This document shows positions 1-64,000 of a stretch of 64,000 nucleotides of DNA, in pieces. Source of the DNA: Deltaproteobacteria bacterium (GTDB lineage: Bacteria; Lernaellota; Lernaellaia; JACKCT01); assembly GCA_027493875.1 (NCBI GenBank), contig JAOSJX010000005.1, positions 62,001-126,000 on the forward strand. The letters are read 5' to 3'. The translations under genes and the position numbers were made by a program. Each line of letters opens with the position of its first letter. Within the stretch, counting starts at the first letter, position 1. The notes beneath the pieces are model-generated. The model did no database searches and was not told the DNA's origin. It worked only from the letters and a program-made list of their open reading frames with translations.

Positions 1-730
1 CGAGGGCCACGCGGAAACCGGTGCGGATTTCGTCGAACACGAGCACCGCCTCGTACCGGTCCGCCAGTTCGCGAACGCCTTTCAGATAACCCGGCGCGGG
101 CGCCTGGACTTTTTCCGCCAGCGGATGTCCGACGGGCGTGATCACAATGGCGGCGACGTTGCCTTGGTGCGTTTTGAGAAGCGCTTCGAGGGCGTCGAGG
201 TCGTTGTAAGGAAACTCGTGCGTGTCCTCGTAGAGTTTCTCGGGCAGGCCGCCGTGCACTTCCACGCACCAGTCGTGCCAGCCGTGATACCCGCAACGCA
301 GGATCTTCAGTTTGCCCGTAAACCCTCGCGCGACGCGGACCGCCGCGGTGGTGGCGTCGGAACCGGTTTTCACGATAACCGCCGTTTCGCACGATGGAAT
401 CAATTCGCGGAGTTTCTTGACGAGGGCGTTTTGCGTTTCGTGGACGAGGGAGAAGCAGAAACCCTTGTCGCGGATATGCGCGACGACCTTGTCGTCGATT
501 TCGCGTTCGCGGTGGCCGAGGATGATGGGGCCGTAGGAGCAGAGCATGTCGACGTAATCGTTGCCGTCCACGTCGGTCACGCGCCCGCCCTGCCCGCGCG
601 CGATAAAGACGGGGTATTCGCCGGGCACGAAATTGTACGGGCGCCGGATACCGAGCATGCCGCCGGGAATCAGCGTCTGGGCTTCCTTCCAGAGTTCCAT
701 CGACCGCGTGAGATTCAACGGGTGGGACAT
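1..730 (-). CDS. Class III PLP aminotransferase, partial (glutamate-1-semialdehyde aminomutase-like)
   Basis: Reading from ATG at 730 the protein begins MSHPLNLTRSMELWKEAQ and runs about 243 residues to the window edge without a stop. Visible class III features are the GGMLG/ARGQGGRVTDVDGN start region, the SDATTAAVRVARG cofactor-binding stretch, RCGYHGWHDW, and FDEIRTGFR with the aspartate that contacts the PLP pyridine nitrogen. The catalytic lysine, normally near residue 265, lies outside the window. A GGAGG ribosome site sits 6 bases before the ATG, and the gene starts 20 bases after kamE, so the two are probably co-transcribed. The family is known to transaminate or mutate amino groups at non-alpha positions. 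The pairing suggests an amine made by the aminomutase as substrate, but that is inference. Confidence 0.85.
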   Translation of the reverse strand, partial: MSHPLNLTRSMELWKEAQTLIPGGMLGIRRPYNFVPGEYPVFIARGQGGRVTDVDGNDYVDMLCSYGPIILGHREREIDDKVVAHIRDKGFCFSLVHETQNALVKKLRELIPSCETAVIVKTGSDATTAAVRVARGFTGKLKILRCGYHGWHDWCVEVHGGLPEKLYEDTHEFPYNDLDALEALLKTHQGNVAAIVITPVGHPLAEKVQAPAPGYLKGVRELADRYEAVLVFDEIRTGFRVAL

Positions 731-749
731 TATCGCCTCCAAATAATTT

Positions 750-1496
750 TCAGGCGCCCGCCGTTTTGAGCAGGCGCTGCACGACAAAGGACGCCACGTG
801 CTCCGCGTAGGTGCCGCGCCCGAAGCCGGCGTCGAAGCCGAGTTCGAGCGCGAGCATGTGATCGATGCGCGGGCCGCCGCAGACGAAAATCATTCGATCG
901 CGCACGCCCGACGCCTCCGCGAGCTCGATGAGCCGCGCGAGGTTCAAGCGATGCAAATCGTTGCCGGTGACGATCTGGCTGGCGAGAACGGCGTCGGCGC
1001 GGCGCGCGATCGCTTCGGTGAGCAGCGTTTCCGGCGGAACCTGGCTGCCGAAGTTGACGGCCTCGACCATGCGGTAACGCTCGAGGCCGAAGTGACCGTG
1101 ATAGCCCTTCATGTTCATGATCGCGTCGATGCCGACGGTGTGTGCGTCGTCGCCGATGCACGCGCCGACCATGACGAGGGGGCGGCCGAGGCGTTCCTCA
1201 ATCACGCGGTCGATCTCGTCGCGGTCCCACACCTCCATCTCGACTTTGGGAACGGCGAGAGATTCCACGTCGATTTCGACGTCCGTCTTGCCGTACACGA
1301 TGAAAAACGAGTAGCCGCCGAGGTCCGCCGAGTGCACGACGGACGGCTCCTTGAGGCCGAGACGCGAGGCGAACGCCGCCGCGGCCGGAGGCGCTTTTTC
1401 GTCGTGGGGAATGGGGAGCGTGAAGGACAACTGGACGGCGCCGTCGCCCGATTTGTCGCCGTAGGCGCGCACTTTTTTGAGATCGACCGGCGGCAT
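750..1496 (-). CDS. kamE: Lysine 5,6-aminomutase beta subunit (B12-binding)
   Basis: This is a 248-residue protein from ATG 1496, chosen because GGGAGGG lies about 6 bases upstream; an open frame continues further upstream but overlaps the divergent gene. Residues 1-80 match the KamE dimerisation domain (VDLKKVRAYGDKSGDGAVQL). Residues 110-245 are a B12-binding domain with the DxHxxG motif (DAHTVG, His119 as lower cobalt ligand) and Lys130 in MNMKG. The 11-residue spacing from His to Lys equals that of the known enzyme, where this lysine holds PLP. With KamD, not in the window, it moves the amino group of D-lysine or beta-lysine from C6 to C5 in lysine fermentation. The gene heads an operon with the class III aminotransferase. 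The frame is intact. Confidence 0.93.
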   Translation of the reverse strand: MPPVDLKKVRAYGDKSGDGAVQLSFTLPIPHDEKAPPAAAAFASRLGLKEPSVVHSADLGGYSFFIVYGKTDVEIDVESLAVPKVEMEVWDRDEIDRVIEERLGRPLVMVGACIGDDAHTVGIDAIMNMKGYHGHFGLERYRMVEAVNFGSQVPPETLLTEAIARRADAVLASQIVTGNDLHRLNLARLIELAEASGVRDRMIFVCGGPRIDHMLALELGFDAGFGRGTYAEHVASFVVQRLLKTAGA

Positions 1497-1635
1497 CGGC
1501 CCTCCCGCGCGGAGTGTACACGAATCGGCGGGCCCTCGCCACGGGCGATGGAGCTTTTTGCCCGGCCGGTAGTGACCTGAAGGGCCAAGCGGGCTAGCAT
1601 ACGGCTTCGGTCGACCGCCAGGGAGAAGATTCATT

Positions 1636-2924
1636 TTGGTTCGGCGCCAACGCTTTTTTGCGATCTTCGCCGCCGCCGTGATCGGCGCGTCGGCTTGTTC
1701 GCGTGAACTGCCGGCCCGCGCCACGCCTTCCCCGACGCCGACGCCCACCGAAGCCACGCCGGCGATGCCGCTTCCCGGCACCGTCACGAACGACCAGCCG
1801 CCGCAACCCGCGGAAACGCCGGCCAAGCCGGCCGAACCCGCGGCGTCTCCATTTTCCGTGATGGTGCGTAATTGCTATCTGGTCGATCCCGAGATCAATC
1901 CGGTGGGCGCGCCGGAGAGCCGCGAAAAAGGTATCCGCATGGTGCTGACCGGATCGATCCGCAACAGCAGCGACCGCATCATCTACCGCGCCGGCGCGTA
2001 TTCCAAACTCGTGGTGTACTTCGGCAAGAACGCGCGTTTTGAAAAACATTCGGGCGGCCTCGGCATCGTGCCGCCGATCACGTCGAGCAGCCCGTGGCGC
2101 CCGGGCGCGTGGCGCGATTTCAAGATCGTCGGCCGCGCGTTCGATCCGATCTACCGCGAGTTCGAGCCGCAGGCGCTGTCCGGCGTGCTGTCGCTGGAAG
2201 CGCGCGACCCGCTGGATTTCCGTTTCGCCGAGGAAATCGCGCGCATGAAACCGCGCTGGGACACGCTGTTCGGCGTCGTCGTGGATCAGACCGTCAGCCT
2301 GAAGGAGGACGTCACCCTTCGATACGGCCCGCACAACGCGAAATCCGATCTGAAAAGCGGCGACGAAGTGCGTCTTGTCGCGCAGCAGGGCGGCGGCTAT
2401 CTGGCGGAGCGCGAAAACCGGCTGCTGGGCTGGCTGCCGGCGGATGCGCTGGCGATCAAGAACTACGAGAACCTTTATCCAGACAACCCCGCGCGCACGT
2501 TCCCGATGGTGGCGACGGTCGAGGACCGCTTTGAGATCACGATCTCCGATTACCGCTACGAGCCGCACCCGGACAACCTGCCGGAAGCCGAAGGCGGCTA
2601 CATGGTTTTTCAGGTCAAGGTCAAAAGCCTCGCGGAGCGGCAGGCGCTGCCGTGCGTCCAAGCCATTTCTGGGTGGACCAGGGCAGCGGGCGGCTCGCGG
2701 AGGCGACGGACAAAGTGAAGGATATCGACGGCGCGCTGCCGCCGCAGACGACGCTCAAGCCCGGCGAGGACATCTCGGGTTGGATCTATGTGCCGCGCCA
2801 CGCGGACGGCTGGCCTTTCGCGCTCGTGCACCAATGGACGCCCTCCACCGATCCCGCGCACGTGTTGCTGTTGCCCGCCATCGGCCGCGAAGGCGCCAAG
2901 AAAACGCCGGGCAAAGCGGGATAA
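1636..2924 (+). CDS. Lipoprotein with SH3-like domain, frame broken once
   Basis: TTG start at 1636 follows GGGAGAAG at 1620-1627. Residues 1-21 form a lipoprotein signal ending GASAC, so Cys21 would be acylated. A Pro/Thr-rich linker to about residue 63 is followed by a beta-rich domain (MVRNCYLVDPEINPVG onward), an SH3-like stretch near residues 215-270 (LKEDVTLRYGPHNAKSD, ending LGWLPADALAIK), and a second beta-rich domain. The frame shifts near 2650 after ERQALP. The continuation VRPSHFWVDQGSGRLAEA runs to TAA 2922-2924, about 430 residues in total. The break looks like a one-base loss. It is probably an envelope protein reading a cell-wall or peptide ligand through the SH3 domain. No close family is recognised; it is divergent from kamE. 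Confidence 0.7.
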
Positions 2925-2926
2925 CT

Positions 2927-2961
2927 GGTTACAGGTCACAGGTTACAGGCTACAGGCTAGG
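2927..2961. repeat. Heptamer array, five units of the GGTTACA type
   Basis: Five consecutive 7-base units (GGTTACA, GGTCACA, GGTTACA, GGCTACA, GGCTAGG) begin two bases after the lipoprotein stop codon. It is one of eleven such arrays in the window and belongs to the CCTGTAA family seen again at 30485, 31954, 48435 and 58924. Confidence 0.85.
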
Positions 2962-3001
2962 CGCGAACTGCTAACGCCGGAACGCGTTTCATCCTGGGAA
3001 C

Positions 3002-3019
3002 GCCGAGCCCCAGCTCGGC
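3002..3019. terminator. GC-rich hairpin between lipoprotein and nuclease-like gene
   Basis: GCCGAGC (3002-3008), loop CCCA, GCTCGGC (3013-3019) form a perfect 7-bp stem. No T run follows, so a terminator role is only a possibility. Confidence 0.4.
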
Positions 3020-3083
3020 CCGTATTGAGGCTCGGTGACCATCGTTAGGGAATCGATAGACCATCAAATCCGCCGGAGTGGGG

Positions 3084-4049
3084 ATGACGCCGGATCAGGG
3101 TAAGGTTTACACGAAAGGCGCGTCGTATCGCGCGCGCGCCGAGGCGAGGCAGCGCGAGTACCGGGCAAACGTCGCGCGGGCTGGCTGGTCCGAGTGGGGC
3201 CACCTACTCGACGACGTTTCCGCCGACGCGGGCGCCAACTTCGTCGTCCCCGAGGCGCACCAGGCGGCGCGCGACCGTCACGCGCTGGGCAAAGGCGTAG
3301 CGGTTCGAACCTTCAACAACATGCTCTCCAGCCAGGCGATGTGTTTCAACGTGTTCGCTCCGCTGGCGGCGGATACGAATCTTGCGTCGCGCGTTCTCCG
3401 CGGTTTCGCCGCCGGTCTGGAGACCGTGGAGAAAATCCATTTCGAATACACTCCCGCGAAAGACCTGTTTCGCGACCAGAGCGGGCGCGGCGGCGTCGAT
3501 TGCGATCTGCTCATCGAGGGAACGTGGAAAGACGGCCGGCGCGCCGTCGTAACGATCGAAACGAAATTCGTTGAGCCCGAATTCAGCGTTTGTGGATTTA
3601 GGAAGTCGGGACGCACGAAGAATGTCTGCCGCGCCGATCTTGTGCTCGACGCGAATTCATCCAAGTGCTTATACGCGACAGAAAAAAAGTATGGATACTG
3701 GGAGCAGACGCATAAGCTCGGCCAACTCCGCGACGGCCTGCTTCCGGGGCCGTGCCCGTTCGGCAGCCCGCTGTGGCAGCTTTGGGTCAATCACACGCTG
3801 GCTTTCGCGGAAGCGTCGCGCCGCAGAGTGCCGCACGCGGCGTTCGGCGTGTGCGCGCCGGCGGGTAACGAGAAGCTTCTCAACGGCGGCCGCGTCCTCG
3901 ATCTTTTTCGCTCCAACCTCAAACATCCTTCGTCCTTCTTCTTCATTCCGTTGGACGATCTCATTGGCCGCATCCGCGAAACGTGCGGACACGATCACAA
4001 ATACCGGCCGTGGCGCGACGGACTCGCCGCGCGGTACGCCGCTATCTGA
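3084..4049 (+). CDS. PD-(D/E)XK nuclease-like protein, putative restriction endonuclease
   Basis: ATG 3084 gives 321 residues. A GTG at 3078 is in frame, but GGAGTGGGG directly ahead of the ATG favours 3084. The core reads VDCDLLIEG (Asp139/Asp141), then VVTIETKF with Glu159 and Lys161. This D...ExK arrangement on consecutive strands is typical of PD-(D/E)XK nucleases. The overall form resembles the PGN_0703-type family annotated as putative restriction endonuclease (family call from memory). No methyltransferase, specificity subunit or helicase is adjacent. The flanks are repeats and an IS element, which suits a horizontally acquired, solitary defence or decay-related gene. The frame is intact. 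Substrate and activity are unknown. Confidence 0.65.
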   Translation: MTPDQGKVYTKGASYRARAEARQREYRANVARAGWSEWGHLLDDVSADAGANFVVPEAHQAARDRHALGKGVAVRTFNNMLSSQAMCFNVFAPLAADTNLASRVLRGFAAGLETVEKIHFEYTPAKDLFRDQSGRGGVDCDLLIEGTWKDGRRAVVTIETKFVEPEFSVCGFRKSGRTKNVCRADLVLDANSSKCLYATEKKYGYWEQTHKLGQLRDGLLPGPCPFGSPLWQLWVNHTLAFAEASRRRVPHAAFGVCAPAGNEKLLNGGRVLDLFRSNLKHPSSFFFIPLDDLIGRIRETCGHDHKYRPWRDGLAARYAAI

Positions 4050-4090
4050 ACCGCTTCGCCGCGTTGCGGCTCCGGGCCGCGGCCTAAAAA

Positions 4091-4114
4091 AATCCCGCGC
4101 GTTCGCGCGGGATT
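4091..4114 (-). terminator. Terminator hairpin (AATCCCGCGCG stem)
   Basis: An 11-bp stem AATCCCGCGCG / CGCGCGGGATT with a TT loop. Read on the minus strand it is followed by seven T, giving a classic intrinsic terminator for the outer-membrane protein gene before the IS element inserted. Close copies occur at 5994 and 30445, each beside a heptamer array. Confidence 0.75.
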
Positions 4115-4122
4115 CGTTGTGC

Positions 4123-4150
4123 GTTGACTGTGGACTGTTGACTGTTGACC
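4123..4150. repeat. Heptamer array, four GTTGACT units
   Basis: Units GTTGACT, GTGGACT, GTTGACT, GTTGACC are exactly four times seven bases. The array sits between the hairpin at 4091 and the left end of the IS630 element. Confidence 0.85.
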
Positions 4151-4170
4151 TTCGACGGGCGGCGCGGGGC

Positions 4171-5159
4171 TAGAGCACTTCACGGTTGCATGTAGCCACA
4201 TGATTTGAACCACCCGAAAGCGTCGTCGGCGGTGACGGTGCGGAGAGCTTCGCCGATGGCGCGGAAAAGTGCGTCGAGGGTTCGGGCTTTGACCTTGCGG
4301 AGATATGCTTTGATCTTGGACCACATCTTCTCGATGGGATTGAGATCGGGACTGTACGGCGGCAGGTAACGCACCTGCGCTCCGACCGCCTCGATGAGGT
4401 GCGTCACCGCCGGGCTCTTGTGTGGCGCGAGGTTGTCCATCACCACCACGTCGCCCGCCCGCAGCCTCGGTGCCAGGACATGCTCGATGTACGTCTCGAA
4501 TGCGGCGCCGTCGGTGGCCCCGTCGATGACCCAATCGACCGTTTGTCCGTTGAACCACAGCGCCGAGATCATGGTGGTCGTGTTCCAATGCCCGTGCGGC
4601 GACGCATCCACCACGCGCCCTCCGTCGAAGGCGCGCCCGTAAAGCCGGGTCATGTTGGTCTTGGCGCCGCTCTCGTCCAGAAAAATCAGGTGCGACGAGT
4701 CGATCCCGTCCGTTTCTTGGCGCAAGCCTTCCGCCGGGCTTGGACGTCGGGACGGTCCTGCTCACGGGCGCGGAGTGACTTTTTTTTCGGCGGCAGCCCA
4801 AACGGCCCAGCGCCCGATGAACGGCCATGATGCTGCCGTGGCCGCCCGTGGCTGCCAGCAGTTCTTCGAGCGTGGCGTCCGGTTTTCGCAAACCGCCTTC
4901 TTCAAGGCTTCCAACCGCGGACCTTGATAAACAGCCTGCCGGCCGCCGCCATGCGGTTTCGGCGCGATCGACTCGCCCCGCCGCCGCCGGCCCAAGAGAT
5001 TTCTCACGAATCCGTAGCTGACACCGAACCGGGCTGCGATGTCCCGCTTCGTCACCCCGCCGCGTTCGTAAGCCGCCACCACCTTCTCGCGTAGGTCCAT
5101 CGAATAAGCGCTCATGTCTGACGTATCGGCATAGCCAACGCCAAACGTGAATTGCTCTA
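4171..5159 (-). mobile_element. IS630-family insertion sequence, about 985 bp, with TA flanks
   Basis: Imperfect terminal inverted repeats are visible: TAGAGCACTTCACGGTT at the left end and, on the opposite strand, TAGAGCAATTCACGTT at the right end. Both begin with TA, the usual IS630 target duplication. The only gene is a frame-broken transposase. The right end lies inside the reading frame of an outer-membrane beta-barrel gene, so the element truncates it. IS630 elements move by a DDE transposase and insert at TA. Confidence 0.85.
4180..5115 (-). CDS. IS630-family transposase, in three reading frames
   Basis: ATG 5115 begins [20 protein letters not shown], an IS630 helix-turn-helix ([20 protein letters not shown]). 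The sense path leaves this frame near 4890 at CGAAAAC (a -1 step into [18 protein letters not shown]). It changes again at an A8 run (4780-4787 on the plus strand reads T8) and once more near 4727, where a G seems missing (gct tg[g] cgc). The C-terminal frame carries the DDE core: [12 protein letters not shown] (first Asp), [11 protein letters not shown] (second Asp) and [16 protein letters not shown] (Glu). IS630 members can use programmed slippage, and the A8 run is a plausible site. The third break argues for decay or sequence error. It probably makes no full transposase as written. Confidence 0.8.
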
Positions 5160-5882
5160 ACGCCTCAACGGATAGACGAACCCCAGGGGACAGACCGACA
5201 TACGCCGCGTTGAGATCGGGCTCGTCGGGACGATCGTCCTCGAAATCACCGTGGTAGTCGGCTGTCTGCGACGCCACGAACGAGTACCCGCCAAAGAGAA
5301 TCAGTTCGAGATGCTCGAACCGAAAACGGAACCCGGCTTCCGGTCCCGCTGAAAACGCCCGTCCTTCGACCTGCCCGTTCATCGCGTTTTTCTTGTACGT
5401 CCCAGTGACGATACTTTGTTCGTAGGTGGCGAGACCGGCTCCCCCGCCGGCATAGGGAATAAACCAATCGGTGACGCGGTACCCGTAAGTAAGCATGATC
5501 GTTGCCCAGCCGACGGAAATCGTGGATTGCCGGTCCCCCCGTCGCGCCTCTCCATCATACCCGTTGCCGACGACATCAAGCGCCAGCCGATGATCGCTCT
5601 GGGCGAGCCACCATTCGAATCCGATCGCGAAACGCCCCCGAGCCGCTGGCCGTAGTTGTCGAGATCCGCCTCCTCCAATTGGTTGTCGAATTGTCCGATG
5701 TCCCAGAAAGGATAAGAGAACCCGAACTGGAAGGTGATGGCCTCGTCGCATTTTTTCGTCGTTTCGTCGTCGTCTTCGTCGTATTCGTCTTGCGCGAGGG
5801 CGGTTGCTCCCATGGCGAGGACCGCGACGACCGCCGCCAGGAGAACGAGGAACCGGTGATCATGCCGTTGCGCGGTGATCAT
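5160..5882 (-). pseudogene. Outer-membrane beta-barrel protein, 3' end replaced by IS630
   Basis: ATG 5882 follows a perfect AAGGAGG seven bases upstream. Residues 1-31 are a signal peptide (LVLLAAVVAVLAMGATALAQ), then an acidic start (DEYDEDDDETTKK) and alternating strands such as ITFQFGFSYPFWDIG. A frame break lies near 5637 at a C5 run. The continuation FAIGFEWWLAQSDHRLALD, WFIPYAGGGAGLATYE and FEHLELILFGGYSFVA is typical barrel sequence. At 5158-5159 the IS630 right end interrupts the frame after GVRLSVEAL, and the reading frame then runs into transposase sequence. The protein has therefore lost its terminal strand or strands and would gain an unrelated tail. The family is OmpW/opacity-like at best. 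Confidence 0.7.
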
Positions 5883-5958
5883 GATCGGCCTCCTTGGTTG
5901 TGCCGGGAGGCATTATAGAGCGGTTCGAGGCGGTGGAGGAGATTGAGGGTCGGTTAAA

Positions 5959-5982
5959 AGTTTACAGCTAACAGTTGACAGT
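5959..5982. repeat. Heptamer array, AGTTTAC / AGTTGAC units
   Basis: AGTTTAC, AGCTAAC, AGTTGAC and a partial AGT. It belongs to the same family as the array at 4123 and lies 12 bases from the hairpin at 5994. Confidence 0.75.
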
Positions 5983-5993
5983 ATGAATGATTA

Positions 5994-6017
5994 AATCCCG
6001 CGCGTCAGCGCGGGATT
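5994..6017. terminator. Terminator-like hairpin AATCCCGCGC
   Basis: A 10-bp stem AATCCCGCGC / GCGCGGGATT with loop GTCA, almost identical to the hairpin at 4091. It lies downstream of acnA and is bracketed by heptamer arrays on both sides. Confidence 0.65.
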
Positions 6018-6023
6018 CGATTC

Positions 6024-6051
6024 ACTGGCGACTGGCGACTGGCCACTGGCG
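6024..6051. repeat. Heptamer array, four ACTGGCG units
   Basis: ACTGGCG, ACTGGCG, ACTGGCC, ACTGGCG. This differs in sequence from the other arrays but keeps the 7-base period. It ends 15 bases from the acnA stop codon. Confidence 0.85.
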
Positions 6052-6066
6052 GCTATTGACGGCCTG

Positions 6067-8792
6067 TCAATTCCGCTCGCGTTTGATGAACTCGCGCAGG
6101 ACGAGGTTCAGGATGCCGCCGTGGCGGTAGTAGTCGATCTCCACGGTGGAATCGAGGCGGCAGCGCGCGGTGAAGCATTTCGTGCCGCCCTCGCCCGCCG
6201 CGTCCACGGTCACGTCCTGCCCGGGTTTCAGGCTGTCGTCCACGCGAATCGTGAACGTTTCTTTGCCCGTCAGTCCGAGGCTCTCCGCGCTTTCGCCGTC
6301 TTTGAATTGCAACGGGAGCACGCCCATGCCGATGAGGTTGCTTCGGTGGATCGTCTCAAAGGAGCGCGCGATAACGGCGCGCACGCCGAGCAGCGTCGTG
6401 CCCTTCGCGGCCCAGTCGCGCGACGATCCCATGCCGTAGTCGATGCCGCCGAGCACCACGGCGGGCACGCCCTCTTCCTTGTACTTGAGCGACGCTTCGT
6501 AGATCGACGTCACCTCGCCGGACGGGTAGTGCGTCGTCCAGTTGCCTTCCTTGCCCGGCGCAAGCTTGTTGCGGATGCGGATGTTGCCGAAGGTGCCGCG
6601 CGTCATGACGCGGTCGTTGCCCGCGCCGGCTGCCGAAGGAGTTGAACTGCGCGGGCGTCACGCCGTGTTCGATGAGATAACGGCCGGCGGGGCTGTCCGG
6701 CGGAATCGAACCGGCCGGGCTGATGTGGTCCGTCGTGACGCTGTCGCCCACGTACACGAGCACGCGCGCGTTTTCGATCGGGCGGATCGGCTCCGGCTCG
6801 CCGCTCATATCGACGAAGAACGGCGGCTCCTGAATGTACGTCGAGGTTTCCTTCCAGTCGTACACGGCGCCGCCGGAAACGGGAATCTCGTTCCACTCCT
6901 TGTTGCCCGTCTCGACGCCGCCGTATCGGCTGCGGTAGGTTTCCGGATCGTTCGCCGCCGCCAGATGCGAGGCGATCTCCTCGTCCGTCGGCCAAACGTC
7001 GCGCAGGTAAACGGGCGCGCCATCCGAACCGGTGCCGATGGGATCGTTCAGCAAATCGATATCGACCGTGCCCGCGAGACCGTAGGCGACAACGAGGATC
7101 GGCGACATGAGGTAATTGGCGCGCGTCAACGGATGCACGCGCCCTTCGAGAGTTGCGGTTGCCGGAAAGCACGGACGCGGCGACGAGTTTCCCGTCGTCG
7201 ATCGCCTTGGCGATGTGCTCCGGCAGCGGGCCGCTGTTGCCGATGCACGTGGTGCATCCGTAGCCGACCGTGTTGTAGCCGATTTTGTCGAGATACGGCG
7301 TGAGGCCGGAGCGGTCGAGGTAGTCGGTGACCACCGTCGATCCGGGCGCCAGCGACGTCTTCACGTGTTTCGGCACGGACAGGCCGCGCTCGCTCGCTTT
7401 TTTCGCAAGGACGCCGGCGCCGATCATCACCCAGGGGTTCGACGTGTTCGTGCAGCTCGTAATCGCGGAGATCACGACGTCGCCGTGACGCAGTTCGGCC
7501 GTGCCGTCGTTCGGAAAATGCACCGTCGCCTTCGCGTCCAATTTGTCGGCGGAAAGGCCGAAGCCGCGTTCCTCGACGGGTTTTTCGAGCATCGTTTTCC
7601 AATGCGGCTTCATCGCGTCGAGCGCGACGCGGTCCTGCGGGCGTTTCGGACCGGCAACGCTCGGGACGACCGTGGAAAGGTCAAGCTCGACGACGTCGGT
7701 GAAGACCGGATCGGGCGCGTTCGCGTCGCGCCACATTCCTTGCTCTTTCATGTAGCGCTCGACGAGATCGATCAAATCGTCCGGACGGCCCGTGTTGCGC
7801 AGGTAGCGCAGCGTCTGATCGTCCACCGGGAAGATGGCGCAGCGCGCGCCGTACTCGGGGCACATGTTGGAAATGGTCGCGCGGTCGGCGAGGGACATGC
7901 CGTCCAGGCCGTCGCCGAAGAACTCGACGAATTTTTCCGACCACGCCCTTCTTGCGCAGAAGCTCCGTGACGACGAGGACCAGATCCGTCGCCGTCGTGC
8001 CGACGGGAATCTTGCCCGTCAGGCGCACGCCGATGACCGGCGGCGGCAGCATGAAAAGGGCTGGCCGAGCATAACGGCTTCGGCCTCGATGCCGCCGACG
8101 CCCCAGCCGAGCACGCCCAGGCCGTTGACCATCGTCGTGTGCGAATCGGTGCCGACGAGCGAATCGGGAAACGCGAAAGTGCCGCCGTCTTCCTTTCGCG
8201 TCTGCACGACGCGAGCGAGGTACTCAAGATTCACCTGATGGCAGATGCCGTTGGCCGGCGGCACGACGCGGAAGTTCTCGAACGCGCGCTGCCCCCAACG
8301 CAGGAACTCGTAGCGCTCGCGGTTGCGGTCGAACTCGAACGTCGCGTTGCGCGCGAGGGCGTCGGCGGAGCCGAACACGTCCACCTGCACGCTGTGGTCG
8401 ATGACGAGATCGACGGGGAGGATCGGGTTGATGCGTTCGGGGTTGAAGCCGAAGCGGTGCATCGCGCTGCGCAGCGCGGCGAGATCCACGACGGCGGGCA
8501 CACCGGTGAAATCCTGCATCAACACGCGCGCCGGCATGTAGGGAACGGCTTCGCTGCCGGGGGCGGCGGGATCGTATTTCGCCGCGCGTTCCACGTCGTC
8601 CTTCGTGACGATTTTTCCGTCCTCGGAACGCAACACGGACTCGATCACGACGCGGATCGAAAAAGGAAGACGCGAGATCTTCGCGACGCCCGCTTCCTCA
8701 AGCGCGGGAAGACTGCGGTAGGCGACGGACCCGCCGGCGGTGTCGAGCGTGCGTTTTGTGTTGAACGAATCCAAGGAAGCGCGCATGGTCAT
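6067..8792 (-). CDS. acnA: Aconitate hydratase (AcnA type), four frame breaks
   Basis: It interconverts citrate and isocitrate in the TCA cycle using a [4Fe-4S] cluster. ATG 8792 follows AAAGGAGTT. The full span is about 908 codons, normal for AcnA. Cluster cysteines appear in SCTNTSNP (about residue 440) and [11 protein letters not shown] (about 510). Other signatures are [29 protein letters not shown] and [15 protein letters not shown] in the C-terminal swivel domain. Frame breaks lie at 8053-8056 (T4 where T5 is expected), 7934-7938 (an extra A), about 7152, and 6629-6631 (an extra G). Each restores a good AcnA sequence after a one-base correction, so the gene is probably functional and the reads were at fault. 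It is divergent from alaS across a 153-base gap. Confidence 0.95.
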
Positions 8793-8945
8793 CAGATCAA
8801 CTCCTTTTCATTTCCTTGTCTATGTCCGCCGGCGGCGGGGCCCTCTTTTTATGCGAGGTTGGCCCGCGGGGCAATGCTTGTCCTTACGCGGCTCTTAGCG
8901 TAAATCAGGGCCTTCGCGTTCGGTTGGTTTGGTAAGGAGCCGGTG

Positions 8946-11548
8946 ATGAAAGGCAGCGAGATCAGAAGGAAATTCCTGGACTATTTCGCGTCCAAGGGTC
9001 ACCGGGTGGTGAAAAGTTCGCCCCTGGTGCCGGCGGACGACCCGACCCTTCTGTTCGTGAACGCCGGCATGGTGCAGTTCAAGAACGTCTTTCTCGGGCA
9101 GGAGGACATCGGCACCAGGCGCGCGGCGACGAGCCAGAAATGCCTGCGCGTGTCGGGCAAGCACAACGATTTCGATCAGGTCGGACGCACCCCGCGCCAT
9201 CACACCTTCTTCGAAATGCTCGGCAACTTCAGCTTCGGCGACTACTTCAAGCGCGACGCGATCGCGTTCGGGTGGGAGTTCGTCACCGACGTGCTCGGCA
9301 TCCCGAAAGACCGCCTCGTCACGACCGTGTTCGAGGAGGACGACGAAGCGCACGCGCTGTGGCAGGAGATCGCCGGGCTCCCGGCGGAGCGCGTGGTGCG
9401 CATGGGCGCGGACGACAATTTCTGGGCGATGGGCGACACCGGGCCGTGCGGTCCGTGCTCCGAGATTCACTACGATCTCGACCCGTCGAAGCCGGGCGGC
9501 ATCGCCGAGGACCCCGACCGCTTTCTGGAAATCTGGAACCTCGTGTTCATGCAATTCGAACGCAGCGCCGACGGCAAAATGAAAAACCTGCCGGCGCCGT
9601 CCGTCGATACGGGCGCGGGCCTCGAACGCATGGCGGCGGTGATCCAGGGCGTGCCGACGAACTTCGACACCGACTTGTTCACGCCGATCCGCGAGCGCAT
9701 CGCGGCCATCGCGGGCAAGCCCTACGGCGAGGACGCGGACGCGACGGTGTCGATGCGCGTCGTGTGCGACCACGCCCGTGCGATGACCTTTTTGATCGGC
9801 GACGCGGTGCTGCCGTCCAACGCGGGGCGCGGCTACGTGCTCCGGCGCATCATGCGCCGCGCGGCGCGTCACGGCGTGTTGCTCGGGATTCACGAACCTT
9901 TCCTTTACAAAATGGTCGAGCCGGTGATCGAAGCGATGCGCGACGCGTATCCGGAACTCGACGAGCGCCGCTCGTACACCGAGAAGATCATCAGGAACGA
10001 GGAAGAGCGCTTCCTGCGCACGCTGGACAAAGGGCTCAAGCTGTTGCGCGAGGAACGCGCGCGGATGAGCAACGACGTTCTCGCCGGGGATTTCGCGTTC
10101 AAGCTCTACGACACGTTCGGGTTTCCGCTGGACCTGACGGAGGACATCGGCCGGTCGGAAGGTTTTTCCGTCGATGCCGAAGGGTTCGCCGCCGCGCTCG
10201 AACGGCAGCGCGAAAAAGCTCGAAGGGCGAAAAGTTCGATCAGGAAGCGGGGCTCGGCGCCGCGATCGGCGAGCTGTCCGCGCAGGGCGTGGCGACGCGT
10301 TTTCTCGGCTACGACACGACGGAAGCCGAGGCCGAGGTCGCCGGCATTGTGAAAGGCGGCGATCTCGTGTCCGAAGCGTCAACGAACGACGAGATCGAAT
10401 TCATTACGAGGGAAACGCCGTTCTACGCCGAGAAAGGCGGGCAGATCGGCGATACGGGCACGGCGGGAAGTGGCGGCGTGCTGGTCCGCGTGCTCGACAC
10501 GCAACCGGCGGGTGAGTCGATTGTCGCGCATCACGCGAAAATCGAAAAAGGCACGCTGCGCGTCGGCGACAAGATCACGCTGCGCGTGGACGCCGAACGT
10601 CGCGAGCGCATCAAGAAGAATCACACGGCGACGCACCTCATTCATCACGCGCTGCACAAGGTGATCGGCCAAGACGCCAAGCAGGCGGGCTCGCTGGTGG
10701 CGCCGGACCGGTTGCGTTTCGACTTTACGCATTTCGCGGCGATGACCGCGGACGAGATCCGCGAGGTGGAGCGCATCGCGAACGCCATGGTGATGCGCGA
10801 CGATCCCGTCGGCACGGACGTGCTGCCTTACGACGAGGCGATCAAGAAAGGCGCGATGGCGCTGTTCGGCGAGAAGTACGGCGACCACGTCCGCGTGGTG
10901 TCCGCCGGGGCGAGCACGGAGCTTTGCGGCGGCACGCACGTTTCGCGCACCGGCGAGATCGGGCCGATCGTCATCACGGCGGAGTCGTCGGTGGCGGCGG
11001 GCGTGCGCCGGTTGGAGGCGGTGACGGGCCCCGGCGCGGCGGAACGCATTCGCGAAACCTTCGACGCGGCGCACGAACTATCGGCGCTGTTCAAGGTGCC
11101 GTCCGCGCAGATCGTGGAGCGCGCGAAGCAGACGATGGAACAGTTGCGCGGCCTGGAAAAGGAGGTCGCGAAGATGCGCGAGCAGCTCACGCAGGCGGCG
11201 AACAAAGGCCTTGCGGACGCCGTGCGCGACGTGAACGGCGTGAAGGTGCTGGCGGCGGTGGCGAAGGTGGCCGACGCGAACGAACTGCGCCAGCAGGCGG
11301 CGCGGCTGCGCGATCAGATCGGTTCGGGCATCGTGGTGCTCGGCGCGGAGACGAAGGGCAAGGCGTCTTTATGCGTGCTGGTGTCGGACGATCTGACGAG
11401 CCGCTATCAGGCCGGAAAAATCATCGGCCCGCTGGCGAAGATCGTCGGCGGCGGGGGCGGCGGCAAGCCCGACATGGCGCAGGCCGGCGGCTCCGATCCG
11501 TCGAAACTCGGCGAAGCCATCGAGGCGGTCTCCGGTGTGTTAGGATAG
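8946..11548 (+). CDS. alaS: Alanyl-tRNA synthetase, one frame break
   Basis: It charges tRNA-Ala. ATG 8946 lies 7 bases after AAGGAG; an in-frame GTG at 8943 is less likely. The catalytic class II domain is at residues 1-420 ([50 protein letters not shown]). The editing domain has [11 protein letters not shown] and [13 protein letters not shown], supplying the zinc His/Cys set. The C-Ala tail ends with the glycine-rich [18 protein letters not shown]. About 867 codons, the usual length. The frame breaks near 10220 ([10 protein letters not shown] continues as [13 protein letters not shown]). The gene is essential in bacteria, so a sequence error is likely. glgB starts four bases after the stop. 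Confidence 0.96.
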
Positions 11549-11552
11549 GAGC

Positions 11553-13477
11553 GTGGCTCCCTCGGAGAAAAATAGCGCCGCGACGATCACCGATTACGAC
11601 CTGCACCTTTTCAACGAAGGCAGTTTTTTTCGGGCGTACGAGAAGATGGGGGCGCACGTGTGCCTGCGCGACGGGCAGGCGGGCGTGGTGTTCCGCGTGT
11701 GGGCGCCGGACGCCCAAAGCGCGGCGGTGATCGGCGATTTCAACGGGTGGAACTGGGACGCGCATCCGATGCGTTCGTTGGGTGGCTCGGGCGTATGGGA
11801 GGCGTTTATTCCGGGCCTGGGACAAGGCGCGCTCTATAAATTCGGTTTCCGGTCTCGCGGCACGGGCCAGGCACTGGAAAAAGTCGATCCCTACGCCACG
11901 CATTTCGAAATGCGCCCGAAGACCGCGTGCGTGGTGTGGCCGGTGGACGACTACGCGTGGGCCGACGGTGCGTGGATGGCCGAACGCGCGCGGCGCAACG
12001 CGCACGACGCGCCGATGTCGATCTACGAAGTGCACCTAGGCTCCTGGCGGCGCACGGAGGACAGCCGCTGGCTGACCTACCGCGACCTCGCCGACGCCCT
12101 GCCCACGTACTGCCGCGAAATGGGTTTCACGCACGTCGAGTTTCTCCCCATCACCGAGCATCCCTTCGACGGATCGTGGGGTTATCAGACCATCGGCTAC
12201 TTCGCGCCGACGTCGCGCTTCGGCACGCCGCAGGATTTCATGGTCCTCGTGGACAAGCTGCATCAGGCGGGCGTCGGCGTGATTCTGGATTGGGTGCCGG
12301 CGCATTTTCCGCGCGACGCGCACGGCCTGGGCGAATTCGACGGCACGCATCTCTACGAGCACGCGGACCCGCGCCAGGGCGTGCATCAGGATTGGGATAC
12401 GTACATTTTCAATTACGGGCGCGACGAGCTGCGTTCGTATCTGATTTCCAGCGCGCTTTATTGGCTGGACAAGTTCCACCTCGACGGGCTGCGCGTGGAC
12501 GCCGTGGCCTCCATGCTCTATCTCGACTACTCGCGCGAGGGCGGCGACTGGGTGCCCAACAAATACGGCGGGCGCGAGAACCTCGAGGCGATCGAGTTCA
12601 TCAAGCGCTTCAACGCGACCGTGTATTCCGAGTTTCCCGGCACCGTGACCTTTGCGGAGGAATCGACCGCGTGGCCGATGGTGTCGCGGCCGACCTACCT
12701 CGGCGGGCTCGGCTTCGGCATGAAGTGGAACATGGGATGGATGCACGACATCCTGAAGTATTTTTCGATGGACCCGATTTATCGGAAGTACTCACCACAA
12801 CTTGCTGACCTTCGGGATGCTCTACATCTATCACGAGAATTTCGTGCTGCCGTTTTCGCACGACGAAGTCGTTCACATGAAGGGCTCGATGCTGCGCAAG
12901 ATGCCGGGCGACGGGTGGCAGAAGTTCGCGAACCTGCGTCTGCTGTATGGGTTCATGTTCGGCTATCAGGGCAAAAAGCTGCTGTTCATGGGCAACGAGT
13001 TCGGCCAGGGTGAGGAGTGGAGCCACGATCGCGGCCTCGATTGGAATCTGCTCGATCGCGCTCCGCAACGCGGGCTCAAGGACTGGGTGCGCGATCTCAA
13101 CGCGGCGCTGGCGCGCGAGGCGGCGCTGCACGAACAGGATTTTGCGCCCGAAGGCTTTACGTGGATCGACTGCCACGACAGCCAGCAAAGCGTTATCAGC
13201 TTTCTGCGCTTCGGACGAAGCGACGGGGGAGATCGTCGCCGTGGCGTGCAACATGACGCCGGTGGTCCGGCACGGATACCGGCTGGGCGTTCCGCGCCCC
13301 GGCGTGTGGCGCGAGATCCTCAACAGCGACGCCGGCACGTACGGCGGATCGAACGTGGGCAACAACGGTCAGGCCTACGCGGACGGCGGACGGCCCTGGC
13401 ACGGACAGCCTTGCTCGATGGACGTGACGCTGCCGCCGCTCGGCGTCGTGTTTTTTAGGTGGGTAGGTGGTAGGTAG
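11553..13477 (+). CDS. glgB: 1,4-alpha-glucan branching enzyme, two frame breaks
   Basis: It adds alpha-1,6 branches to glycogen. GTG 11553 has GGAG four bases upstream and sits just behind the alaS stop. The N-terminal CBM48 module is at about residues 35-115 ([20 protein letters not shown]). The GH13 barrel carries [16 protein letters not shown] (nucleophile Asp near 315), [10 protein letters not shown] (Glu near 368) and [16 protein letters not shown] (third Asp near 436). Breaks occur near 12790 (YRKY continues as [17 protein letters not shown]) and near 13215 (RFGRS continues as [14 protein letters not shown]). The protein ends in [12 protein letters not shown], and the last residues and the TAG stop are supplied by the heptamer array at 13457. 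Glycogen storage is implied. Confidence 0.93.
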
Positions 13478-13491
13478 TAGATAGTAGGTAG
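13457..13491. repeat. Heptamer array, five TAGGTAG-type units
   Basis: AGGTGGG, TAGGTGG, TAGGTAG, TAGATAG, TAGGTAG. It contains the glgB stop codon. It is complementary in composition to the 35-base array at 13539, and the two could pair around the hairpin at 13505. Confidence 0.85.
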
Positions 13492-13504
13492 GACTGGAGA
13501 AATT

Positions 13505-13523
13505 AGCGGCGCAAAGCGCCGCT
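13505..13523. terminator. Bidirectional hairpin between convergent glgB and selB
   Basis: AGCGGCGC, loop AAA, GCGCCGCT: an 8-bp perfect stem located between two inverted heptamer arrays. It sits where transcripts from both strands would end. Confidence 0.6.
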
Positions 13524-13538
13524 CGTCCTTTATCCCCA

Positions 13539-13563
13539 CCTACCACCTACTACCCACCACCTA

Positions 13564-13573
<10 letters not shown>
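13539..13573. repeat. Heptamer array, five CCTACTA-type units
   Basis: CCTACCA, CCTACTA, CCCACCA, CCTACTA, CCTACTG. It is the inverse-complement partner of the array at 13457, with the same unit number and length. It contains the downstream stop codon of the selB frame (13564-13566). Confidence 0.85.
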
Positions 13574-15519
<1,946 letters not shown>

Positions 15520-15532
15520 TGAAGCGTTGGAG

Positions 15533-15916
15533 TTACCGAGGTGTCGTGTGTCGACTGCCGCTGGATTTTTCGACTTTCTCGATCAGATTCGACAGCGAGC
15601 CGGCACATTGATTTCCGAGTTCAACGATTTGATCAGAATCCGCAGGAGAAAGGTATCCTAGCCTTTTCGACAAATCCGCCAGATAGAGAACTTCGCGCAT
15701 CGAAGCAAACGAATTTCTAAGAAAGTTGGCGAACTCTTTTTGCGTTCTTCGCCCGCAACCTTCTACGATATTTGTTGGAATTGAGACGGCCGCACGCCGA
15801 ATTTGCGAGCGCAAGCCGTAGGTTTCCTCGCGGGTGAAATTCTTCGTCGCCATATAGACAAGAGCGACGAATTTATCCGCTAAATGAAAGACATCGAGCT
15901 TACGGTGGTCTCGCAT
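15533..15916 (-). CDS. Four-helix-bundle protein (S23/IVP family)
   Basis: A 127-residue protein with the family signature [21 protein letters not shown], then [21 protein letters not shown] and [21 protein letters not shown]. The family was first seen as open frames in 23S rRNA intervening sequences but occurs widely as free-standing genes; its molecular role is unknown. It lies 13 bases upstream of selB in the same direction, so co-transcription is possible. It has somewhat lower GC content than its neighbours, hinting at acquisition. The frame is intact. Confidence 0.88.
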
Positions 15917-15965
15917 TCCTTCTGTCCTTCCGGCTCAACGGCCCACAAGCCCAAATGCTCAACAG

Positions 15966-16552
15966 CTAAAGGTAAACGCCGCTCCCGCCTCCGAAGCTCA
16001 CGTAACCTTGGTCGTCGTCTTCCGAGATCGCCGGTGCTGTTGAGAGGCTGGGTATAGCGCGCGCCGACGATGAGCGCGGCGCCGGGTGAGATGCTGTAGA
16101 GAATGCCGCCGCGCGCGATGCCGGAGTAAATGGTGCCGGATTGTTTTTCGTCCTCGATCTCGTACCAGATGTTATCGGCGCCGACGCTCCGGGCCGAGGT
16201 ACGGCGAGATCTGGCCGCCGGGAATGGGATAGAGCGTGAGCAGAAATTCCGACGGGACGTAGTTGACCGTCGTTGTTTGGACTTCGTTCTGCGCGTCGAT
16301 GTACTCCGCCGTGTAAAAGCCGTAACCGGACGCGATGGTCGTGGAAACGTATTTGACCCACCAGTAGGTCAGCGATAACTGCCCGACGAACGCCGATCCG
16401 CCGCCGAACGCGCCGCCCAGGCGCAGTCCGACCGCGACGCGCCCCTTCCACGGGTCCTCTGACCGGCGTTTCTTCTTGGCCGCCGACGCCGGCGCCGCCA
16501 GCAGCGAGATCATCATGGCGATAACCATCAACATCGTCATCGAGCGTTTCAT
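15966..16552 (-). CDS. Small outer-membrane beta-barrel protein, two frame breaks
   Basis: ATG 16552 begins a clear signal peptide (MLMVIAMMISLLAAPASA, cleavage before AKKKRR). Amphipathic strands follow: GRVAVGLRLGGAFGGGSAFV, LSLTYWWVKYVSTTIASGYG, SEFLLTLYPIPGGQISPYLG. The sense path shifts frame near 16185 (into VGADNIWYEIEDEKQSG) and near 16025 (into ISEDDDQGYVSFGGGSGVYL, the final strand). About 195 residues, the size of eight-stranded OmpW/OmpA-like barrels. The acidic EDDDQG turn may be a periplasmic or surface loop. The ligand is unknown. Both breaks are single-base and probably artefacts. Confidence 0.75.
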
Positions 16553-16624
16553 TGTGCCGGCTCCTTCAAGAAATGAGGTCGCGTCATTCTAAGGAAAACG
16601 CGGCGGCGTGGGTAGGTCAAATGA

Positions 16625-16652
16625 AAAACGCGGCCCGAACGGGCCGCGTTTT
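16625..16652 (-). terminator. Intrinsic terminator downstream of the first Cys-repeat gene
   Basis: A 12-bp stem AAAACGCGGCCC / GGGCCGCGTTTT with loop GAAC, flanked by A and T runs. It can act in both directions and lies 27 bases beyond the stop codon at 16679. Confidence 0.8.
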
Positions 16653-16678
16653 CCGATGAAAATCAACTCAGCAAGCGA

Positions 16679-18714
16679 TCAACCGCAACCGCAACATCCG
16701 CCGGTGACTTCGCCCTCGCCGGGGTCCTCGTCACCCGGACCGGGATCGGGGCCCGTTTCGGAGTCGTCGTCGTCCGGCTCGGGCTCCGGATCTTCCGCGT
16801 CACCGCAGATATCGAGATGCTCGTCGCATTCCTCGCCCTCGGAGCAAGGGTTGCCGGCGTGCTCGCAGGCGAGCGCGTCCTCGTTGCACACTTCCTCGCC
16901 GTTGCAGAATTGCAGGTCGTCGACGCACGGCGAGCCTTCCGATTCGCAGGCGTCGGTGATCTCGTTGCAGAACTCGTCGCCGTTGCAAAAAACCTCGTCC
17001 TGTTCGCAGGGATCGCCGGTGCTGGCGCAGCGGTTGTTGTCCTCGTCGCAGAATTCCTCGCCGTTGCAGAAGAACGCGTCCTGTCCGCAGTTCGGCACGA
17101 AGAGATGCTTGCATTCCTGGTTGAGCTCGTCGCAGCGCTCCTGGCCGTTGCACCACAGGCCGTCGTCACCGCACGCGGGCTCGTCGGCCGGTTTGCACTC
17201 CTCGTTGGGAATATCGCACCACTCGGCGCCGTTGCAGAAAACGCCGTCGTCGCATTGCGCGTCGTTGGAGCAATGGCAACTATCCTCGCCGTCGCAATCC
17301 TGGTCGATGCCGTCGCACTCGATTTCTTCCGCGCCCGGATAGATCGTCTCGTCCCAGTCGTTGCAATCGTCGCCGCCGCACTGCGGCCCTTCAAAGCCGT
17401 CCTCGTCGTTGTCGCATTCGAGAATGATGCCGTAGAGCGGGATGAACTCCGCCCCGCGACCGTTCCGTAGCTGACGAACACGGACAGCGGCTGCGTGGCG
17501 GTCACGTGCCACTGCGTTTTATTGGAGGCGACCTGCTGATGGCCGCCCTCGCCGAGCGTGCCGCTCCACACCACCACGTCGTCCCCCGGCGCGACGGTCG
17601 CTTTCGTATCCGTCACGACCACGTCGTTGGCGTCCTCGTAGGAGAACAGGTCGATGCGCCCGTCCACGGACGTGAAATAAAAGTTCGTTCCGATGCGCGT
17701 GCCGCCTTCGTCCGCCACGATGTCCATATAGTGATAGCTGGACGTCGTGCCGTTGAACGGATTGACGGACACGGTCACCGTGTCTTCGCTGACCACCTTG
17801 AAGTTCATCTGATTGTAAGTCTGCGACCAGAACTGCCCGGTCTCGAGCGTCCCGGAAAACAGCGTCGCGCCGGTGGAGGCGTTGCTGACCGTGACGTCGT
17901 TGTCGTCCGCGTAGCTCGTGACGATCAGATCGCCCGGGCCGCTGGTCAACCCCATGTACCCGTAGAAGAGCGTTCCGGAAAACAGACCCGTGATGGCCGG
18001 AACGCTGTAGCCGATATCCGAAAAGGACAGCGACGAGACGACTTTGTTCGCGTTGATGCGCAGCCACTTGTTGTTCGCCGCGCTCGGCGACGGGTACCAC
18101 GATTCGCCGGCGTCCAGATACGTGCTGTCGAGCAGGTTGCCGTTGTTGAGGTTATAGACCTGGACGGACGTGTTATCGAGGTAGGCGGTGATGACGTGGG
18201 GGCTCGCGTTGCCGTCGCCGTATTGGTACGAGAAGAAGCGGTTGCCGACGGCCATCGAGTACTGCGTCATGTCGTAGAAGCCGACGATGTTGTCCGTGGC
18301 CGCGCCGACGAGCACGGCGATGAGGTCCGACGCGACGAGCTGGTAGGTCGCCGCGGCGACGCCGGTGAACTGGACGTACTGGCCTTCGTCCACCGTACCC
18401 GTGTGAATCGGCACGCCGGACGAATTAAGGATCGTGTAGTCCGTGTTGTCGATAAAGCCGAACAGGACGATTTCGTCAAACGCGTAGAAATACGAGTTGT
18501 TCGGGTACGGGACGGCCAGAATCGCCTGCGGGTCGGCGGGCCAACTGAAAAAATTCTCCGGGCCGGCCGACTGGTCGTTCGCCTCGGTGCCGGGAATAGC
18601 GCCGGTGGCCTGTTTCAACGCCGGAGAAGTCTGCAAATCGGCGCTCGGCAGAACGGCCGCCGCCGCCACCGAGGCCGCTAAGGCTAGGATAATAATGAGG
18701 AATGCGTTTCGCAT
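16679..18714 (-). CDS. Secreted MopE-motif Cys-repeat protein, paralog 1
   Basis: ATG 18714 follows GGAGGGAG; residues 1-20 are a signal peptide ([16 protein letters not shown]). Residues 40-400 form a beta-rich domain with internal repeats ([40 protein letters not shown]), distantly like IgGFc-binding N-domains. Next comes a MopE-like metal-binding motif ([38 protein letters not shown]). Five Cys repeats built on (F/W)CNGxExC follow, then a Glu/Asp/Pro-rich linker and the tail [11 protein letters not shown]. One frame break lies near 17465 (FVSYGT continues as [10 protein letters not shown]). MopE motifs bind Cu or Ca in secreted proteins. It is probably a surface protein. It is the last of three tandem paralogs. 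Confidence 0.82.
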
Positions 18715-18813
18715 GACGTGACTCCCTCCACCATCGACACGACGGAAAAACGGACGGGGGCGTCGGCCCCGGTCCATGGGCCCCTGATTTATCCCGCTAA
18801 TTAAGGGCCTTGT

Positions 18814-20850
18814 CTACCCCCCGCAGGCGCAGGTGTCGGAGGAGCCTTCGCCGCCGCCGCCACCGCCTGGGCCGTCATCATCGGCGCCGAGGGAATCGTC
18901 ATCGTCGGCGGCATCGCCGGCTGAATCATCGTCCAGACCGGCGGAATCGTCGTCCTCGCCGCCGACCGTATCGTCGTCCGAGACGCTGTCGTCGTCGCCC
19001 GTGTCGTCATCCGTCGGAGGAACCGTCGTCGTGGTCGTCGTCGAGGGCGCGGTGACCGTGGTGGAGGTCGTCGTGGTCGTTGTGATTGTCGTCGTGGTCG
19101 ATGACAGGCACTGGTCTCCCGTCTCGTCGCAAACCTCATCCTGCGCGCAGGGTGCTGTTCCAGCCCAACACTGATCGCCCGATTCTTCGCAGGTTTCCTG
19201 CCCGTTGCAAAACGCGCCGTCGTCGCAGGGGTTTCCCGCATGAACGCAAATATCGTTTGCCTCGTTGCAGGACTCCGCCCCGTTACAGTAGAGGCCGTCG
19301 TCTTGGCACGGCACGGCGGTTGCGACGCATTGGTCGCCGGTCTCGTCGCACGACTCGACGCCGTTGCAGTATTGCCCGTCGTCCGGGCACGGGGGCGTTC
19401 CCGTTTCGCAAAGGCCAGTGCCCGTGTTGCACGTTTCCGCGCCGTTGCAAAACAGGCCGTCGGCGCAATCCCCGTTCGTGTGGCACGGGCAATCGTCCTC
19501 GCCATCGCAGTCCTGGTCGATGTCGTCGCACTCGATTTCCGACGCGCCGGGATAGGAATCTCCGTCAAAATCATCGCAGTCGTCGCCCGCGCACTGCGGC
19601 CCGTCCACGCCGTCCTCGTCGTTGTCGCAAGAAGACACGGCGCCGAAGAATGTTACGAACTCCGCGCCGGCGATGTCCCCGTAGCTGTGCATCACGGAAA
19701 CAGGCTTGGTGGAAGCGACATGCCATTGCGTCGGGTTGGCGCTGACCTGTTGATGGCCGCCTTGGTCCAGCGTGCCGGTCCACTCCACGACATCGTCCCC
19801 CGTATCCGTGGTCGCCTGCGTATCGGTGACGGTGACGTCGTTGTCGTCGGCGTATGAAATAATGTCGAGCGTGCCGTTGACGGAAAGGAAATAGAAGTCC
19901 GTCCCAAGACGTGTCCCGCTCCGGTCCACCGCAACGTCCATGTAATGATAGTCAGGCACCGTGCCGCTGTAGGGGCCGACCGTCACGGAAACGTCGGCGG
20001 TGCTTGTTACCGTAAAATACAACTCCTGATAGACCTGATTCCAGAATTCCCCCTCGTTCAGCGTCCCCGCCCAGAGAACGACATCGGTTTCGCTGTTTTT
20101 CACCGTGACCGTATTGCCGTCCGTATAGCTCGTGACGACCAGATCGCCGTCGCCCGACCGGTCGCCCATATAACCGTGGAAAAGCGTGCCGGCGAAAAGC
20201 CCCGTGGCGGACGGGACCGCGTAGCCGATATCGGAGAAGTTGAGGACCGAGACGTCCTTGTCGGCGACGGTCTTCAGAAATTTATTCGCGCCGGTCGACG
20301 GCGGCAATTCATAGTGGTCGCCCGCGTCGAGTGCGCCACTCCCGAGGAGAACCTCGGTATCCATGTCGTAGATCTCCACGGTCGTCGCGTCGTGATACGC
20401 GAAGACGATCTGCCGATCGAGATTATCGAAAGGCCCGCCGCGAAATTGAAAAGAGTAAAACTTGGTTCCGGCCCCAAGCGAGAGATCGTTCAGCGCATAG
20501 TAACCCACGATATCGTTATCAGCCGCCCCAACGAGCGCGCCGACGAAATCGGACGCCTCCACGCGGTAGAGACCGCTCGCGACGCTGAAGGCGGCGTGAT
20601 CCCCGTCGTCCAACGAGCCGTTTTCCACGATCGTGCCGCCCGCGTCGTAGATCGTAAAGTCCGTTCCGTCATGATAACCGAAGAGAAAAATCTTATCGAA
20701 GGCGTAGAAGTACGCAAAGTTCACTTCCGTTGCCGCCGAGATACCGGGATCGAGGCTCGATACTTCTCCGGGCGACGATAGGGCGGTTCCGCGCAGCGCG
20801 AGGAGCGCCGCCATCCCCAAAATACCGACGAGACGATACGCAAGACGCAT
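18814..20850 (-). CDS. Secreted MopE-motif Cys-repeat protein, paralog 2 (intact)
   Basis: 678 residues in one frame, the best reference for the family here. ATG 20850 has GGGAGG upstream and a signal peptide at 1-25. The beta domain spans about 35-395 (FAYFYAFDKIFLFGYHDGTD, DYHYMDVAVDRSGTRLGTDF). The MopE motif CDNDEDGVDGPQCAGDDC to [13 protein letters not shown] is near 415-470. Four (F/Y)CNGxExC repeats follow. It then differs from its paralogs by a Thr-rich stretch (STTTTITTTTTTSTTVTAPS) and a long Asp-rich acidic region. It ends EGSSDTCACGG, a variant of the GGCCGCG tail. The Thr/Asp segments look like a spacer, possibly glycosylated or Ca-binding. A secreted or surface-anchored adhesin or metal-binding coat protein is inferred. 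Confidence 0.85.
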   Translation of the reverse strand: MRLAYRLVGILGMAALLALRGTALSSPGEVSSLDPGISAATEVNFAYFYAFDKIFLFGYHDGTDFTIYDAGGTIVENGSLDDGDHAAFSVASGLYRVEASDFVGALVGAADNDIVGYYALNDLSLGAGTKFYSFQFRGGPFDNLDRQIVFAYHDATTVEIYDMDTEVLLGSGALDAGDHYELPPSTGANKFLKTVADKDVSVLNFSDIGYAVPSATGLFAGTLFHGYMGDRSGDGDLVVTSYTDGNTVTVKNSETDVVLWAGTLNEGEFWNQVYQELYFTVTSTADVSVTVGPYSGTVPDYHYMDVAVDRSGTRLGTDFYFLSVNGTLDIISYADDNDVTVTDTQATTDTGDDVVEWTGTLDQGGHQQVSANPTQWHVASTKPVSVMHSYGDIAGAEFVTFFGAVSSCDNDEDGVDGPQCAGDDCDDFDGDSYPGASEIECDDIDQDCDGEDDCPCHTNGDCADGLFCNGAETCNTGTGLCETGTPPCPDDGQYCNGVESCDETGDQCVATAVPCQDDGLYCNGAESCNEANDICVHAGNPCDDGAFCNGQETCEESGDQCWAGTAPCAQDEVCDETGDQCLSSTTTTITTTTTTSTTVTAPSTTTTTTVPPTDDDTGDDDSVSDDDTVGGEDDDSAGLDDDSAGDAADDDDSLGADDDGPGGGGGGEGSSDTCACGG

Positions 20851-20894
20851 GCGTCCCTCCCTTCATATCGACCCCTGATTTATCAACACAACCC

Positions 20895-20921
20895 GCCGGG
20901 CGGTTGGTTAACCCGCCCGGC
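20895..20921 (-). terminator. Hairpin between paralogs 2 and 3
   Basis: GCCGGGCGG, loop of 9 bases, CCGCCCGGC: a 9-bp perfect stem 28 bases past the stop of paralog 3, so the three paralogs may be separate transcription units. Confidence 0.65.
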
Positions 20922-20948
20922 CTTCACAACATCAATTCAATGGCGGCC

Positions 20949-22978
20949 TCACCCGCAGCCGCAGCAGCCGCCGGTCACTTCACCCTTGGCCGATTCTTCT
21001 TCGCCGACCGGTTCGATCTCTTCCGTGTCGTCGTCTCCGAATTCCGGCTCGTCGATATCCGGCGGGATGCACTCGTCGCCGTCCTCGTCGCACGTATCGC
21101 CGTCTGGGCACGGATTGCCGGTGTGCGCGCAGATGTCGAACACCTCGTCGCAGATTTCGTCGCCGTTGCAGTAGTCGCCGTCGTCCGCGCAGCGCGTCCC
21201 CGTCGATTCGCACGCATCCGTCTCCTCGTTGCACGTCTCGTCGCCGTTGCAGAAGAGTTCGTCCTCCGCGCAGGGATCGCCGCTGCTGACGCACTGGTCG
21301 AGGAGATCGTCGCAGGTCTCGACGCCGTTGCAGAACATGCCGTCGTCCGCGCAGTCCGGCACGTCGATGGCCGTGCACTCGGCGTTGAGTTCGTCGCAGC
21401 GTTCGAGGCCGTTGCAGAACAGCCCGTCGTCCGCGCAGGGCGGCGTGCCCGGTTCGCACTCACCCGACACCGTGTTGCAGATTTCCTCGCCGTTGCAGAA
21501 GAAGCCGTCCTGGCACTCGGCATCGGACAGGCACACGCACAGATCCTCGCCGTCGCAATCCTGATCGATGTTGTCGCAAAGAATTTCGTCGGCGCCCGGA
21601 TGCACGGTGTCGTCGAAATCGTCGCAGTCGTCGCCGTCGCATTGCGGCCCGTCGTAACCGTCGTTGTCGTTGTCGCATTCGATGATGATGCCGTAGAGCG
21701 GGATGAATTCCGCGCCGGCGAGCGTGCCGTAGCTGTTGAAAACGGACACGGGTTTCGTCGCCTCCAAATGCCACTGCGTCGGGCTGGAAACGACCTGATG
21801 ATGGCCGCCCTCGTCCAGGTTGCCGGTCCACACGACGATGTCGTCGCCCGGCGGCAGCGTGGCGCGCGTATCCGTCAGCGTAATGTCGTTGTCATCGACG
21901 TACGAAAAGATGTCGAGGCGGCCGTTGACCGACGTAAAGTAAAATTCCGTGCCGATGCGCGTGCCGCCGCGGTCCACGGCGATGTCCATGTAGTGATAGT
22001 TCGGCACGGTGCCGGTGTAGGGATCGACCGTGACGGACACATCCTTGGTGCTCTCCACCGTAAAGAATAGAACGCTGTAGACGCTGGTCCACATCTGCCC
22101 TTTGGCCAGCGTGCCGCTCCACAGCGTGTTGCCGTTGTTGCTGTTCTTGACGGTGACGAAGTTGCCGTCTTCATAGCTCGTGACGGTCAGATTCCCGTCG
22201 CCGGACCGGTCCCCCATGTAGCCGTGAAAATTCGTGCCCGTAAACAGGCCGTTTTCCGACGGGACGGCGTAACCGATGTCGGAAAAGTTCAACACGGAGA
22301 CGGGCCGGTTCGTGATGGTCTTCAGATACTTGTTCGCGCCGACGCGCGGGTGAGCTCGAAATGCTTTCCGGCGTTGATGATCGCGCTGTCGAGGAGAGCC
22401 CCGTTGTTCATGTTGTAGATTTGAACAATCGTCAAATCCTTGTAAGCGAACACGATCTGCCGGTCGAGATTTTCAAAAGCCCCGCCGCGAAACTGATAGG
22501 AATAGAACTTCGTGCCCGTCGCCAAGGAATTCTGGTTGAGGGCGAAGTATCCGACGATATCATCGTCGGCCGTGCCGACGAGAACCGCGATGAGATCGGA
22601 CGAGTCGAGGCGATAGATGCCCGTCGGGACGTCGTAGGCGATATGATCGCCGTCATCCAACGAGCCCGTGTGAATCGGCGTACCCGTTGAGTTGTAGAGC
22701 GTGAAATCCGTGTTGTCGATGTACCCGAACAGAAAGACCCGGTCGAACGCATAGAAGTAAGACGTGTTCGGGAACGGCACGGCCGCGACGCTCGGATCGG
22801 GCCAGTTGGGAATCGTTATTTCGAGAAAATCTTCCGCGACCCGCGGCTTTTCCGGCAGGGCGCCGTCAACGGATTTCTCCGTGGGCGTTACGGCCTTCGA
22901 CGTGAAGCTCGCGACGGACACCGCGGCGCCGATAAACAGGATCACAACGGCAATGGAAATTACCTGAGCGGCCTTCAT
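20949..22978 (-). CDS. Secreted MopE-motif Cys-repeat protein, paralog 3
   Basis: ATG 22978 (MKAAQVISIAVVILFIGAA) follows GGGGGAA; an upstream in-frame start is less convincing. It has the same domain order as its neighbours: signal peptide, beta domain (YFYAFDRVFLFGYIDNTDFT, NYHYMDIAVDRGGTRIGTEF), MopE motif (CDNDNDGYDGPQCDGDDC, then [13 protein letters not shown]), five (F/Y)CNGxExC repeats, an acidic linker and the tail [12 protein letters not shown], identical at its end to paralog 1. One frame break lies near 22350 (NAGKHFEL into the GANKYLKTI frame). Conservation between copies is highest in the beta domain and MopE motif, while linkers diverge. This is the usual pattern of tandem duplication with diversifying spacers. 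Confidence 0.82.
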
Positions 22979-23099
22979 ACTTTCCCCCACCAAAGATGAC
23001 AAGAAACGATACACCAACGAGCGTAGGACGCAAGTATTTCCTTATCTTTTTCGGAAGATTTGGAAGTTTTGGGTGGACCGGCGCGGCCCGCCGATTGAC

Positions 23100-24532
23100 C
23101 TACGAATCCAATCGATCGCGCAAAAGCTGTTGCGCTATCTGGGGATTCGCCTGCCCCCGGCTTTTCTTCATCACCTGGCCGACGAAATAACCGAAAACCT
23201 GCGCTTTTCCGCCCTTGTATTGCTCGACTTGCGTCGGGCTTTCCGAGATGACCTCGTCCACGATGGCGGCGATCGCCCCTTCGTCCGAGATCTGCTGAAC
23301 GCCCATCGCCGCCACGATCTTCTCCGGATCGTCCGGCGTCTCGAACATCTTGGCGAATACGTCCTTGGCGATTTTGCCCGTGATCTTTCGCCGGCCACAA
23401 GCTTGATCAATGAACGCAGCCGTTCCGGTTCGATCGGATTGGAAGCCATCTCCAATTCGCGCTGCTTGAGCGCGCCCAATAGCTCCGACGACACCCAGTT
23501 CGCCGCCGTTTTGGCGGGAACGTCCTCGTCCACGACGCGCTCGAAATAGTCCGAAAGCTCTTCGTCGGCGGTGAGCACCTCGGCGTCGTAGGCGGACAGG
23601 CCGAGGTCGTCCATATAGCGCCGCGTGCGCTGCCAGGGAAGCTCGGGCAACGCGCCCCGCGCCTGTTCAACAAGATCGTTCTCCACAATCAGCGGCAGCA
23701 GGTCGGGGTCCGGAAAATAGCGGTAGTCGTGCGCTTCTTCCTTGCCGCGCATGGAGTAGGTCCGCCCCTTCTCCGCGTCGTAGAGGCGCGTTTCCTGAAC
23801 GACGACCTCGTGGTGTTGCAACATATCCCACTGGCGCGCCGCCTCGTAGTCGAGGGCGCGGGCGATGAAGCGGAAGCTGTTGATGTTCTTGAGCTCGGTG
23901 CGCGTTCCGAAAGGATCGTCGGGTGTCGGACGGACGGACACGTTGGCGTCGCAGCGCAGCGACCCCTCTTCCATGTTTCCGTCGCTGATGCCCAGCGAAC
24001 GCACCAGGCGGCGCATCGTCTTGAGGTACGCCGTCGCCTCGTCGGCGCTGCGAAAATCGGGCTCGGAGACGACCTCAAGCAGCGGCACGCCCGTGCGGTT
24101 GAAGTCGATGAGCGATCCTCCGCCGCCGTGCATCGACTTGCCGGCGTCTTCCTCGATGTGAATGCGCGTGATGCCGAATTCCCGCCACGCGCCGTCGATG
24201 AGGACGGGCAGTTTTCCGTGCTCGCAGAGGGGCTTGTCGTACTGGCTGATCTGATAGCCTTTCGGCAGGTCGGGGTAGAAATAATTTTTGCGCGCGAAAA
24301 CGGACTCGCGGTTGATCGCGCAGCCGGTGGCGAGGCCGAGCAGCACCGCCATCTCGACGACTCGCCGGTTGAGGACGGGCAACATCCCCGGCATCCCCAT
24401 ACACACGGGGCACACCTGCGAGTTTTCACCCGCGCCGAAATCCGTCGGGCACGCGCAGAACGCTTTCGTGCGCGTCGCGAGCTGCACGTGCACTTCCAGG
24501 CCGATGACGATGTCGTATTCGCGCGCCGCCAT
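23100..24532 (-). CDS. gatB: Asp-tRNA(Asn)/Glu-tRNA(Gln) amidotransferase subunit B, one frame break
   Basis: GatB binds and phosphorylates the misacylated tRNA for amidation. The start ATG 24532 ([20 protein letters not shown]) overlaps the gatA stop as TGATG and has GGAGG just ahead. Zinc cysteines are seen in [10 protein letters not shown] and [16 protein letters not shown]. Kinase-domain signatures include [16 protein letters not shown]-type sequence (here [11 protein letters not shown]), HIEEDAGK and [13 protein letters not shown]. The C-terminal tail domain ([40 protein letters not shown]) comes after a frame break near 23395. About 478 codons, the usual size. Last gene of gatCAB; its presence implies indirect Gln and/or Asn tRNA charging. 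Confidence 0.95.
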
Positions 24533-25999
24533 CACTCGCCTCCGAGCTTGGGCCGTGGCGCCGGCGGCAGCGCGGCTTCCATCGCGTGCGCCGCGCGGAG
24601 CAGCGTCGCCTCGTCCATCGGCCGGCCGATGACCTGCAGCCCGATCGGCAGCCCGCCGTCGTCCGTGCCGCACGGCATGGACAGCCCGGGCAGGCCCGCG
24701 AGGTTCACCGGAATCGTCAGGATGTCCGAGAGGTACATCTTGAGCGGATCGTCGGTGCGCTCGCCGAGTTTGAAGGCCGTTTCCGGCGCGGTGGGCGCAA
24801 AGATCACGTCAACCTTTTCGAACGCGTTTTCAAAATCGCGGCCGATGAGCGTGCGCACCTGGCTGGCGCGGCCGTAGTAGGCGTCGTAGTACCCCGCCGA
24901 CAGCGCGAACACGCCGAGCAGAATGCGCCGCCGCACCTCGTCGCCGAAACCGGCGGAACGCGTGCGCGTGTACATGCCGGCCAGGTCGGACGCCTGCTCG
25001 CGCAACCCGTAACGCACGCCGTCGTAGCGCGCGAGATTGCTGGAACATTCCGCCGTCGCGACGACGTAATAGGTGGCGACCGCGTATTTCGTGTGCGGCA
25101 GGGAGATCTCGACGACCTCCGCGCCGAGATCGCGCGCCTTGTCCGCTGCTCCCCGCACGGCGCGCTCGATGGCCGGATCGAGCCCGTCCGTGAAATATTC
25201 GCGCGGCACGCCGACGCGCAGGCCCTTAATATCGCCGGTTAGCGCGGCGGCGAAATCGGGGACGGCTTCGGCATGGCTGGTCGAGTCGTTCGGATCGTGA
25301 CCGCAGATCGCGCCGAGCACGAGGGCCGCGTCTTCCACGTTGCGCGCGAACGGGCCGACCTGATCGAGGCTGCTCGCGTAAGCAATGACGCCCCATCGTG
25401 AGACGCGCCCGTAGGTCGGCTTGACGCCGACGACGCCGCAATGGGCCGCCGGTTGGCGGATCGAGCCGCCGGTGTCCGTCCCGAGCGCCGCCGGCACGAG
25501 CCCGGCCGCGACGGCCGCCGCGCTGCCGGACGACGAACCGCCGGGCACACGTTCCAGGTCGTGCGGATTTTTTCGTGGGGCCGAAGGCGCTGTTCTCGCC
25601 GGACGATCCCATCGCGAACTCGTCCATGTTGAGTTTGCCCAGGCTGATCGCGCCGGCCTCGTCACACAGCTTGCGCACGCACGTCGCCGAATACGGCGGC
25701 GCGAAATCGCCGAGGATGCGGCTGCCCGCCGTGGAGCGCACGTCCTTCGTGCACAACACGTCCTTGAGGCCGACGGGCACGCCGAACAGCTTCGGCACGT
25801 CGGTTTCGCGCGCGCGGCGCGCGTCCGCCTCCTCCGCGAGGCGCAGCGCCTGCTCGCCGGTGACAGTGACGAACGCGTTGAGCTGCGGATCGAGGGCATC
25901 GATGCGTTTGAGGTGCGCGCGAACGAGATCGACCGACGAGACTTCTTTGGAAGCCAGGAGGCGCGCGGCGTTGGCGACGCCGAGTTCGTGGAGCTTCAC
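24532..25999 (-). CDS. gatA: Asp-tRNA(Asn)/Glu-tRNA(Gln) amidotransferase subunit A, one frame break
   Basis: GatA releases ammonia from glutamine for the GatB site. ATG 25999 overlaps the gatC stop by four bases. The amidase-signature triad is present: the catalytic Lys in [11 protein letters not shown], the [14 protein letters not shown] loop, and the nucleophile Ser in [13 protein letters not shown]. The frame breaks near 25565 (SAFGPTKK into [15 protein letters not shown]), just before the Gly/Ser loop and near runs of T and C, and looks artefactual. About 489 codons, as expected. It is translationally coupled on both sides in gatC-gatA-gatB. Confidence 0.95.
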
Positions 26000-26298
26000 G
26001 TCGCGCCCCCGCCTTCCACGGTGCGCGGCACGAGGACGAAATCGCCCTGACGTTTCGGCGCGTCGCGCAGCGCTTCGTCGGGCGTCAGGCCGGGTTGCGG
26101 CGTGTCCTCGCGCAGCGGCAAGGGCTGCGGCCGGGCGTGCGCGGTGGCGGGGATGCCCTCGACGTCCGGCTCGCCGAGCTGCTCGACGTAGGCCAGGATA
26201 TCGCTCATCTGCCGCGTCAGCCGATCGACATCGACGCCTTCCAGGTCGATGCGGGCGAGCGCCGCCACGTGGCGGATCGTTTTTTCGTCAACGTTCAT
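25996..26298 (-). CDS. gatC: Asp-tRNA(Asn)/Glu-tRNA(Gln) amidotransferase subunit C
   Basis: A 100-residue protein starting MNVDEKTIRHVAALARIDLE, the typical GatC opening, with DILAYVEQLGEPDVEGIPAT and the proline-rich wrap LREDTPQPGLTPDEALRDAP. GatC is a structural clamp around GatA-GatB. It overlaps gatA by ATGA. Its own ATG overlaps the TGA ending the open frame of the upstream propeller-like lipoprotein, so coupling to that unrelated gene is possible, although the lipoprotein 3' end is uncertain. The frame is intact. Confidence 0.93.
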   Translation of the reverse strand: MNVDEKTIRHVAALARIDLEGVDVDRLTRQMSDILAYVEQLGEPDVEGIPATAHARPQPLPLREDTPQPGLTPDEALRDAPKRQGDFVLVPRTVEGGGAT

Positions 26299-28687
26299 GA
26301 TGTCCCCGAAAAGACGCGAGGAAAGACAGGCATAATCGCGTTGACACGGTGTGTCAAGGCGCGGCGGGCGTCGCGAACCATGGGTCGGCCCGTTTTACAG
26401 CCAGGGATCTGTGCCAGCGTGAGGGACGGCCACGTGTTATATAAAGCCATCAGATCATTATTCTGGAATTTGACCGAACCGACTTCATTGCCCCACGCAT
26501 CGAATTCTTCAAGGAGCCAATTACCGTCGACGCTTGTCGCTATCATTATTCCTGACAATGTATAATAATATAATATAATTGGATCGCTATCTTCGTCGAA
26601 TACAAGAACGGGATAGAACGCCCAGCCTTCGTCATCGGTAATTTTTGCGTTGGCCCATGAGCCGTCGTTGCGGAAAGCATAATAAACTTCGACTTCGCCA
26701 TAGGATTCTTGTTGCACATAGGTGATGCCGGTGCTCCCTCTGTCTATAGACCACGCAACGGAGAGCTGATCTTTCACCTTCGGTGTGCCGCTGACTTCTT
26801 CGATCTCCCACGTACCGCTCGCGTTGGTCGCATATTGGAGTATTTCCCAGACCGCTCCGTCTGTGAACGCGATATGCGGGAGATCGTCCGCATCCAATGC
26901 AAAGGACACCGAATCGGTCGCCACGCTACCGGCGTCCACGGCGTCGGTCGTCCACGTCCCGCCATCGCGTACCGCAAAAACGATCACGTCGTTCGGGCTC
27001 TCAAACACCGCCCGGTACTTGCCGTCCGATCCCATCGCGAGCGGGTAGCTGCCCGCGAAGTTCCCCGTGATCGGCATCGCCTCGGACGCCCATGTTCCGC
27101 TCTCGTTCGTCACGAACCAGAGCGCCGAGTTGCCGGGATCGCGATAAACGAACGCGGCGTGCCCCGACGCGTCCGCGGCGATGGCCTGCCGACGCAGCCG
27201 GATCGTCCCGGGGAACTCCCATACCGTCTGTTCCCATTCACCGGATCGGTTCGTCTGATAGACGATCTTGTTTTCGCTCCACGCCTTGAACACCACGTGC
27301 GCCGCGCCATCGCCGTCGAACGCCAGCGACGGGTACTCCACCGTCGGCGCGGTATCCACCGTTTCCGTCATCCATGTTCCGTTGCTCTGGATCGACGCGT
27401 ACGCCGAGGCCGTGTATTCCTCCTGCGAAGCGATCAGCAGCCCTTCCGGCGACCACGCGATATCCAGGTAATGCCCGCCCGGTTCGCCCCCCGGGCGCAC
27501 TTCCTCCGCCGTCCACGTCCCGTTTTCGTTCGTCACGTAAAGAACCGGCGCGTATAGAATCGATGAAAAGTCGGTCGCCACCAGATGCGCCGCGCCCGCG
27601 TCGTCCAACACCAGCGACGGAAGGTCCATGTTGAAAAACGGTTCCTCGAACGACCAGCCCAGGAGTCCGCGCGTGCCGTAGCCCAGCGCCGTCGTTGAGA
27701 GATCGACGAACCGGTCGTAGGCCGCGTGCGCTCGCCCTTGACGGTCCAAGGCCACCGACATCCCAAGCCCCACCAGACCGCCGAACTCCAATTGCCACGA
27801 GCCCGTGCGGTTCGGAAATCACCTGCATGGCATACGAAAGCCACTCCGCTGTGCCGCCGATGCCGATAAATACTCGAGCGCCGTCGGCGCTCACCGCGAT
27901 CGAATTGACCGCCACGAGGTCGCCCTGCGCCCAAATCGTTTCACTCGTCCAACAGCCCGATTTATTGGTCGTAACGAACGGTGCGGCTGCTACGACCGCG
28001 AAGGGACGCGATATGAACAAAACCATCGCCATCCAAGGCAAGCGCGGGGTTTTGGGCCACTCAGGCCGGATGAGTCCACCGTCATCGTCCGCCAGAGCCC
28101 GGAGGCGTTCGTCGCGTACTTGAGTTTCCTGGCCCAGATATCCCGATAGGCGAGATGGAGCGAGGCGTTGTCATCAACCGCGATATTCGGCGTCGCCCCC
28201 ACGATGCTGATCACTTCCTCTGTCCAGGAATCCTCGGAATCAGCCGACGCTTTCGAGTAAACGACAACCTGCCGCCCGCGCGCGGCGGCGACGTAAAGCG
28301 TCCCGTCCGGACCGATCGCGGCGGCGACGCCGTCGTGTCCCGGCCGGCCCCCGGCAATCTGCGGTAATGCACGCCCCCTCGGGCGTTAAAAACCGTCCGG
28401 ACAAGACGGGTCAGGGGAGAGTCCCACACCTCGCCGCAGGTATCATCGTCGCCCGTGTCGTCGTCGAGACCGTCATCAAGATCGTCGTCTGGGTGGGTAT
28501 CGTCGTCGGCGCCGTCATCATCGATATCGTCGTTATCGGATTGCGTATCGTCATCCGTCGTTTCGAAACGTCATCGTCGGCCACATCGTCGTCGTCGCCG
28601 CACGAGCAACCCGTCAACGTTCCCGGAATCAAAAAGGCAAAGCGCCGCGACCGTCAGGAGGGTATTCGCTTTCGGGTCGAGGCGCAT
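26295..28687 (-). CDS. Asp-rich lipoprotein with propeller-like repeats, several frame breaks
   Basis: ATG 28687 begins MRLDPKANTLLTVAALCLF. After a break at a T5 run near 28635 it continues LIPGTLTGCSCGDDDDVADD, a lipobox (LTGC) followed by a long Asp-rich linker. Further sense segments are ALPQIAGGRPGHDGVAAAIG, LYVAAARGRQVVVYSK, SIVGATPNIAVDDNASLHLA and, from 27785 on, a long run of repeats such as LSVAWSIDRGSTGITYVQQE and YATNASGTWEIEEVSG. The N-x-S-G-T-W unit, recurring about every 50 residues, suggests a beta-propeller. Breaks lie near 28635, 28550, 28360, 28055 and 27785. The last 40 residues look non-native, so the true stop may lie a little upstream of 26295. It is probably an outer-membrane-anchored surface protein. 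Confidence 0.62.
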
Positions 28688-28775
28688 CGACGCACCTGTT
28701 AAAGTGGTCGCCGATTATCCTCCGCGCCGATCCGGATGGCAATGAAAATCGTGCGCCATCGCGGGAGCAGGCGAC

Positions 28776-30317
28776 TTACTTGTTTTCGTTTTTGGGCGGG
28801 TTTTCCGCTTGGGCGGCCTCGGCTTCGGCCTGCAGTTCGTTCAGGGCGGCTTTGACTTCCGCCGCGTCGGGCGCGTCGGGGCGATGCTCCAGGTAGGCTT
28901 CGTAGTTATAGATCGCCGCCGAGCGTTCCTTGCGCGCGCGGTGCTCGGCGCCGAGACTTTGTACGCGTCGATCGCGCCACGCGCTTTGGCGTCGGAGAAT
29001 GCTTCGAAAGCCGCGTCGTGCCGGCCGAGATCCATATAGACCCAACCGAGTTCGAGAATCGCCTCGACCTCGCCAGGCTGGAGCGTGAGCGCGCGGCGCA
29101 ACTCGCCCATCGCCGCGTAGAACCCGCCCGTGCGGCGCATGGCCCGCGCCTTGCGCATGTGATCGCGGTACGCGGCGCGTTTTTCCGCCTCGGTGCCCAG
29201 TTCCGCCGCTTCGCCGAAAACGGCGCGCGCGGGTCCGGCCCTCGGAGCGCGCCTCGTAGCTCGCCACGGCCGACTTCGCCCGGCGTGCTCCGGGTTGATC
29301 GTCAGCGCGGCGTTCGCCTCCGCAATAGCCTCATCCCATTTTTTTATTGCGCGCGTAGTAGGCGCCGGCCGCCAGGCGCGTGCGGATGTTGCCTGGGTCG
29401 AGCGCCACGGCGCTCTTATAGGCCTCGGCGACCGCCTTCTTATCCTTGCGCGCGTCGTACACGAGCGCCGACACCAGCATGGCCTCGGCGCGGCGGCGGT
29501 CGCGCCACGCATCCTCGGTACCCTCTTCTTCCTCGGTCATTTTCGCGGCGGCGTGCGCGGCGTCGAGCGCCGCGTCGAATTCCTGGAGCGCGTACTTACA
29601 AAGCGCCTTCGACAACGCAACCGAGCGCGACGCGTCGTCGCCGAGGTCGTCCGTTTCGCGGCAGCCGCTGACGATGAGTTCCTCGCGCTGCGCGTCGAGG
29701 CCTTGCCAAAGATGGATCGCCGCGATGCGCGCTTTCGCGTCAACGAGCGACGCGTCCTTCTCCGCCGCTTTTTTGTAGAGTGCTTCCGCCTCGCGCAGGG
29801 CGTCGTCCGTGCCCTGGCGCTCGACGTCGCGCGCGCGGATAAGCAGGTCCTTGGGGTCGTCCGGCAGCGAAGGGGTCTCGTCCGCGATCTCGCGGACTTC
29901 TTCGTTCGGATCGGCCGGCGGCGCGGCCTTTTTCCCACCGGACATGAAGAGAATCACGGCCACGATGAGCGCCGCCGCGATGACGCCGGCGAGAATCTTG
30001 ATCCCGGAAGCGGAAACCGACGGACCGCTCGCCGGACGGCTCGGCGCTTCCACCCGATAGGATGGGGTTTTGCTCGGCGGTTCCGGCGCTGGCGTGGCGG
30101 GCGGCGCCTCGGCGACCACCGGCTCCGCGGGCCGCGGCTCCTCGGTCGGCACCGGCTCGGCCGGAACGGTCAGCCGCGTCGGGCCGCCGACCGCGTGCTC
30201 GGGCCGGTACACGGCGACGGTTTCGCACGACGGGCAGGCGACCTTGGCGCCGCCCGGACCCATTTCGGCGTCGGCGATCTCGAAGACGCGTTCGCAGATC
30301 GTGCAACGAACCTTCAT
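28776..30317 (-). CDS. Zinc-ribbon, membrane-anchored TPR protein, several frame breaks
   Basis: ATG 30317 begins an MJ0042-type zinc ribbon (MKVRCTICERVFEIADAE, then VACPSCETVAVYR; two CxxC pairs). A Pro-rich linker leads to one membrane segment near residues 105-127 (IKILAGVIAAALIVAVILFM). TPR-like helices follow (ALREAEALYKKAAEKDASLV, AEAYKSAVALDPGNIRTRLA). The sense path continues through breaks near 29338 (KKMG into KKWDEAIAEANAALTINPEH), about 29270 and about 28950, to YEAYLEHRPDAPDAAEVKAA and ends PPKNENK. This layout is common in Deltaproteobacteria and often sits near motility or envelope genes; here the context gives no partner. It is probably a scaffold protein at the inner membrane. 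Confidence 0.75.
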
Positions 30318-30394
30318 CGCCGGACAGGCCTCCCTGGAAATTCGCCACGGAAGCTAGCATACGCGTCCGAGCGCGATCAAGGAGCGGAAGCTTC

Positions 30395-30436
30395 GCGTCA
30401 AGAGTCAACAGTCAAAAGTCGAGAGTCAACAGTCAA
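30395..30436. repeat. Heptamer array, six GAGTCAA-type units
   Basis: GCGTCAA, GAGTCAA, CAGTCAA, AAGTCGA, GAGTCAA, CAGTCAA. It is the reverse-complement family of GTTGACT at 4123 and is followed after eight bases by the hairpin at 30445. Confidence 0.85.
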
Positions 30437-30444
30437 CGGAAAGC

Positions 30445-30470
30445 GAATCCCGCCCGTTTGCGCCGGATTC
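30445..30470. terminator. Imperfect hairpin GAATCCCGC
   Basis: GAATCC and GGATTC arms with an imperfect GC-rich inner stem; a decayed copy of the hairpins at 4091 and 5994, again with heptamer arrays on both sides. Confidence 0.5.
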
Positions 30471-30484
30471 GTTCTCTAACCGCC

Positions 30485-30533
30485 GTGACCTGTAACCTGT
30501 GACCTGTGACCTGTAACCTGTAACCGGTAGCCT
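30485..30533. repeat. Heptamer array, seven GTAACCT / GTGACCT units
   Basis: Seven units of seven bases: GTGACCT, GTAACCT, GTGACCT, GTGACCT, GTAACCT, GTAACCG, GTAGCCT. The IS481 element begins within ten bases of its end and the same repeat family resumes on the other side, so the element appears to split one larger array. Confidence 0.85.
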
Positions 30534-30543
30534 GGGTCCAGGT

Positions 30544-31946
30544 TCAGGACATGGGTAACACTTCTGGTTCAGGACCTAGGTAACGGTTTAATCGGTTGGA
30601 CTTCCGCTTGGAGGAGGTCCGCCGATGCCCTGGAAGGAGCGTGATGCCATGAGTCTTCGCCTGGAATTCGTGTTGCGCAGTCTGACCGAGCCCACGCCGT
30701 TTCGAACGCTTTGCGCCGAATACGGTGTCAGCCCCAAGACCGGCTATAAGTGGAAACAGCGTTTTTTCCAAGAGGGGTCCTCCGGTCTTCACGATCAGTC
30801 GCGTCGTCCCGCCGCGAGCCCCGCGGCGCTGCCGGAACAGGTCGTCTGCGAGATCGTCCGGCTGAAACAGGCGCACCGGACCTGGGGGCCGCGGAAAATC
30901 CGGGAACTCTACGCGCGCCGCCACCGCGCTCAACCTCTTCCGTCGGAGAGTTCCGTGAAGCGCGTTCTGGACAAAGCGGGTCTAGTCGAGAAGCGCCGTT
31001 CGCGCCGGTCCCGCGACACGGGCCGGCTTCAAAGCCGGGTCGACGCCCAAGCCCCCAACGACGTCTGGACGGTGGATTTCAAGGGCTGGTGGTACACGCC
31101 CACCCACGAGCGGTGCGAACCGTTCACCGTCCGCGACGCCTACAGCCGGTATGTGCTGGCTTCGGCGATTCTCCCCGACGCCCGCACCGAGACGGTGCAG
31201 CAGGCCTGCGAAGGTCTGTTCGAGCGCTACGGATTACCCGGCACGATCCGCAGCGACAACGGGCGTCCTTTCGCCGCGACGACCGCTCCCCTTGGGGTTG
31301 AGCCGCCTGTCAGCGTGGTGGCTGGCCCTGGGGATCGACCTGGACCGCATCGACCCCGGCTGCCCCTATCAGAACGGCGCGCACGAGCGGATGCACGGCG
31401 ACTTGGCCCGGGACCTCGAACGACGCATCAACGGCGATCTGGCCCGCCACCAAGCGGCGTTGGAGACATGGCGCCATACCTTTAATGACGAACGGCCTCA
31501 CGAGGCGCTGGGCATGCGGTGCCCGGCGGAGATCTACAGCCCGTCCTCGCGGCGTTACGAGGGGACGCCGGATCAACTCGATTACCCCGACGATCTCCTC
31601 GACCGCCGTGTCAACGCCGCCGGACAAATCAAGCTCCACGGCATGGCGATCGCCATCAGCACGGCGCTGCGCGGTTGGAACGTCGGCCTGAAGCCGCGGG
31701 GCGGACGGGAGTACGCGCTTTACTTCGCGCGGCTTTGTTTGGGACGGGTCGACCTGAGCACCGAGTCGTTCCACCCCGCGACAAACGAGGACCTGCGATG
31801 CGACGGGTAACCTGCCGCCCGTCGGCGAACGCGCAACGCGTTGGGGGCCTCCGGGAGGCTCCGCCTCCCTCCGCCCCCCAACGCGTGATCCCCAAGCCGA
31901 AAAGTGTTACCCATGTCCTGACCCAGATCCGTTACCCATGTCCTGA
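30544..31946 (+). mobile_element. IS481-family insertion sequence, about 1.4 kb
   Basis: Terminal inverted repeats TCAGGACATGGGTAAC are found at 30544-30559 and, inverted, at 31931-31946. A second, inner copy occurs at each end (TCAGGACCTAGGTAAC at 30569; inverted copy at 31905-31920), so each terminus has two transposase-type binding sites. One transposase gene lies inside. No clear target duplication is visible because the flanks are repeats. The element sits between two parts of a heptamer array (30485-30533 and 31954-32023). Confidence 0.85.
30625..31810 (+). CDS. IS481-family transposase, one frame break
   Basis: ATG 30625 follows GGAGGAGG. The N-terminal helix-turn-helix is FRTLCAEYGVSPKTGYKWKQ. 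The rve/DDE core shows VWTVDFKGWW (first Asp), GTIRSDNGRPF (second Asp) and CPYQNGAHERMHGDLARDLE (Glu). The frame changes near 31288, where GGGG appears to contain one extra G (FAATTAPLG continues LSRLSAWWLALGIDLDRIDP). The C-terminal part (HTFNDERPHEALGMRCPAEI, then a small beta domain to EDLRCDG) is intact. About 395 codons, normal for the family. With one base corrected the transposase would be complete. Confidence 0.88.
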
Positions 31947-31953
31947 TTGCTCC

Positions 31954-32023
31954 CCTGTGACCTGTAGCCTGTAACCTGTAGCCTGCAGCCTGTAGCCTGT
32001 GGCCTGTAGCCTGCAGCCTGTGC
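31954..32023. repeat. Heptamer array, ten CCTGTAG-type units
   Basis: Ten uninterrupted 7-base units (CCTGTGA, CCTGTAG, CCTGTAA, CCTGTAG, CCTGCAG, CCTGTAG, CCTGTGG, CCTGTAG, CCTGCAG, CCTGTGC), the longest array in the window. It lies between the IS481 right end and the DegT-family gene. Confidence 0.9.
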
Positions 32024-32065
32024 TAGGTTGGCGCGCGTCGCCCGATGACGCGCGTGAGGTAAGCC

Positions 32066-33205
32066 ATGGCCGATCATGCTCCGGTCCCGCTGCTCGATCT
32101 CGGCGCCCAATACGACGCGGTCGGCGACGACGTCCGCGCCGCCGTGGAGCGCGTCCTCGCAACGCATATCTTCATCGGCGGTCCCGAAGTCGAAGGCCTC
32201 GAAGCCGAGATCCTCGACTATTGCGGTATGCCGGGCGGGAGCGCGGTAGGGCTTTCCAGCGGCACAGACGCGCTGCTCGCGGCGCTGATGGCGCTGGGCG
32301 TCGGGCCCGGGGATGAAGTCGTCACAACGCCGTTCACGTTTTTCGCCACCGCCGGTACGATTCACCGCACGGGCGCGGCGCCGGTCTTCGCCGACATTCT
32401 GCCGGAGACCTTCAACCTCGATCCGGAGGCCGTGCGCCGGGCGATCGCGCGGCCGCGCACGAAGGCGGTCATTCCCGTGCATCTCTACGGGCAATGCGCG
32501 GATATGGACGCGATCCTCGACGCGGCGGGCGACGTTCCGGTGATCGAGGACGCGGCGCAGGCGCTGGGCGCGGAGGACAAGGGACGGCGCGCGGGATCGA
32601 TGGGCCTGGCCGGCTGTTTCAGTTTTTTCCCGAGTAAAAATCTCGGCGCCACCGGCGACGCGGGGATGCTCGTGTCGCGCGATCCGTCGTTCGGCGAGCG
32701 CGTGCGCAAGCTGCGCAATCACGGCGAGACGACGCGTTACCACCATCAACTCGTCGGCGGAAATTTCCGCCTGGACGCGATGCATGCCGCCGCGCTGCGC
32801 GTGAAGCTGCCGCACCTCGACGGCTGGAGCGACGCGCGCGGACGCAACGCGGAAAAATACAACACGCTGTTCCGCGAGGCCGGGCTCGTCGGCGACGCGA
32901 TCGCCGCGCTACCGGACAAGGGGGCCGGGCGGCACGTGTTCAATCAGTACGTGCTGCGCGTCAAGAACCGCGACGCTCTCGTGAAATTCCTTCAGAGCGA
33001 CGCGAAGGTCGGCTGCGCGATTTACTATCCGATCCCCCTGCACTTGCAGGAATGCTTCGCGTACCTCGGCTACAAGGAAGGTGACTTTCCTGCGGCGGAA
33101 CGCGCGGCCCAAGAAACGATCGCCCTGCCCGTCTTCCCGGAACTGACCGGCGAGCAGCAGCGGTACGTCGTCGAGAGTATCAAGCGGTTCTACGCCGGCA
33201 AATAG
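32066..33205 (+). CDS. DegT/DnrJ/EryC1/StrS-family aminotransferase
   Basis: 379 residues, intact, with start ATG 32066 behind GAGGTAAG. Family signatures: PLLDLGAQYDAVGDDVRAAV at the N-terminus, GLSSGTDALLAALMALGVGP, TPFTFFATAGTIHRTGAAPV, VIEDAAQALGAEDKG with the PLP-contacting Asp, and SFFPSKNLGATGDAGM with the internal aldimine Lys. The C-terminus carries HVFNQYVLRV and YYPIPLHLQECF. These enzymes transaminate keto-sugars for LPS O-antigen, capsule or S-layer glycans. No other sugar-nucleotide gene is adjacent, so the sugar is unknown. The 3' end converges on the sua5-trmN6 gene with a 16-base gap. Confidence 0.9.
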   Translation: MADHAPVPLLDLGAQYDAVGDDVRAAVERVLATHIFIGGPEVEGLEAEILDYCGMPGGSAVGLSSGTDALLAALMALGVGPGDEVVTTPFTFFATAGTIHRTGAAPVFADILPETFNLDPEAVRRAIARPRTKAVIPVHLYGQCADMDAILDAAGDVPVIEDAAQALGAEDKGRRAGSMGLAGCFSFFPSKNLGATGDAGMLVSRDPSFGERVRKLRNHGETTRYHHQLVGGNFRLDAMHAAALRVKLPHLDGWSDARGRNAEKYNTLFREAGLVGDAIAALPDKGAGRHVFNQYVLRVKNRDALVKFLQSDAKVGCAIYYPIPLHLQECFAYLGYKEGDFPAAERAAQETIALPVFPELTGEQQRYVVESIKRFYAGK

Positions 33206-33221
33206 TTTGTCCCGATAAATT

Positions 33222-34602
33222 TTATTGGCGTTGCGTGGCGATCAGCGCGTTCACGGCGTTCGTGTACTCGCCGGACTCCTCGTGGAGGACGAGGGGCGGG
33301 AGGGTTTCGCACGCGGCGTCCCCTCCTTTGACGGCACGAACGAGGACGAAGCGTGGGTCGTCGCCGCGCTTGGGTTCGACGCGGCACAAGTGCGTCGGGG
33401 AGAAATTCGCCGCGCCCAGTTCGTTCAATAATTCCTGCTCGCGCGACGCGATGTGAATGAGGAAGACGCGGCCGCCCTCCCTGGCGAGGTAGGCCGCCGC
33501 GCCGACGAGTTCGGCCAGCGACAGCGTGATCTCGTAGCGGCTGGCCGCGCGCGTCTCGTCCGGGCTGGCGTGGCCGGTGCCGACGCGGAAATACGGCGGA
33601 TTGCTGACGACGACGTCGAAGGACGCGGCGGGAAAAAGATCCGCCACACGCCGGATATCCCCCTGCACAATGCGCGCGCGGTCCGTCAGAGCGTTGAGGG
33701 CCACGGAGCGGCGCGCCATGTCCGCCAGCTCCGGAAGATTCTCCACCCCGGTCACGTCGCGCGCGCCGCGCGCGGCCAGAAAGATCGGAATGACGCCGCT
33801 GCCCGTGCCGATGTCGATGACCTTGTCGACCTCTCCCGCGTCCACCGTCCCGGCGAGCAGCAGCGCGTCGATGGAATAACGAAAGCCTGTCGTCTTTTGG
33901 AGAATGCGCCACGGGCCGCGCACGAGTTCCTGCAGGCGCTCGTCCGCACGCACGTCGATTTCCGGCACGCGTTTTCCAAGCGCGCGTTCGATGTCGGCGG
34001 TCGGAACGTCGCCCGCGCGCAAAATAATCGGCCACGCGCCGGACAAGTCGAGGATCAGTGCTGCCGCGCGAACCGCTGAGCGGTCCGGCGTCGAACATGA
34101 TCAGATCGTTCCTGCCGCCGAAAACGCGCGCCGCGTCGTCCGCCGTCGCGATGGGCGGTTCGCCGCTACGGTTGGCGCTCGTCGCGCAGACCGGCACGCC
34201 CGCGCGCCGCGCCAGAAGGCGCGCGGCTTCTAAGCCCGGGACGCGTACACCGATGGTGGGGCCGTGGCCGGTCGCCGGACCGATCCATTCCTCGCGCGTC
34301 CGGGCGATCATCGTTACCGCGCCCGGCCAAAGCGACGAGGCGGCGTCGAAATCATCCGGAACGGTTTTAAACGCGGCGCGCGCCGCGGGCGCGTCCGCGA
34401 CGAGGCACGGCGTCGGCCGCCACGCGCCCCGGCCCTTGAGATCGAAAACGCGGTCGAGGGCTTGCGGGCGGTCGAGACGGGCGAGCAGCCCGTAATAAGT
34501 TTCCGTGGGGAAGACGATGGCCTGCCCGTCGTCCAAAAGACGCGCGGCCTCGTCCAACGTCGGGACCTCGGGGCGATCGATATCGAGGGGAACGATCTTC
34601 AC
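33222..34602 (-). CDS. Sua5/YrdC threonylcarbamoyl-AMP synthase joined to TrmN6-type tRNA methyltransferase
   Basis: GTG 34602 has GGAG five bases upstream. Residues 1-218 are a Sua5/YrdC domain ([52 protein letters not shown]), making threonylcarbamoyl-AMP for t6A37 in tRNA. A frame break near 34060 (GSRGST into [15 protein letters not shown]) is followed, with no stop, by [21 protein letters not shown] TrmN6/YfiC-like methyltransferase then follows ([43 protein letters not shown]), which in E. coli makes m6A37 in tRNA1(Val). Both act on adenosine 37. A GTG codon (DVRADERL) could start a separate trmN6, but no stop precedes it. Either a true fusion or a stop lost to a base error. Confidence 0.82.
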
Positions 34603-34677
34603 GCCGTCTCCGGGCGGCCTCCCTACCCTCTGGCGAGCAGCTTCAGCAGCGCCTCGTTCTTTTGCCCACGCCCGCCG

Positions 34678-35128
34678 TCATTTTTTTTTGCGGTGCGCGG
34701 CGAGGCGCTGGGCGACGTTCTTATCGCTTCCCGCCAGAATCTGCGCGGCGAGAACGGCGGCGTTGACCGCGCCGAAATCACCCACCGCGACCGTCGCCAC
34801 CGGAACGCCCGGCGGCATCTGCACCGTCGCGAGCAGCGCATCGAAACCGGCGAGCGGCGTGGCGGCCAGCGGCACGCCGATGACCGGCAGCAGCGTGTTC
34901 GCCGCGACGGCCCCCGCGAGATGCGCCGCGCCGCCGGCGGCGGCGATGATGACGCCGATGTTCTTGCGCGCCGCCGCCTTCACGTACGCGGCGGTCTGGT
35001 CCGGCGTGCGGTGCGCGGAAAGCACACGGACCTCGCACGGAATGCCGAGCTTGCCAAGCTCGTCAACGCACTTGGACATAACGTCGAAATCCGAATCCGA
35101 TCCCATCAAAACGGCGACTTTTTTTCAT
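34678..35128 (-). CDS. purE: N5-carboxyaminoimidazole ribonucleotide mutase, N-terminal frame break
   Basis: PurE converts N5-CAIR to CAIR in purine synthesis. ATG 35128 reads ATG AAA AAA then a seventh A. Dropping one A gives [20 protein letters not shown], the normal PurE start. Active-site features are [17 protein letters not shown] and [17 protein letters not shown]-type sequence. The end is also ambiguous. As written it stops after AHRKKK at 34678, but that lies in an A8 run, and a one-base slip gives [20 protein letters not shown] to a stop at 34623, closer to the usual 160-170 residues. It follows purD by 17 bases and precedes sua5-trmN6. Confidence 0.92.
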
Positions 35129-35145
35129 CGGTCCTTCCTCTTCCG

Positions 35146-36539
<1,394 letters not shown>

Positions 36540-37501
36540 TTATTCGGGGGCGTCGATGCCTTTTTCGTCGAAATAGGCGCGCAGTTTTTTCAGAATCCGC
36601 GCCTCGATCTGCCGCACGCGTTCGCGCGTGACGCCGAACTCGTCGCCCAACTCCTGAAGCGTCGCGGGCGGGTCGCCCAGCATGCGCCGCTCGTAAATCG
36701 TGCGCTCCTTGCCTTTGAGTTTGTCGGCGAATTCTTCCAGCGCGTCGAGATAGATCTCTCCCATTTGCTTGTCGGCCAGCGCGTCGTCCTGCATGGCGCC
36801 GGTGGACGGCGTCAGATCGCCGACCGTCGTACTGGTATCGTCCGAAAGAGGCATATCGAAAGATAGATCGGGACGGCGCAGGCGCGCGTCCATCTCGATC
36901 ACTTCCTTTTCGTGCACGTCGAGGCGTTCGGCCAACAGCTTGGTCGTGGGCGTAAAGCCTTGCGCTTCCAACTCTCTTTTTCCTTTTGCAGGTTGAAAAA
37001 GAGTTTGCGCTGCGCCTGCGTGGTGCCGATTTTCACCATCCGCCAGTTGTTGAGGATGTAGCGGAGAATGTAGGCCTTGATCCACCAAGCGGCGTAGCTG
37101 GAAAGCTTGACGCCCTTGTACGGGTCGAATTTCGCTACGGCCTGCATGAGCCCGATGTTGCCCTCTTGGATCAGGTCCATGAGGTTGATGAACGCGCGTT
37201 GAAACTCCATGGCGATTTTCACGACGAGGCGCAGGTTGGACGTCACCAGCGTCGCGGCGGCTTCCTGGTCGCCCGTTTCGCGCAGGCGCACCGCCAATTC
37301 GTGCTCCTCTTCGCGCGACAGGAGCGGATGGCGGTTGACCTCGGCCATGTAGAGGGCCAGAACGCCCATCGGGACGAGCGACGTGGACTTGCTCCCCTCG
37401 CCGTCGTCGGCCGCGTCGTCATCGCCGTCCAGAATCTCGACTTCCGGGAGATCCTCGGCCTGGGCCTCCGCCTCGGCCCTTTTTTTCTCGTGCTCGCTCA
37501 T
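36540..37501 (-). CDS. rpoH: RNA polymerase sigma-32 factor, one frame break
   Basis: ATG 37501. The N-terminus is very acidic and charged ([16 protein letters not shown]), unusual for E. coli RpoH. Region 1.2/2 follows: [60 protein letters not shown]. The RpoH box [13 protein letters not shown] identifies the heat-shock type. After a break near 36975 the sequence continues [30 protein letters not shown] (also RpoH-like), and region 4.2 helix-turn-helix [20 protein letters not shown]. About 320 codons. It directs transcription of chaperone and protease genes under stress. The upstream neighbour is unrelated. Confidence 0.9.
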
Positions 37502-37586
37502 GCTGATTTGGTTGTCGCCCCGCCCGGTGTTGGGAAGGACTTGATATGATAGGGCTTTCCCCGCGTCCTGTCACGGAGAGCCCCGC

Positions 37587-38729
37587 TCAGGGCACGGAGA
37601 CGAAGTCTCCCCCCTTGAGAGGAGCGGAAAACAAACCGTAGCGGTTGGTTCCCACAAAGATGCGTCCGCCGAACAGGGCGACCGCCGTGACCGAGTCCGG
37701 CGGTAGGCCGCGGCCGGGGAGCCACCCGCTGTCCGGCGCGTGACGGATCCAGAATCCGTCCGGCCCCGCAGCGGCCAGCACGCGCGCGCCGACGTGGACG
37801 ATATCGAGGATATCGGCGTTCATGAGCGCCCCGGAGACTTCCTGTTTCACCGCGCCGCCGTCAAAGCTCCAGACGCCGTCGCCGTCCGTCCCGACAAACC
37901 CTTGCGCGCCGTACGCCGATCCCGACAGAGAACGCACGAGCGCCGGAAGTCCCTTGACCGCCGTACACGAGCCCGCCGCGCTGCATCGTTTTAATCCGTT
38001 GCCGTACGTCGCGATGACGTAGCGGTTCGACGCACCCGGCGAGAGGATGACGTCGCGCACGAGCGGATCGGCGACGGCCTGCGTCCACGTGGACCCGCCG
38101 TCGGTGCTGAGATAAAGCCCGCGTCCCGTGCATGCGGCGAGCCCGACCGCCGGCTCGTAGCGCAGCCGAAAGACACCGCCGCCTTCCGCGGGCAATCGCG
38201 CCAGTTCTTTCCACTGGTCGCCATCCAGGCGAAGCACCCGGCCGTCCGCCATGCCCGCGACGATCCCCGGCGTCATCGCCGCGACGCCTTTAATCGCGTC
38301 CTCCATCGCCGCAAGGTCCGGCTCCCCGCCCTGCCCGAGGCCCGCGTCCATCAGCGCGGCGGCGATGGATTCGCGCGTCGGTTTCACCTGCACGATCGAC
38401 CGCGCCTCTTTGGGATCGACCATTCCGATGCGCAGCGGATCGAAGGTTGCGCCGTCACGCGTGCGCGCCACGCCCATGCCGTGATAGCTGACGTAAAGCT
38501 CCTCCTCCGTCGCGAAAACCGCGAGCACACGGTTGGTATCGAATTCGGGGAGTTCTTCCCGAAGCAAGCCCGGCTCCGGCGTGGACGGGGCTGGCGTAAC
38601 GGACGGCGGACCGTCTTTCTTCTTGGACGTCCCGGGGAAATAGCTGATCGCGAAGCCGATGCCCAGACCGAACGCCAGCCCGAGCAGAAGCATTCTGATC
38701 GTCGTGCTTCGCACGGAGCGTTCCGGCAT
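37587..38729 (-). CDS. Membrane-anchored propeller-like (BNR/YCF48-type) protein
   Basis: 380 residues, intact. A single N-terminal membrane segment (MLLLGLAFGLGIGFAISYF, residues 13-31) acts as signal anchor, followed by a Pro-rich spacer (SVTPAPSTPEPG). The rest has repeated short strands with BNR-like motifs such as GRGLYLSTDGGSTWTQ, FVGTDGDGVWSFDGG and GGRIFVGTNRYGLFSAP, suggesting a six- or seven-bladed propeller in the periplasm. The start is 16 bases from the stop of the aspartate aminotransferase, so it is probably the distal gene of that operon. Function is not recognised. Confidence 0.7.
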   Translation of the reverse strand: MPERSVRSTTIRMLLLGLAFGLGIGFAISYFPGTSKKKDGPPSVTPAPSTPEPGLLREELPEFDTNRVLAVFATEEELYVSYHGMGVARTRDGATFDPLRIGMVDPKEARSIVQVKPTRESIAAALMDAGLGQGGEPDLAAMEDAIKGVAAMTPGIVAGMADGRVLRLDGDQWKELARLPAEGGGVFRLRYEPAVGLAACTGRGLYLSTDGGSTWTQAVADPLVRDVILSPGASNRYVIATYGNGLKRCSAAGSCTAVKGLPALVRSLSGSAYGAQGFVGTDGDGVWSFDGGAVKQEVSGALMNADILDIVHVGARVLAAAGPDGFWIRHAPDSGWLPGRGLPPDSVTAVALFGGRIFVGTNRYGLFSAPLKGGDFVSVP

Positions 38730-38744
38730 CCGGGGGCCGTCCTT

Positions 38745-39938
38745 TCAGCGGAGCGCGGCGAGTGCGTCCGCGATCCGTCCGATCCCGCGCTCGATGTCCG
38801 CGTCGCCGAGCGCATACGACAAACGCACGTTGGCGTCCGCGCCGAACGCCCCGCCCGGCACGACGGCGACGAGCGCCTTTTCAAGCAGATAGTCCGAAAG
38901 ATCGAACGAATTTTCGATCACGCGGTCGCCGTCGCGTTTTCCGTAATACGCCGAAACGTTCGGAAACACATAGAACGCGCCTTGCGGCCGGAAGCACGTC
39001 ACGCCGGGAATGGCGGTGAGCAGCCGCAGGATCAATTCGCGGCGCCGCGCGAACGCGTCGATCATCGGCGCGAGATCGCCGGCCGTCAGCGCCAGCGCGG
39101 TGACCGCGGCCTTCTGCGCGAAGGTCGGCATGTTGGACGTGGACTGGCTTTGCAGCGCCGCGCACGCCGAGACGAACTCCTTCGGCCCGAGGGCGTAGCC
39201 CAGTCGCCACCCCGTCATCGCGAAGGTTTTGGAAAAACCACTGACGATGATCGTGCGTTCTTTGAGTCCCGGCGCGACGGAGACGAAGGGAACGAATTCG
39301 AACCCGTCGTACACCAGATATTCGTAAATTTCGTCGGTGAGGACGACGATGTCGCGTTCGACGACCACCTTCGCCAGCGCTTCCAACGCCGCGCGCGGAT
39401 ACGCGGCGCCGGTCGGGTTCGACGGACTGTTGAGCACCAGCATCCGAGTCCGCGGGGTAATCGCCGCGCCGAGCGCTTCCGGCGTCAACGTGAAGCCGGT
39501 CGATTCGTCCGTCGTCACGATCACCGGTTTACCGCCCGCGATTTCCACCATCGGCGGATAACTGACCCAGTACGGCGCCGGAACGATCACCTCGTCACCC
39601 GGATCGAGCAACGCGAGAAAGGCCTCGAAAATGGCGTGTTTGCCGCCGCACGTGACGAGCGTTTCCGCCGGCTCGTAAGCCAGTCCGTAGTCGCGCTGAT
39701 AATGCGTGGCGATGGCCTTGCGGAGTTCGGGAAAACCGGGCGCCGGCGAATACTTCGTCAGACCGGCGTCGAGCGCGGCCTTGGCGGCGTTCTTCACCGC
39801 CTCCGGCGTATCGAAATCGGGTTCGCCCGGCCCGAAACTCACGACGTCCTTGCCGTCGGCGACGAGCGCTTTGGCTTTGGCGTCGATGGCCAGGGTTTGA
39901 CTCGGAGGAATGGCGGAGACGACCTTGGAAATTTTCAT
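38745..39938 (-). CDS. aspC: Aspartate aminotransferase (class I, I-gamma type)
   Basis: 397 residues, intact. MKISKVVSAIPPSQTLAIDA is followed by SFGPGEPDFDTPEAVKNAAK, the Arg/Gly PLP-site stretch CGGKHAIFEAFLALLDPGDE, NSPSNPTGAAYPRAALEALA, VVLTDEIYEYLVYDG (PLP-contacting Asp and Tyr) and SGFSKTFAMTGWRLGY with the Schiff-base Lys. It interconverts aspartate and oxaloacetate with glutamate. Members of this subgroup may also accept prephenate, which cannot be decided from sequence by eye. It sits between coaD and the anchored propeller-like gene, all on the minus strand. Confidence 0.9.
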   Translation of the reverse strand: MKISKVVSAIPPSQTLAIDAKAKALVADGKDVVSFGPGEPDFDTPEAVKNAAKAALDAGLTKYSPAPGFPELRKAIATHYQRDYGLAYEPAETLVTCGGKHAIFEAFLALLDPGDEVIVPAPYWVSYPPMVEIAGGKPVIVTTDESTGFTLTPEALGAAITPRTRMLVLNSPSNPTGAAYPRAALEALAKVVVERDIVVLTDEIYEYLVYDGFEFVPFVSVAPGLKERTIIVSGFSKTFAMTGWRLGYALGPKEFVSACAALQSQSTSNMPTFAQKAAVTALALTAGDLAPMIDAFARRRELILRLLTAIPGVTCFRPQGAFYVFPNVSAYYGKRDGDRVIENSFDLSDYLLEKALVAVVPGGAFGADANVRLSYALGDADIERGIGRIADALAALR

Positions 39939-39960
39939 GAAATCACCAATAAGAGGTTTT

Positions 39961-40460
39961 CTAATCCTTGAGATGCTGCTGCTTGATGCCTTTGGCGCGT
40001 TTCTTGAGAAGCTTTTCGACGGGCTTCGGCACCAGCTTGGAGACGTTGCCGCCGAGCATCGCGATTTCCTTGACCATGCTTGACGAGAGAAAGACGTAAT
40101 TCTCGCTCGCCATCAGAAAAAAGTGTCGACGCCGCCGAGGAGTTTCCGATTCGTCAGCGCCATCTGAAACTCGTACTCGAAATCGCTGACGGCGCGCAGC
40201 CCGCGGATGACGACGGACGCTTTCTGGTCGCGCAGAAAATCCACGAGCAGCCCCTCAAACCGCAAAACGCGGAGACGAACGCCTTTGAACGTTTCGCGGA
40301 TCATTTGAACCCGCTCCTCCGGAGTGAACAGCGTGCTTTTTCGCGGATTCGCCGCCACCGCGACGATGAGATTGTCGAAAATGTCCGCCGCGCGGCGGAT
40401 GAGATCTTCATGCCCCTTCGTCAGCGGGTCGAAGCTGCCCGGATAAACGGCCGTCTTCAT
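39961..40460 (-). CDS. coaD: Phosphopantetheine adenylyltransferase, one frame break
   Basis: Fourth-step coenzyme A enzyme (pantetheine-P + ATP to dephospho-CoA). ATG 40460 gives [20 protein letters not shown] with the (T/H)xGH adenylate motif. Next come [34 protein letters not shown] and, past a break near 40117 at a T-rich run (GGVDT into [20 protein letters not shown]), the SSxxVKE signature. It ends in a basic tail ([17 protein letters not shown]), giving about 166 codons. The coaD start overlaps the rsmD stop by four bases (ATGA), an arrangement very common in bacteria. Confidence 0.94.
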
Positions 40461-41011
40461 CCGTCGTCTGTTCCTTTCTCATAGAGGGTCAGGCACGTAT
40501 CTCCATAACGGCGCGCCATGCGTTTGGCAAGTCCCGCGACGTCGCGCGGCGGCGATTTGTCCGCGTGCTCGACGATCATCGTCCCGCCCGGCGCGAGAAG
40601 CGCCGACACCGCGCGCCCGATCCGCGCCGGCATCTTGTCCGTAACGGCGTACGGCGGATCGACATAGATGACGTCGAACGCCGCCCCCTCGCGGCCCAGC
40701 GTGTCCAGCGCCGGCCCGGCCTCGCCGGCAAGCACGCGGGCATCGTAATGAACGTGGTCGAGGTTGCGCCGGAGGCATTCCAGCGCTTTGCGGTTGCGCT
40801 CGACGAAAACCACGGTCGCGGCGCCGCGGCTGGCCGCTTCAATGCCCACCGCGCCCGATCCGGCGAACAAATCGAGAAAACGCGCATCGGCGATCGACGG
40901 CCCGAGAATGTCGAAAAGCGCCTCGCGGACGCGCTCCGGCGTCGGACGCGTCGCCGTGCCTCGCGGCGCGAGCAGGCGATAACCTCGCCACTGTCCTCCG
41001 ACGACACGCAT
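40457..41011 (-). CDS. rsmD: 16S rRNA (guanine-966-N2) methyltransferase
   Basis: 184 residues, intact. MRVVGGQWRGYRLLAPRGTA and TRPTPERVREALFDIL are the RsmD start. SAM-binding motif I is FLDLFAGSGAVGIEAASRGA and the catalytic motif IV is VIYVDPPYAVTD. It methylates N2 of G966 in the small-subunit RNA. It is translationally coupled to coaD, and its start lies two bases from the stop of the phosphodiesterase-type lipoprotein, so all three probably share a transcript. Confidence 0.94.
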   Translation of the reverse strand: MRVVGGQWRGYRLLAPRGTATRPTPERVREALFDILGPSIADARFLDLFAGSGAVGIEAASRGAATVVFVERNRKALECLRRNLDHVHYDARVLAGEAGPALDTLGREGAAFDVIYVDPPYAVTDKMPARIGRAVSALLAPGGTMIVEHADKSPPRDVAGLAKRMARRYGDTCLTLYEKGTDDG

Positions 41012-41013
41012 GG

Positions 41014-42689
41014 TCAGTTGATGTAGCCCAGGCTTCTTAATCGTTCAATCAGTTCGGGAGACGGAGGCCGCGCGGGCGGAAGCGTAGAAACACGGCCATA
41101 TGACGGAATGGTTCCGAGCGACGGCGGTTCGCGGAAAGCGCTCGCGAGCACGCGGCCGCGCATGTCCTCGCCGCGCGCCAGACCGAGAATCGCGAGGCTC
41201 GTGGGCGCCGCGTCATACACGTTGGGCTGTTGAAGATCGGCGCCGGGCAAGATGCCGGGGCCCGCGAGGAAAAGAAGTCCGAACGGCGTATGGTCGCCCG
41301 ACGTCCCGCCGTCGTTAAAAAAAGTCCGGCAATGGGATATTCCGTCCCGCGATCGTGACGTTCCCGCCGACGTCGAAGGCATGCGCGAGATCGCGCGCGT
41401 TCAGCCAAACGCGGACCGCGCGGGCGTCGACGCCGCCGCTGTCGTACCCGGGCTCGCCTCGATGACGTACTTTGACAAAGAGCGGGCGGCGGCCCGGCAG
41501 TCTCGCCTGGGCGAGCGTGTCCGCGGCAGCGCTCGCGTCGACCGCCGGATCGGCGCACAAGGCTAACTCCAGCGCGCCCATGGACGGGCACGCACTGATG
41601 CCGGCGCCGAACCCCGCGGCGATTTCCTCGAAAACAGCCGGCTCGACCCGAAGCGGCGATAGCCCCGGCGCCGCCTCATGGCCATGATCCGACAAAACCA
41701 TGATGACGGTTTGCGGCCCGGAGACCGCGAGCGCGGCGGCCGTCCACATATCGAGCTCGCGGTAGGCTTGAGGAATTTCCTCCGCGTGAAACGCGATGCT
41801 CTCCGGGTTGAGCGGCCAGTTGCGCCGCCGGAAAATCTCCGGTTCATACGCTTTCCACCACTGGTGACCCTTCGAATCGGCGACGGTATCGTAAAAAACG
41901 ACGAGATCGGGACGGCGCGCGCGGATTTCGTCTCGAAAAACACGCACGGCGCGCGTCGCGTCGCCGGCGCGCGCGTCATCGACCGGATCGGCGACGCCCT
42001 CGTCCGGGAAAAGCACGCTGCTGACCATGGTGCGCAGCCCCTGGCTTTGCGCCATGTCCCACAGACGCGGCGCGCGGATATCCGCGGCCGTCACTTCCGA
42101 CGCCTCTCCCGTGATCGGATTTTGTTTGAGGAAATCGTCGATGCCGTGCTCTTCCGGCCCGAGGCCCGTATTGATCGTCGTCCAAACCGGCGCCGACAAT
42201 AAACCGCAACACGACGCGAACATGGAATGCGTTCCCCGGTCCAACAGCGCCCGGAACGCGGGAAGCTGGCCTTCCGCGAGCAGGCGCTCGAAAACCGCGC
42301 TCGTCATGCCGTCAAACTGCAATTGGATAAGCCGCGGCGCGTCCGGTTGCGTCCACGCCCGCGCGCGGATTCGATCCGCGTCGATCGGAACAAGATAATA
42401 CTCCCGAGGCGCCGAGGGACCGCGCAAAGCATAAAGGGTCTGCGTCACGTAGCCCGGCGCCGAGACGCGGTATCGCACCGTGTCGCGATAAGCGGAAACC
42501 GTCGCCAACGCCCCGGTGATTGATTCGCCGGACACGACGTCATAGACGATCGGTTCGTCTCCGGGATACGTGTCCTCCCCCGACGGGCGGCGCGGGGGGC
42601 GCGTTGTCCGGCGAGGACGAGCACGCCCATCCCGCGACCACAAGCACCGACCACACGACGAAGCGAACGGCCGACAAGCGGCGCGTCAT
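41014..42689 (-). CDS. Alkaline-phosphatase-superfamily phosphodiesterase lipoprotein, two frame breaks
   Basis: ATG 42689 begins MTRRLSAVRFVVWSVLVVAG with a lipobox-like GWAC, so it is probably acylated. After a break near 42595 (C/G homopolymers) the sequence runs EDTYPGDEPIVYDVV. The type I phosphodiesterase/nucleotide pyrophosphatase fold follows: LIQLQFDGMTSAVFERLLAE (metal Asp), SAPVWTTINTGLGPEEHGID (nucleophile Thr), TVIMVLSDHGHEA (metal Asp/His) and, after a break near 41325 (PLPDFF), GGTSGDHTPFGLLFLAGPGI (metal His). Members hydrolyse phosphodiesters or transfer phospho-groups to envelope glycans; the substrate is not known here. About 558 codons. Confidence 0.78.
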
Positions 42690-42720
42690 GGGATCTTATC
42701 CTTGCCCGGGGAAGGCGACG

Positions 42721-43337
42721 TTAAGGAACGTCCCATTCGAGACGCGCGGTTCCCTGGATGCCCGCGGCCAACAGCGTGACGCGGCCGCCCGACAGGCGCA
42801 GCAGCTCGCCGTCGTCGTCGCGAAGGGGAAATTCAACCGAATAGTTCTTGGCCCATTCGTGGACAATCGGGAAATAGAGCCGCTCGGCGCGGGTCTCGAG
42901 TTTCACGACCGTGATCCGGTCCGGCGCGACCTTCCGGCCGTCCGCGTCCACAAGCCACAAGCGGTAGGACGGCTCCTCGTCGTCCAGGTTGTTCCATTGG
43001 CGCACCGGCATATACGCCGAAATCGTGAAACGGGCGATACGGCCGAGTTCCGCCTCGTCGCGCCGGGTCATCCGGGCGACTCGTTCGGCGAAAGTTTTTC
43101 GGCCCGCGCCTTCTCGCCCCGCAACGCATCACGATACGGCTTGCCGTGAAACGTCGCCCCGACGACGAGCTCAGTTTCGAAATTGTGGTAGACCTTGTCC
43201 GTCCGCGTCCATTCGGAAAGCACGCCGAGATAGCTGTCGTAATCGCCCTCGTAAACGCGGTCCGCATCGACCGCCACGCGCGCGCACGACGCGGCGAGAA
43301 ACAAAACGGCCAAAATGGTATGAGCCGGAATTCGCAT
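42721..43337 (-). CDS. Small lipoprotein of unknown function, one frame break
   Basis: ATG 43337 encodes MRIPAHTILAVLFLAASC, a lipoprotein signal with Cys18. The first frame continues through RVYEGDYDSYLGVLSEWTRT and ATFHGKPYRDALRGEKARAE and stops at 43068. The overlapping frame from 43071 (MTRRDEAELGRIARFTISAY, then DDEEPSYRLWLVDADGRKVA) looks like the rest of the same domain. A single-base error joining them gives about 205 residues. The alternative, two genes coupled by ATGA, is possible because the overlap itself is a normal coupling signal. No family is recognised with certainty. Confidence 0.6.
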
Positions 43338-43449
43338 GGCGCGATACTAAACGAAATCGCGAACGGAGCAAACGCGGCCGCGCGCCGCGCTGACCGGCCC
43401 AACCGATTGTGATAGCCTGCCTCCCATTCTGTCACCCCGTTGAAAACGC

Positions 43450-45212
43450 ATGCGGACGAAAACGAAAAGAAAAGCGGTTTTTGCGGTGCTTGCGGCCGTC
43501 GCGTTTTTCTCGGCGCCGAGCTGGCGTTGACGCTCGCGGGCGCGAAAATCCGCGCGCTGCTGAATCTGCCCGAGGAGAAGGAACCCACGTCGCCGATCGA
43601 GTTTCAACAACTGCCGCCGTTCCCGGTGCACCTGAACGCCGGGGACCGGCGCGTGGAACTCCAGATCCACCGCGCGAAACGCGACAACTACATCGTCCCG
43701 CGGCCGGAGGGCACGATCCGCGTCATTCTTTTCGGCGGATCGGCGACCTACGGCCTCGGCTTTCCGTTCAACGGGTCCTTCGGCACCTGGCTCGAACGCA
43801 TGCTCCTTGCGTCGTATCCCGGTCGAACGATCGAAGTGATCAACATGGCGGGCGTCGGGTTCGCCAGCGCGCAGGTCCGCGAACTGGCGGTCGAGGCCAT
43901 CGAAAAGGCCGACCCCAGCCTCGTCGTCGTGTACTCCGGCAACAACGAATTGCTGGATAAAAAAGCGCAGCGCGCCATGGAGGAAGCCCGCGGCGTTCGC
44001 GGCACACGGATCACCGAGACCGTCCTGGGGCGCGTGCATCTCGTCCGTTTTCTCGCGGCGTTCATGCCGTCGGGCCGGCGCGTCGCCGAGCACGAGCGGA
44101 ATATTCTGACCTCCTATCTGGGGATCAAACCGAACGAACGCGAGATTCGCGACGCGACGAAGCGCTACCGCGACAATCTCCGCGCCGTGGCGCGCGCCGC
44201 GAAGTCAAACGACGTGCCGCTGATTCTCTGTACGCTCATCGCCAATCCCGTGTTCGACATGTGGATCGACATGTTTTTCGACGAGGCGCTGGCCGGCGAT
44301 CCGAACGGACGAAACGTCTATCAAGCCGCCGGCTGGGCCAGGCTCGGGCGGTGGGATCTCGCCGAGCGGGCGCTCGAACCGATCGCGCGTCTCGGGCCGC
44401 GACTTGGTCTATTACGGGTTCACGAAGCCGCCGGTATTCGCGGGCGCGACAGCCTCGGCGAGGATGCGAGGGCGAGTTTAACGGCTCTCGCGCCGCGTCT
44501 TGTCGACGAGTTCATTGCCAAAGAAAACCGCACGAACGCCGACCGCTACGTTCTCGCGCACGCGTATGCGCTGCTGGACCGGAAGCAAGAGCTCCGCGCC
44601 ATTCTCAATGAAACCCGCGAAGACAACCACTTGAGCGACGAGCCGATGGAAACGACCGTTCGCCAGGTGGCGGTGAGTTTTGCGCAATTCGAGGACCACG
44701 CCGCGTACCACGCGGCCTACCGTCACTTTTGGGACGAGGACCCGCTCAGGATCGTGACGTCCCCCCGCGTTCAACGATGTCGTCCGGCGGGTCGCGGAGG
44801 ACGAGGGCGTCACGCTGGCCGATATCGAACACGCGCTCGGCGATTGGACCTGCCCGACGCCGTATCGCTACCTGCTCGACTACTGCCACTTCAACATTGA
44901 AGGCGGTTTCGAGGCGGCGCGAATCATCTTCGAAACGGCGCGCGACGCCGGCGATCTTCCGCTGCCGGCCTCGGGGACGATTTCCGCGCCACCCTGCTGG
45001 AACCCGATCTCGCCTATCTTCGCCGGACCGGGCATGACTTCCCGGACCGCGAGCGGTACATGGGATTGGATTTCCGCGTCTGTTTCGCGTACGCGCCGCC
45101 GCATCCGCGAACCTCGGCGCTGGCGGAATGGCGGGACGAGGATGCCGCGGCGTTGGATGCGGAGGAGCTGGCGAAAACCTTTCGCGCGAACCGCCGGTGG
45201 TACGAGCCTTAA
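43450..45212 (+). CDS. SGNH/GDSL-hydrolase-like membrane-anchored protein, three frame breaks
   Basis: ATG 43450 gives MRTKTKRKAVFAVLAAVAFF, a signal anchor, better than the upstream in-frame ATG at 43440. After a break near 43515 the sequence reads ELALTLAGAKIRALLNLPEE. SGNH-like blocks are VILFGGSATYGLGFPFNGSF (block I Ser) and LVVVYSGNNELLDKK (block III Asn). The C-terminal half is helical and repeat-like (AAGWARLGRWDLAERALEPI, RYVLAHAYALLDRKQELRAI), suggesting TPR. Further breaks near 44763 and 44980 lead to a final frame ending RTGHDFPDRERYMGLDFRVC and RRWYEP at 45212. A clear DxxH block V was not found, so catalysis is uncertain. Its stop overlaps the stop of the CheA-like gene tail to tail. 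Confidence 0.68.
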
Positions 45213-46941
45213 TCGTTTTCGGGAATATTGGCGGCGTCGTCCAGGGCGCCGGGGAGCGTAATCCGGAACGTCGTGCCGCGCCCCTTCTCCGTTTGGATCT
45301 CAATGGCGCCGCCCATGGCATCGACGTTGGAATGCACGACGTCCAGCCCAACGCCCCGGCCGGAGACGTCGCTGACGTTCTCCGACGTGGACAGCCCGCC
45401 CCGGAACAACGCCTTGAGAATCTCTTCTTGCGGCGGCTCGGGGCCCTCGGCCGGAACGATCCCCAATTCACGCGCTTTTGCAGCGCTTTGCCGAGGTCGA
45501 CTCCCGCCCCGTCGTCCGCGACCACGAGAATCGCGCTGCCGTCGCCCGTCGACTCGAACGTCACCGAGATGCGCCCTTCGTCCCGTTTTCCGGCCGCGGT
45601 CCGCGCCTCGGGCGACTCGATGCCGTGGTCCATGCTGTTGCGCACGAGATGCGTCAGCGGGGACTCCAACGCTTCGACGACTTTGCGTTCGAACATCACG
45701 TGTTCGCCCTCGATCTCGAGGCGGACTTTTTTATTCAATTGCGCCGCGAGATCGCGCACCAGCCGGGGCAGGCGCAGACAAAGGTGTTGCGCCGGCACGA
45801 GAAGCAGCCCGCGTCCCGTTTCCTCGAACTGGCCGGTCAACCGCTTCAATTCGCTCAGCATAAAGGCCAAGCGGTCCTCGTCCGCCTTATCCGGGCCGGT
45901 GACGGCCTCCCCCAATTCATCCACGGCCGCCGCCAATCGGTAAACGCGCCGCGCGTATTCGTTGACCACGCGCTGCGGGACGCGAACGGTCGGCCCCGCC
46001 GTCGCAGGGTCGAGATCCGAAACGCCGTCCGGCGCTTCGCCGTTCGACTCCCGCTTGGCGACCGTCGCATGCTGTTCCAATTTTTTCAGATTGTCCGCCA
46101 GCGCCATGCGGAGCACTTCGTCGAATCCCACCGCGCTCGACACGAACGCCTGATAGGTCTGGTCCATGGATTCGACGATGTCGCGGGGCGCGCCGGACAA
46201 TTTTTTCTTGAGCTCCACCAGGGCGGCCTTCACGCGCTCCGACAGATGCACGGGGAGCTCGTCCTTGATCGGGTGCGACAAAATATCGCTCAGCGCGGCG
46301 AGTTCGCGCGCGACGTTGATCTCACCGATAAAGCTCTTGCGCGCCGACGTGCGCAAGCGGACGACCGGACGGGTTTTGCCCGGAACTCCTTCCTGCGCCG
46401 GACGGCAGAGCGTTTCCAATTCGTCCATCAAACTGACGGCGCGGCCGGGGAGATCTTGCTTGAGCGGCGCGAGCGCGGTGATCAAGCCGCGGATTTTGAC
46501 CGAAACGATATTGGCGAAATCCCGCTGGTCCTCGCCTTCACGGACGTGCTGAATGGCGTCGAGGAGAGAGCCCAGGCCACTGTAATCGGACGCCGTGCCG
46601 CCGCCGGCCAGATCGCGGACCATGTCCCGAAGGCCGTCCATGCCGTCAAGGAAAACGTCGACCATCTTTTTTTGACGGGGTGGCCCGGCCGGACCGGACG
46701 TCGTCGAGCAGATTTTCCAGACTGTGCGCGAGACGCTTGACTTCGCTCAGTTGAAAAAGGCCGCGTTGCCCTTCAACGAATGCATCGTCCGGAAAATCCG
46801 GTTGACGCTGTCGGCCGACGCGTTCGTCTCCAAATCGCGAACCAGCGCCTCGACGGCGTCCAGGGACTCCAGCGATTCCTGCACAAATTCCGAGAGCAGC
46901 GACTGATCCGCCGCCACTTCCTCAGATGTTCGCTCGCGCAT
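45209..46941 (-). CDS. CheA-like hybrid Hpt/histidine kinase lacking a CheW domain, two frame breaks
   Basis: ATG 46941. An Hpt domain has the phospho-acceptor His54 in FRTMHSLKGNAAFF; a break near 46745 restores LSEVKRLAHSLENLLDDVRS. A long helical middle region includes a dimerisation-like segment (EYARRVYRLAAAVDELGEAV, LSELKRLTGQFEETGRGLLL). The HATPase domain has the N box HLVRNSMDHGIESPEA, G1 VVADDGAGVDLGKAL and, after a break near 45472, G2 VSGRGVGLDVVHSNVDAMGG and KGRGTTFRITLPGALDDA. The protein ends here, so the C-terminal CheW-like coupling domain of CheA is absent. With no che or receptor genes nearby, it may feed a response regulator elsewhere. About 577 codons. Confidence 0.82.
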
Positions 46942-47076
46942 AAAACAACGCTCCTTCCAGACCTATCGGCATTTGATTCAAATTTGATTATCGGGGCGTA
47001 ATTCCGACTGACGGTCAGAGCAAGGGGTGTTCCCCACGCAGCAAATTTTGCTCGCGAATACCGTGCTGACTTTCGT

Positions 47077-48359
47077 TCAGAAGCGGCCCGTTTCCAGCCG
47101 TCTCTCCACGACCGCGGTGCCGACCGCGTCACCCCAGACGTTGACCGTCGTTCGAAATCGGTCGAGAAGCCAGTCGACCGCCAGCAGAATCCCGATACCC
47201 TCGACGGGAATGCCCGCCGCTGTAAGCACCATGACCATGGTCACTAATCCAGCCTCCCGGAATGGCGGCGGCGCCGATGGCCGCCAGGGTCGCCGTCAGC
47301 ATCACGATCAGAATCTGCGCGAAACCGAGGTGGATGCCGTAGGCCTGCGCGATGAACACGGCGGCGACCGCTTCGTAGAGCGCCGTGCCGTCCATGTTGA
47401 TCGTCGCGCCGAGCGGCAGAACGAAACCCGACGCCCGCTCGGAGATGCCGGCGTTGTCCTTCGCGCAGCGAATCGTGACCGGCAGCGTGGCCGCGGACGA
47501 CGCCGTCGAGAACGCCATGAGCAGCGCGTCCGCGAAGTGTTTCAAGTGCTCCGCCGGTTTTCGCCGCGAGAGAAGAATCAGCACGAGGGGAAGAACAATG
47601 AAGCCGTGAATGCCGAGCCCGATCACGACCGTCACAAAGTATTTCGCTAACCGCGTCAGCTCTTCCCAAACCGCTGTACCGCCACCGGCTTTACCGATGC
47701 GGTCCGCGACAATGCCGATGATTCCGATGGGCGCCGCCCACACGATGAGACGAACGAGTTTCAGCAGAGCGTCGTTGAGCGTGTCGGCGATGTCGATGAC
47801 GCGCTTCCCTCGCTCGCCGAGCGTCGTGAGAATCGCACCGAAGATGATCGAGAAGATGATGAGCCCGGAGGACGTTGTTGTCCGCCGCGGCCTTCGTCAG
47901 ATTGGCAGGAAACATGCCCTCCACGAGGCCGAAAAGCGCATCGTACCATTGAACCGTTGTCGGAACGCTGGGCGCGGCGGCCTGCGCCGTCCCGATGCCG
48001 ACGCCGGGATGCACAACGTGCACCAGCACCAGGCCGAGCATCACGGCCAGCACCGTCGTGAGGATGTAATAGGCGAACGTAAAGCCGAACAGCCCGCCCA
48101 CTTTGCGCATATCGCCCATCGCCGCGACGCCCACCGTCATCGACAAAACGATGAGAGGAACGACCACGAGCTTCAGCACGTTCATAAAAACCTGACCCAG
48201 CAAACGCACAAACCCGACGAAAAACCCGAACGACGGATCGGCCCACCGGTCGCCGAACACGCCGCCGATAAGAAATCCGAGCGCCGCGCCCGCCACGAGC
48301 AACGCGGGCAGCAGATAGGGACTGACGCGCCGGGTCGCCGCGTCCGGAAGATCGCTCAT
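47077..48359 (-). CDS. Dicarboxylate/amino acid:cation symporter (DAACS family), two frame breaks
   Basis: ATG 48359. Several hydrophobic helices begin with [20 protein letters not shown]. Family motifs are the serine-rich re-entrant loop [40 protein letters not shown] (NMDGT cation/substrate site) and, after a break near 47255, [20 protein letters not shown] with [15 protein letters not shown]. Another break near 47880 (AAADNN into the frame of [18 protein letters not shown]) crosses mid-protein. About 428 codons. Members import glutamate, aspartate or C4-dicarboxylates with Na+ or H+; which one cannot be told here. It could supply carbon to the TCA and aminotransferase genes in the window. 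Confidence 0.9.
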
Positions 48360-48434
48360 CCTTCGCGCTCCAGATCTTTATAAAAGGAGGCGGACGATAA
48401 CACGCCTCAGGCGCGGTGTCATGGCGGGATGGAA

Positions 48435-48462
48435 CAGGTTGCGGGTTGCAGGTCACTGGTCA
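48435..48462. repeat. Heptamer array, four CAGGTTG-type units
   Basis: CAGGTTG, CGGGTTG, CAGGTCA, CTGGTCA: more degenerate than other arrays but with the same 7-base period. Confidence 0.65.
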
Positions 48463-48660
48463 CAGATTTTTCGGAACAAACGACGATGAATCATGCTCCC
48501 TCCCGCCGTTACGCGACATCATCCCCGCGATCGGCAGTTGACGGCGCTTGTTGACCCGCTTTGTCCGGTCAAAACGCGAATAGGAGGAGGGAAGAATATT
48601 GACGTTCGGGTGCGAGGCTTGGAGTGGGAAGAAACGGTGGTGGGAAGGAGCAGAGGAAAT

Positions 48661-48783
48661 GCGAGACGCCGCGTACTCACCGAGTGAGCACGCGCTCATC
48701 CGATACCCAGACCGTCGCCGTGCCCGAATCGCCGTCCGCGTACTCACCGCGCGAGACGCTGCGTGCTCACCGCGTGAGCACGC
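48661..48783. repeat. Pair of 33-base palindrome-containing direct repeats
   Basis: Copies at 48661-48693 and 48751-48783 start exactly 90 bases apart and match at most positions. Each contains a 10-bp hairpin (GCGTGCTCAC, 3-base loop, GTGAGCACGC; perfect in the second copy, one mismatch in the first). A partial third copy lies at 48738. Confidence 0.75.
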
Positions 48784-48827
48784 ACGCGCCCGTCGCCGAG
48801 ACCGTCAACCGCGTTCGATGGACGCCG

Positions 48828-50217
48828 TTATCCTTCGCCCTTGCCGATGGGCGGAGGCGTTTCCGGCGGCGGGGGAAGAACGGATTCGCCGCTTGAAGTT
48901 CCAGGGGGCGGAGGCGGCGGGATCGTTTCCTCCCTTTCGTCGTCCGCTCCGCGCGGTGCGTAGATACGTAGTTCGGCGCGCGCCGAAGGGGCCTGCTTGC
49001 GGGCGAGCATGACGAAGCGTTTGTCAATCGGGCCGGCGTTGCCGTCCAGATTCGTGACGACGCCGAGGCGGTCCGCCGCCGGAAGTTTATCGACCGGGCG
49101 CGGCCCAACCAACCAATGCCGCGCCGCCATGTCATCCTCGTCCATAACGATCGGGCGGTAATAAAATCCCTCGGCGGTGACGCGCGGCAAGATGCCGCCC
49201 GAGGCCAGCGCCATCGCCGTCGCGGGCAGCAAATCCGGATCAAGCACGAGAACGGTTCCGTCCGGCGGAACGCGGTGCATGATGTTTTCGGCCAGAAACT
49301 CCCATCCCGGATCGGCGTGGCGGGCGCGCAGCCCGTGATAGGCGGGCAGCGCCGCGGCGAAACTGAACGCCACGACGGCGGCGAGTTGCGCAGGCCGGCG
49401 TTCCCATGAAACGAAAGCCGCGATCAGTCCCAGGGCGGGGAACCCACAGCGGCCAATACGCCGGCCATGCGGGGAGATCCGCTCCGGAGAAAAACCAGAA
49501 TTCGCCGAGCGATGGATAGCGATTCGCGAGAAAGTGAAAACCCCAAAGAAGCGCAACCCAAGGAACGGTCCACACGATCCCGGCGCGGACCCACGCACGG
49601 CGGACCGTGACGTCCGTCGTTCGGCGATGGCCGTCCGCGGCGACGAAAAGGAGCACCGCAAGCCCCGGCCACCACGCGAGATCGAGCAGAAGACCGCGCG
49701 CGACAAACGACCGGGACGGCGGTTGGTCCGCGGGACGCGCGCGTTGCTTGCGCCAATCGCGAATCATCCACAGCAGCAACGCCAGCGACGCGGACAACGG
49801 GGCCGCTCTTGCCGCGCCGAGAACAAACGCCGGTTGAACCGCGACGAGGGCCGCGGCGATTCCTCCTCGAAAACGGTCCCACGATTCTTCGACCAGGCGC
49901 GCGACCAGCGCGAGGGACCACACCGCGCAGACAAACGATACCAACCGCGCAAACGTCAGCGTATCGGGAATGACCTTGAACACGAGGGCCAGCGCGGCGG
50001 GCCAGAGCGGCGCCAGCATCTTCGACGGATACGCGGCGAGCGCGTGAAGGTTCCACGGCTCGTGCATCGCCGGCCACAAGGCGGCGGCTTCGTCCGAGGA
50101 GAGCCCGCTTCCGTAAAGAGAAAAGAAGACGATCGCCGCGAGCAGCCCCGCGGCGGCGGTCCAGGACGGCAAGGCGCGCAGCGACGCGATCGGACCCGGC
50201 CGTTCCCCACCCGTCAT
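48828..50217 (-). CDS. Multi-pass membrane protein, glycosyltransferase (GT-C)-like, one frame break
   Basis: ATG 50217 overlaps the argF stop by four bases. Hydrophobic segments include AAAGLLAAIVFFSLYGSGLS, LVSFVCAVWSLALVARLVEE, GLAVLLFVAADG and AGIVWTVPWVALLWGFHFLA. The first luminal loop SSDEAAALWPAMHEPWNLHA carries acidic residues as in GT39/ArnT-type enzymes, which transfer sugars from lipid carriers. The frame changes near 49445 (WPLWVPR into FPALGLIAAFVSWERRPAQL). The soluble C-terminal part (VPPDGTVLVLDPDLLPATAM) ends in a Pro-rich tail. About 463 codons. The GT-C call is tentative. Confidence 0.65.
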
Positions 50218-51129
50218 GACGCGCCCATCAGCCTCGCCATGATGGCCTTTTGAACGTGCAGGCGGTTCTCGGCCTGATCCCACACCAGGCTGGCGCCCGA
50301 CTCAATGACGTCGTCCGTTACTTCCTCGCCGCGATGCGCGGGGAGGCAATGGAGAAAAACGCACTCCGGCGCCGCCACGCCGATAAGACCGGCGTCGACG
50401 GTATACCCCCTGAAACGCGGCGCGGCGCGTGGCGGCTTCGGCTTCCTGGCCCATGCTCGCCCACACGTCGGTCATCAGCACCTCCGCGCCGTCCGCGGCT
50501 TCGCGCGGATCGTGCGTGAGACCGACCCGGTCACCGGCTTCGCGTTTCGCGCGCTCGTAGATCATATCGTCGGGCTCGAATCCCTTGGGGCAGGCCAGCC
50601 GAAGTTCGAATTCGAATTTGGTCGCGGCGTTGAGCCAGGAGTTCGCCATGTTGTTGCCGTCGCCGATCCAGGCGATTTTTCGGCGTTCGATGGATCCGAA
50701 ATGCTCGCGGATCGTCAGCAGGTCGGCCATGATCTGGCACGGGTGCAGGAGATCGGTCAGGCCGTTGATGACCGGCACGGTCGCGTGCTCGGCCAACTCT
50801 TCAAGCGTCGATTGCGCGAAGGTGCGGATCATGATGCCGTGCACGTAACGCGACAGGACGCGCGCCGTGTCGCGGACCGGTTCGCCGCGCCCCATTTGAA
50901 TGTGATCGGGCGCCAGAAACAGCGCTTGTCCGCCGAGTTGGAACATGCCGACTTCGAAGCTGACGCGCGTGCGGGTGCTGGATTTCTCGAAGATCATGGC
51001 CAGACTCTTGCCGGCCAGCAGCGGGTGCGCTTCTCCCTTTTTTTGCCGCGCCTTGAGGTCCCCCGCAAAATCCAGCAGATCCCGAAGGTCTTCATGCGTC
51101 CAATCGGCGATCGACAGGAAATGCCTCAT
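50214..51129 (-). CDS. argF: Ornithine carbamoyltransferase, one frame break
   Basis: It makes citrulline from ornithine and carbamoyl phosphate. ATG 51129 (MRHFLSIADWTHEDLRDLLD) overlaps the preceding stop by ATGA. Signatures: EKSSTRTRVSFEVGMFQLGG (STRTR, carbamoyl-P site), INGLTDLLHPCQIMADLLTI (HPCQ), AWIGDGNNMANSWLNAATKF, TDVWASMGQE and, after a break near 50405, CVFLHCLPAHRGEEVTDDVI (HCLP, ornithine site). It ends VQKAIMARLMGAS. About 305 codons, the normal size. It is wedged between a GlmU-type gene and a membrane protein, and all junctions are ATGA overlaps, so the set is translationally coupled. Confidence 0.95.
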
Positions 51130-51896
51130 CGTCGTTCCTCCCAAAGTGCCTGCGCGCGGGCGAGGTCTTCCGGCGTATTGATGCCGAGCAGCTCGCCTTC
51201 GGCCACGTCGCCGCCCGCCAGGCACGGTAACGCTTCGGCCTGCGCGAGTTCAACGATGTCCGTCAGATAGTATTCCCCTTGGTTGTTCTTGCGTCCGACC
51301 TTGCGCAACAAGCGGAATAAGGTCCGCGCCTCGACGCAATAAACGCCCGAGTTGACTTCGCGAAGGCGTTTTTGCGCCGGGGTGGCGTCGCGCTCCTCCA
51401 CGATGCCGGCCAGCGTGCCGTCGCGGTGGCGGAGAATCCGCCCGTAGCCGCGCGGTTTGGCGGGCGCAAAACTCAGAAGGCTCAGCGCCGCGCCGGCTTT
51501 CCGGTGCGCCGCAACAAACGAACGCATCGTTTTCGCGCGAAGGAGCGGGACGTCACCTGATAGAATCAGCACGTCGCCGTCGAAATCCCGGAGTTTCGCT
51601 TCCGCTTTTCTCACGGCGTGGCCGGTTCCGAGACGCTGCTTCTGAAGCGCGTAGGCGATCGGCTTTCCGGGAAACCGTGTTTCTAAAATCTTCCGAACGA
51701 GCGGCGCCTGACGGCCGACGATGACGACCACTCGTTCCGGCGACAAACGGAACGCCTCGGCCAATACATGCGCGACGAGGGGGCGCCCGGCGAGTTCGTG
51801 GAGAACCTTGGCCTTATCGCTCTTCATCCGCGTGCCCATCCCCGCGGCCAACACGCAAACGGCCAGGCCCCGCTTTGAAGAATTAGTTCGTGGCAT
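51126..51896 (-). CDS. GlmU-type UDP-GlcNAc pyrophosphorylase domain protein
   Basis: ATG 51896 (MPRTNSSKRGLAVCVLAAGM), overlapping the gspE-like stop by 14 bases, gives 256 residues; an upstream in-frame start would extend into that gene. The nucleotidyltransferase motif LAAGMGTRMKSDKAKVLHEL is that of GlmU, followed by YALQKQRLGTGHAVRKAEAK, VLILSGDVPLLRAKTM, RGYGRILR and NSGVYCVEARTLF. The left-handed beta-helix acetyltransferase domain of bifunctional GlmU is absent. The acetyl step would then need another enzyme, or the product may be a different UDP-sugar. The frame is intact. Confidence 0.88.
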   Translation of the reverse strand: MPRTNSSKRGLAVCVLAAGMGTRMKSDKAKVLHELAGRPLVAHVLAEAFRLSPERVVVIVGRQAPLVRKILETRFPGKPIAYALQKQRLGTGHAVRKAEAKLRDFDGDVLILSGDVPLLRAKTMRSFVAAHRKAGAALSLLSFAPAKPRGYGRILRHRDGTLAGIVEERDATPAQKRLREVNSGVYCVEARTLFRLLRKVGRKNNQGEYYLTDIVELAQAEALPCLAGGDVAEGELLGINTPEDLARAQALWEERR

Positions 51897-53626
51897 CGCC
51901 GGGCGGGAGGATGATGTCGGCGACGGCCCCGATGCCGCCTTCGACAATCTCGGTCGCTTCTTTTTTCGGTTCGTCCGTGAGGTATTTCGCTTTGCGTTTG
52001 AGCTGCATCGCGATCTGCCGGTACGGCACCACGCGGTTGAGCTCCTCGAGCGTCGTGTAGCCCATCTCCACCTTGCGCAAGCCGTCGTATACGAGCGGCG
52101 TCATGCCCTTGGCCAGCGAGATCTCCAGGATGGCGTCGAGCGGCGCATGTTCCGAGATCATGCGCTGGATCTCGTCGTCCACGATGAGAAGCTCGAAAAT
52201 ACCGATGCGCCCGCGGTAGCCGGTGCGCGAGCAATAGTCGCAACCGGCGCCGTGTTGAAAAGGCCCGGTGGGGGCGAATTCGCCGAAGGTTTCGAGCGCC
52301 TCGGCGTCCGGCTCGTAGGCCTCCGTGCATTTCGGGCAAATGCGGCGCACAAGGCGTTGCGACAGCACGCCGAGCAGCGACGACCCGATGAGTTCGTGGT
52401 TGAGACCCAGGACGTTCAGGCGCGAGATGGTGCTGACCGAATCGTTGGTGTGCACGGTGGATAAAATGAGATGGCCCGTCTGCGCGGCCTTGCATGCCAC
52501 GTCGGCGGTGTCCTCGTCGCGGATTTCGCCGATAAGCAGAATATCCGGGTCGTGGCGCAAAAACGCGCGCGCCATGTCGGCGAAGTCGAATTTTTCGCTG
52601 ATCTGCTTCTGATTGACCCCCTCGATGTTGTATTCGATGGGGTCTTCCGCGGAGAGGATTTTGTTGTACGGCGAATTGATTTCCTTCAGCGTCGCGTATA
52701 GCGTGGTCGTCTTACCTGATCCCGTCGGGCCGGTGACGAGGATCATCCCCTGCGGGTTTTGAATCAATCGGCGGTAGAGTTTGAGATCGTGGCTCGTGAA
52801 TCCGAGCAACTCCAGACTGATCGGCGCCATGGATTTATCCAGCACGCGCAGCACGATCTCTTCGCCGTAGGGCCCCGGCAAAATCGAAATGCGGAACGGC
52901 ACGTCGTAGTCGCGCCCGCCGCGCAGCGTCCGCAGCAACACGCGCCCGTCCTGCGGTGACCGGCGCTCCGAGATATCCAACGTGGCCATCACCTTGAGCC
53001 GGTTGATGACCTCGTCCACGTTGTCCTTGTGCAACGGCGTTTTCATCTTGTAGAGCAAACCGTCGAGCTTGTAGCGGACCGCGACCTGCCGCCGTTCGTT
53101 TTCGATGTGAATGTCCGTCGCGCCGCGGCGCAGGGCGTCGAGCAGAAGCTGGTTGACGATCCCGACGATCCGGCTTTCGTTGATCTCCGAGTCCGCGTGC
53201 GGAACGGCCTCGATGTCGTCCATGCCGAGCGGCCGCATCGCCGCCGCTTCATTGGACGCCGCGTGCACGATGTCCCCGTCGCCGAAATCACCCTGAGGCA
53301 TCACGGTTCCCTGAAGATTCGGATCGACGTCCGTGGACGGGACGGAAATGCCGTAGGCGATATTGAGCACGCGCGCGATCTCCGTCTTTTTCGAGCCGGA
53401 CGGCCGACACGCGGCGCGGGGCGAACCGCCGCTCCACGGTGTCGAGAGTCGCCAGATTCGACGGTTCCGCCATGCCGACGGTCACGGGTTCGCGGGACGC
53501 GGGATCGACGCGCCCGAGCACAACGACGGAGCTCGAGAAACAAAAGAGCTGGGGGAGAAGCTTGACGCTTTCCGGATCGATCTCGTAGCCGCCGACGGTT
53601 TCACGGCTTTTGTCATCGTCCGTCAT
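51883..53626 (-). CDS. Type II secretion / type IV pilus assembly ATPase (GspE/PilB family), one frame break
   Basis: ATG 53626 directly follows the upstream stop, with GGAGG in that gene's last codons. The MshEN-type N-domain spans residues 1-100, with a break near 53390 leading into VLNIAYGISVPSTD. The ATPase core has Walker A MILVTGPTGSGKTTTLYATL, the Asp box ILSAEDPIEYNIEGVNQ, Walker B DPDILLIGEIRDEDTADVAC, the His box GHLILSTVHTNDS and a zinc tetracysteine (ICPKC, then CDYC). About 581 codons. It powers pilus or pseudopilus assembly. No pilin, pilC or secretin is in the window, so which machine it serves is unknown. Confidence 0.92.
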
Positions 53627-54346
53627 CTACAAGGCCTCCCCAAGAACGACACGGCGCGGATTGTCTCTTAATAGCAGTGAGAGCACGTTTTCGCCGTAAC
53701 GCCTGAGTTCCTTTATACCTTTGCCGTAGGTGGGTGCAAGCATGGACGGGCCGTGCGCGTCGCTGGCGGCGCAAAACGCGAGCTCCTCGTCGAGCACCCA
53801 TCGCGCGGCCTTTTCGACCCGCCGGCCGTAGAGCCCCGTGAGGCTGCCCAGGTTCACCTGCAGGAGAAATCCCATGTCCGACAGCGCCCGCGCCTTGCGG
53901 GGGGATTCCATCACCTCGCGGTAGCGCTCCACATGCGCGAGGATCGGCGCGTAGCCCTTCAGACGCAAGCGAAACGCCACGTCGCGCAGGAACGGAGGGA
54001 TCATCATCATCGGGATTTCGACCAGCAGGGCGGTCTTCGCGGCCAGCGTTTCCAACCCGTCGCCGAGGCGGCCGATGAACCGGTCGTCGATATAGTGTTC
54101 GGCGCCGTCGTAGAGCGTCACGCCGACACCGTCACCGCTCATCCGCGCCGTGAGATCTTCGCGGCCGCGGCGCGCTTCATCGGCGGGGACTTCGTACACA
54201 CCGGCCATTTGATGCCGCGTCAACACGACGGCTTCGAACCCGGCGTCGGCCGCGGCGCGCAGGCAGGTCACCGCGTCGTCCGCCGTCGCGACGCCGTCGT
54301 CCACGCCGGGCAGGAAATGACAATGAAGGTCGATGTATCCACTCAT
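53627..54346 (-). CDS. CpsB/CapC-family PHP tyrosine phosphatase
   Basis: 239 residues, intact. Metal-binding PHP motifs: MSGYIDLHCHFLPGVDDGVA, LTRHQMAGVY, ILAHVERYREV and CAASDAHGPSM. Family members are Mn-dependent protein tyrosine phosphatases that reset capsule-synthesis kinases (Wzc/CpsD type). No BY-kinase is nearby. Its stop abuts the start of the GspE-like gene (TAGATG), and that gene's ribosome site lies inside this one, so they are coupled. A role in surface polysaccharide or motility switching is inferred. Confidence 0.9.
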   Translation of the reverse strand: MSGYIDLHCHFLPGVDDGVATADDAVTCLRAAADAGFEAVVLTRHQMAGVYEVPADEARRGREDLTARMSGDGVGVTLYDGAEHYIDDRFIGRLGDGLETLAAKTALLVEIPMMMIPPFLRDVAFRLRLKGYAPILAHVERYREVMESPRKARALSDMGFLLQVNLGSLTGLYGRRVEKAARWVLDEELAFCAASDAHGPSMLAPTYGKGIKELRRYGENVLSLLLRDNPRRVVLGEAL

Positions 54347-54409
54347 GACGCGCTGTCCGAAACCTCGGCGCCATGATAACGCACGCGCCCGCGATTGTCT
54401 TGGCGGCGT

Positions 54410-54901
54410 TTACGGGAGGGAATTCCAGGGATTGTCGTTTTCCGCGGGGTCTTTGACGGGGCGCTTTTCCCTGAACAGTTCCGGCTCGTAACGCGTGCCG
54501 CTCCATCGGTAGACGATGCGTTGCGAGGCCGGCGTCCATACGGCGATGTCCGAAAATCCCTTGGTTTGTTTGGCCAAAACGTCGAAGCTGCCCGGCAACG
54601 TGCCGATGTTTTTGTACTTGCCGAACAGTTCCTGGAAAACTTCCTGATCGCAATGCCCTTTCAGCGAGCACGAAAACTGCTTCTTGTTGATGATGAATTC
54701 GTTGCGCGCGTCGCCGTTCAGATCGACCGTCGTCACGGTGTAGTCCGCGCAGTCCACGTCCTTGGGGTTCATGTCGCCGAAAAAAGCGAAGATTTCCGGC
54801 GGGATCGTGTCGCGGCAATCCTTGGCGGCGCCGGCGAGTCCCGGAAAGGCGATGATCCCGGCGGTCAGCGCGGCCAAAAACCATGTCGTCAACGCACGCA
54901 C
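54410..54901 (-). CDS. Secreted protein of unknown function with a DxNGDxxxE repeat
   Basis: 163 residues, intact. The signal peptide at 1-25 (MRALTTWFLAALTAGIIAFP, cleavage after AGA) precedes KDCRDTIPPEIFAFFGDMNP. The segment TTVDLNGDARNEFIINKKQF resembles a single FG-GAP/Ca-binding loop of the kind that reports a stored quantity. Two Cys pairs (DCRD, DCAD, SCSL, HCDQ) could form disulfides. No family recognised. It lies upstream of the phosphatase gene with a 63-base gap and may be in the same operon. Confidence 0.7.
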   Translation of the reverse strand: MRALTTWFLAALTAGIIAFPGLAGAAKDCRDTIPPEIFAFFGDMNPKDVDCADYTVTTVDLNGDARNEFIINKKQFSCSLKGHCDQEVFQELFGKYKNIGTLPGSFDVLAKQTKGFSDIAVWTPASQRIVYRWSGTRYEPELFREKRPVKDPAENDNPWNSLP

Positions 54902-55062
54902 GGCGCTACCCCAAACCTCATGACCGCAGCCCGGTTCATTCGGAAACCGGGGCGGAATCGTTCATGGTGAAGGAGGGCATAGTAAAATTTTCGTCCGGGA
55001 CTTTGCAAGGTGCGCGTGTCGATTCAAAAATAAGGCCGGATGCCGCGTAAATCGTTACGACC

Positions 55063-55092
55063 AAGGCGGCACGGAGATTTCCGTGCCGCCTT
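55063..55092 (-). terminator. Intrinsic terminator with 12-bp stem
   Basis: AAGGCGGCACGG, loop AGATTT, CCGTGCCGCCTT. It is 24 bases past the stop codon at 55117; strong, GC-rich and with modest flanking A/T. Confidence 0.7.
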
Positions 55093-55116
55093 GAGGTTCG
55101 TGAAGAGAGAAAAGTG

Positions 55117-56174
55117 TCAGTACACGCAGGATTGCGTCTGGCAGACCAGGATCAGGGCGACGCCGCGCGGCGCGACGTTGCCCGTGAAGAAAGTCTTCGA
55201 CGCACCGGGGTTGAACGACTGCCACGCCCCGGCGTGACCGCCGCGTGATCGTTCGTCGTCGGATCGAGACGCAGCACGCGGTAGTACGCGGGATTTGAAA
55301 ACTCCGGCGTCGGCGCCATCGTCACCCACATGTTCCGCGTCCCGTCGTAAAGATTCGCCGCGACGTGAAGAATCTTCGTCGGCGTCCCGCTTGCTTGGTA
55401 GTCCTGCCACGACGACGTGAGAATTCTTTGGTCAACAAACGGGGCTTCTTCACTCGGACAATAATTGAACAAGCTCATGTCCGAGCAATGCTCCCACGCC
55501 TCGCCGGGCGTGAGGGGCGCGAGTGACCGCTGGGCGAAATGATAATACTCGAACGCCCCCTCCTGGTTGAGCACGGTCTTGAGACCCGTTTCGCGCGGTT
55601 CCCCGGTGACCAGAAAATCCGGCGCGATGTAGTTGCGAACGGCCGCGGCCATGCGCAGGTAGAGTTCCTTGTGTGGATGCTCGTATTTGCGCGATCCGCT
55701 GAACCATCGGCTCCGCCACGCCTGGTGAAATCAGGCGCCCTCCAGCGAACTGGAGTAGGCGTAAACTTCGATGTCACCCCCGAAGACGCCGCAAATGAGC
55801 GGATTTTCCCCCGCGAAACCGGTGCTGAGGATGTTTCGTTTTATTTCAGGCATCAGAATCAGACGGACCGGAGGATCCTCGAACTCGCCGGCGTCGTCAC
55901 GTGGGTATTCCTTATCGTCGAGAACGACCGTCCCGTCGGGCAACGACCAATGGATCAACCGGCCGCTGTCTTCCGAGTAGATCATTGTGGCCGCCCCGTT
56001 GACCACGACGTCACCTTCGTCGGACGCGTAGACCTCGGTACCGTCGATCAAGTCTTCATCCTCGTAAACGTCGCTCCCCTTCGCTGGGGGTGCAAAAGCG
56101 AGTACTGGAATCAGTAATAGCAGCGCAGGGAGTACAAGAACGCGAAACCGTCGCACAAAGACAACGAACGTCAT
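55117..56174 (-). CDS. Secreted protein of unknown function with an in-frame TGA and one frame break
   Basis: ATG 56174 begins a signal peptide (MTFVVFVRRFRVLVLPALLL, cleavage after AKG) and an acidic start (SDVYEDEDLIDGTEVYASDE). The first part ends SSSLEGA at a TGA (55731-55733). The same frame stays open beyond it with coding character (FHQAWRSRWFSGSRKYEHPH, KELYLRMAAAVRNYIAPDFL, AFEYYHFAQRSLAPLTPGEA, CSDMSLFNYCPSEEAPFVDQ). A break near 55233 then leads to AWQSFNPGASKTFFTGNVAP and QTQSCVY. About 350 codons if read through. A real nonsense change, an error or stop recoding are all possible. Function not recognised; it probably acts outside the cell. Confidence 0.55.
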
Positions 56175-56254
56175 GGTGTCCCCCTTAGGTTAACTTTACG
56201 ACCCAGGAATCGATCCTCTTGCCGGCAAGAGGATCGAGCAAACACTTCCTCGAT

Positions 56255-57548
56255 TCAATTCGGTTGCCGCGTCACGAGAATAAGCACTTGTCCTTCTTCG
56301 ACACTCGTCATGTTACCGATGGCTCCTATTCGGCCCAGCGAGGACGACGCGAGATCCATAATGTATCTTAGGCCGACCGCTAAAGGCCGAATCGTTTCCG
56401 CGATAGTTCCATTCTGGGTATTCACGACGAAGCAAAAATAACTGGTCGATTCGCCGCCGACGACGGCATACGGTCTGTCCAGATTATCGACCGCCATTGC
56501 CGGCCAGTGATTCGTCGATCGCGCGGGCACCCCCAGGACGAAAACACGAGCTGCGATCCGTCATACACCGCGTGCCAAAGCCGCTCGCCTTCCAGAATCG
56601 GCGCGCTGTGAACCGTGCCGGCCGAATCCACCGCCGTCCCGCTGTTCGCCACGAACGCGAACGGCGCAAGTCCCGCGATTTCGTCAATAAAAGGAGAGAC
56701 GGAGAGGCACGAACCGTAGGAATGTCTCACCAGACGGCCCGGGCCGACCCACAACGTGTGCATCAGGCCGTCTCCGCCGACCGCGGCGCGGTACAGGGTT
56801 TCGGCTGAACACGCCGTAAAGTCGCCCTCCGGCGTCTGCTCGACCAGCCAGTCCGAGCCGGAATGATACGTCATGCCGAAGCGTCCGTCGGGAAACCGAA
56901 ACAGCTTATAGAACTCTGTTATCCCCGTGTCGCCGACCGGAACGACCTCCGCGATCTCGCCGTCATCCCAACGCACGAGGCTGAGCGTCGTCGGCGAGAT
57001 CACGCCGTCGTAATCAAAATACCCCGTCCACACCCGCCCTTCGCCGTCCACGGCGAGGCCCTCGATGGCGTAAACCCCGTCGCTCTCGGAAACGACGAGT
57101 TTTTGTTGCTCCCATTGGCCGTTCTCAAACTTGCCAAGGTAAAAGTCGCTCCGCCAGCGACCCGAGTCATAAACGTTCCAACGTACGTATAGTGTCTCGC
57201 CGTGAAACGCGACAAATCCATCGTATGAGACGTCTTCGGCCGGTAGCGACGCGAGTTCGATTGTCTTCCACTCCCAGCCGGGTTCGCGTGGGACTTCGCG
57301 CGCGGCGAGGCACCAGTTATAATCCGCGTCGGGTTTGCGGTCGTGGGGAAATCCGTCGTCGTCGCCCCCATCGTCGTCATCATCATGATCGGGGGATCGA
57401 TATTCGACGAATCGTCGTCGTCATCATCTCCATTTTCGGTGGGCTCGCTTTGAGAAGAGGAACCGCTATCGCCGCAACCGCACGCGTGCAGGGACAGCAA
57501 CACGACCGTCACAAAAAACATCACGAACACGATTGAAGCGCGCCTCAT
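56255..57548 (-). CDS. Asp-rich lipoprotein, propeller-like, two frame breaks
   Basis: ATG 57548 encodes MRRASIVFVMFFVTVVLLSL with lipobox LHAC, then CGCGDSGSSSQSEPTENG and a run of Asp, an acidic spacer directly behind the anchor. After a break near 57390 within the Asp run the sense path continues RKPDADYNWCLAAREVPREP, VAFHGETLYVRWNVYDSGRW, LAVDGEGRVWTGYFDYDG and LMHTLWVGPGRLVRHSYGSC. A break near 56530 then gives NHWPAMAVDNLDRPYAVVGG and SVEEGQVLILVTRQPN. The repeated short strands suggest a beta-propeller. It resembles the lipoprotein at 26295-28687 in plan (Cys anchor, Asp linker, propeller) and is probably a surface-exposed relative. Confidence 0.65.
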
Positions 57549-57658
57549 GACCGCACTCCAGAAGACAGGCTGATTTTGCGCCCGCGACGATAGAACCGCA
57601 AGAAAAATCCGATCCATAAATTTTTTCCATCGCTTGTCGGCGAACGGGTGCGGGGTCT

Positions 57659-58111
57659 ATGATGAAGGAGAACAACGGCGAGGTGGTCATGAGCGACGAC
57701 GCGCGCGACCGTGATTCCAACGACGAAAAAACGCCGCTCCGGCGCGCCGACCTGCTCGGCGCCGAGGAGAGCGACGCCGAGCCCGTCACCGACGTCACGT
57801 GGGTGCCGCTCACGCGCGATCTCGACCAGATCCAGGCGCAACTGCTCAAAGACGAGCTTGAAAGCGCCGGTATCCCGGTCGTCATCACCGGCAGTTCCAT
57901 CGACTCGTTTCACCTCTACCCCGGCGTCGAAAATTCGGTGCTGGTCCCGCGGCGCTGGTTCGACGAGGCGCGCGGCCTCGCCGATGATTTTCTGACCCGC
58001 GTCGGCGCGATGGAGGACCAGTCGATCTGCTCGAACTGCGGCGCCGCGGTGCCCGAGGAGGCCTCATCCTGCCCCGAGTGCGGCGAACAATTCGACGAAG
58101 AGGGCGACTGA
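57659..58111 (+). CDS. DUF2007-like protein with C-terminal zinc ribbon
   Basis: 150 residues from ATG 57659. A start at ATG 57689 (MSDDARDRDSNDEKTPLRRA) has the better-placed GAGGTGG, so 140 residues may be correct. A disordered acidic N-terminus is followed by WVPLTRDLDQIQAQLLKDEL and ESAGIPVVITGSSIDSFHLY, the DUF2007-type fold, with SVLVPRRWFDEARGLADDFL. A zinc ribbon (CSNCG, CPECG) ends the protein. DUF2007 members are small putative signalling proteins. Cytoplasmic, intact. The next gene overlaps its 3' end. Confidence 0.8.
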   Translation: MMKENNGEVVMSDDARDRDSNDEKTPLRRADLLGAEESDAEPVTDVTWVPLTRDLDQIQAQLLKDELESAGIPVVITGSSIDSFHLYPGVENSVLVPRRWFDEARGLADDFLTRVGAMEDQSICSNCGAAVPEEASSCPECGEQFDEEGD

Positions 58112-58888
58112 CAACGGCGATTCTTCTCGCGGCGGGCCTGGCACTTTGCGCCGCCGGGGCCGCGGCCGTGGAACCCTGCGCGGTCGACGGTGAGGACGAA
58201 TGGCTCGACGCGCTCGCGGCCGGCCGTTTCGCCTGGGCGCAGTCCCGCGCCGTCGCATGGCAAAAAATGCGGATTGCGCGTGCGCGTCGCCTGAAGACGC
58301 GTGCCTCGCGTTTCACGCGGGCGACCGGACGGAAACCGTATCGCCGGACGATCTGGCGACGCTCGTTTCGGAGACGATCGTGTGGACGTCGCGCGCCCAA
58401 GCCGAATGCGATCCCCTTTTCGGCGGGGACGATATCGGCCGGTACGCGCGCGACGCGTGCCTCGACCGCGAAGCCCGCAAAGCCGAAGGGTTGTCGGAGA
58501 CGAGCAAGCGCCTCGCGGGACCGCTGCTCGAACGCGCGGCGAAGCATCTCGCCGCCAACCCCCGGGATCGCGGGAAACGGGTCCGGCGCCCTATACCCCG
58601 ATGACCTCGCCGAGTCCCGGATCGGTTTTGGCCGAACGCGACGAGAAGCGGCGGGCGAAGGCGGCGGAAGAGTTGTGCGCGATGGGCTTGGAGCTGCGGC
58701 GGCTCAAGGAGAAAATCGAGAACATGAAGCGCCAGCCGTCGTACATGCGCGGCGCGCAGGACCGCCGTCTCACGAACGCCGAGGATATGCGGGACCGGCT
58801 GCAGGAAGCCATCGAACGCGGCCGGGAGAGTTATCGGCACCTCGCCGGCCGCGCCTTCGACACCGCGCGCGACTGCAAAGCGGAATGA
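58078..58888 (+). CDS. Secreted protein of unknown function, two frame breaks
   Basis: GTG 58078, overlapping the previous gene by 34 bases, gives a very basic start (MRRTIRRRGRLTTAILLAAG) and a signal peptide ending CAAGAAA. Then VEPCAVDGEDEWLDALAAGR; a break near 58262 (AVAWQ into KNADCACASPEDACLAFHAG), IVWTSRAQAECDPLFGGDDI, RDACLDREARKAEGLSETSK; and a break near 58580 into APYTPMTSPSPGSVLAERDE. The C-terminus is helical and coiled (LEKIENMK-like RLKEKIENMKRQPSYMRGAQ) and ends FDTARDCKAE. Several Cys could form disulfides. No family recognised; the start is the least certain part. Confidence 0.55.
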
Positions 58889-58889
58889 A

Positions 58890-58913
58890 AAACGGCGGTT
58901 TCGGCCGCCGTTT
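58890..58913. terminator. Terminator-like hairpin between convergent genes
   Basis: AAACGGCGG, loop TTTCGG, CCGCCGTTT: a 9-bp perfect stem with T-rich 3' end, directly after the stop at 58888 and 11 bases before a heptamer array. Confidence 0.75.
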
Positions 58914-58923
58914 GTCGCTGTTG

Positions 58924-58944
58924 CTGTAACCTGTGACCTGTAAC
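58924..58944. repeat. Heptamer array, three CTGTAAC units
   Basis: CTGTAAC, CTGTGAC, CTGTAAC end exactly at the base before the stop codon of the Fe-S oxidoreductase gene (58945-58947). Confidence 0.85.
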
Positions 58945-61121
58945 CTAAACGGCCAACTGCTCCGCGACGATTTCGATCACGTCTTTCACTTTCACCTTGT
59001 CGTCCACCTGCTTGTCCTTGGACGAGTCCGTCATCATGGTCAGGCAGAAGGGGCACGACACGCCGATGGTTTCCGGCTGGTTGCAGGTTTCCATGATTTC
59101 ATCGAAGCGTTTGTGGTTGACGCGCGGCGCGTGTTCTTCCATCCACATGCGTCCGCCGCCCGCGCCGCAGCAGAAGGACTGCTGGCGCGACAGGCCTGGC
59201 TCGCGCAGCTCGGCGCCCGCGAGTTTCAGCATCTCGCGCTGCTCGTCGAAGATGCCGTTGTAGCGGCCCAGGAAGCACGGGTCGTGGTAGCCCACCGAGC
59301 CCAGGTTCGCGTTTTTGTCGATCTTGACGCGCCCGTCGGCGATTAGCTTGCGCACCAGTTCGTTGGCGTGAATCGTTTCGAAGGCGGTGAAGTCCTTGTA
59401 AGCTTCTCCTGCGTATCCTTGTCTTCCAACGTGTCGCGCGCGCCGGGGATGAAATCGGTGTATTCGTTTTTGATCGTGTTGAAGCAATGCGGGCAGAAGG
59501 TGATGATCTTCTTCACGCCGTAGGCCATGAAAGTTTGGATGTTCATGGTCATCATCATCTGCGCGAGGTACTCGTTGCCCAGGCGCCGCGCGGTTTCGCC
59601 GTTGCACTGTTCCTCGACGCCGAGCACCGCATATTTCACGCCCGCGGCGTTGAGGATCTTGCACAGGGCGCGCGTGACCTTGTTCGAGCGGTCGTCGAAC
59701 GAGCCCATGCAGCCGACGAAGAACAGATATTCCAGTTCCTGAAGCTCCTCGGGCGTGAGTTCCGCCATCTGCTTGACGGGAATCCCCTCTTCCGCGGCCT
59801 TGGCGATCCAGTCGGCGCGCTTGTCCGGGCCGAGGCCCCACGGGTTCGAGTTGCGCTCCACGTTTTTCATGAAGTTGGCGACTTCGGCGGGCATTTCGCC
59901 CAGGAGCATCGACAGGTACTGCCGCATCTGCACGATGCGCGGCACCTGCTCGATCAGCACGGGGCAGCGGTCCTCGCAATCCTTGCACAACGTGCACGAC
60001 CAGATGGTTTCGGCGAGCACCGACTGGCCGGTGATTTCCTTGCCGTCCCACGCCGCGGCCTCGCCGTTGCCGTTGCCGTTCGCCTTCTTCCCGAGGATGA
60101 AATCCGCCTTCTCCATCAGGTTGGCGCGGATATCCTTGTTGACCTGCCGGTGCGACAGCGGTTTATCCGTGGACCACGCCGGGCAATACGGCACGCACCG
60201 TCCGCACTCGGTGCACGAATAAACGTCCATGATCTGCTTCCACGACAGGTCCTCGGCTTTCGCGATGCCGATAGCGATCGTCGGATCGGTTTCCATCTTC
60301 TCAAATTTGCCTTCGATGTCGTGAATCGGCACGATCCGGCCGCCCGGCTGGAGCTGGCCGAAGAAGGTATTGGGGATCGCGGTGATGACGTGGAAATGCT
60401 TGCCGAAGGGCAGGTAGTTCAGAAAGCCGAGGATGAGCACGCTGTGCACCCACACCATGGCTTTCCAGGTCAGCGCGCCCGATTCGGCGTCGAAAAGCGG
60501 TTCGAAGATCTGGCCGAGCTGCGGCGCCCACGCGTGATGCGGAAAGCCGTTTTCGCCGGCCCAGGCCAGATAGCCTCCCTCGAGCAGCATGTCGGCGAAC
60601 ATCAGCGACGCGATCCAGCAAAGAATCAGCACCGCCTCCCAATGCACGATGTTCTGCATGCGCACGGGTTTAGAGACGAGGCGCCGCCACGTAAATCCGG
60701 CGCAGCCGATCAGCACGCCGATGACAACGAGATCCCTGAGCACCGCGTACAGCGGCCCGATGAAACCGCCGATGCCGGGAATGTTCTCCAAGTTGAACGC
60801 CGCGCCGCCGAATCCCATGCCGAAGATAACCAGCGTGCGTAGGGAGAGCACCATGAAACCGACGAAAATGAAAATGTGAAAAAGGCCCGGTACGAGATCC
60901 TGCGGCATGCGGCCTTGGCCGAAACCGAACTTGATGGCCGACGCAACGTTGCGGCCGACGTCGCCGAAGCGCGCGTCCGGCTGCGCCCGGAACACCAGCG
61001 CGAGCCGCCGGTACATCGTATAGGAGAAATAGGCCAGCCCGCCGAGAATCGCGAGCGCGAACAGGATTTTTTCCACGGCGCCAAAGCTCAGTTCAGGCAT
61101 CGGGTCCCCCAGCGTCGGCAT
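58945..61121 (-). CDS. EtfAB:menaquinone oxidoreductase-like membrane Fe-S protein (EMO type), one frame break
   Basis: ATG 61121 or, with a better GGGGGA site, ATG 61100 (MPELSFGAVEKILFALAILG). Several N-terminal membrane helices include VPGLFHIFIFVGFMVLSLRT and LYAVLRDLVVIGVLIGCAGF, the heme-binding-type NarI/DUF224 domain. Two [4Fe-4S] ferredoxin motifs follow (YSCTECGRCVPYCPAW; WSCTLCKDCEDRCPVLIEQV). Then two CCG-like domains: a variant one (VGCMGSF, EEQCNGETARR, FCPHCFN) and, after a break near 59403, a canonical one (YHDPCFLGRYN, QSFCCGAGGGRMW, VSCPFC). The family, described as EMO, passes electrons from EtfAB to menaquinone during acyl-CoA oxidation. Location after etfBA fits. About 725 codons. 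Confidence 0.88.
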
Positions 61122-61156
61122 GAGACCGCGCCGCGGGCGCGGTCCCGATCGTCAAT

Positions 61157-61196
61157 GGACGGCGAAGCCGTCCGGGCGGCCACAAGCCGCCCGGAC
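61157..61196 (-). promoter_or_regulatory. Two overlapping, mutually exclusive hairpins between etfA and the EMO-like gene
   Basis: GGACGGC-GAA-GCCGTCC (61157-61173) and GTCCGGGCGGC-CACAA-GCCGCCCGGAC (61170-61196) share the bases 61170-61173, so both cannot form fully at once. They lie between the etfA stop and the EMO-like start. No T run follows, so they could stabilise the etf message or regulate read-through. Confidence 0.5.
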
Positions 61197-61211
61197 CGTT
61201 CGCGCATTTCT

Positions 61212-62183
61212 TCATCCCTCGGCGAGAAGCTTTTTGAACTCCTCCGTCATCTTCGGCACGACCTCGAAAAGATCGGCGACGATGCCGTAGTCGGCCTTCT
61301 GGAAAATCGGCGCTTCCGGATCTTTGTTGACCGCGACGATCACCTTCGACGTCCGCATACCGGCGAGATGCTGAATCGCGCCGCTGATGCCGAACGCCAT
61401 GTACAGGACGGGATTGACGGTCTTGCCGGTCTGTCCGACCTGCCGCGACTGCGGCGCGTAGCCGGAATCGACCGCCGCGCGCGATGCGCCGACGGTGGCG
61501 CCGATGACGTCGGCGAGCTCTTCCAGGATTTTGAAGTTAGCGGCTTCCTTCATCGCGCGTCCGCCGGACACGATGCGTTCGGCTTCCGTGAGATCGGGGC
61601 GCGACGACTCGCCGGCCACGACCTCAACGACCTTGGCTTTCACGTCACCGAAATCCGCCGGCAGCGCCACCGTCTCGGCCGTTCCGCCCGCGGGCTCGGC
61701 CACCGGAAATGAATTCGGACGCAGGCCGACGACCGCCGGCGACCCTTCCATGGCGATGTGCGCAAAGGCCTTGCCCGCGAAGACCGGGCGCTTGACGGTC
61801 ACTTTTCCGCCGTCGACGCCGATGTCCACGCAGTCCGTCGCAAACGCCGCCTCCAGCCGCGCGGCCAGCCGCGGCGCAAGATCTTTCCCTTGAGAGCCGG
61901 CGGAGAACAGTACGACGCCGGCACCGTCTTTCGCGACCGCGTCGGCGATGATCTTCGTGAATCCTTCCGTGCTGTACTCGGCCGCGCCGTCGGCCACGTA
62001 CACCTTGGCGGCGCCGTAGGGCGCGACTTTGTCGGCAAATCCGCCGAGGCCGGAGCCGATGGCCACCGCCGACAGCGAGCCGCCGAGGGCGCCGGCGATT
62101 TCCTTGCCCTTGGACAGGAGTTCGAGGGTGCTCTTTTTCGGCTCCGCGTTCTTCACTTCACAAACGATGAGAACGTTCGACAT
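61212..62183 (-). CDS. etfA: Electron transfer flavoprotein alpha subunit
   Basis: 323 residues from ATG 62183 (MSNVLIVCEVKNAEPKKSTL), with an AAGGGGAAAAAAATG-type leader; an upstream in-frame start overlaps etfB and is rejected. The N-domain has GGSLSAVAIGSGLGGFADKV and VLFSAGSQGKDLAPRLAARL. The FAD-binding C-domain has SRAAVDSGYAPQSRQVGQTG, PVLYMAFGISGAIQHLAGMR and VIVAVNKDPEAPIFQKADYG. With EtfB it accepts electrons from acyl-CoA dehydrogenases. It is 14 bases downstream of etfB. The frame is intact. Confidence 0.96.
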   Translation of the reverse strand: MSNVLIVCEVKNAEPKKSTLELLSKGKEIAGALGGSLSAVAIGSGLGGFADKVAPYGAAKVYVADGAAEYSTEGFTKIIADAVAKDGAGVVLFSAGSQGKDLAPRLAARLEAAFATDCVDIGVDGGKVTVKRPVFAGKAFAHIAMEGSPAVVGLRPNSFPVAEPAGGTAETVALPADFGDVKAKVVEVVAGESSRPDLTEAERIVSGGRAMKEAANFKILEELADVIGATVGASRAAVDSGYAPQSRQVGQTGKTVNPVLYMAFGISGAIQHLAGMRTSKVIVAVNKDPEAPIFQKADYGIVADLFEVVPKMTEEFKKLLAEG

Positions 62184-62197
62184 TTTTTTCCCCTTCC

Positions 62198-62950
62198 TCA
62201 GATGACCTTGGCTTCTTCGCGAAGAAGACGCACAACCTCGGGGACGGACTCGACGCCTTCGAACACCCTGCCCGCCGCCCGTTCCGCGGGCAGCGAGCAC
62301 TTCACGAGCTTCGCCTTCGCGCCGCCCGCCGCGGGCTCGACCACCTCGACCGGTTTCCGCTTGGCCTTCATGATGCCCGGCAGACTCGCGTAGCGCGGCT
62401 CGTTGAGGCCTTTGGTCGCGGTCACCACGCCGGGCAGCGCCATTTCGATCACCTGCTTCGCGCCGCCGTCGATGTCGCGCCAGGCTTTCGCTTTGCCGCC
62501 GTCGACCTCAAGTTTGGACACGACATGCGCCTGCCCGACGCCGAGATACTCGGCGACCATGCACGGCACCGCGAACATGTCGTCGTCGATGGCGCGGCAG
62601 CCCGCCAACACGAGACCGGCGTCCTGCGCCTTCACCGCGTCCGCCAGCGCCTTGGCCACGGAGGACGTGTCGCCCGTGTCCTCGCCCGTCTTGACGTGAA
62701 CCGCGGCGTCCGCGCCCATCGCCAGGGCCGTGCGCAGCGCCTCGACGATGCGGTCGGGGCCGAGACCCATCACGGTCACTTTTTCGGCTTTCCCGGCTTC
62801 CTTGATCTTCAGCGCCTCTTCCACCGCGTATTCGTCATAGGGATTCAGGATCCACTTGATCCCCTCCATGTCGAACCCAGTACCGTCGGCGTTCAGCTTG
62901 ATCCGGCTTTCCGTATCCGGAACCTGTTTGCACAGGACTACGATATGCAC
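62198..62950 (-). CDS. etfB: Electron transfer flavoprotein beta subunit
   Basis: 250 residues, intact. MHIVVLCKQVPDTESRIKLN, then MEGIKWILNPYDEYAVEEAL (the adenine-nucleotide site region), VTVMGLGPDRIVEALRTALA, LVLAGCRAIDDDMFAVPCMV and MALPGVVTATKGLNEPRYAS, the EtfB signature PRY(A/I)SLPGI. The second gene of the TetR-etfB-etfA-EMO-like set, it lies 27 bases after the regulator stop. The typical role is redox coupling for acyl-CoA dehydrogenases. No dehydrogenase lies in the window. Confidence 0.96.
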   Translation of the reverse strand: MHIVVLCKQVPDTESRIKLNADGTGFDMEGIKWILNPYDEYAVEEALKIKEAGKAEKVTVMGLGPDRIVEALRTALAMGADAAVHVKTGEDTGDTSSVAKALADAVKAQDAGLVLAGCRAIDDDMFAVPCMVAEYLGVGQAHVVSKLEVDGGKAKAWRDIDGGAKQVIEMALPGVVTATKGLNEPRYASLPGIMKAKRKPVEVVEPAAGGAKAKLVKCSLPAERAAGRVFEGVESVPEVVRLLREEAKVI

Positions 62951-62977
62951 GTCGTACCTCCTTGGCCTGTCAATTTT

Positions 62978-63622
62978 TCAAACGTCGCCCGCGGGACGCG
63001 GCAACGTCAGTCCTTCCATAAACATCAGCGTCAGCGTTTCCGCGATTTTCGGCGGGGCGTACTTCGGCTTCGGCGTCAGCACCCAATAGAGTGCCATTTC
63101 GTCAAGCGCGCCGAAGATTGCGCGCTTGGCGATGCCGGGCCGGATTTCCTGCCGGAAGACGCCCTTGTCCTTGCCTTCGATGATGATGCCCGACAGAATT
63201 TTCAGAAACTCGCCGAACTTCACCGGCACGTACTCCTTCATGAACTTGTTCGACTGGCGCAGTTCCACCGAAATCACCTCGGCCAGGGCCCGCTCTTTTT
63301 CCATATATCCGACGTAGTGCCCGATGAACGTCCGGAGTTTTTCGACCGGATCGCTCACGGTGGACAGAACATTGTTGAAATCGGCGATCGCGGCTTCCAT
63401 TTTCTCCTCGAACAGGCGGATGAGGATGTCGTCCTTGTTGCGGAAGTAGAGATAGATGGTGCCGTCCGCGACGCCGGCCTCTTTCGCGATTTGGCTGATT
63501 TTCGAGTTATGAAAGCCGTGCTTTGCGAAGACCTTGATGGCCGCTTTCAGAATGCGTTCGTGTTTTTCCTTACCGTTCGATCGCTTCGCGGCGGAACGCG
63601 GGGCGGCTTTTTTCGTGGCCAT
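62978..63622 (-). CDS. TetR/AcrR-family regulator, probable regulator of the etf operon
   Basis: 214 residues, intact. A basic N-terminus (MATKKAAPRSAAKRSNGKEK) precedes the helix-turn-helix ILKAAIKVFAKHGFHNSKIS and IAKEAGVADGTIYLYFRNKD, the TetR signature. The C-domain (AAIADFNNVLSTVSDPVEKL, ELRQSNKFMKEYVPVKFGEF) resembles FadR/FatR-like fatty-acyl-CoA sensors. It is the first gene of the operon, with the promoter and palindrome just upstream at 63666-63725, so autoregulation is likely. Repression relieved by acyl-CoA would couple ETF/EMO to fatty-acid or amino-acid oxidation; the ligand is inferred. Confidence 0.9.
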   Translation of the reverse strand: MATKKAAPRSAAKRSNGKEKHERILKAAIKVFAKHGFHNSKISQIAKEAGVADGTIYLYFRNKDDILIRLFEEKMEAAIADFNNVLSTVSDPVEKLRTFIGHYVGYMEKERALAEVISVELRQSNKFMKEYVPVKFGEFLKILSGIIIEGKDKGVFRQEIRPGIAKRAIFGALDEMALYWVLTPKPKYAPPKIAETLTLMFMEGLTLPRPAGDV

Positions 63623-63665
63623 GTCCGGGAACCTTCCGGGGCGTCAACCCGAGGGAAAAATAAAA

Positions 63666-63683
63666 TGAATGAACGCTCACTCA
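63666..63683 (-). promoter_or_regulatory. Probable TetR operator palindrome
   Basis: TGAATGAACGCTCACTCA is an imperfect inverted repeat (TGAATGA, 4-base centre, TCACTCA), of the spacing common to TetR/FadR operators. It lies between the -10 box and the tetR start, where binding would block initiation. Confidence 0.7.
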
Positions 63684-63695
63684 ATACCCTGGGGA

Positions 63696-63725
63696 AATCT
63701 ACCAGCCCCCTTTTTTTCGTGTCAA
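63696..63725 (-). promoter_or_regulatory. Sigma-70 promoter of the tetR-etf operon
   Basis: On the minus strand TTGACA (63725-63720) is followed after 18 bases by TAGATT (63701-63696), close to the -35/-10 consensus. The operator at 63666 lies about 12 bases downstream of the -10. Confidence 0.7.
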
Positions 63726-63742
63726 GGGAAAATGAATTCAAT

Positions 63743-63969
63743 TCATTTTTTGTTTCGAAGGACTGGAGCTCGGACGTGAGGATGTCGCGCAATTCCGCGC
63801 CTTCTTCGGCCGCGCGAAGCTTGTAAACGATGGGCCCCACGCCGCGCGCGTATACGGTGGTGGCCTCGAAGGTCCGCATCGGGTATTCGTCCTCTTCCTC
63901 ATCCTCGCGCGGCGGCGGCTCGCGGCCGTCGGGAATCCGCGGGCCGCGGGTAAATGCGTCGGCGCTCAT
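63743..63969 (-). CDS. Small acidic protein of unknown function (3' end inferred)
   Basis: The frame from ATG 63969 reads MSADAFTRGPRIPDGREPPP, an acidic EDEEEDEYP segment and FEATTVYARGVGPIVYKLRA, then LRDILTSELQSFETK. As written it stays open into the tetR gene. A one-base gain in the A6 run at 63746-63751 gives a stop (TGA at 63743-63745), which also leaves the etf promoter free. That would be about 75 residues. Upstream codons to the window end have no stop, so the start may lie further upstream. No family recognised. Confidence 0.4.
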
Positions 63970-64000
63970 CGTGACCGGCGCGCGGCGCGCACTCTTCCAA

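Follow-up and report, generated by a model that had tools for sequence, protein, structure and literature searches.

Mostly non-coding arrays of a tandem 7-base unit are spread through the genome studied here, and one polarity rule, by which the C-richer strand mostly reads into the neighbouring gene, spans many unit words in two sister genera and at loci of other bacteria. In the sister genus nearly all words are replaced, with period and polarity kept, and the arrays serve as landing sites for an IS481-type element across two word families. Heptamer arrays are treated one word at a time in the accounts of PMC4692102 and PMC4679880, with slippage, G-quadruplexes and a translational regulator as proposed causes; the breadth of the polarity rule, the sharing of words within a genome, their near-complete turnover between sister genera and the insertion sequence (IS) targeting across two word families are unexplained in these accounts. 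A literature search by title and abstract, with most subscription papers beyond its reach, returned no report of vocabulary change or IS targeting. Polarity across many words, combined with sharing within a genome and little sharing with the sister genus, makes a trans-acting step directly testable.

The window, by which we mean the whole 64-kb stretch of DNA analysed, is one part of a host genome (G000) of 5.21 Mb in 28 contigs that is 78% complete. The sister-genus relative G002 was used for comparison, and G001, G003 and G004 were sampled as well. A sequence-only reading of the window had marked eleven places with a strict 7-base period, and the period is present at all eleven. Nine window segments pass a lag-7 score of at least 11; the array that had been placed at 5959 was detected by Tandem Repeats Finder alone (5953-5982, 73% matches). 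An Rfam scan of the window gave no family at the gathering score. The features are:

2924..2959, minus strand: CCTGTRR array of about 5 units, immediately past the TAA stop (2922-2924) of a plus-strand frame.
4091..4114, no strand: hairpin AATCCCGCGCGTTCGCGCGGGATT, adjoining the array at 4115.
4115..4149, plus strand: ACTGTTG array (GTTGACT in the sequence-only reading), right of hairpin AATCCCGCGCGTTCGCGCGGGATT and between convergent coding regions.
5953..5982, minus strand: weak GTTNACA array, left of hairpin AATCCCGCGCGTCAGCGCGGGATT, under the lag-7 threshold.
5994..6017, no strand: hairpin AATCCCGCGCGTCAGCGCGGGATT, separating the arrays at 5953 and 6024.
6024..6050, plus strand: ACTGGCG array, right of hairpin AATCCCGCGCGTCAGCGCGGGATT; a minus-strand gene with an aconitase C domain has its 3' end 25 nt away.
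13456..13491, minus strand: CCTACYA array, reading TAGGTGG/TAGGTAG on the top strand, at the stop codon of a plus-strand gene with an alpha-amylase C domain.
13505..13523, no strand: hairpin AGCGGCGCAAAGCGCCGCT, separating the inverted arrays at 13456 and 13536.
13536..13572, plus strand: CCTACYA array that pairs with 13456 in inverted orientation and lies at the 3' end of a minus-strand gene resembling selB.
30397..30437, minus strand: ACTGTTG-family array (top strand GTCAACA).
30446..30469, no strand: imperfect hairpin, separating the arrays at 30397 and 30485.
30485..30534, plus strand: left half of a CCTGTRR array; CCTG at 30531-30534 is the 4-bp duplication.
30535..31953, plus strand: IS481-family insertion sequence inside the array; the transposase frame is broken in this copy.
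31954..32022, plus strand: right half of the CCTGTRR array, continuing the period of 30485..30534 in phase.
48435..48463, minus strand: weak array, top strand GGTTGCA / GGTCACT, lag-7 score 10.0.
58924..58946, plus strand: CCTGTRA array that extends into the TAG stop codon of a frame on the minus strand, 58945-60051.

Most of these arrays lie at gene ends, as the sequence-only reading had put it, but not all: those at 30395 and 30485 are located upstream of the start of a minus-strand gene, on its right side, at distances of 89 and 177 bp. The proposal of a genome-wide system is borne out by lag-7 autocorrelation, which finds 7-periodic arrays elsewhere in the genome in samples of 464 kb to 1.26 Mb. 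In 464 kb, 32 segments reach a lag-7 score of at least 11 versus 2 in an order-2 Markov control, and a chance origin is therefore rejected. Lags that are multiples of neither 3 nor 7 yield at most 6 segments (lag 8, 6 versus 0 in the control; lag 25, 5 versus 0; lag 16, 4 versus 1; the rest 0-3). Multiples of 3 are in excess, mostly inside coding sequence, and coding repeats are rejected as the source because their periods are multiples of 3. Across 1.26 Mb, non-coding segments number 85 at lag 7 versus 0-11 at lags 5, 6 and 8-13. Random placement in coding regions, which the sequence-only reading had named as evidence against its own proposal, is not seen: a frame HMM assigns 85 lag-7 segments to non-coding and 1 to coding sequence. 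This HMM, itself approximate, took the place of a first simple gene model that assigned the wrong strand at some places, a CheA-like gene among them, and had counted 61 non-coding and 10 coding segments in 864 kb.

Sampling of 800 kb at round coordinates gives 47.5 arrays per Mb, which corresponds to about 250 arrays in the genome. A second batch of 20 stretches was partly picked around known CTGTAAC matches, the other 40 lying at round coordinates, and density, vocabulary and polarity were therefore recomputed without that batch. With 26-69 kb sampled, G001 gave one real-sequence segment and G003 and G004 none, that is, few or no arrays.

With a tandem 7-base unit above chance and a mostly non-coding position, the arrays belong to the known class of intergenic heptamer simple-sequence repeats (STRR-like). 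CRISPRs are ruled out, as the units are head-to-tail heptamers and not repeats of at least 20 bases with unique spacers. REP or BIME elements would share a palindrome that includes the flanks, and similar flanks are found in only 5 of 1081 array pairs; separate palindromic repeats are present in the genome. A supply of stop codons in all frames is likewise rejected, for CCTGTAA and TAGGTAG contain stops and ACTGGCC, CCTCGYA and GGTTACA do not. Cyanobacterial STRRs, as they have been described, are tandem heptamers with several families per genome, like the arrays here; their tandem heptamer nature was reportedly set out by Mazel in 1990. The STRR word CAACAGT is a rotation of the GTCAACA at 30397. 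The likeness in kind to cyanobacterial heptamers that had been suggested from the window thus stands, both being tandem intergenic 7-base repeats. The contrast drawn with it does not: several heptamer families per genome are known in cyanobacteria too (PMC4692102; for Microcystis, PMC4679880), and three heptanucleotides are cited for Calothrix (PMC4692102).

The GGGAATC and GGGGA(C/T)T heptamers of Xanthomonas and Nostoc, as described in PMC4692102, are alike in their 7-base period, genome-wide spread and non-coding excess; their role is given there as unknown. Near gene edges their G-rich strand reads away from the gene in three genomes (PMC4692102), which is the polarity seen here. Unlike that type, for which tracts of three G are typical in the same account, the arrays here carry such a tract in only 6 of 85 units, and they use several words at once, each degenerate at set positions. 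GGGAATC-type repeats were also shown to be transcribed (PMC4692102). The TAACTGA heptamers of Beggiatoaceae, Cyanobacteria and Bacteroidetes, according to PMC4679880, are mostly intergenic and contain ACTG, like the CTG arrays described below. In the main bacterium of that study they stand mostly forward before start codons and in some cases reversed after stops, again the polarity found here, and the orientation in Microcystis is described as mixed, an exception to it (PMC4679880). That system has one word, mostly before starts (PMC4679880), whereas 20 of 23 arrays with a single near edge in the host genome, and 12 of 17 in G002, lie at gene 3' ends. TAACTGA itself is the unit of 0 of 85 host-genome arrays, with 0 such units within them.

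Polarity was counted on arrays with exactly one coding edge within 30 nt and unequal numbers of C and G, which left out 6 of 85 host-genome arrays with C equal to G and 56 of 85 without a single near edge, and 20 of 37 in G002. The C-richer strand reads into the gene in 20 of 23 host-genome arrays and in all 17 in G002. The count is 15 of 17 in host stretches not picked for matches, and 25 of 29 in the host genome if pyrimidine excess is scored. C minus G also follows intergenic position, with a Spearman coefficient of 0.48 in the host genome (p 6e-6, n=80), 0.56 in its stretches not picked for matches and 0.77 in G002 (p 8e-8, n=35). Assigning all arrays to their nearest gene gives a weaker rule (42 of 62 in the host genome, 29 of 34 in G002). 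A slight bias in this direction is also present at G002 gene edges that have no array, for three of the four edge types; it is at most 0.032 per nt and far below that of the arrays, and an effect of gene-edge composition is rejected on this ground.

The rule extends to other bacteria, in which a CTGTRAC pattern retrieved at least 116 loci, 80 of them listed with names. Among the matches listed, the C-strand reads toward the gene in 74 of 85 arrays, with 47 of 54 at 3' edges and 27 of 31 at 5' edges; a looser count that includes arrays touching two edges gives 59 for and 17 against. The query word is missing from 149 of 271 arrays among these matches, and 37 of 45 arrays without it obey the rule. 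The 5' counts are partly confounded, because CCTGTAA stops in all frames and so shortens called frames, and non-query words at 5' edges obey in only 7 of 11 cases among the matches listed. One polarity rule thus spans many words in two sister genera and loci of other bacteria, while the published rule, as given in PMC4692102 and PMC4679880, is stated for G-rich heptamers only.

At edges the arrays have their G-rich strand directed away from the gene, as in G4-type heptamers, and G-quadruplex formation, proposed for GGGAATC repeats, might be invoked here in view of the identical polarity of the G-richer strand in PMC4692102. Yet three G (or C) in a row occur in only 6 of 85 host and 3 of 37 G002 consensus units. 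We consider such elements most improbable, and as a general cause they are rejected because words without three G obey the polarity.

The unit words fall into few families. The sequence-only reading had distinguished at least four, and a multi-family system is indeed present; the four are not separate, since CCTGTAA, GTTGACT and ACTGGCG join in a CTG superfamily, [AC]CTGNNN, with common core and common polarity, and TAGGTAG equals CCTACYA. Further families in the genome are CATCCYT, CCTCGYA and AACCAAM, and seven host-genome arrays could not be placed in a polarity class during unit-family sorting. In 283 core-oriented units of the CTG family the variants per position number 11, 4, 12, 9, 46, 65 and 80, so that [AC]CTG hardly varies and the three bases after it are free. 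A count over 40 arrays gives 11, 4, 15, 12, 49, 66 and 82, and core variants are 42 of 239 versus 137 expected (permutation of positions within arrays, p 0.0002).

With the 5 flank-similar pairs removed, 51 of 1076 host-genome array pairs have an identical unit up to rotation and strand, and 79 of 663 do so in G002. The null from random intergenic heptamers is 0.15% (maximum 0.34% in 40 draws), which places unit identity among unlinked arrays about 30-fold above it in the host genome and about 60-fold in G002. Identical-unit pairs between the two genomes amount to 0.03%. The CTGTAAC pattern occurs at 108 places in G000 (49+59) and none in G002 (0+0), and CTCRATC at 372 places in G002 (181+191) and none in G000 (0+0). 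The sister genus has thus replaced nearly all words and kept period and polarity. The view that period is conserved and sequence is not, put forward from the window, applies between sister genera; within the genome it fails, given the 51 identical pairs against a 0.15% null and the constraint on the main core.

These numbers bear on purely local slippage, by which each array would arise from its own chance duplication, with 7 favoured by the polymerase footprint (Mrazek 2007, as cited in PMC4679880 and PMC4692102) and position and polarity due to selection only. Local slippage is the published view in PMC4679880 and PMC4692102, where Mrazek 2007 is cited for the finding that heptanucleotides are the commonest long unit in most genomes and for slippage as the proposed origin of these long simple-sequence repeats. 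Period 7 also dominates the non-coding repeats of other bacteria, with at least 226 segments at lag 7 and at least 18 at lag 8 in the at least 116 loci fetched with the heptamer pattern. Local slippage predicts unrelated words, however, and the excess of identical units and the CTG core fixed across arrays are at odds with it. The shared vocabulary remains after flank-similar array pairs are removed, which is largely the outcome that speaks against it, and slippage alone is insufficient because unit words are common to loci with unrelated flanks. We regard it as unlikely. Polarity, shared vocabulary and IS targeting lie outside the accounts of the Mrazek 2007 repeats in the two papers.

A lineage-specific DNA- or RNA-binding protein might instead read the core every 7 bases, and selection on its binding would produce shared words, a fixed core and polarity. 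A core with three free bases, one vocabulary per genome and the polarity at gene edges would all suit such a binder, and S1, Csp or Csr was suggested for TAACTGA (MacGregor, PMC4679880). Several unrelated cores in one genome (CTG, CCTAC, CATCC and CCTCG) argue against it, as does the transcript, which would carry opposite strands at 5' and 3' ends and so be ill-suited to a single RNA binder. On balance a common binder as the whole cause seems possible but rather unlikely.

The element at 30535-31953 was assigned to the IS481 family by Pfam (LZ_Tnp_IS481, rve). The arrays at 30485 and 31954 had been counted as two; they are one, and removing the element in silico restores a single in-phase array of about 15 units. 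Seven left ends of this IS are present in the genome. The right flank can be read in six copies, and all six have a C-type heptamer array in the same orientation, at 0, 9, 5, 8, 10 or 13 bp; the words are of the CTG family in four and CATCC in two, a 4-bp duplication accompanies five, and copy L215 has a weak array (score 10). In the seventh copy, which extends past the end of its contig, the left flank, CTGTAGCCTGCCGCCTGTACC, is periodic by eye and under the threshold. Some 2.2% of the non-coding sequence is within 30 bp of an array; provided that insertion into non-coding DNA is otherwise random, adjacency in 6 of 6 copies greatly exceeds chance. The arrays therefore serve as landing sites for the IS481-type element across two word families, which means that some feature common to both gets recognised and provides an experimental handle. 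PMC4692102 describes its repeats as generally without insertion-sequence association, in contrast to the IS inside and beside arrays here. Neither polarity toward genes nor the IS inside an array figured in the sequence-only reading.

The explanation that we put forward, and to which we give about an even chance, is that intergenic heptamer simple-sequence repeats result from slippage, selection and a spread of words in trans among gene boundaries, with survival of the inward-facing C-strand. Replication slippage would make arrays grow and shrink seven bases at a time, and purifying selection would exclude them from coding sequence. A small word set may spread among gene boundaries in trans, be it by recombination between arrays, by template switching or through selection for a shared binder, and each lineage would therefore have its own vocabulary; no spreading agent for the words was found. 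Beside a gene, an array would survive mainly if its C-rich strand reads into the gene, in most cases immediately beyond the stop codon. At such a place an antisense transcript would be rich in C and a sense transcript rich in G, which makes an effect on transcript ends the most probable one, and we infer that the arrays would act on RNA. As a guess, this effect could be insulation or termination of read-through, or avoidance of false ribosome-binding sites. More speculative, and rather doubtful in our view, is that each lineage has a trans-acting factor by which a few 7-base words are written or read, in one fixed polarity, at the boundaries of genes; nearly the whole word set would then have been replaced between sister genera, with period and polarity kept, and the IS481 transposase would use arrays of any word as a polar landing site.

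An RNA-templated, telomerase-like enzyme that adds units could account for shared words without shared flanks and for degenerate units with a fixed core. The RVT_1 profile nevertheless has 0 matches in the host genome, versus one in G002 and two in G001, an absence that is not proven because the host genome is 78% complete; such an enzyme appears extremely improbable.

Arrays also occur in pairs, 9 of 29 neighbouring pairs being 45-55 bp apart and several of them standing around a terminator-like hairpin. Of these nine, seven are closer as inverted than as direct repeats and two are tied. The two arrays often carry different words, and base-pairing of flanking arrays as a selected feature is rejected for this reason. 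Hairpins beyond the array with a score of at least 10 are found at 10 of 81 array ends versus 25 of 582 control ends; at a score of at least 12 there is no clear difference (3.7% versus 2.6%), and in G002 none is found beyond 36 arrays. A general partnership with terminators is rejected on these counts, and the hairpins look like gene-end companions rather than part of the array system.

Paired arrays could also be the arms of a palindromic mobile element, inverted around a hairpin and moved by Y1 transposases. The genome has 23 Y1_Tnp matches, some of them pieces of one gene, the spacing and inversion of the nine pairs fit such arms, and a common hairpin stands beside the arrays at 4115, 6024 and L186 11564. 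The rarity of similar flanks, the unlike words of many pairs and the missing hairpins in G002 weigh against a palindromic element, which we consider very unlikely.

Growth in steps of the unit is documented for TAACTGA repeats, where indels between two Cyanothece strains are mostly in 7-nt increments (MacGregor, PMC4679880). The left flank is duplicated at L148, and the arrays that come after its two copies have about 17 and about 33 units; the right flanks differ, and there is therefore no clean 7-bp step, but the two arrays give a hint of change in unit number.

Heptamer arrays adjoin the IS481-type insertion sequence wherever the comparison can be made: all six copies in the genome with a readable right flank have one, and the orientation of the array relative to the element is constant across them. 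The features concerned, in the window, in other sampled stretches of the same genome (L numbers) and in a second genome (G022), are as follows.

Window 30535-31953: IS481-type element, with six further copies in the genome
Window 4171-5160; L001 1284-2275; L175 18073-19064; L182 13213-14210: near-identical 1-kb dispersed repeat
L148 17560-18240; L006 19385-20000; L152 13120-13940; L139 11780-12175; window 2924-3021: palindromic-repeat mosaics
Window 59343-60051, 30625-31810, 2666, 5633 and others: genes broken across frames
Window 39282-39373, minus strand: tRNA-Glu called by ARAGORN, probably a false positive
G022 C7:107424-107536: example of CTGTAAC/CTGTCCC arrays

The 1-kb repeat apparently splits a minus-strand gene, and the frame it carries resembles, by its motif, a transposase of the IS630 type. 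Among the four copies seen, an array was found in the flanks inspected for the window copy only.

Arrays are also intermingled with several palindromic repeats (for example CGCGTGCTCAC...GTGAGCACGCG) in intergenic mosaics containing many partial copies, one of which lies in the window. One copy has a Y1_Tnp match (contig C22:335814) some 80 bp away, an arrangement like that of REP/RAYT systems. In G022, an unrelated genome from another phylum, CTGTAAC/CTGTCCC arrays occur in 13 places, and on its contig C7 oppositely oriented arrays stand about 65 bp apart.

The frame-split genes include those for an HdrC/TfrB-like protein and the IS481-type transposase of the window copy, among others. The assembly may contain indel errors: direct same-strand frame switches number 56 in 1.26 Mb of this genome versus 7 in 0.31 Mb of the sister-genus genome G002, and completeness is 78%. 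The tRNA-Glu call falls within an open aminotransferase frame (window 38745-39938).

Follow-up and report, generated by a model that had tools for sequence, protein, structure and literature searches.

The LPXTG, PEP-CTERM, GlyGly-CTERM and MYXO-CTERM tags share a tripartite build: a motif, a transmembrane helix and a basic cluster. The MYXO-CTERM tag of the Myxococcota (TIGR03901) resembles the system described here, in that a C-terminal cysteine motif recurs on dozens of exported proteins in each genome. There, myxosortase removes the helix that comes after the generic GCGC motif, and the cysteine is proposed to be lipidated and the protein delivered to the surface by the type II secretion system (T2SS), with Lgt being a leading but only suspected candidate for the lipidation (PMC11980579). 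Surface lipoproteins that depend on the T2SS need Asn/Asp, Gly or Gly/Asp residues beside the acylated cysteine (PMC12802150). Here, we analyzed a stretch of 64,000 nucleotides (henceforth the window) from a bacterium of the class Lernaellaia, together with the rest of its genome (G000), two genomes from sister genera of the same family (G001 and G002) and four from elsewhere in the class (G003–G006). We found a cysteine tail that is a new variant among C-terminal cysteine sorting signals, and we place at roughly 70% the probability that it serves as a C-terminal sorting and anchoring tag.

The starting point was a set of three minus-strand paralogs that lie head to tail at 16679–22978, as read from the open reading frames (ORFs) of the window. 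Copy B (18814..20850) is intact, with a single ORF of 678 residues; copy C (20949..22978) has one frame change near 22330 and is spread over ORFs 22322–23017 and 20949–22295; copy A (16679..18714, with the ATG preceding the signal peptide taken as its start) has one near 17450 and is spread over ORFs 16663–18777 and 16679–17512. Both frame changes sit in GC-rich sequence and are probably assembly errors because: (i) the orthologs are open, as an intact tandem pair in G002 and a single copy in G001; (ii) other genes of the window identified by eye, namely the SelB-like (14132–15519) and the GatB/GatA-like ones (23171–25999), also look split between frames; (iii) this genome has three Lgt genes, two of them split, while most copies in its relatives are whole; (iv) completeness is 77.8% here as against 99% in the two other genomes of the family. 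The assembly thus seems to contain many indel errors. An alignment of the copies gives beta-domain identities to copy B of 49% for copy A and 69% for part of copy C. The dN/dS values among the copies range from 0.17 to 0.45, those of the A–B and B–C pairs being imprecise as their dS exceeds 1. Nevertheless, the B–C value of 0.17, taken together with the orthologs in two sister genera, excludes chance as an explanation for the triplet. Tandem arrays of tail-bearing genes also occur elsewhere in the same genome (six frames at L082:6884-19659 and three at L077:4943-9278); hence, such amplification is not peculiar to this locus. The triplet itself is an ordinary amplification of a lineage-specific surface protein.

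Each copy presents the same order of elements: a Sec-type signal peptide, a beta domain, a MopE-like segment, a series of CNGxExC repeats, an acidic linker and a cysteine tail. The signal peptides, as read from the minus strand, occupy 22898..22978 in copy C (MKAAQVISIAVVILFIGAAVSVASFTS), 20773..20850 in copy B (MRLAYRLVGILGMAALLALRGTALSS) and 18640..18714 in copy A (25 residues), and a lipobox cysteine is absent from all three. In copy B, the beta domain (19651..20739) comprises four repeats of about 90 residues, as delineated by a low-confidence all-strand model and the alignment of the copies, and belongs to no known family. Downstream of it lie the MopE metal-binding motif (19492..19581), the FCNGxExC repeat stalk (19081..19488, approximate limits), a linker that reads as Thr-rich and then Asp-rich (18835..19080, approximate limits) and the tail (18814..18834). 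Strict CNGxExC repeats number five in copy A, four in copy B and five in copy C. Copies A and C end in the same 11-residue tail before the stop (16679..16714 and 20949..20984, respectively; pattern sites G000:C5:78679-78699 and G000:C5:82949-82969), and copy B ends in a variant with two cysteines, TCACGG-stop; in every copy the acidic linker precedes the tail.

MopE-like DxDxDG segments are found in all three copies, and that of copy B scores above the gathering threshold of the MopE putative metal-binding motif (PF11617; 27.7 bits, cut-off 27) when the segment is searched in isolation, the whole proteins giving no PF11617 match. The triplet proteins are in this respect a larger architecture that holds a short known motif, with the remainder matching no known family. 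The beta repeats, which we had presumed to resemble IgGFc-binding-like repeats, did not bear out that identity, as the isolated domain of copy B recovered no Pfam match at an E-value of 10. An AlphaFold2 model of the domain with the three paralogs as input attained a pLDDT of 59 and a pTM of 0.54, and Foldseek searches with it returned query TM-scores no higher than 0.17 for the PDB matches listed and 0.31 for viral models; since the model is poor and these matches are unusable, we claim no fold. At the sequence level, the sole PDB match was a fibronectin chain (E-value 0.27), a scan of GTDB contigs recovered no relatives, and the domain was seen only in the three genomes of the family (G000, G001 and G002). 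With a beta head on an FCNG disulfide stalk, the triplet proteins may serve as surface adhesins or binding proteins.

The first-pass annotation had described three tandem paralogs of about 675 residues, and the ORFs, the size of copy B, the open orthologs and the dN/dS values all agree with this. Of the architecture that it ascribed to them, the signal peptides (by eye), the repeated beta domain (with four repeats), the MopE motif (as a true PF11617 match) and the FCNG repeats are all present, and the cysteine tail at the extreme C-terminus had been missed, as had the probable artefactual origin of the frame changes. The case that it named as a refutation, a family already described, did not arise, in that neither Pfam nor NCBIfam gave the whole proteins a match of meaningful score; the structural comparison that it proposed for the intact copy yielded a model of the beta domain and no usable match from the fold libraries. 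The idea of a surface-displayed, Cys-rich exoprotein is well supported, and that of a metal-binding coat is neither strengthened nor weakened by our results. The triplet proved to be the wrong unit of interest, for the FCNG module recurs at about 35 further places in the genome and the tail is found on dozens of unrelated proteins.

It was in reading the frames of those other FCNG modules that the terminal motif was first seen on unrelated proteins, usually in the form of a D-rich stretch followed by GGCCGC-stop at the extreme C-terminus. Our genome-wide counts for G000 rest on DNA patterns and fetched stretches. The GCCGC-stop pattern matches G000 at 26 sites and the other genomes of the family at 11 and 27, with one to three in those of the same class and zero to two elsewhere; the reversed control gives zero or one. 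Within the fetched stretches of G000, CCGC closes at least 43 distinct ORFs, with no more than four residues after it, and variants such as DDDGCGC-stop close about 30 more; dozens of tagged ORFs are likewise present in the sister genera. A more permissive pattern (two Asp and a CGC-stop separated by up to 9 bases), the counts of which are inflated by overlapping matches, gives 62, 70 and 62 matches in the family, 6–62 in the rest of the class and usually zero to two in 109 genomes of other phyla, one of which reaches 9, mostly from copies of a single repeat. A strict pattern (DD, then D, E or G, then GCCGC-stop) scanned over 84,980 species, a collection from which close relatives of G000 may be missing, recovered just four matches; all are short frames without an acidic linker, and we rejected them as chance occurrences. 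Among the papers searched, none was found to describe such a C-terminal Cys tag.

In a GC-rich genome with a frameshifted assembly, one might suspect the tail and the D-rich stretches of being low-complexity artefacts, produced when GC-rich sequence is translated in the wrong frame. Yet the CCGC motif is spelled in 15 ways at the codon level across 73 tagged ORFs, which implies conservation at the level of the protein sequence, orthologous tails are present in two other genomes, signal peptides lie in the same frame as the tails and the reversed patterns are nearly absent; we regard such an artefact as scarcely credible. Judged from sequence, the tag is real: it occupies the very end of the chain, its amino-acid sequence is conserved, and the exported proteins that bear it have passengers unrelated to one another. 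A clear signal peptide is present in 19 of the 21 tagged ORFs of G002, and the passengers include Kelch, NHL-like propeller, subtilase, GH2-like glycosidase and FG-GAP proteins. This diversity bears on a reading of the tail as a metal-binding or redox site, in which the MopE motif and the tail would together load metal, in the spirit of the metal-binding coat of the first-pass annotation. The PF11617 match in copy B and the standing of Cys and Asp as metal ligands are compatible with such a site; nevertheless, we find this reading of the tail very unlikely because the MopE motif is restricted to a triplet-like minority, the tail is also seen on Kelch, protease and glycosidase-like proteins, and a ligand site would not have to lie always at the extreme C-terminus.

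Bearing on anchoring are the choice-of-anchor domains, which are so named because they occur beside whatever anchoring signal an organism uses. Four tagged proteins contain such domains with scores above cut-off: choice-of-anchor J (NF038128) in one at L125, and choice-of-anchor Z (NF058597) in two at L155 and one at L158. The signal that adjoins them here is the tail, which matches no NCBIfam tail model; therefore, the tail occupies the place of the anchor. A further tagged protein has a match, below the cut-offs, to a C-terminal part of M36 peptidases of the myxosortase-dependent and rhombosortase-dependent types.

With MYXO-CTERM the tail shares a short, GCGC-like Cys signature, in the form of CCGC or CGC at the extreme C-terminus. 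However, a transmembrane helix and an Arg-rich cluster follow the signature in MYXO-CTERM, whereas the tagged chains end zero to four residues after the cysteine and have no such cluster. TIGR03901 matched neither the triplet nor the 27 tagged proteins from relatives that were scanned, and the myxosortase MrtX (NF040593) stayed below cut-off in all seven genomes of the class (best score 112 bits as against 180, with no match in G001). As the helix, the basic cluster and an MrtX above cut-off were each looked for and not found, we reject the tail as a canonical MYXO-CTERM and claim no membership in that family; a dedicated processing enzyme for the tag was not found either. Rather, the tagged genes encode an approximation of the MYXO-CTERM product once it has been cleaved. 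Canonical MYXO-CTERM proteins that score above cut-off are also present in every genome of the class, in numbers from one to a few. In G000, the canonical-like protein at L133 (G000:C3:24104-24205) has the same acidic stretch before CGC, followed by a helix and RRR, and another with a helix and an Arg end lies at G000:C25:4013-4951, where three matches occur close together on C25. Further afield, eukaryotic Rab proteins are prenylated at C-terminal CC/CXC motifs, and there too a flexible tail finishes in a cluster of cysteines that accept lipid; this prenylation is cytosolic, and we draw only an analogy and claim no homology.

A second line of evidence comes from the Asp-rich stretches that are common throughout the class and that either follow an N-terminal lipobox cysteine or precede a C-terminal Cys cluster. 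The former arrangement, with a long Asp-rich stretch directly after the lipobox cysteine, is exemplified by L022:4215-6080 and by many loci of G003–G006 (e.g., L160, L161, L166 and L170). Of 89 D-rich ORFs from the six other genomes of the class, automated classification placed 35 as having an ordinary signal and a tail, 30 a lipobox without a tail, 4 both, 10 an ordinary signal without a tail and 10 no signal that could be found; as the stretches were partly chosen for the tag, the ratio of these classes is meaningless and only the mutual exclusion of lipobox and tail among the signal-bearing ORFs counts (Fisher p 4e-9). On inspection by eye, eight of the 10 ORFs with an ordinary signal and no tail look like missed lipoboxes (e.g., LPSC and PLGC) and one has a C-terminal helix with a basic end; three of the four with both look like ordinary signals with the cysteine inside the hydrophobic core. 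In stretches of G000 that were not chosen for the tag, a Cys cluster ends four of seven acidic C-termini as against 13 of 1007 others (p 2e-6). Given this enrichment and the exclusion, the tail behaves as the alternative to the lipobox in D-rich exported proteins. A lipobox and an acidic Cys tail (ASCGCGC-stop) clearly coincide in a single protein, encoded at L222:6599-8671 in G002 just upstream of an Lgt gene of the second group described below; this and the variant two-Cys tail of copy B tell against the anchoring-tag reading. The same pairing of a cysteine with an acidic stretch marks classical lipoproteins whose surface-sorting residues are acidic or Asn/Asp (InvL and PulA among those of the T2SS, and the lipoprotein export signal of the Bacteroidota). 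In the tagged proteins, by contrast, the cysteine lies at the opposite end of the chain, the signal peptide is ordinary and a signal peptidase II site is absent.

This mirror arrangement also weighs on two other accounts of the tail. It might be a cross-linking or docking handle whose cysteines pair through disulfides with those of its counterparts or of a surface layer rich in Cys, giving a coat without lipid, as could be suspected from the strictly Cys and Gly make-up of the tail and the wealth of disulfide-type FCNG repeats in the triplet and several other tagged proteins. However, most tagged proteins lack these repeats, and such a handle would need neither an acidic stretch and cysteine that mirror the lipoproteins of the same genomes nor the exclusion of the lipobox; accordingly, we hold it to be unlikely. 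Alternatively, the tail might direct secretion into the medium (e.g., through a type II system) or be removed in the course of secretion, leaving soluble proteins. GspD secretin matches of the T2SS in all seven genomes of the class (scoring above cut-off in six; that of G002 is divided between two contigs) would accord with this, as would passengers that include hydrolases typical of secreted enzymes; but a soluble fate is distinctly improbable, since the tail keeps company with choice-of-anchor domains and mirrors the layout of lipoproteins, both of which speak for anchoring.

Turning to the enzymes that might act on an anchoring tag of this kind, we found three Lgt (PF01790) loci in each of the seven genomes of the class. 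Only 4 of the 109 other genomes have three or more matches, most having one or two; as the excess is confined to a single clade, it points to one evolutionary event. Setting aside a frameshifted copy of G000 and a divergent one of G003, and allowing for the weak support of some forks, the copies fall into three groups: I (L213–L217, L219, L231), II (L222–L224, L227–L229) and III (L218, L220, L221, L225, L226, L232), with one member of each per genome in G001, G002 and G004–G006. Group I adjoins genes that read as lspA-like and ileS-like in several genomes and is likely to be the ordinary enzyme. Groups II and III are located elsewhere and retain the residues that are invariant across all three groups. 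Their neighborhoods are diverse, leading us to reject a dedicated tag operon, and their linkage to tagged genes is not consistent. The divergent copy of G003 (L230:8301-9155) has NFFNSE in place of the GCC motif.

What the head domain does, whether and by which enzyme the tail is lipidated, and how the proteins are secreted are all matters of inference. Briefly, a tagged protein would be exported by Sec with ordinary cleavage of its signal peptide; one or more of the tail cysteines would then be modified, most likely with lipid, by one of the extra Lgt-family transferases; and the protein might be delivered to the surface through the T2SS, for which the secretin matches in all seven genomes also count, with the acidic stretch acting as it does in T2SS-dependent surface lipoproteins. 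In the triplet proteins, the C-terminal tag would then tether to the cell surface a chain composed of a beta head, a MopE motif and a disulfide stalk of FCNG repeats. That an Lgt paralog lipidates the tail strikes us as somewhat less likely than not, the weak point being how a membrane transferase would meet a tail without a helix. The broader proposal that this lineage lipidates exported proteins at extreme C-terminal cysteines, by means of dedicated Lgt paralogs and with no transmembrane helix in the tag, is put forward tentatively, as something that may well turn out otherwise.

The potential interest of the tag lies in its economy: it consists only of an acidic spacer and a terminal Cys cluster, is carried by dozens of proteins per genome and is interchangeable with the lipobox. 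If the above proposal is true, the modification step would be separated from the membrane helix, and C-terminal Cys lipidation would be the mirror image of the classical lipoprotein pathway, needing neither signal peptidase II nor a sorting protease. This bears on the question of which enzyme acts on the MYXO-CTERM cysteine, and the three Lgt paralogs make a genetic and biochemical test direct. The tag also gives a probable location to many proteins annotated without a function in a poorly known phylum. Within the window, one more short minus-strand frame with a long Asp-rich stretch (DDDxDDD) at 28211–28570 is possibly a fragment of another D-rich exported protein.
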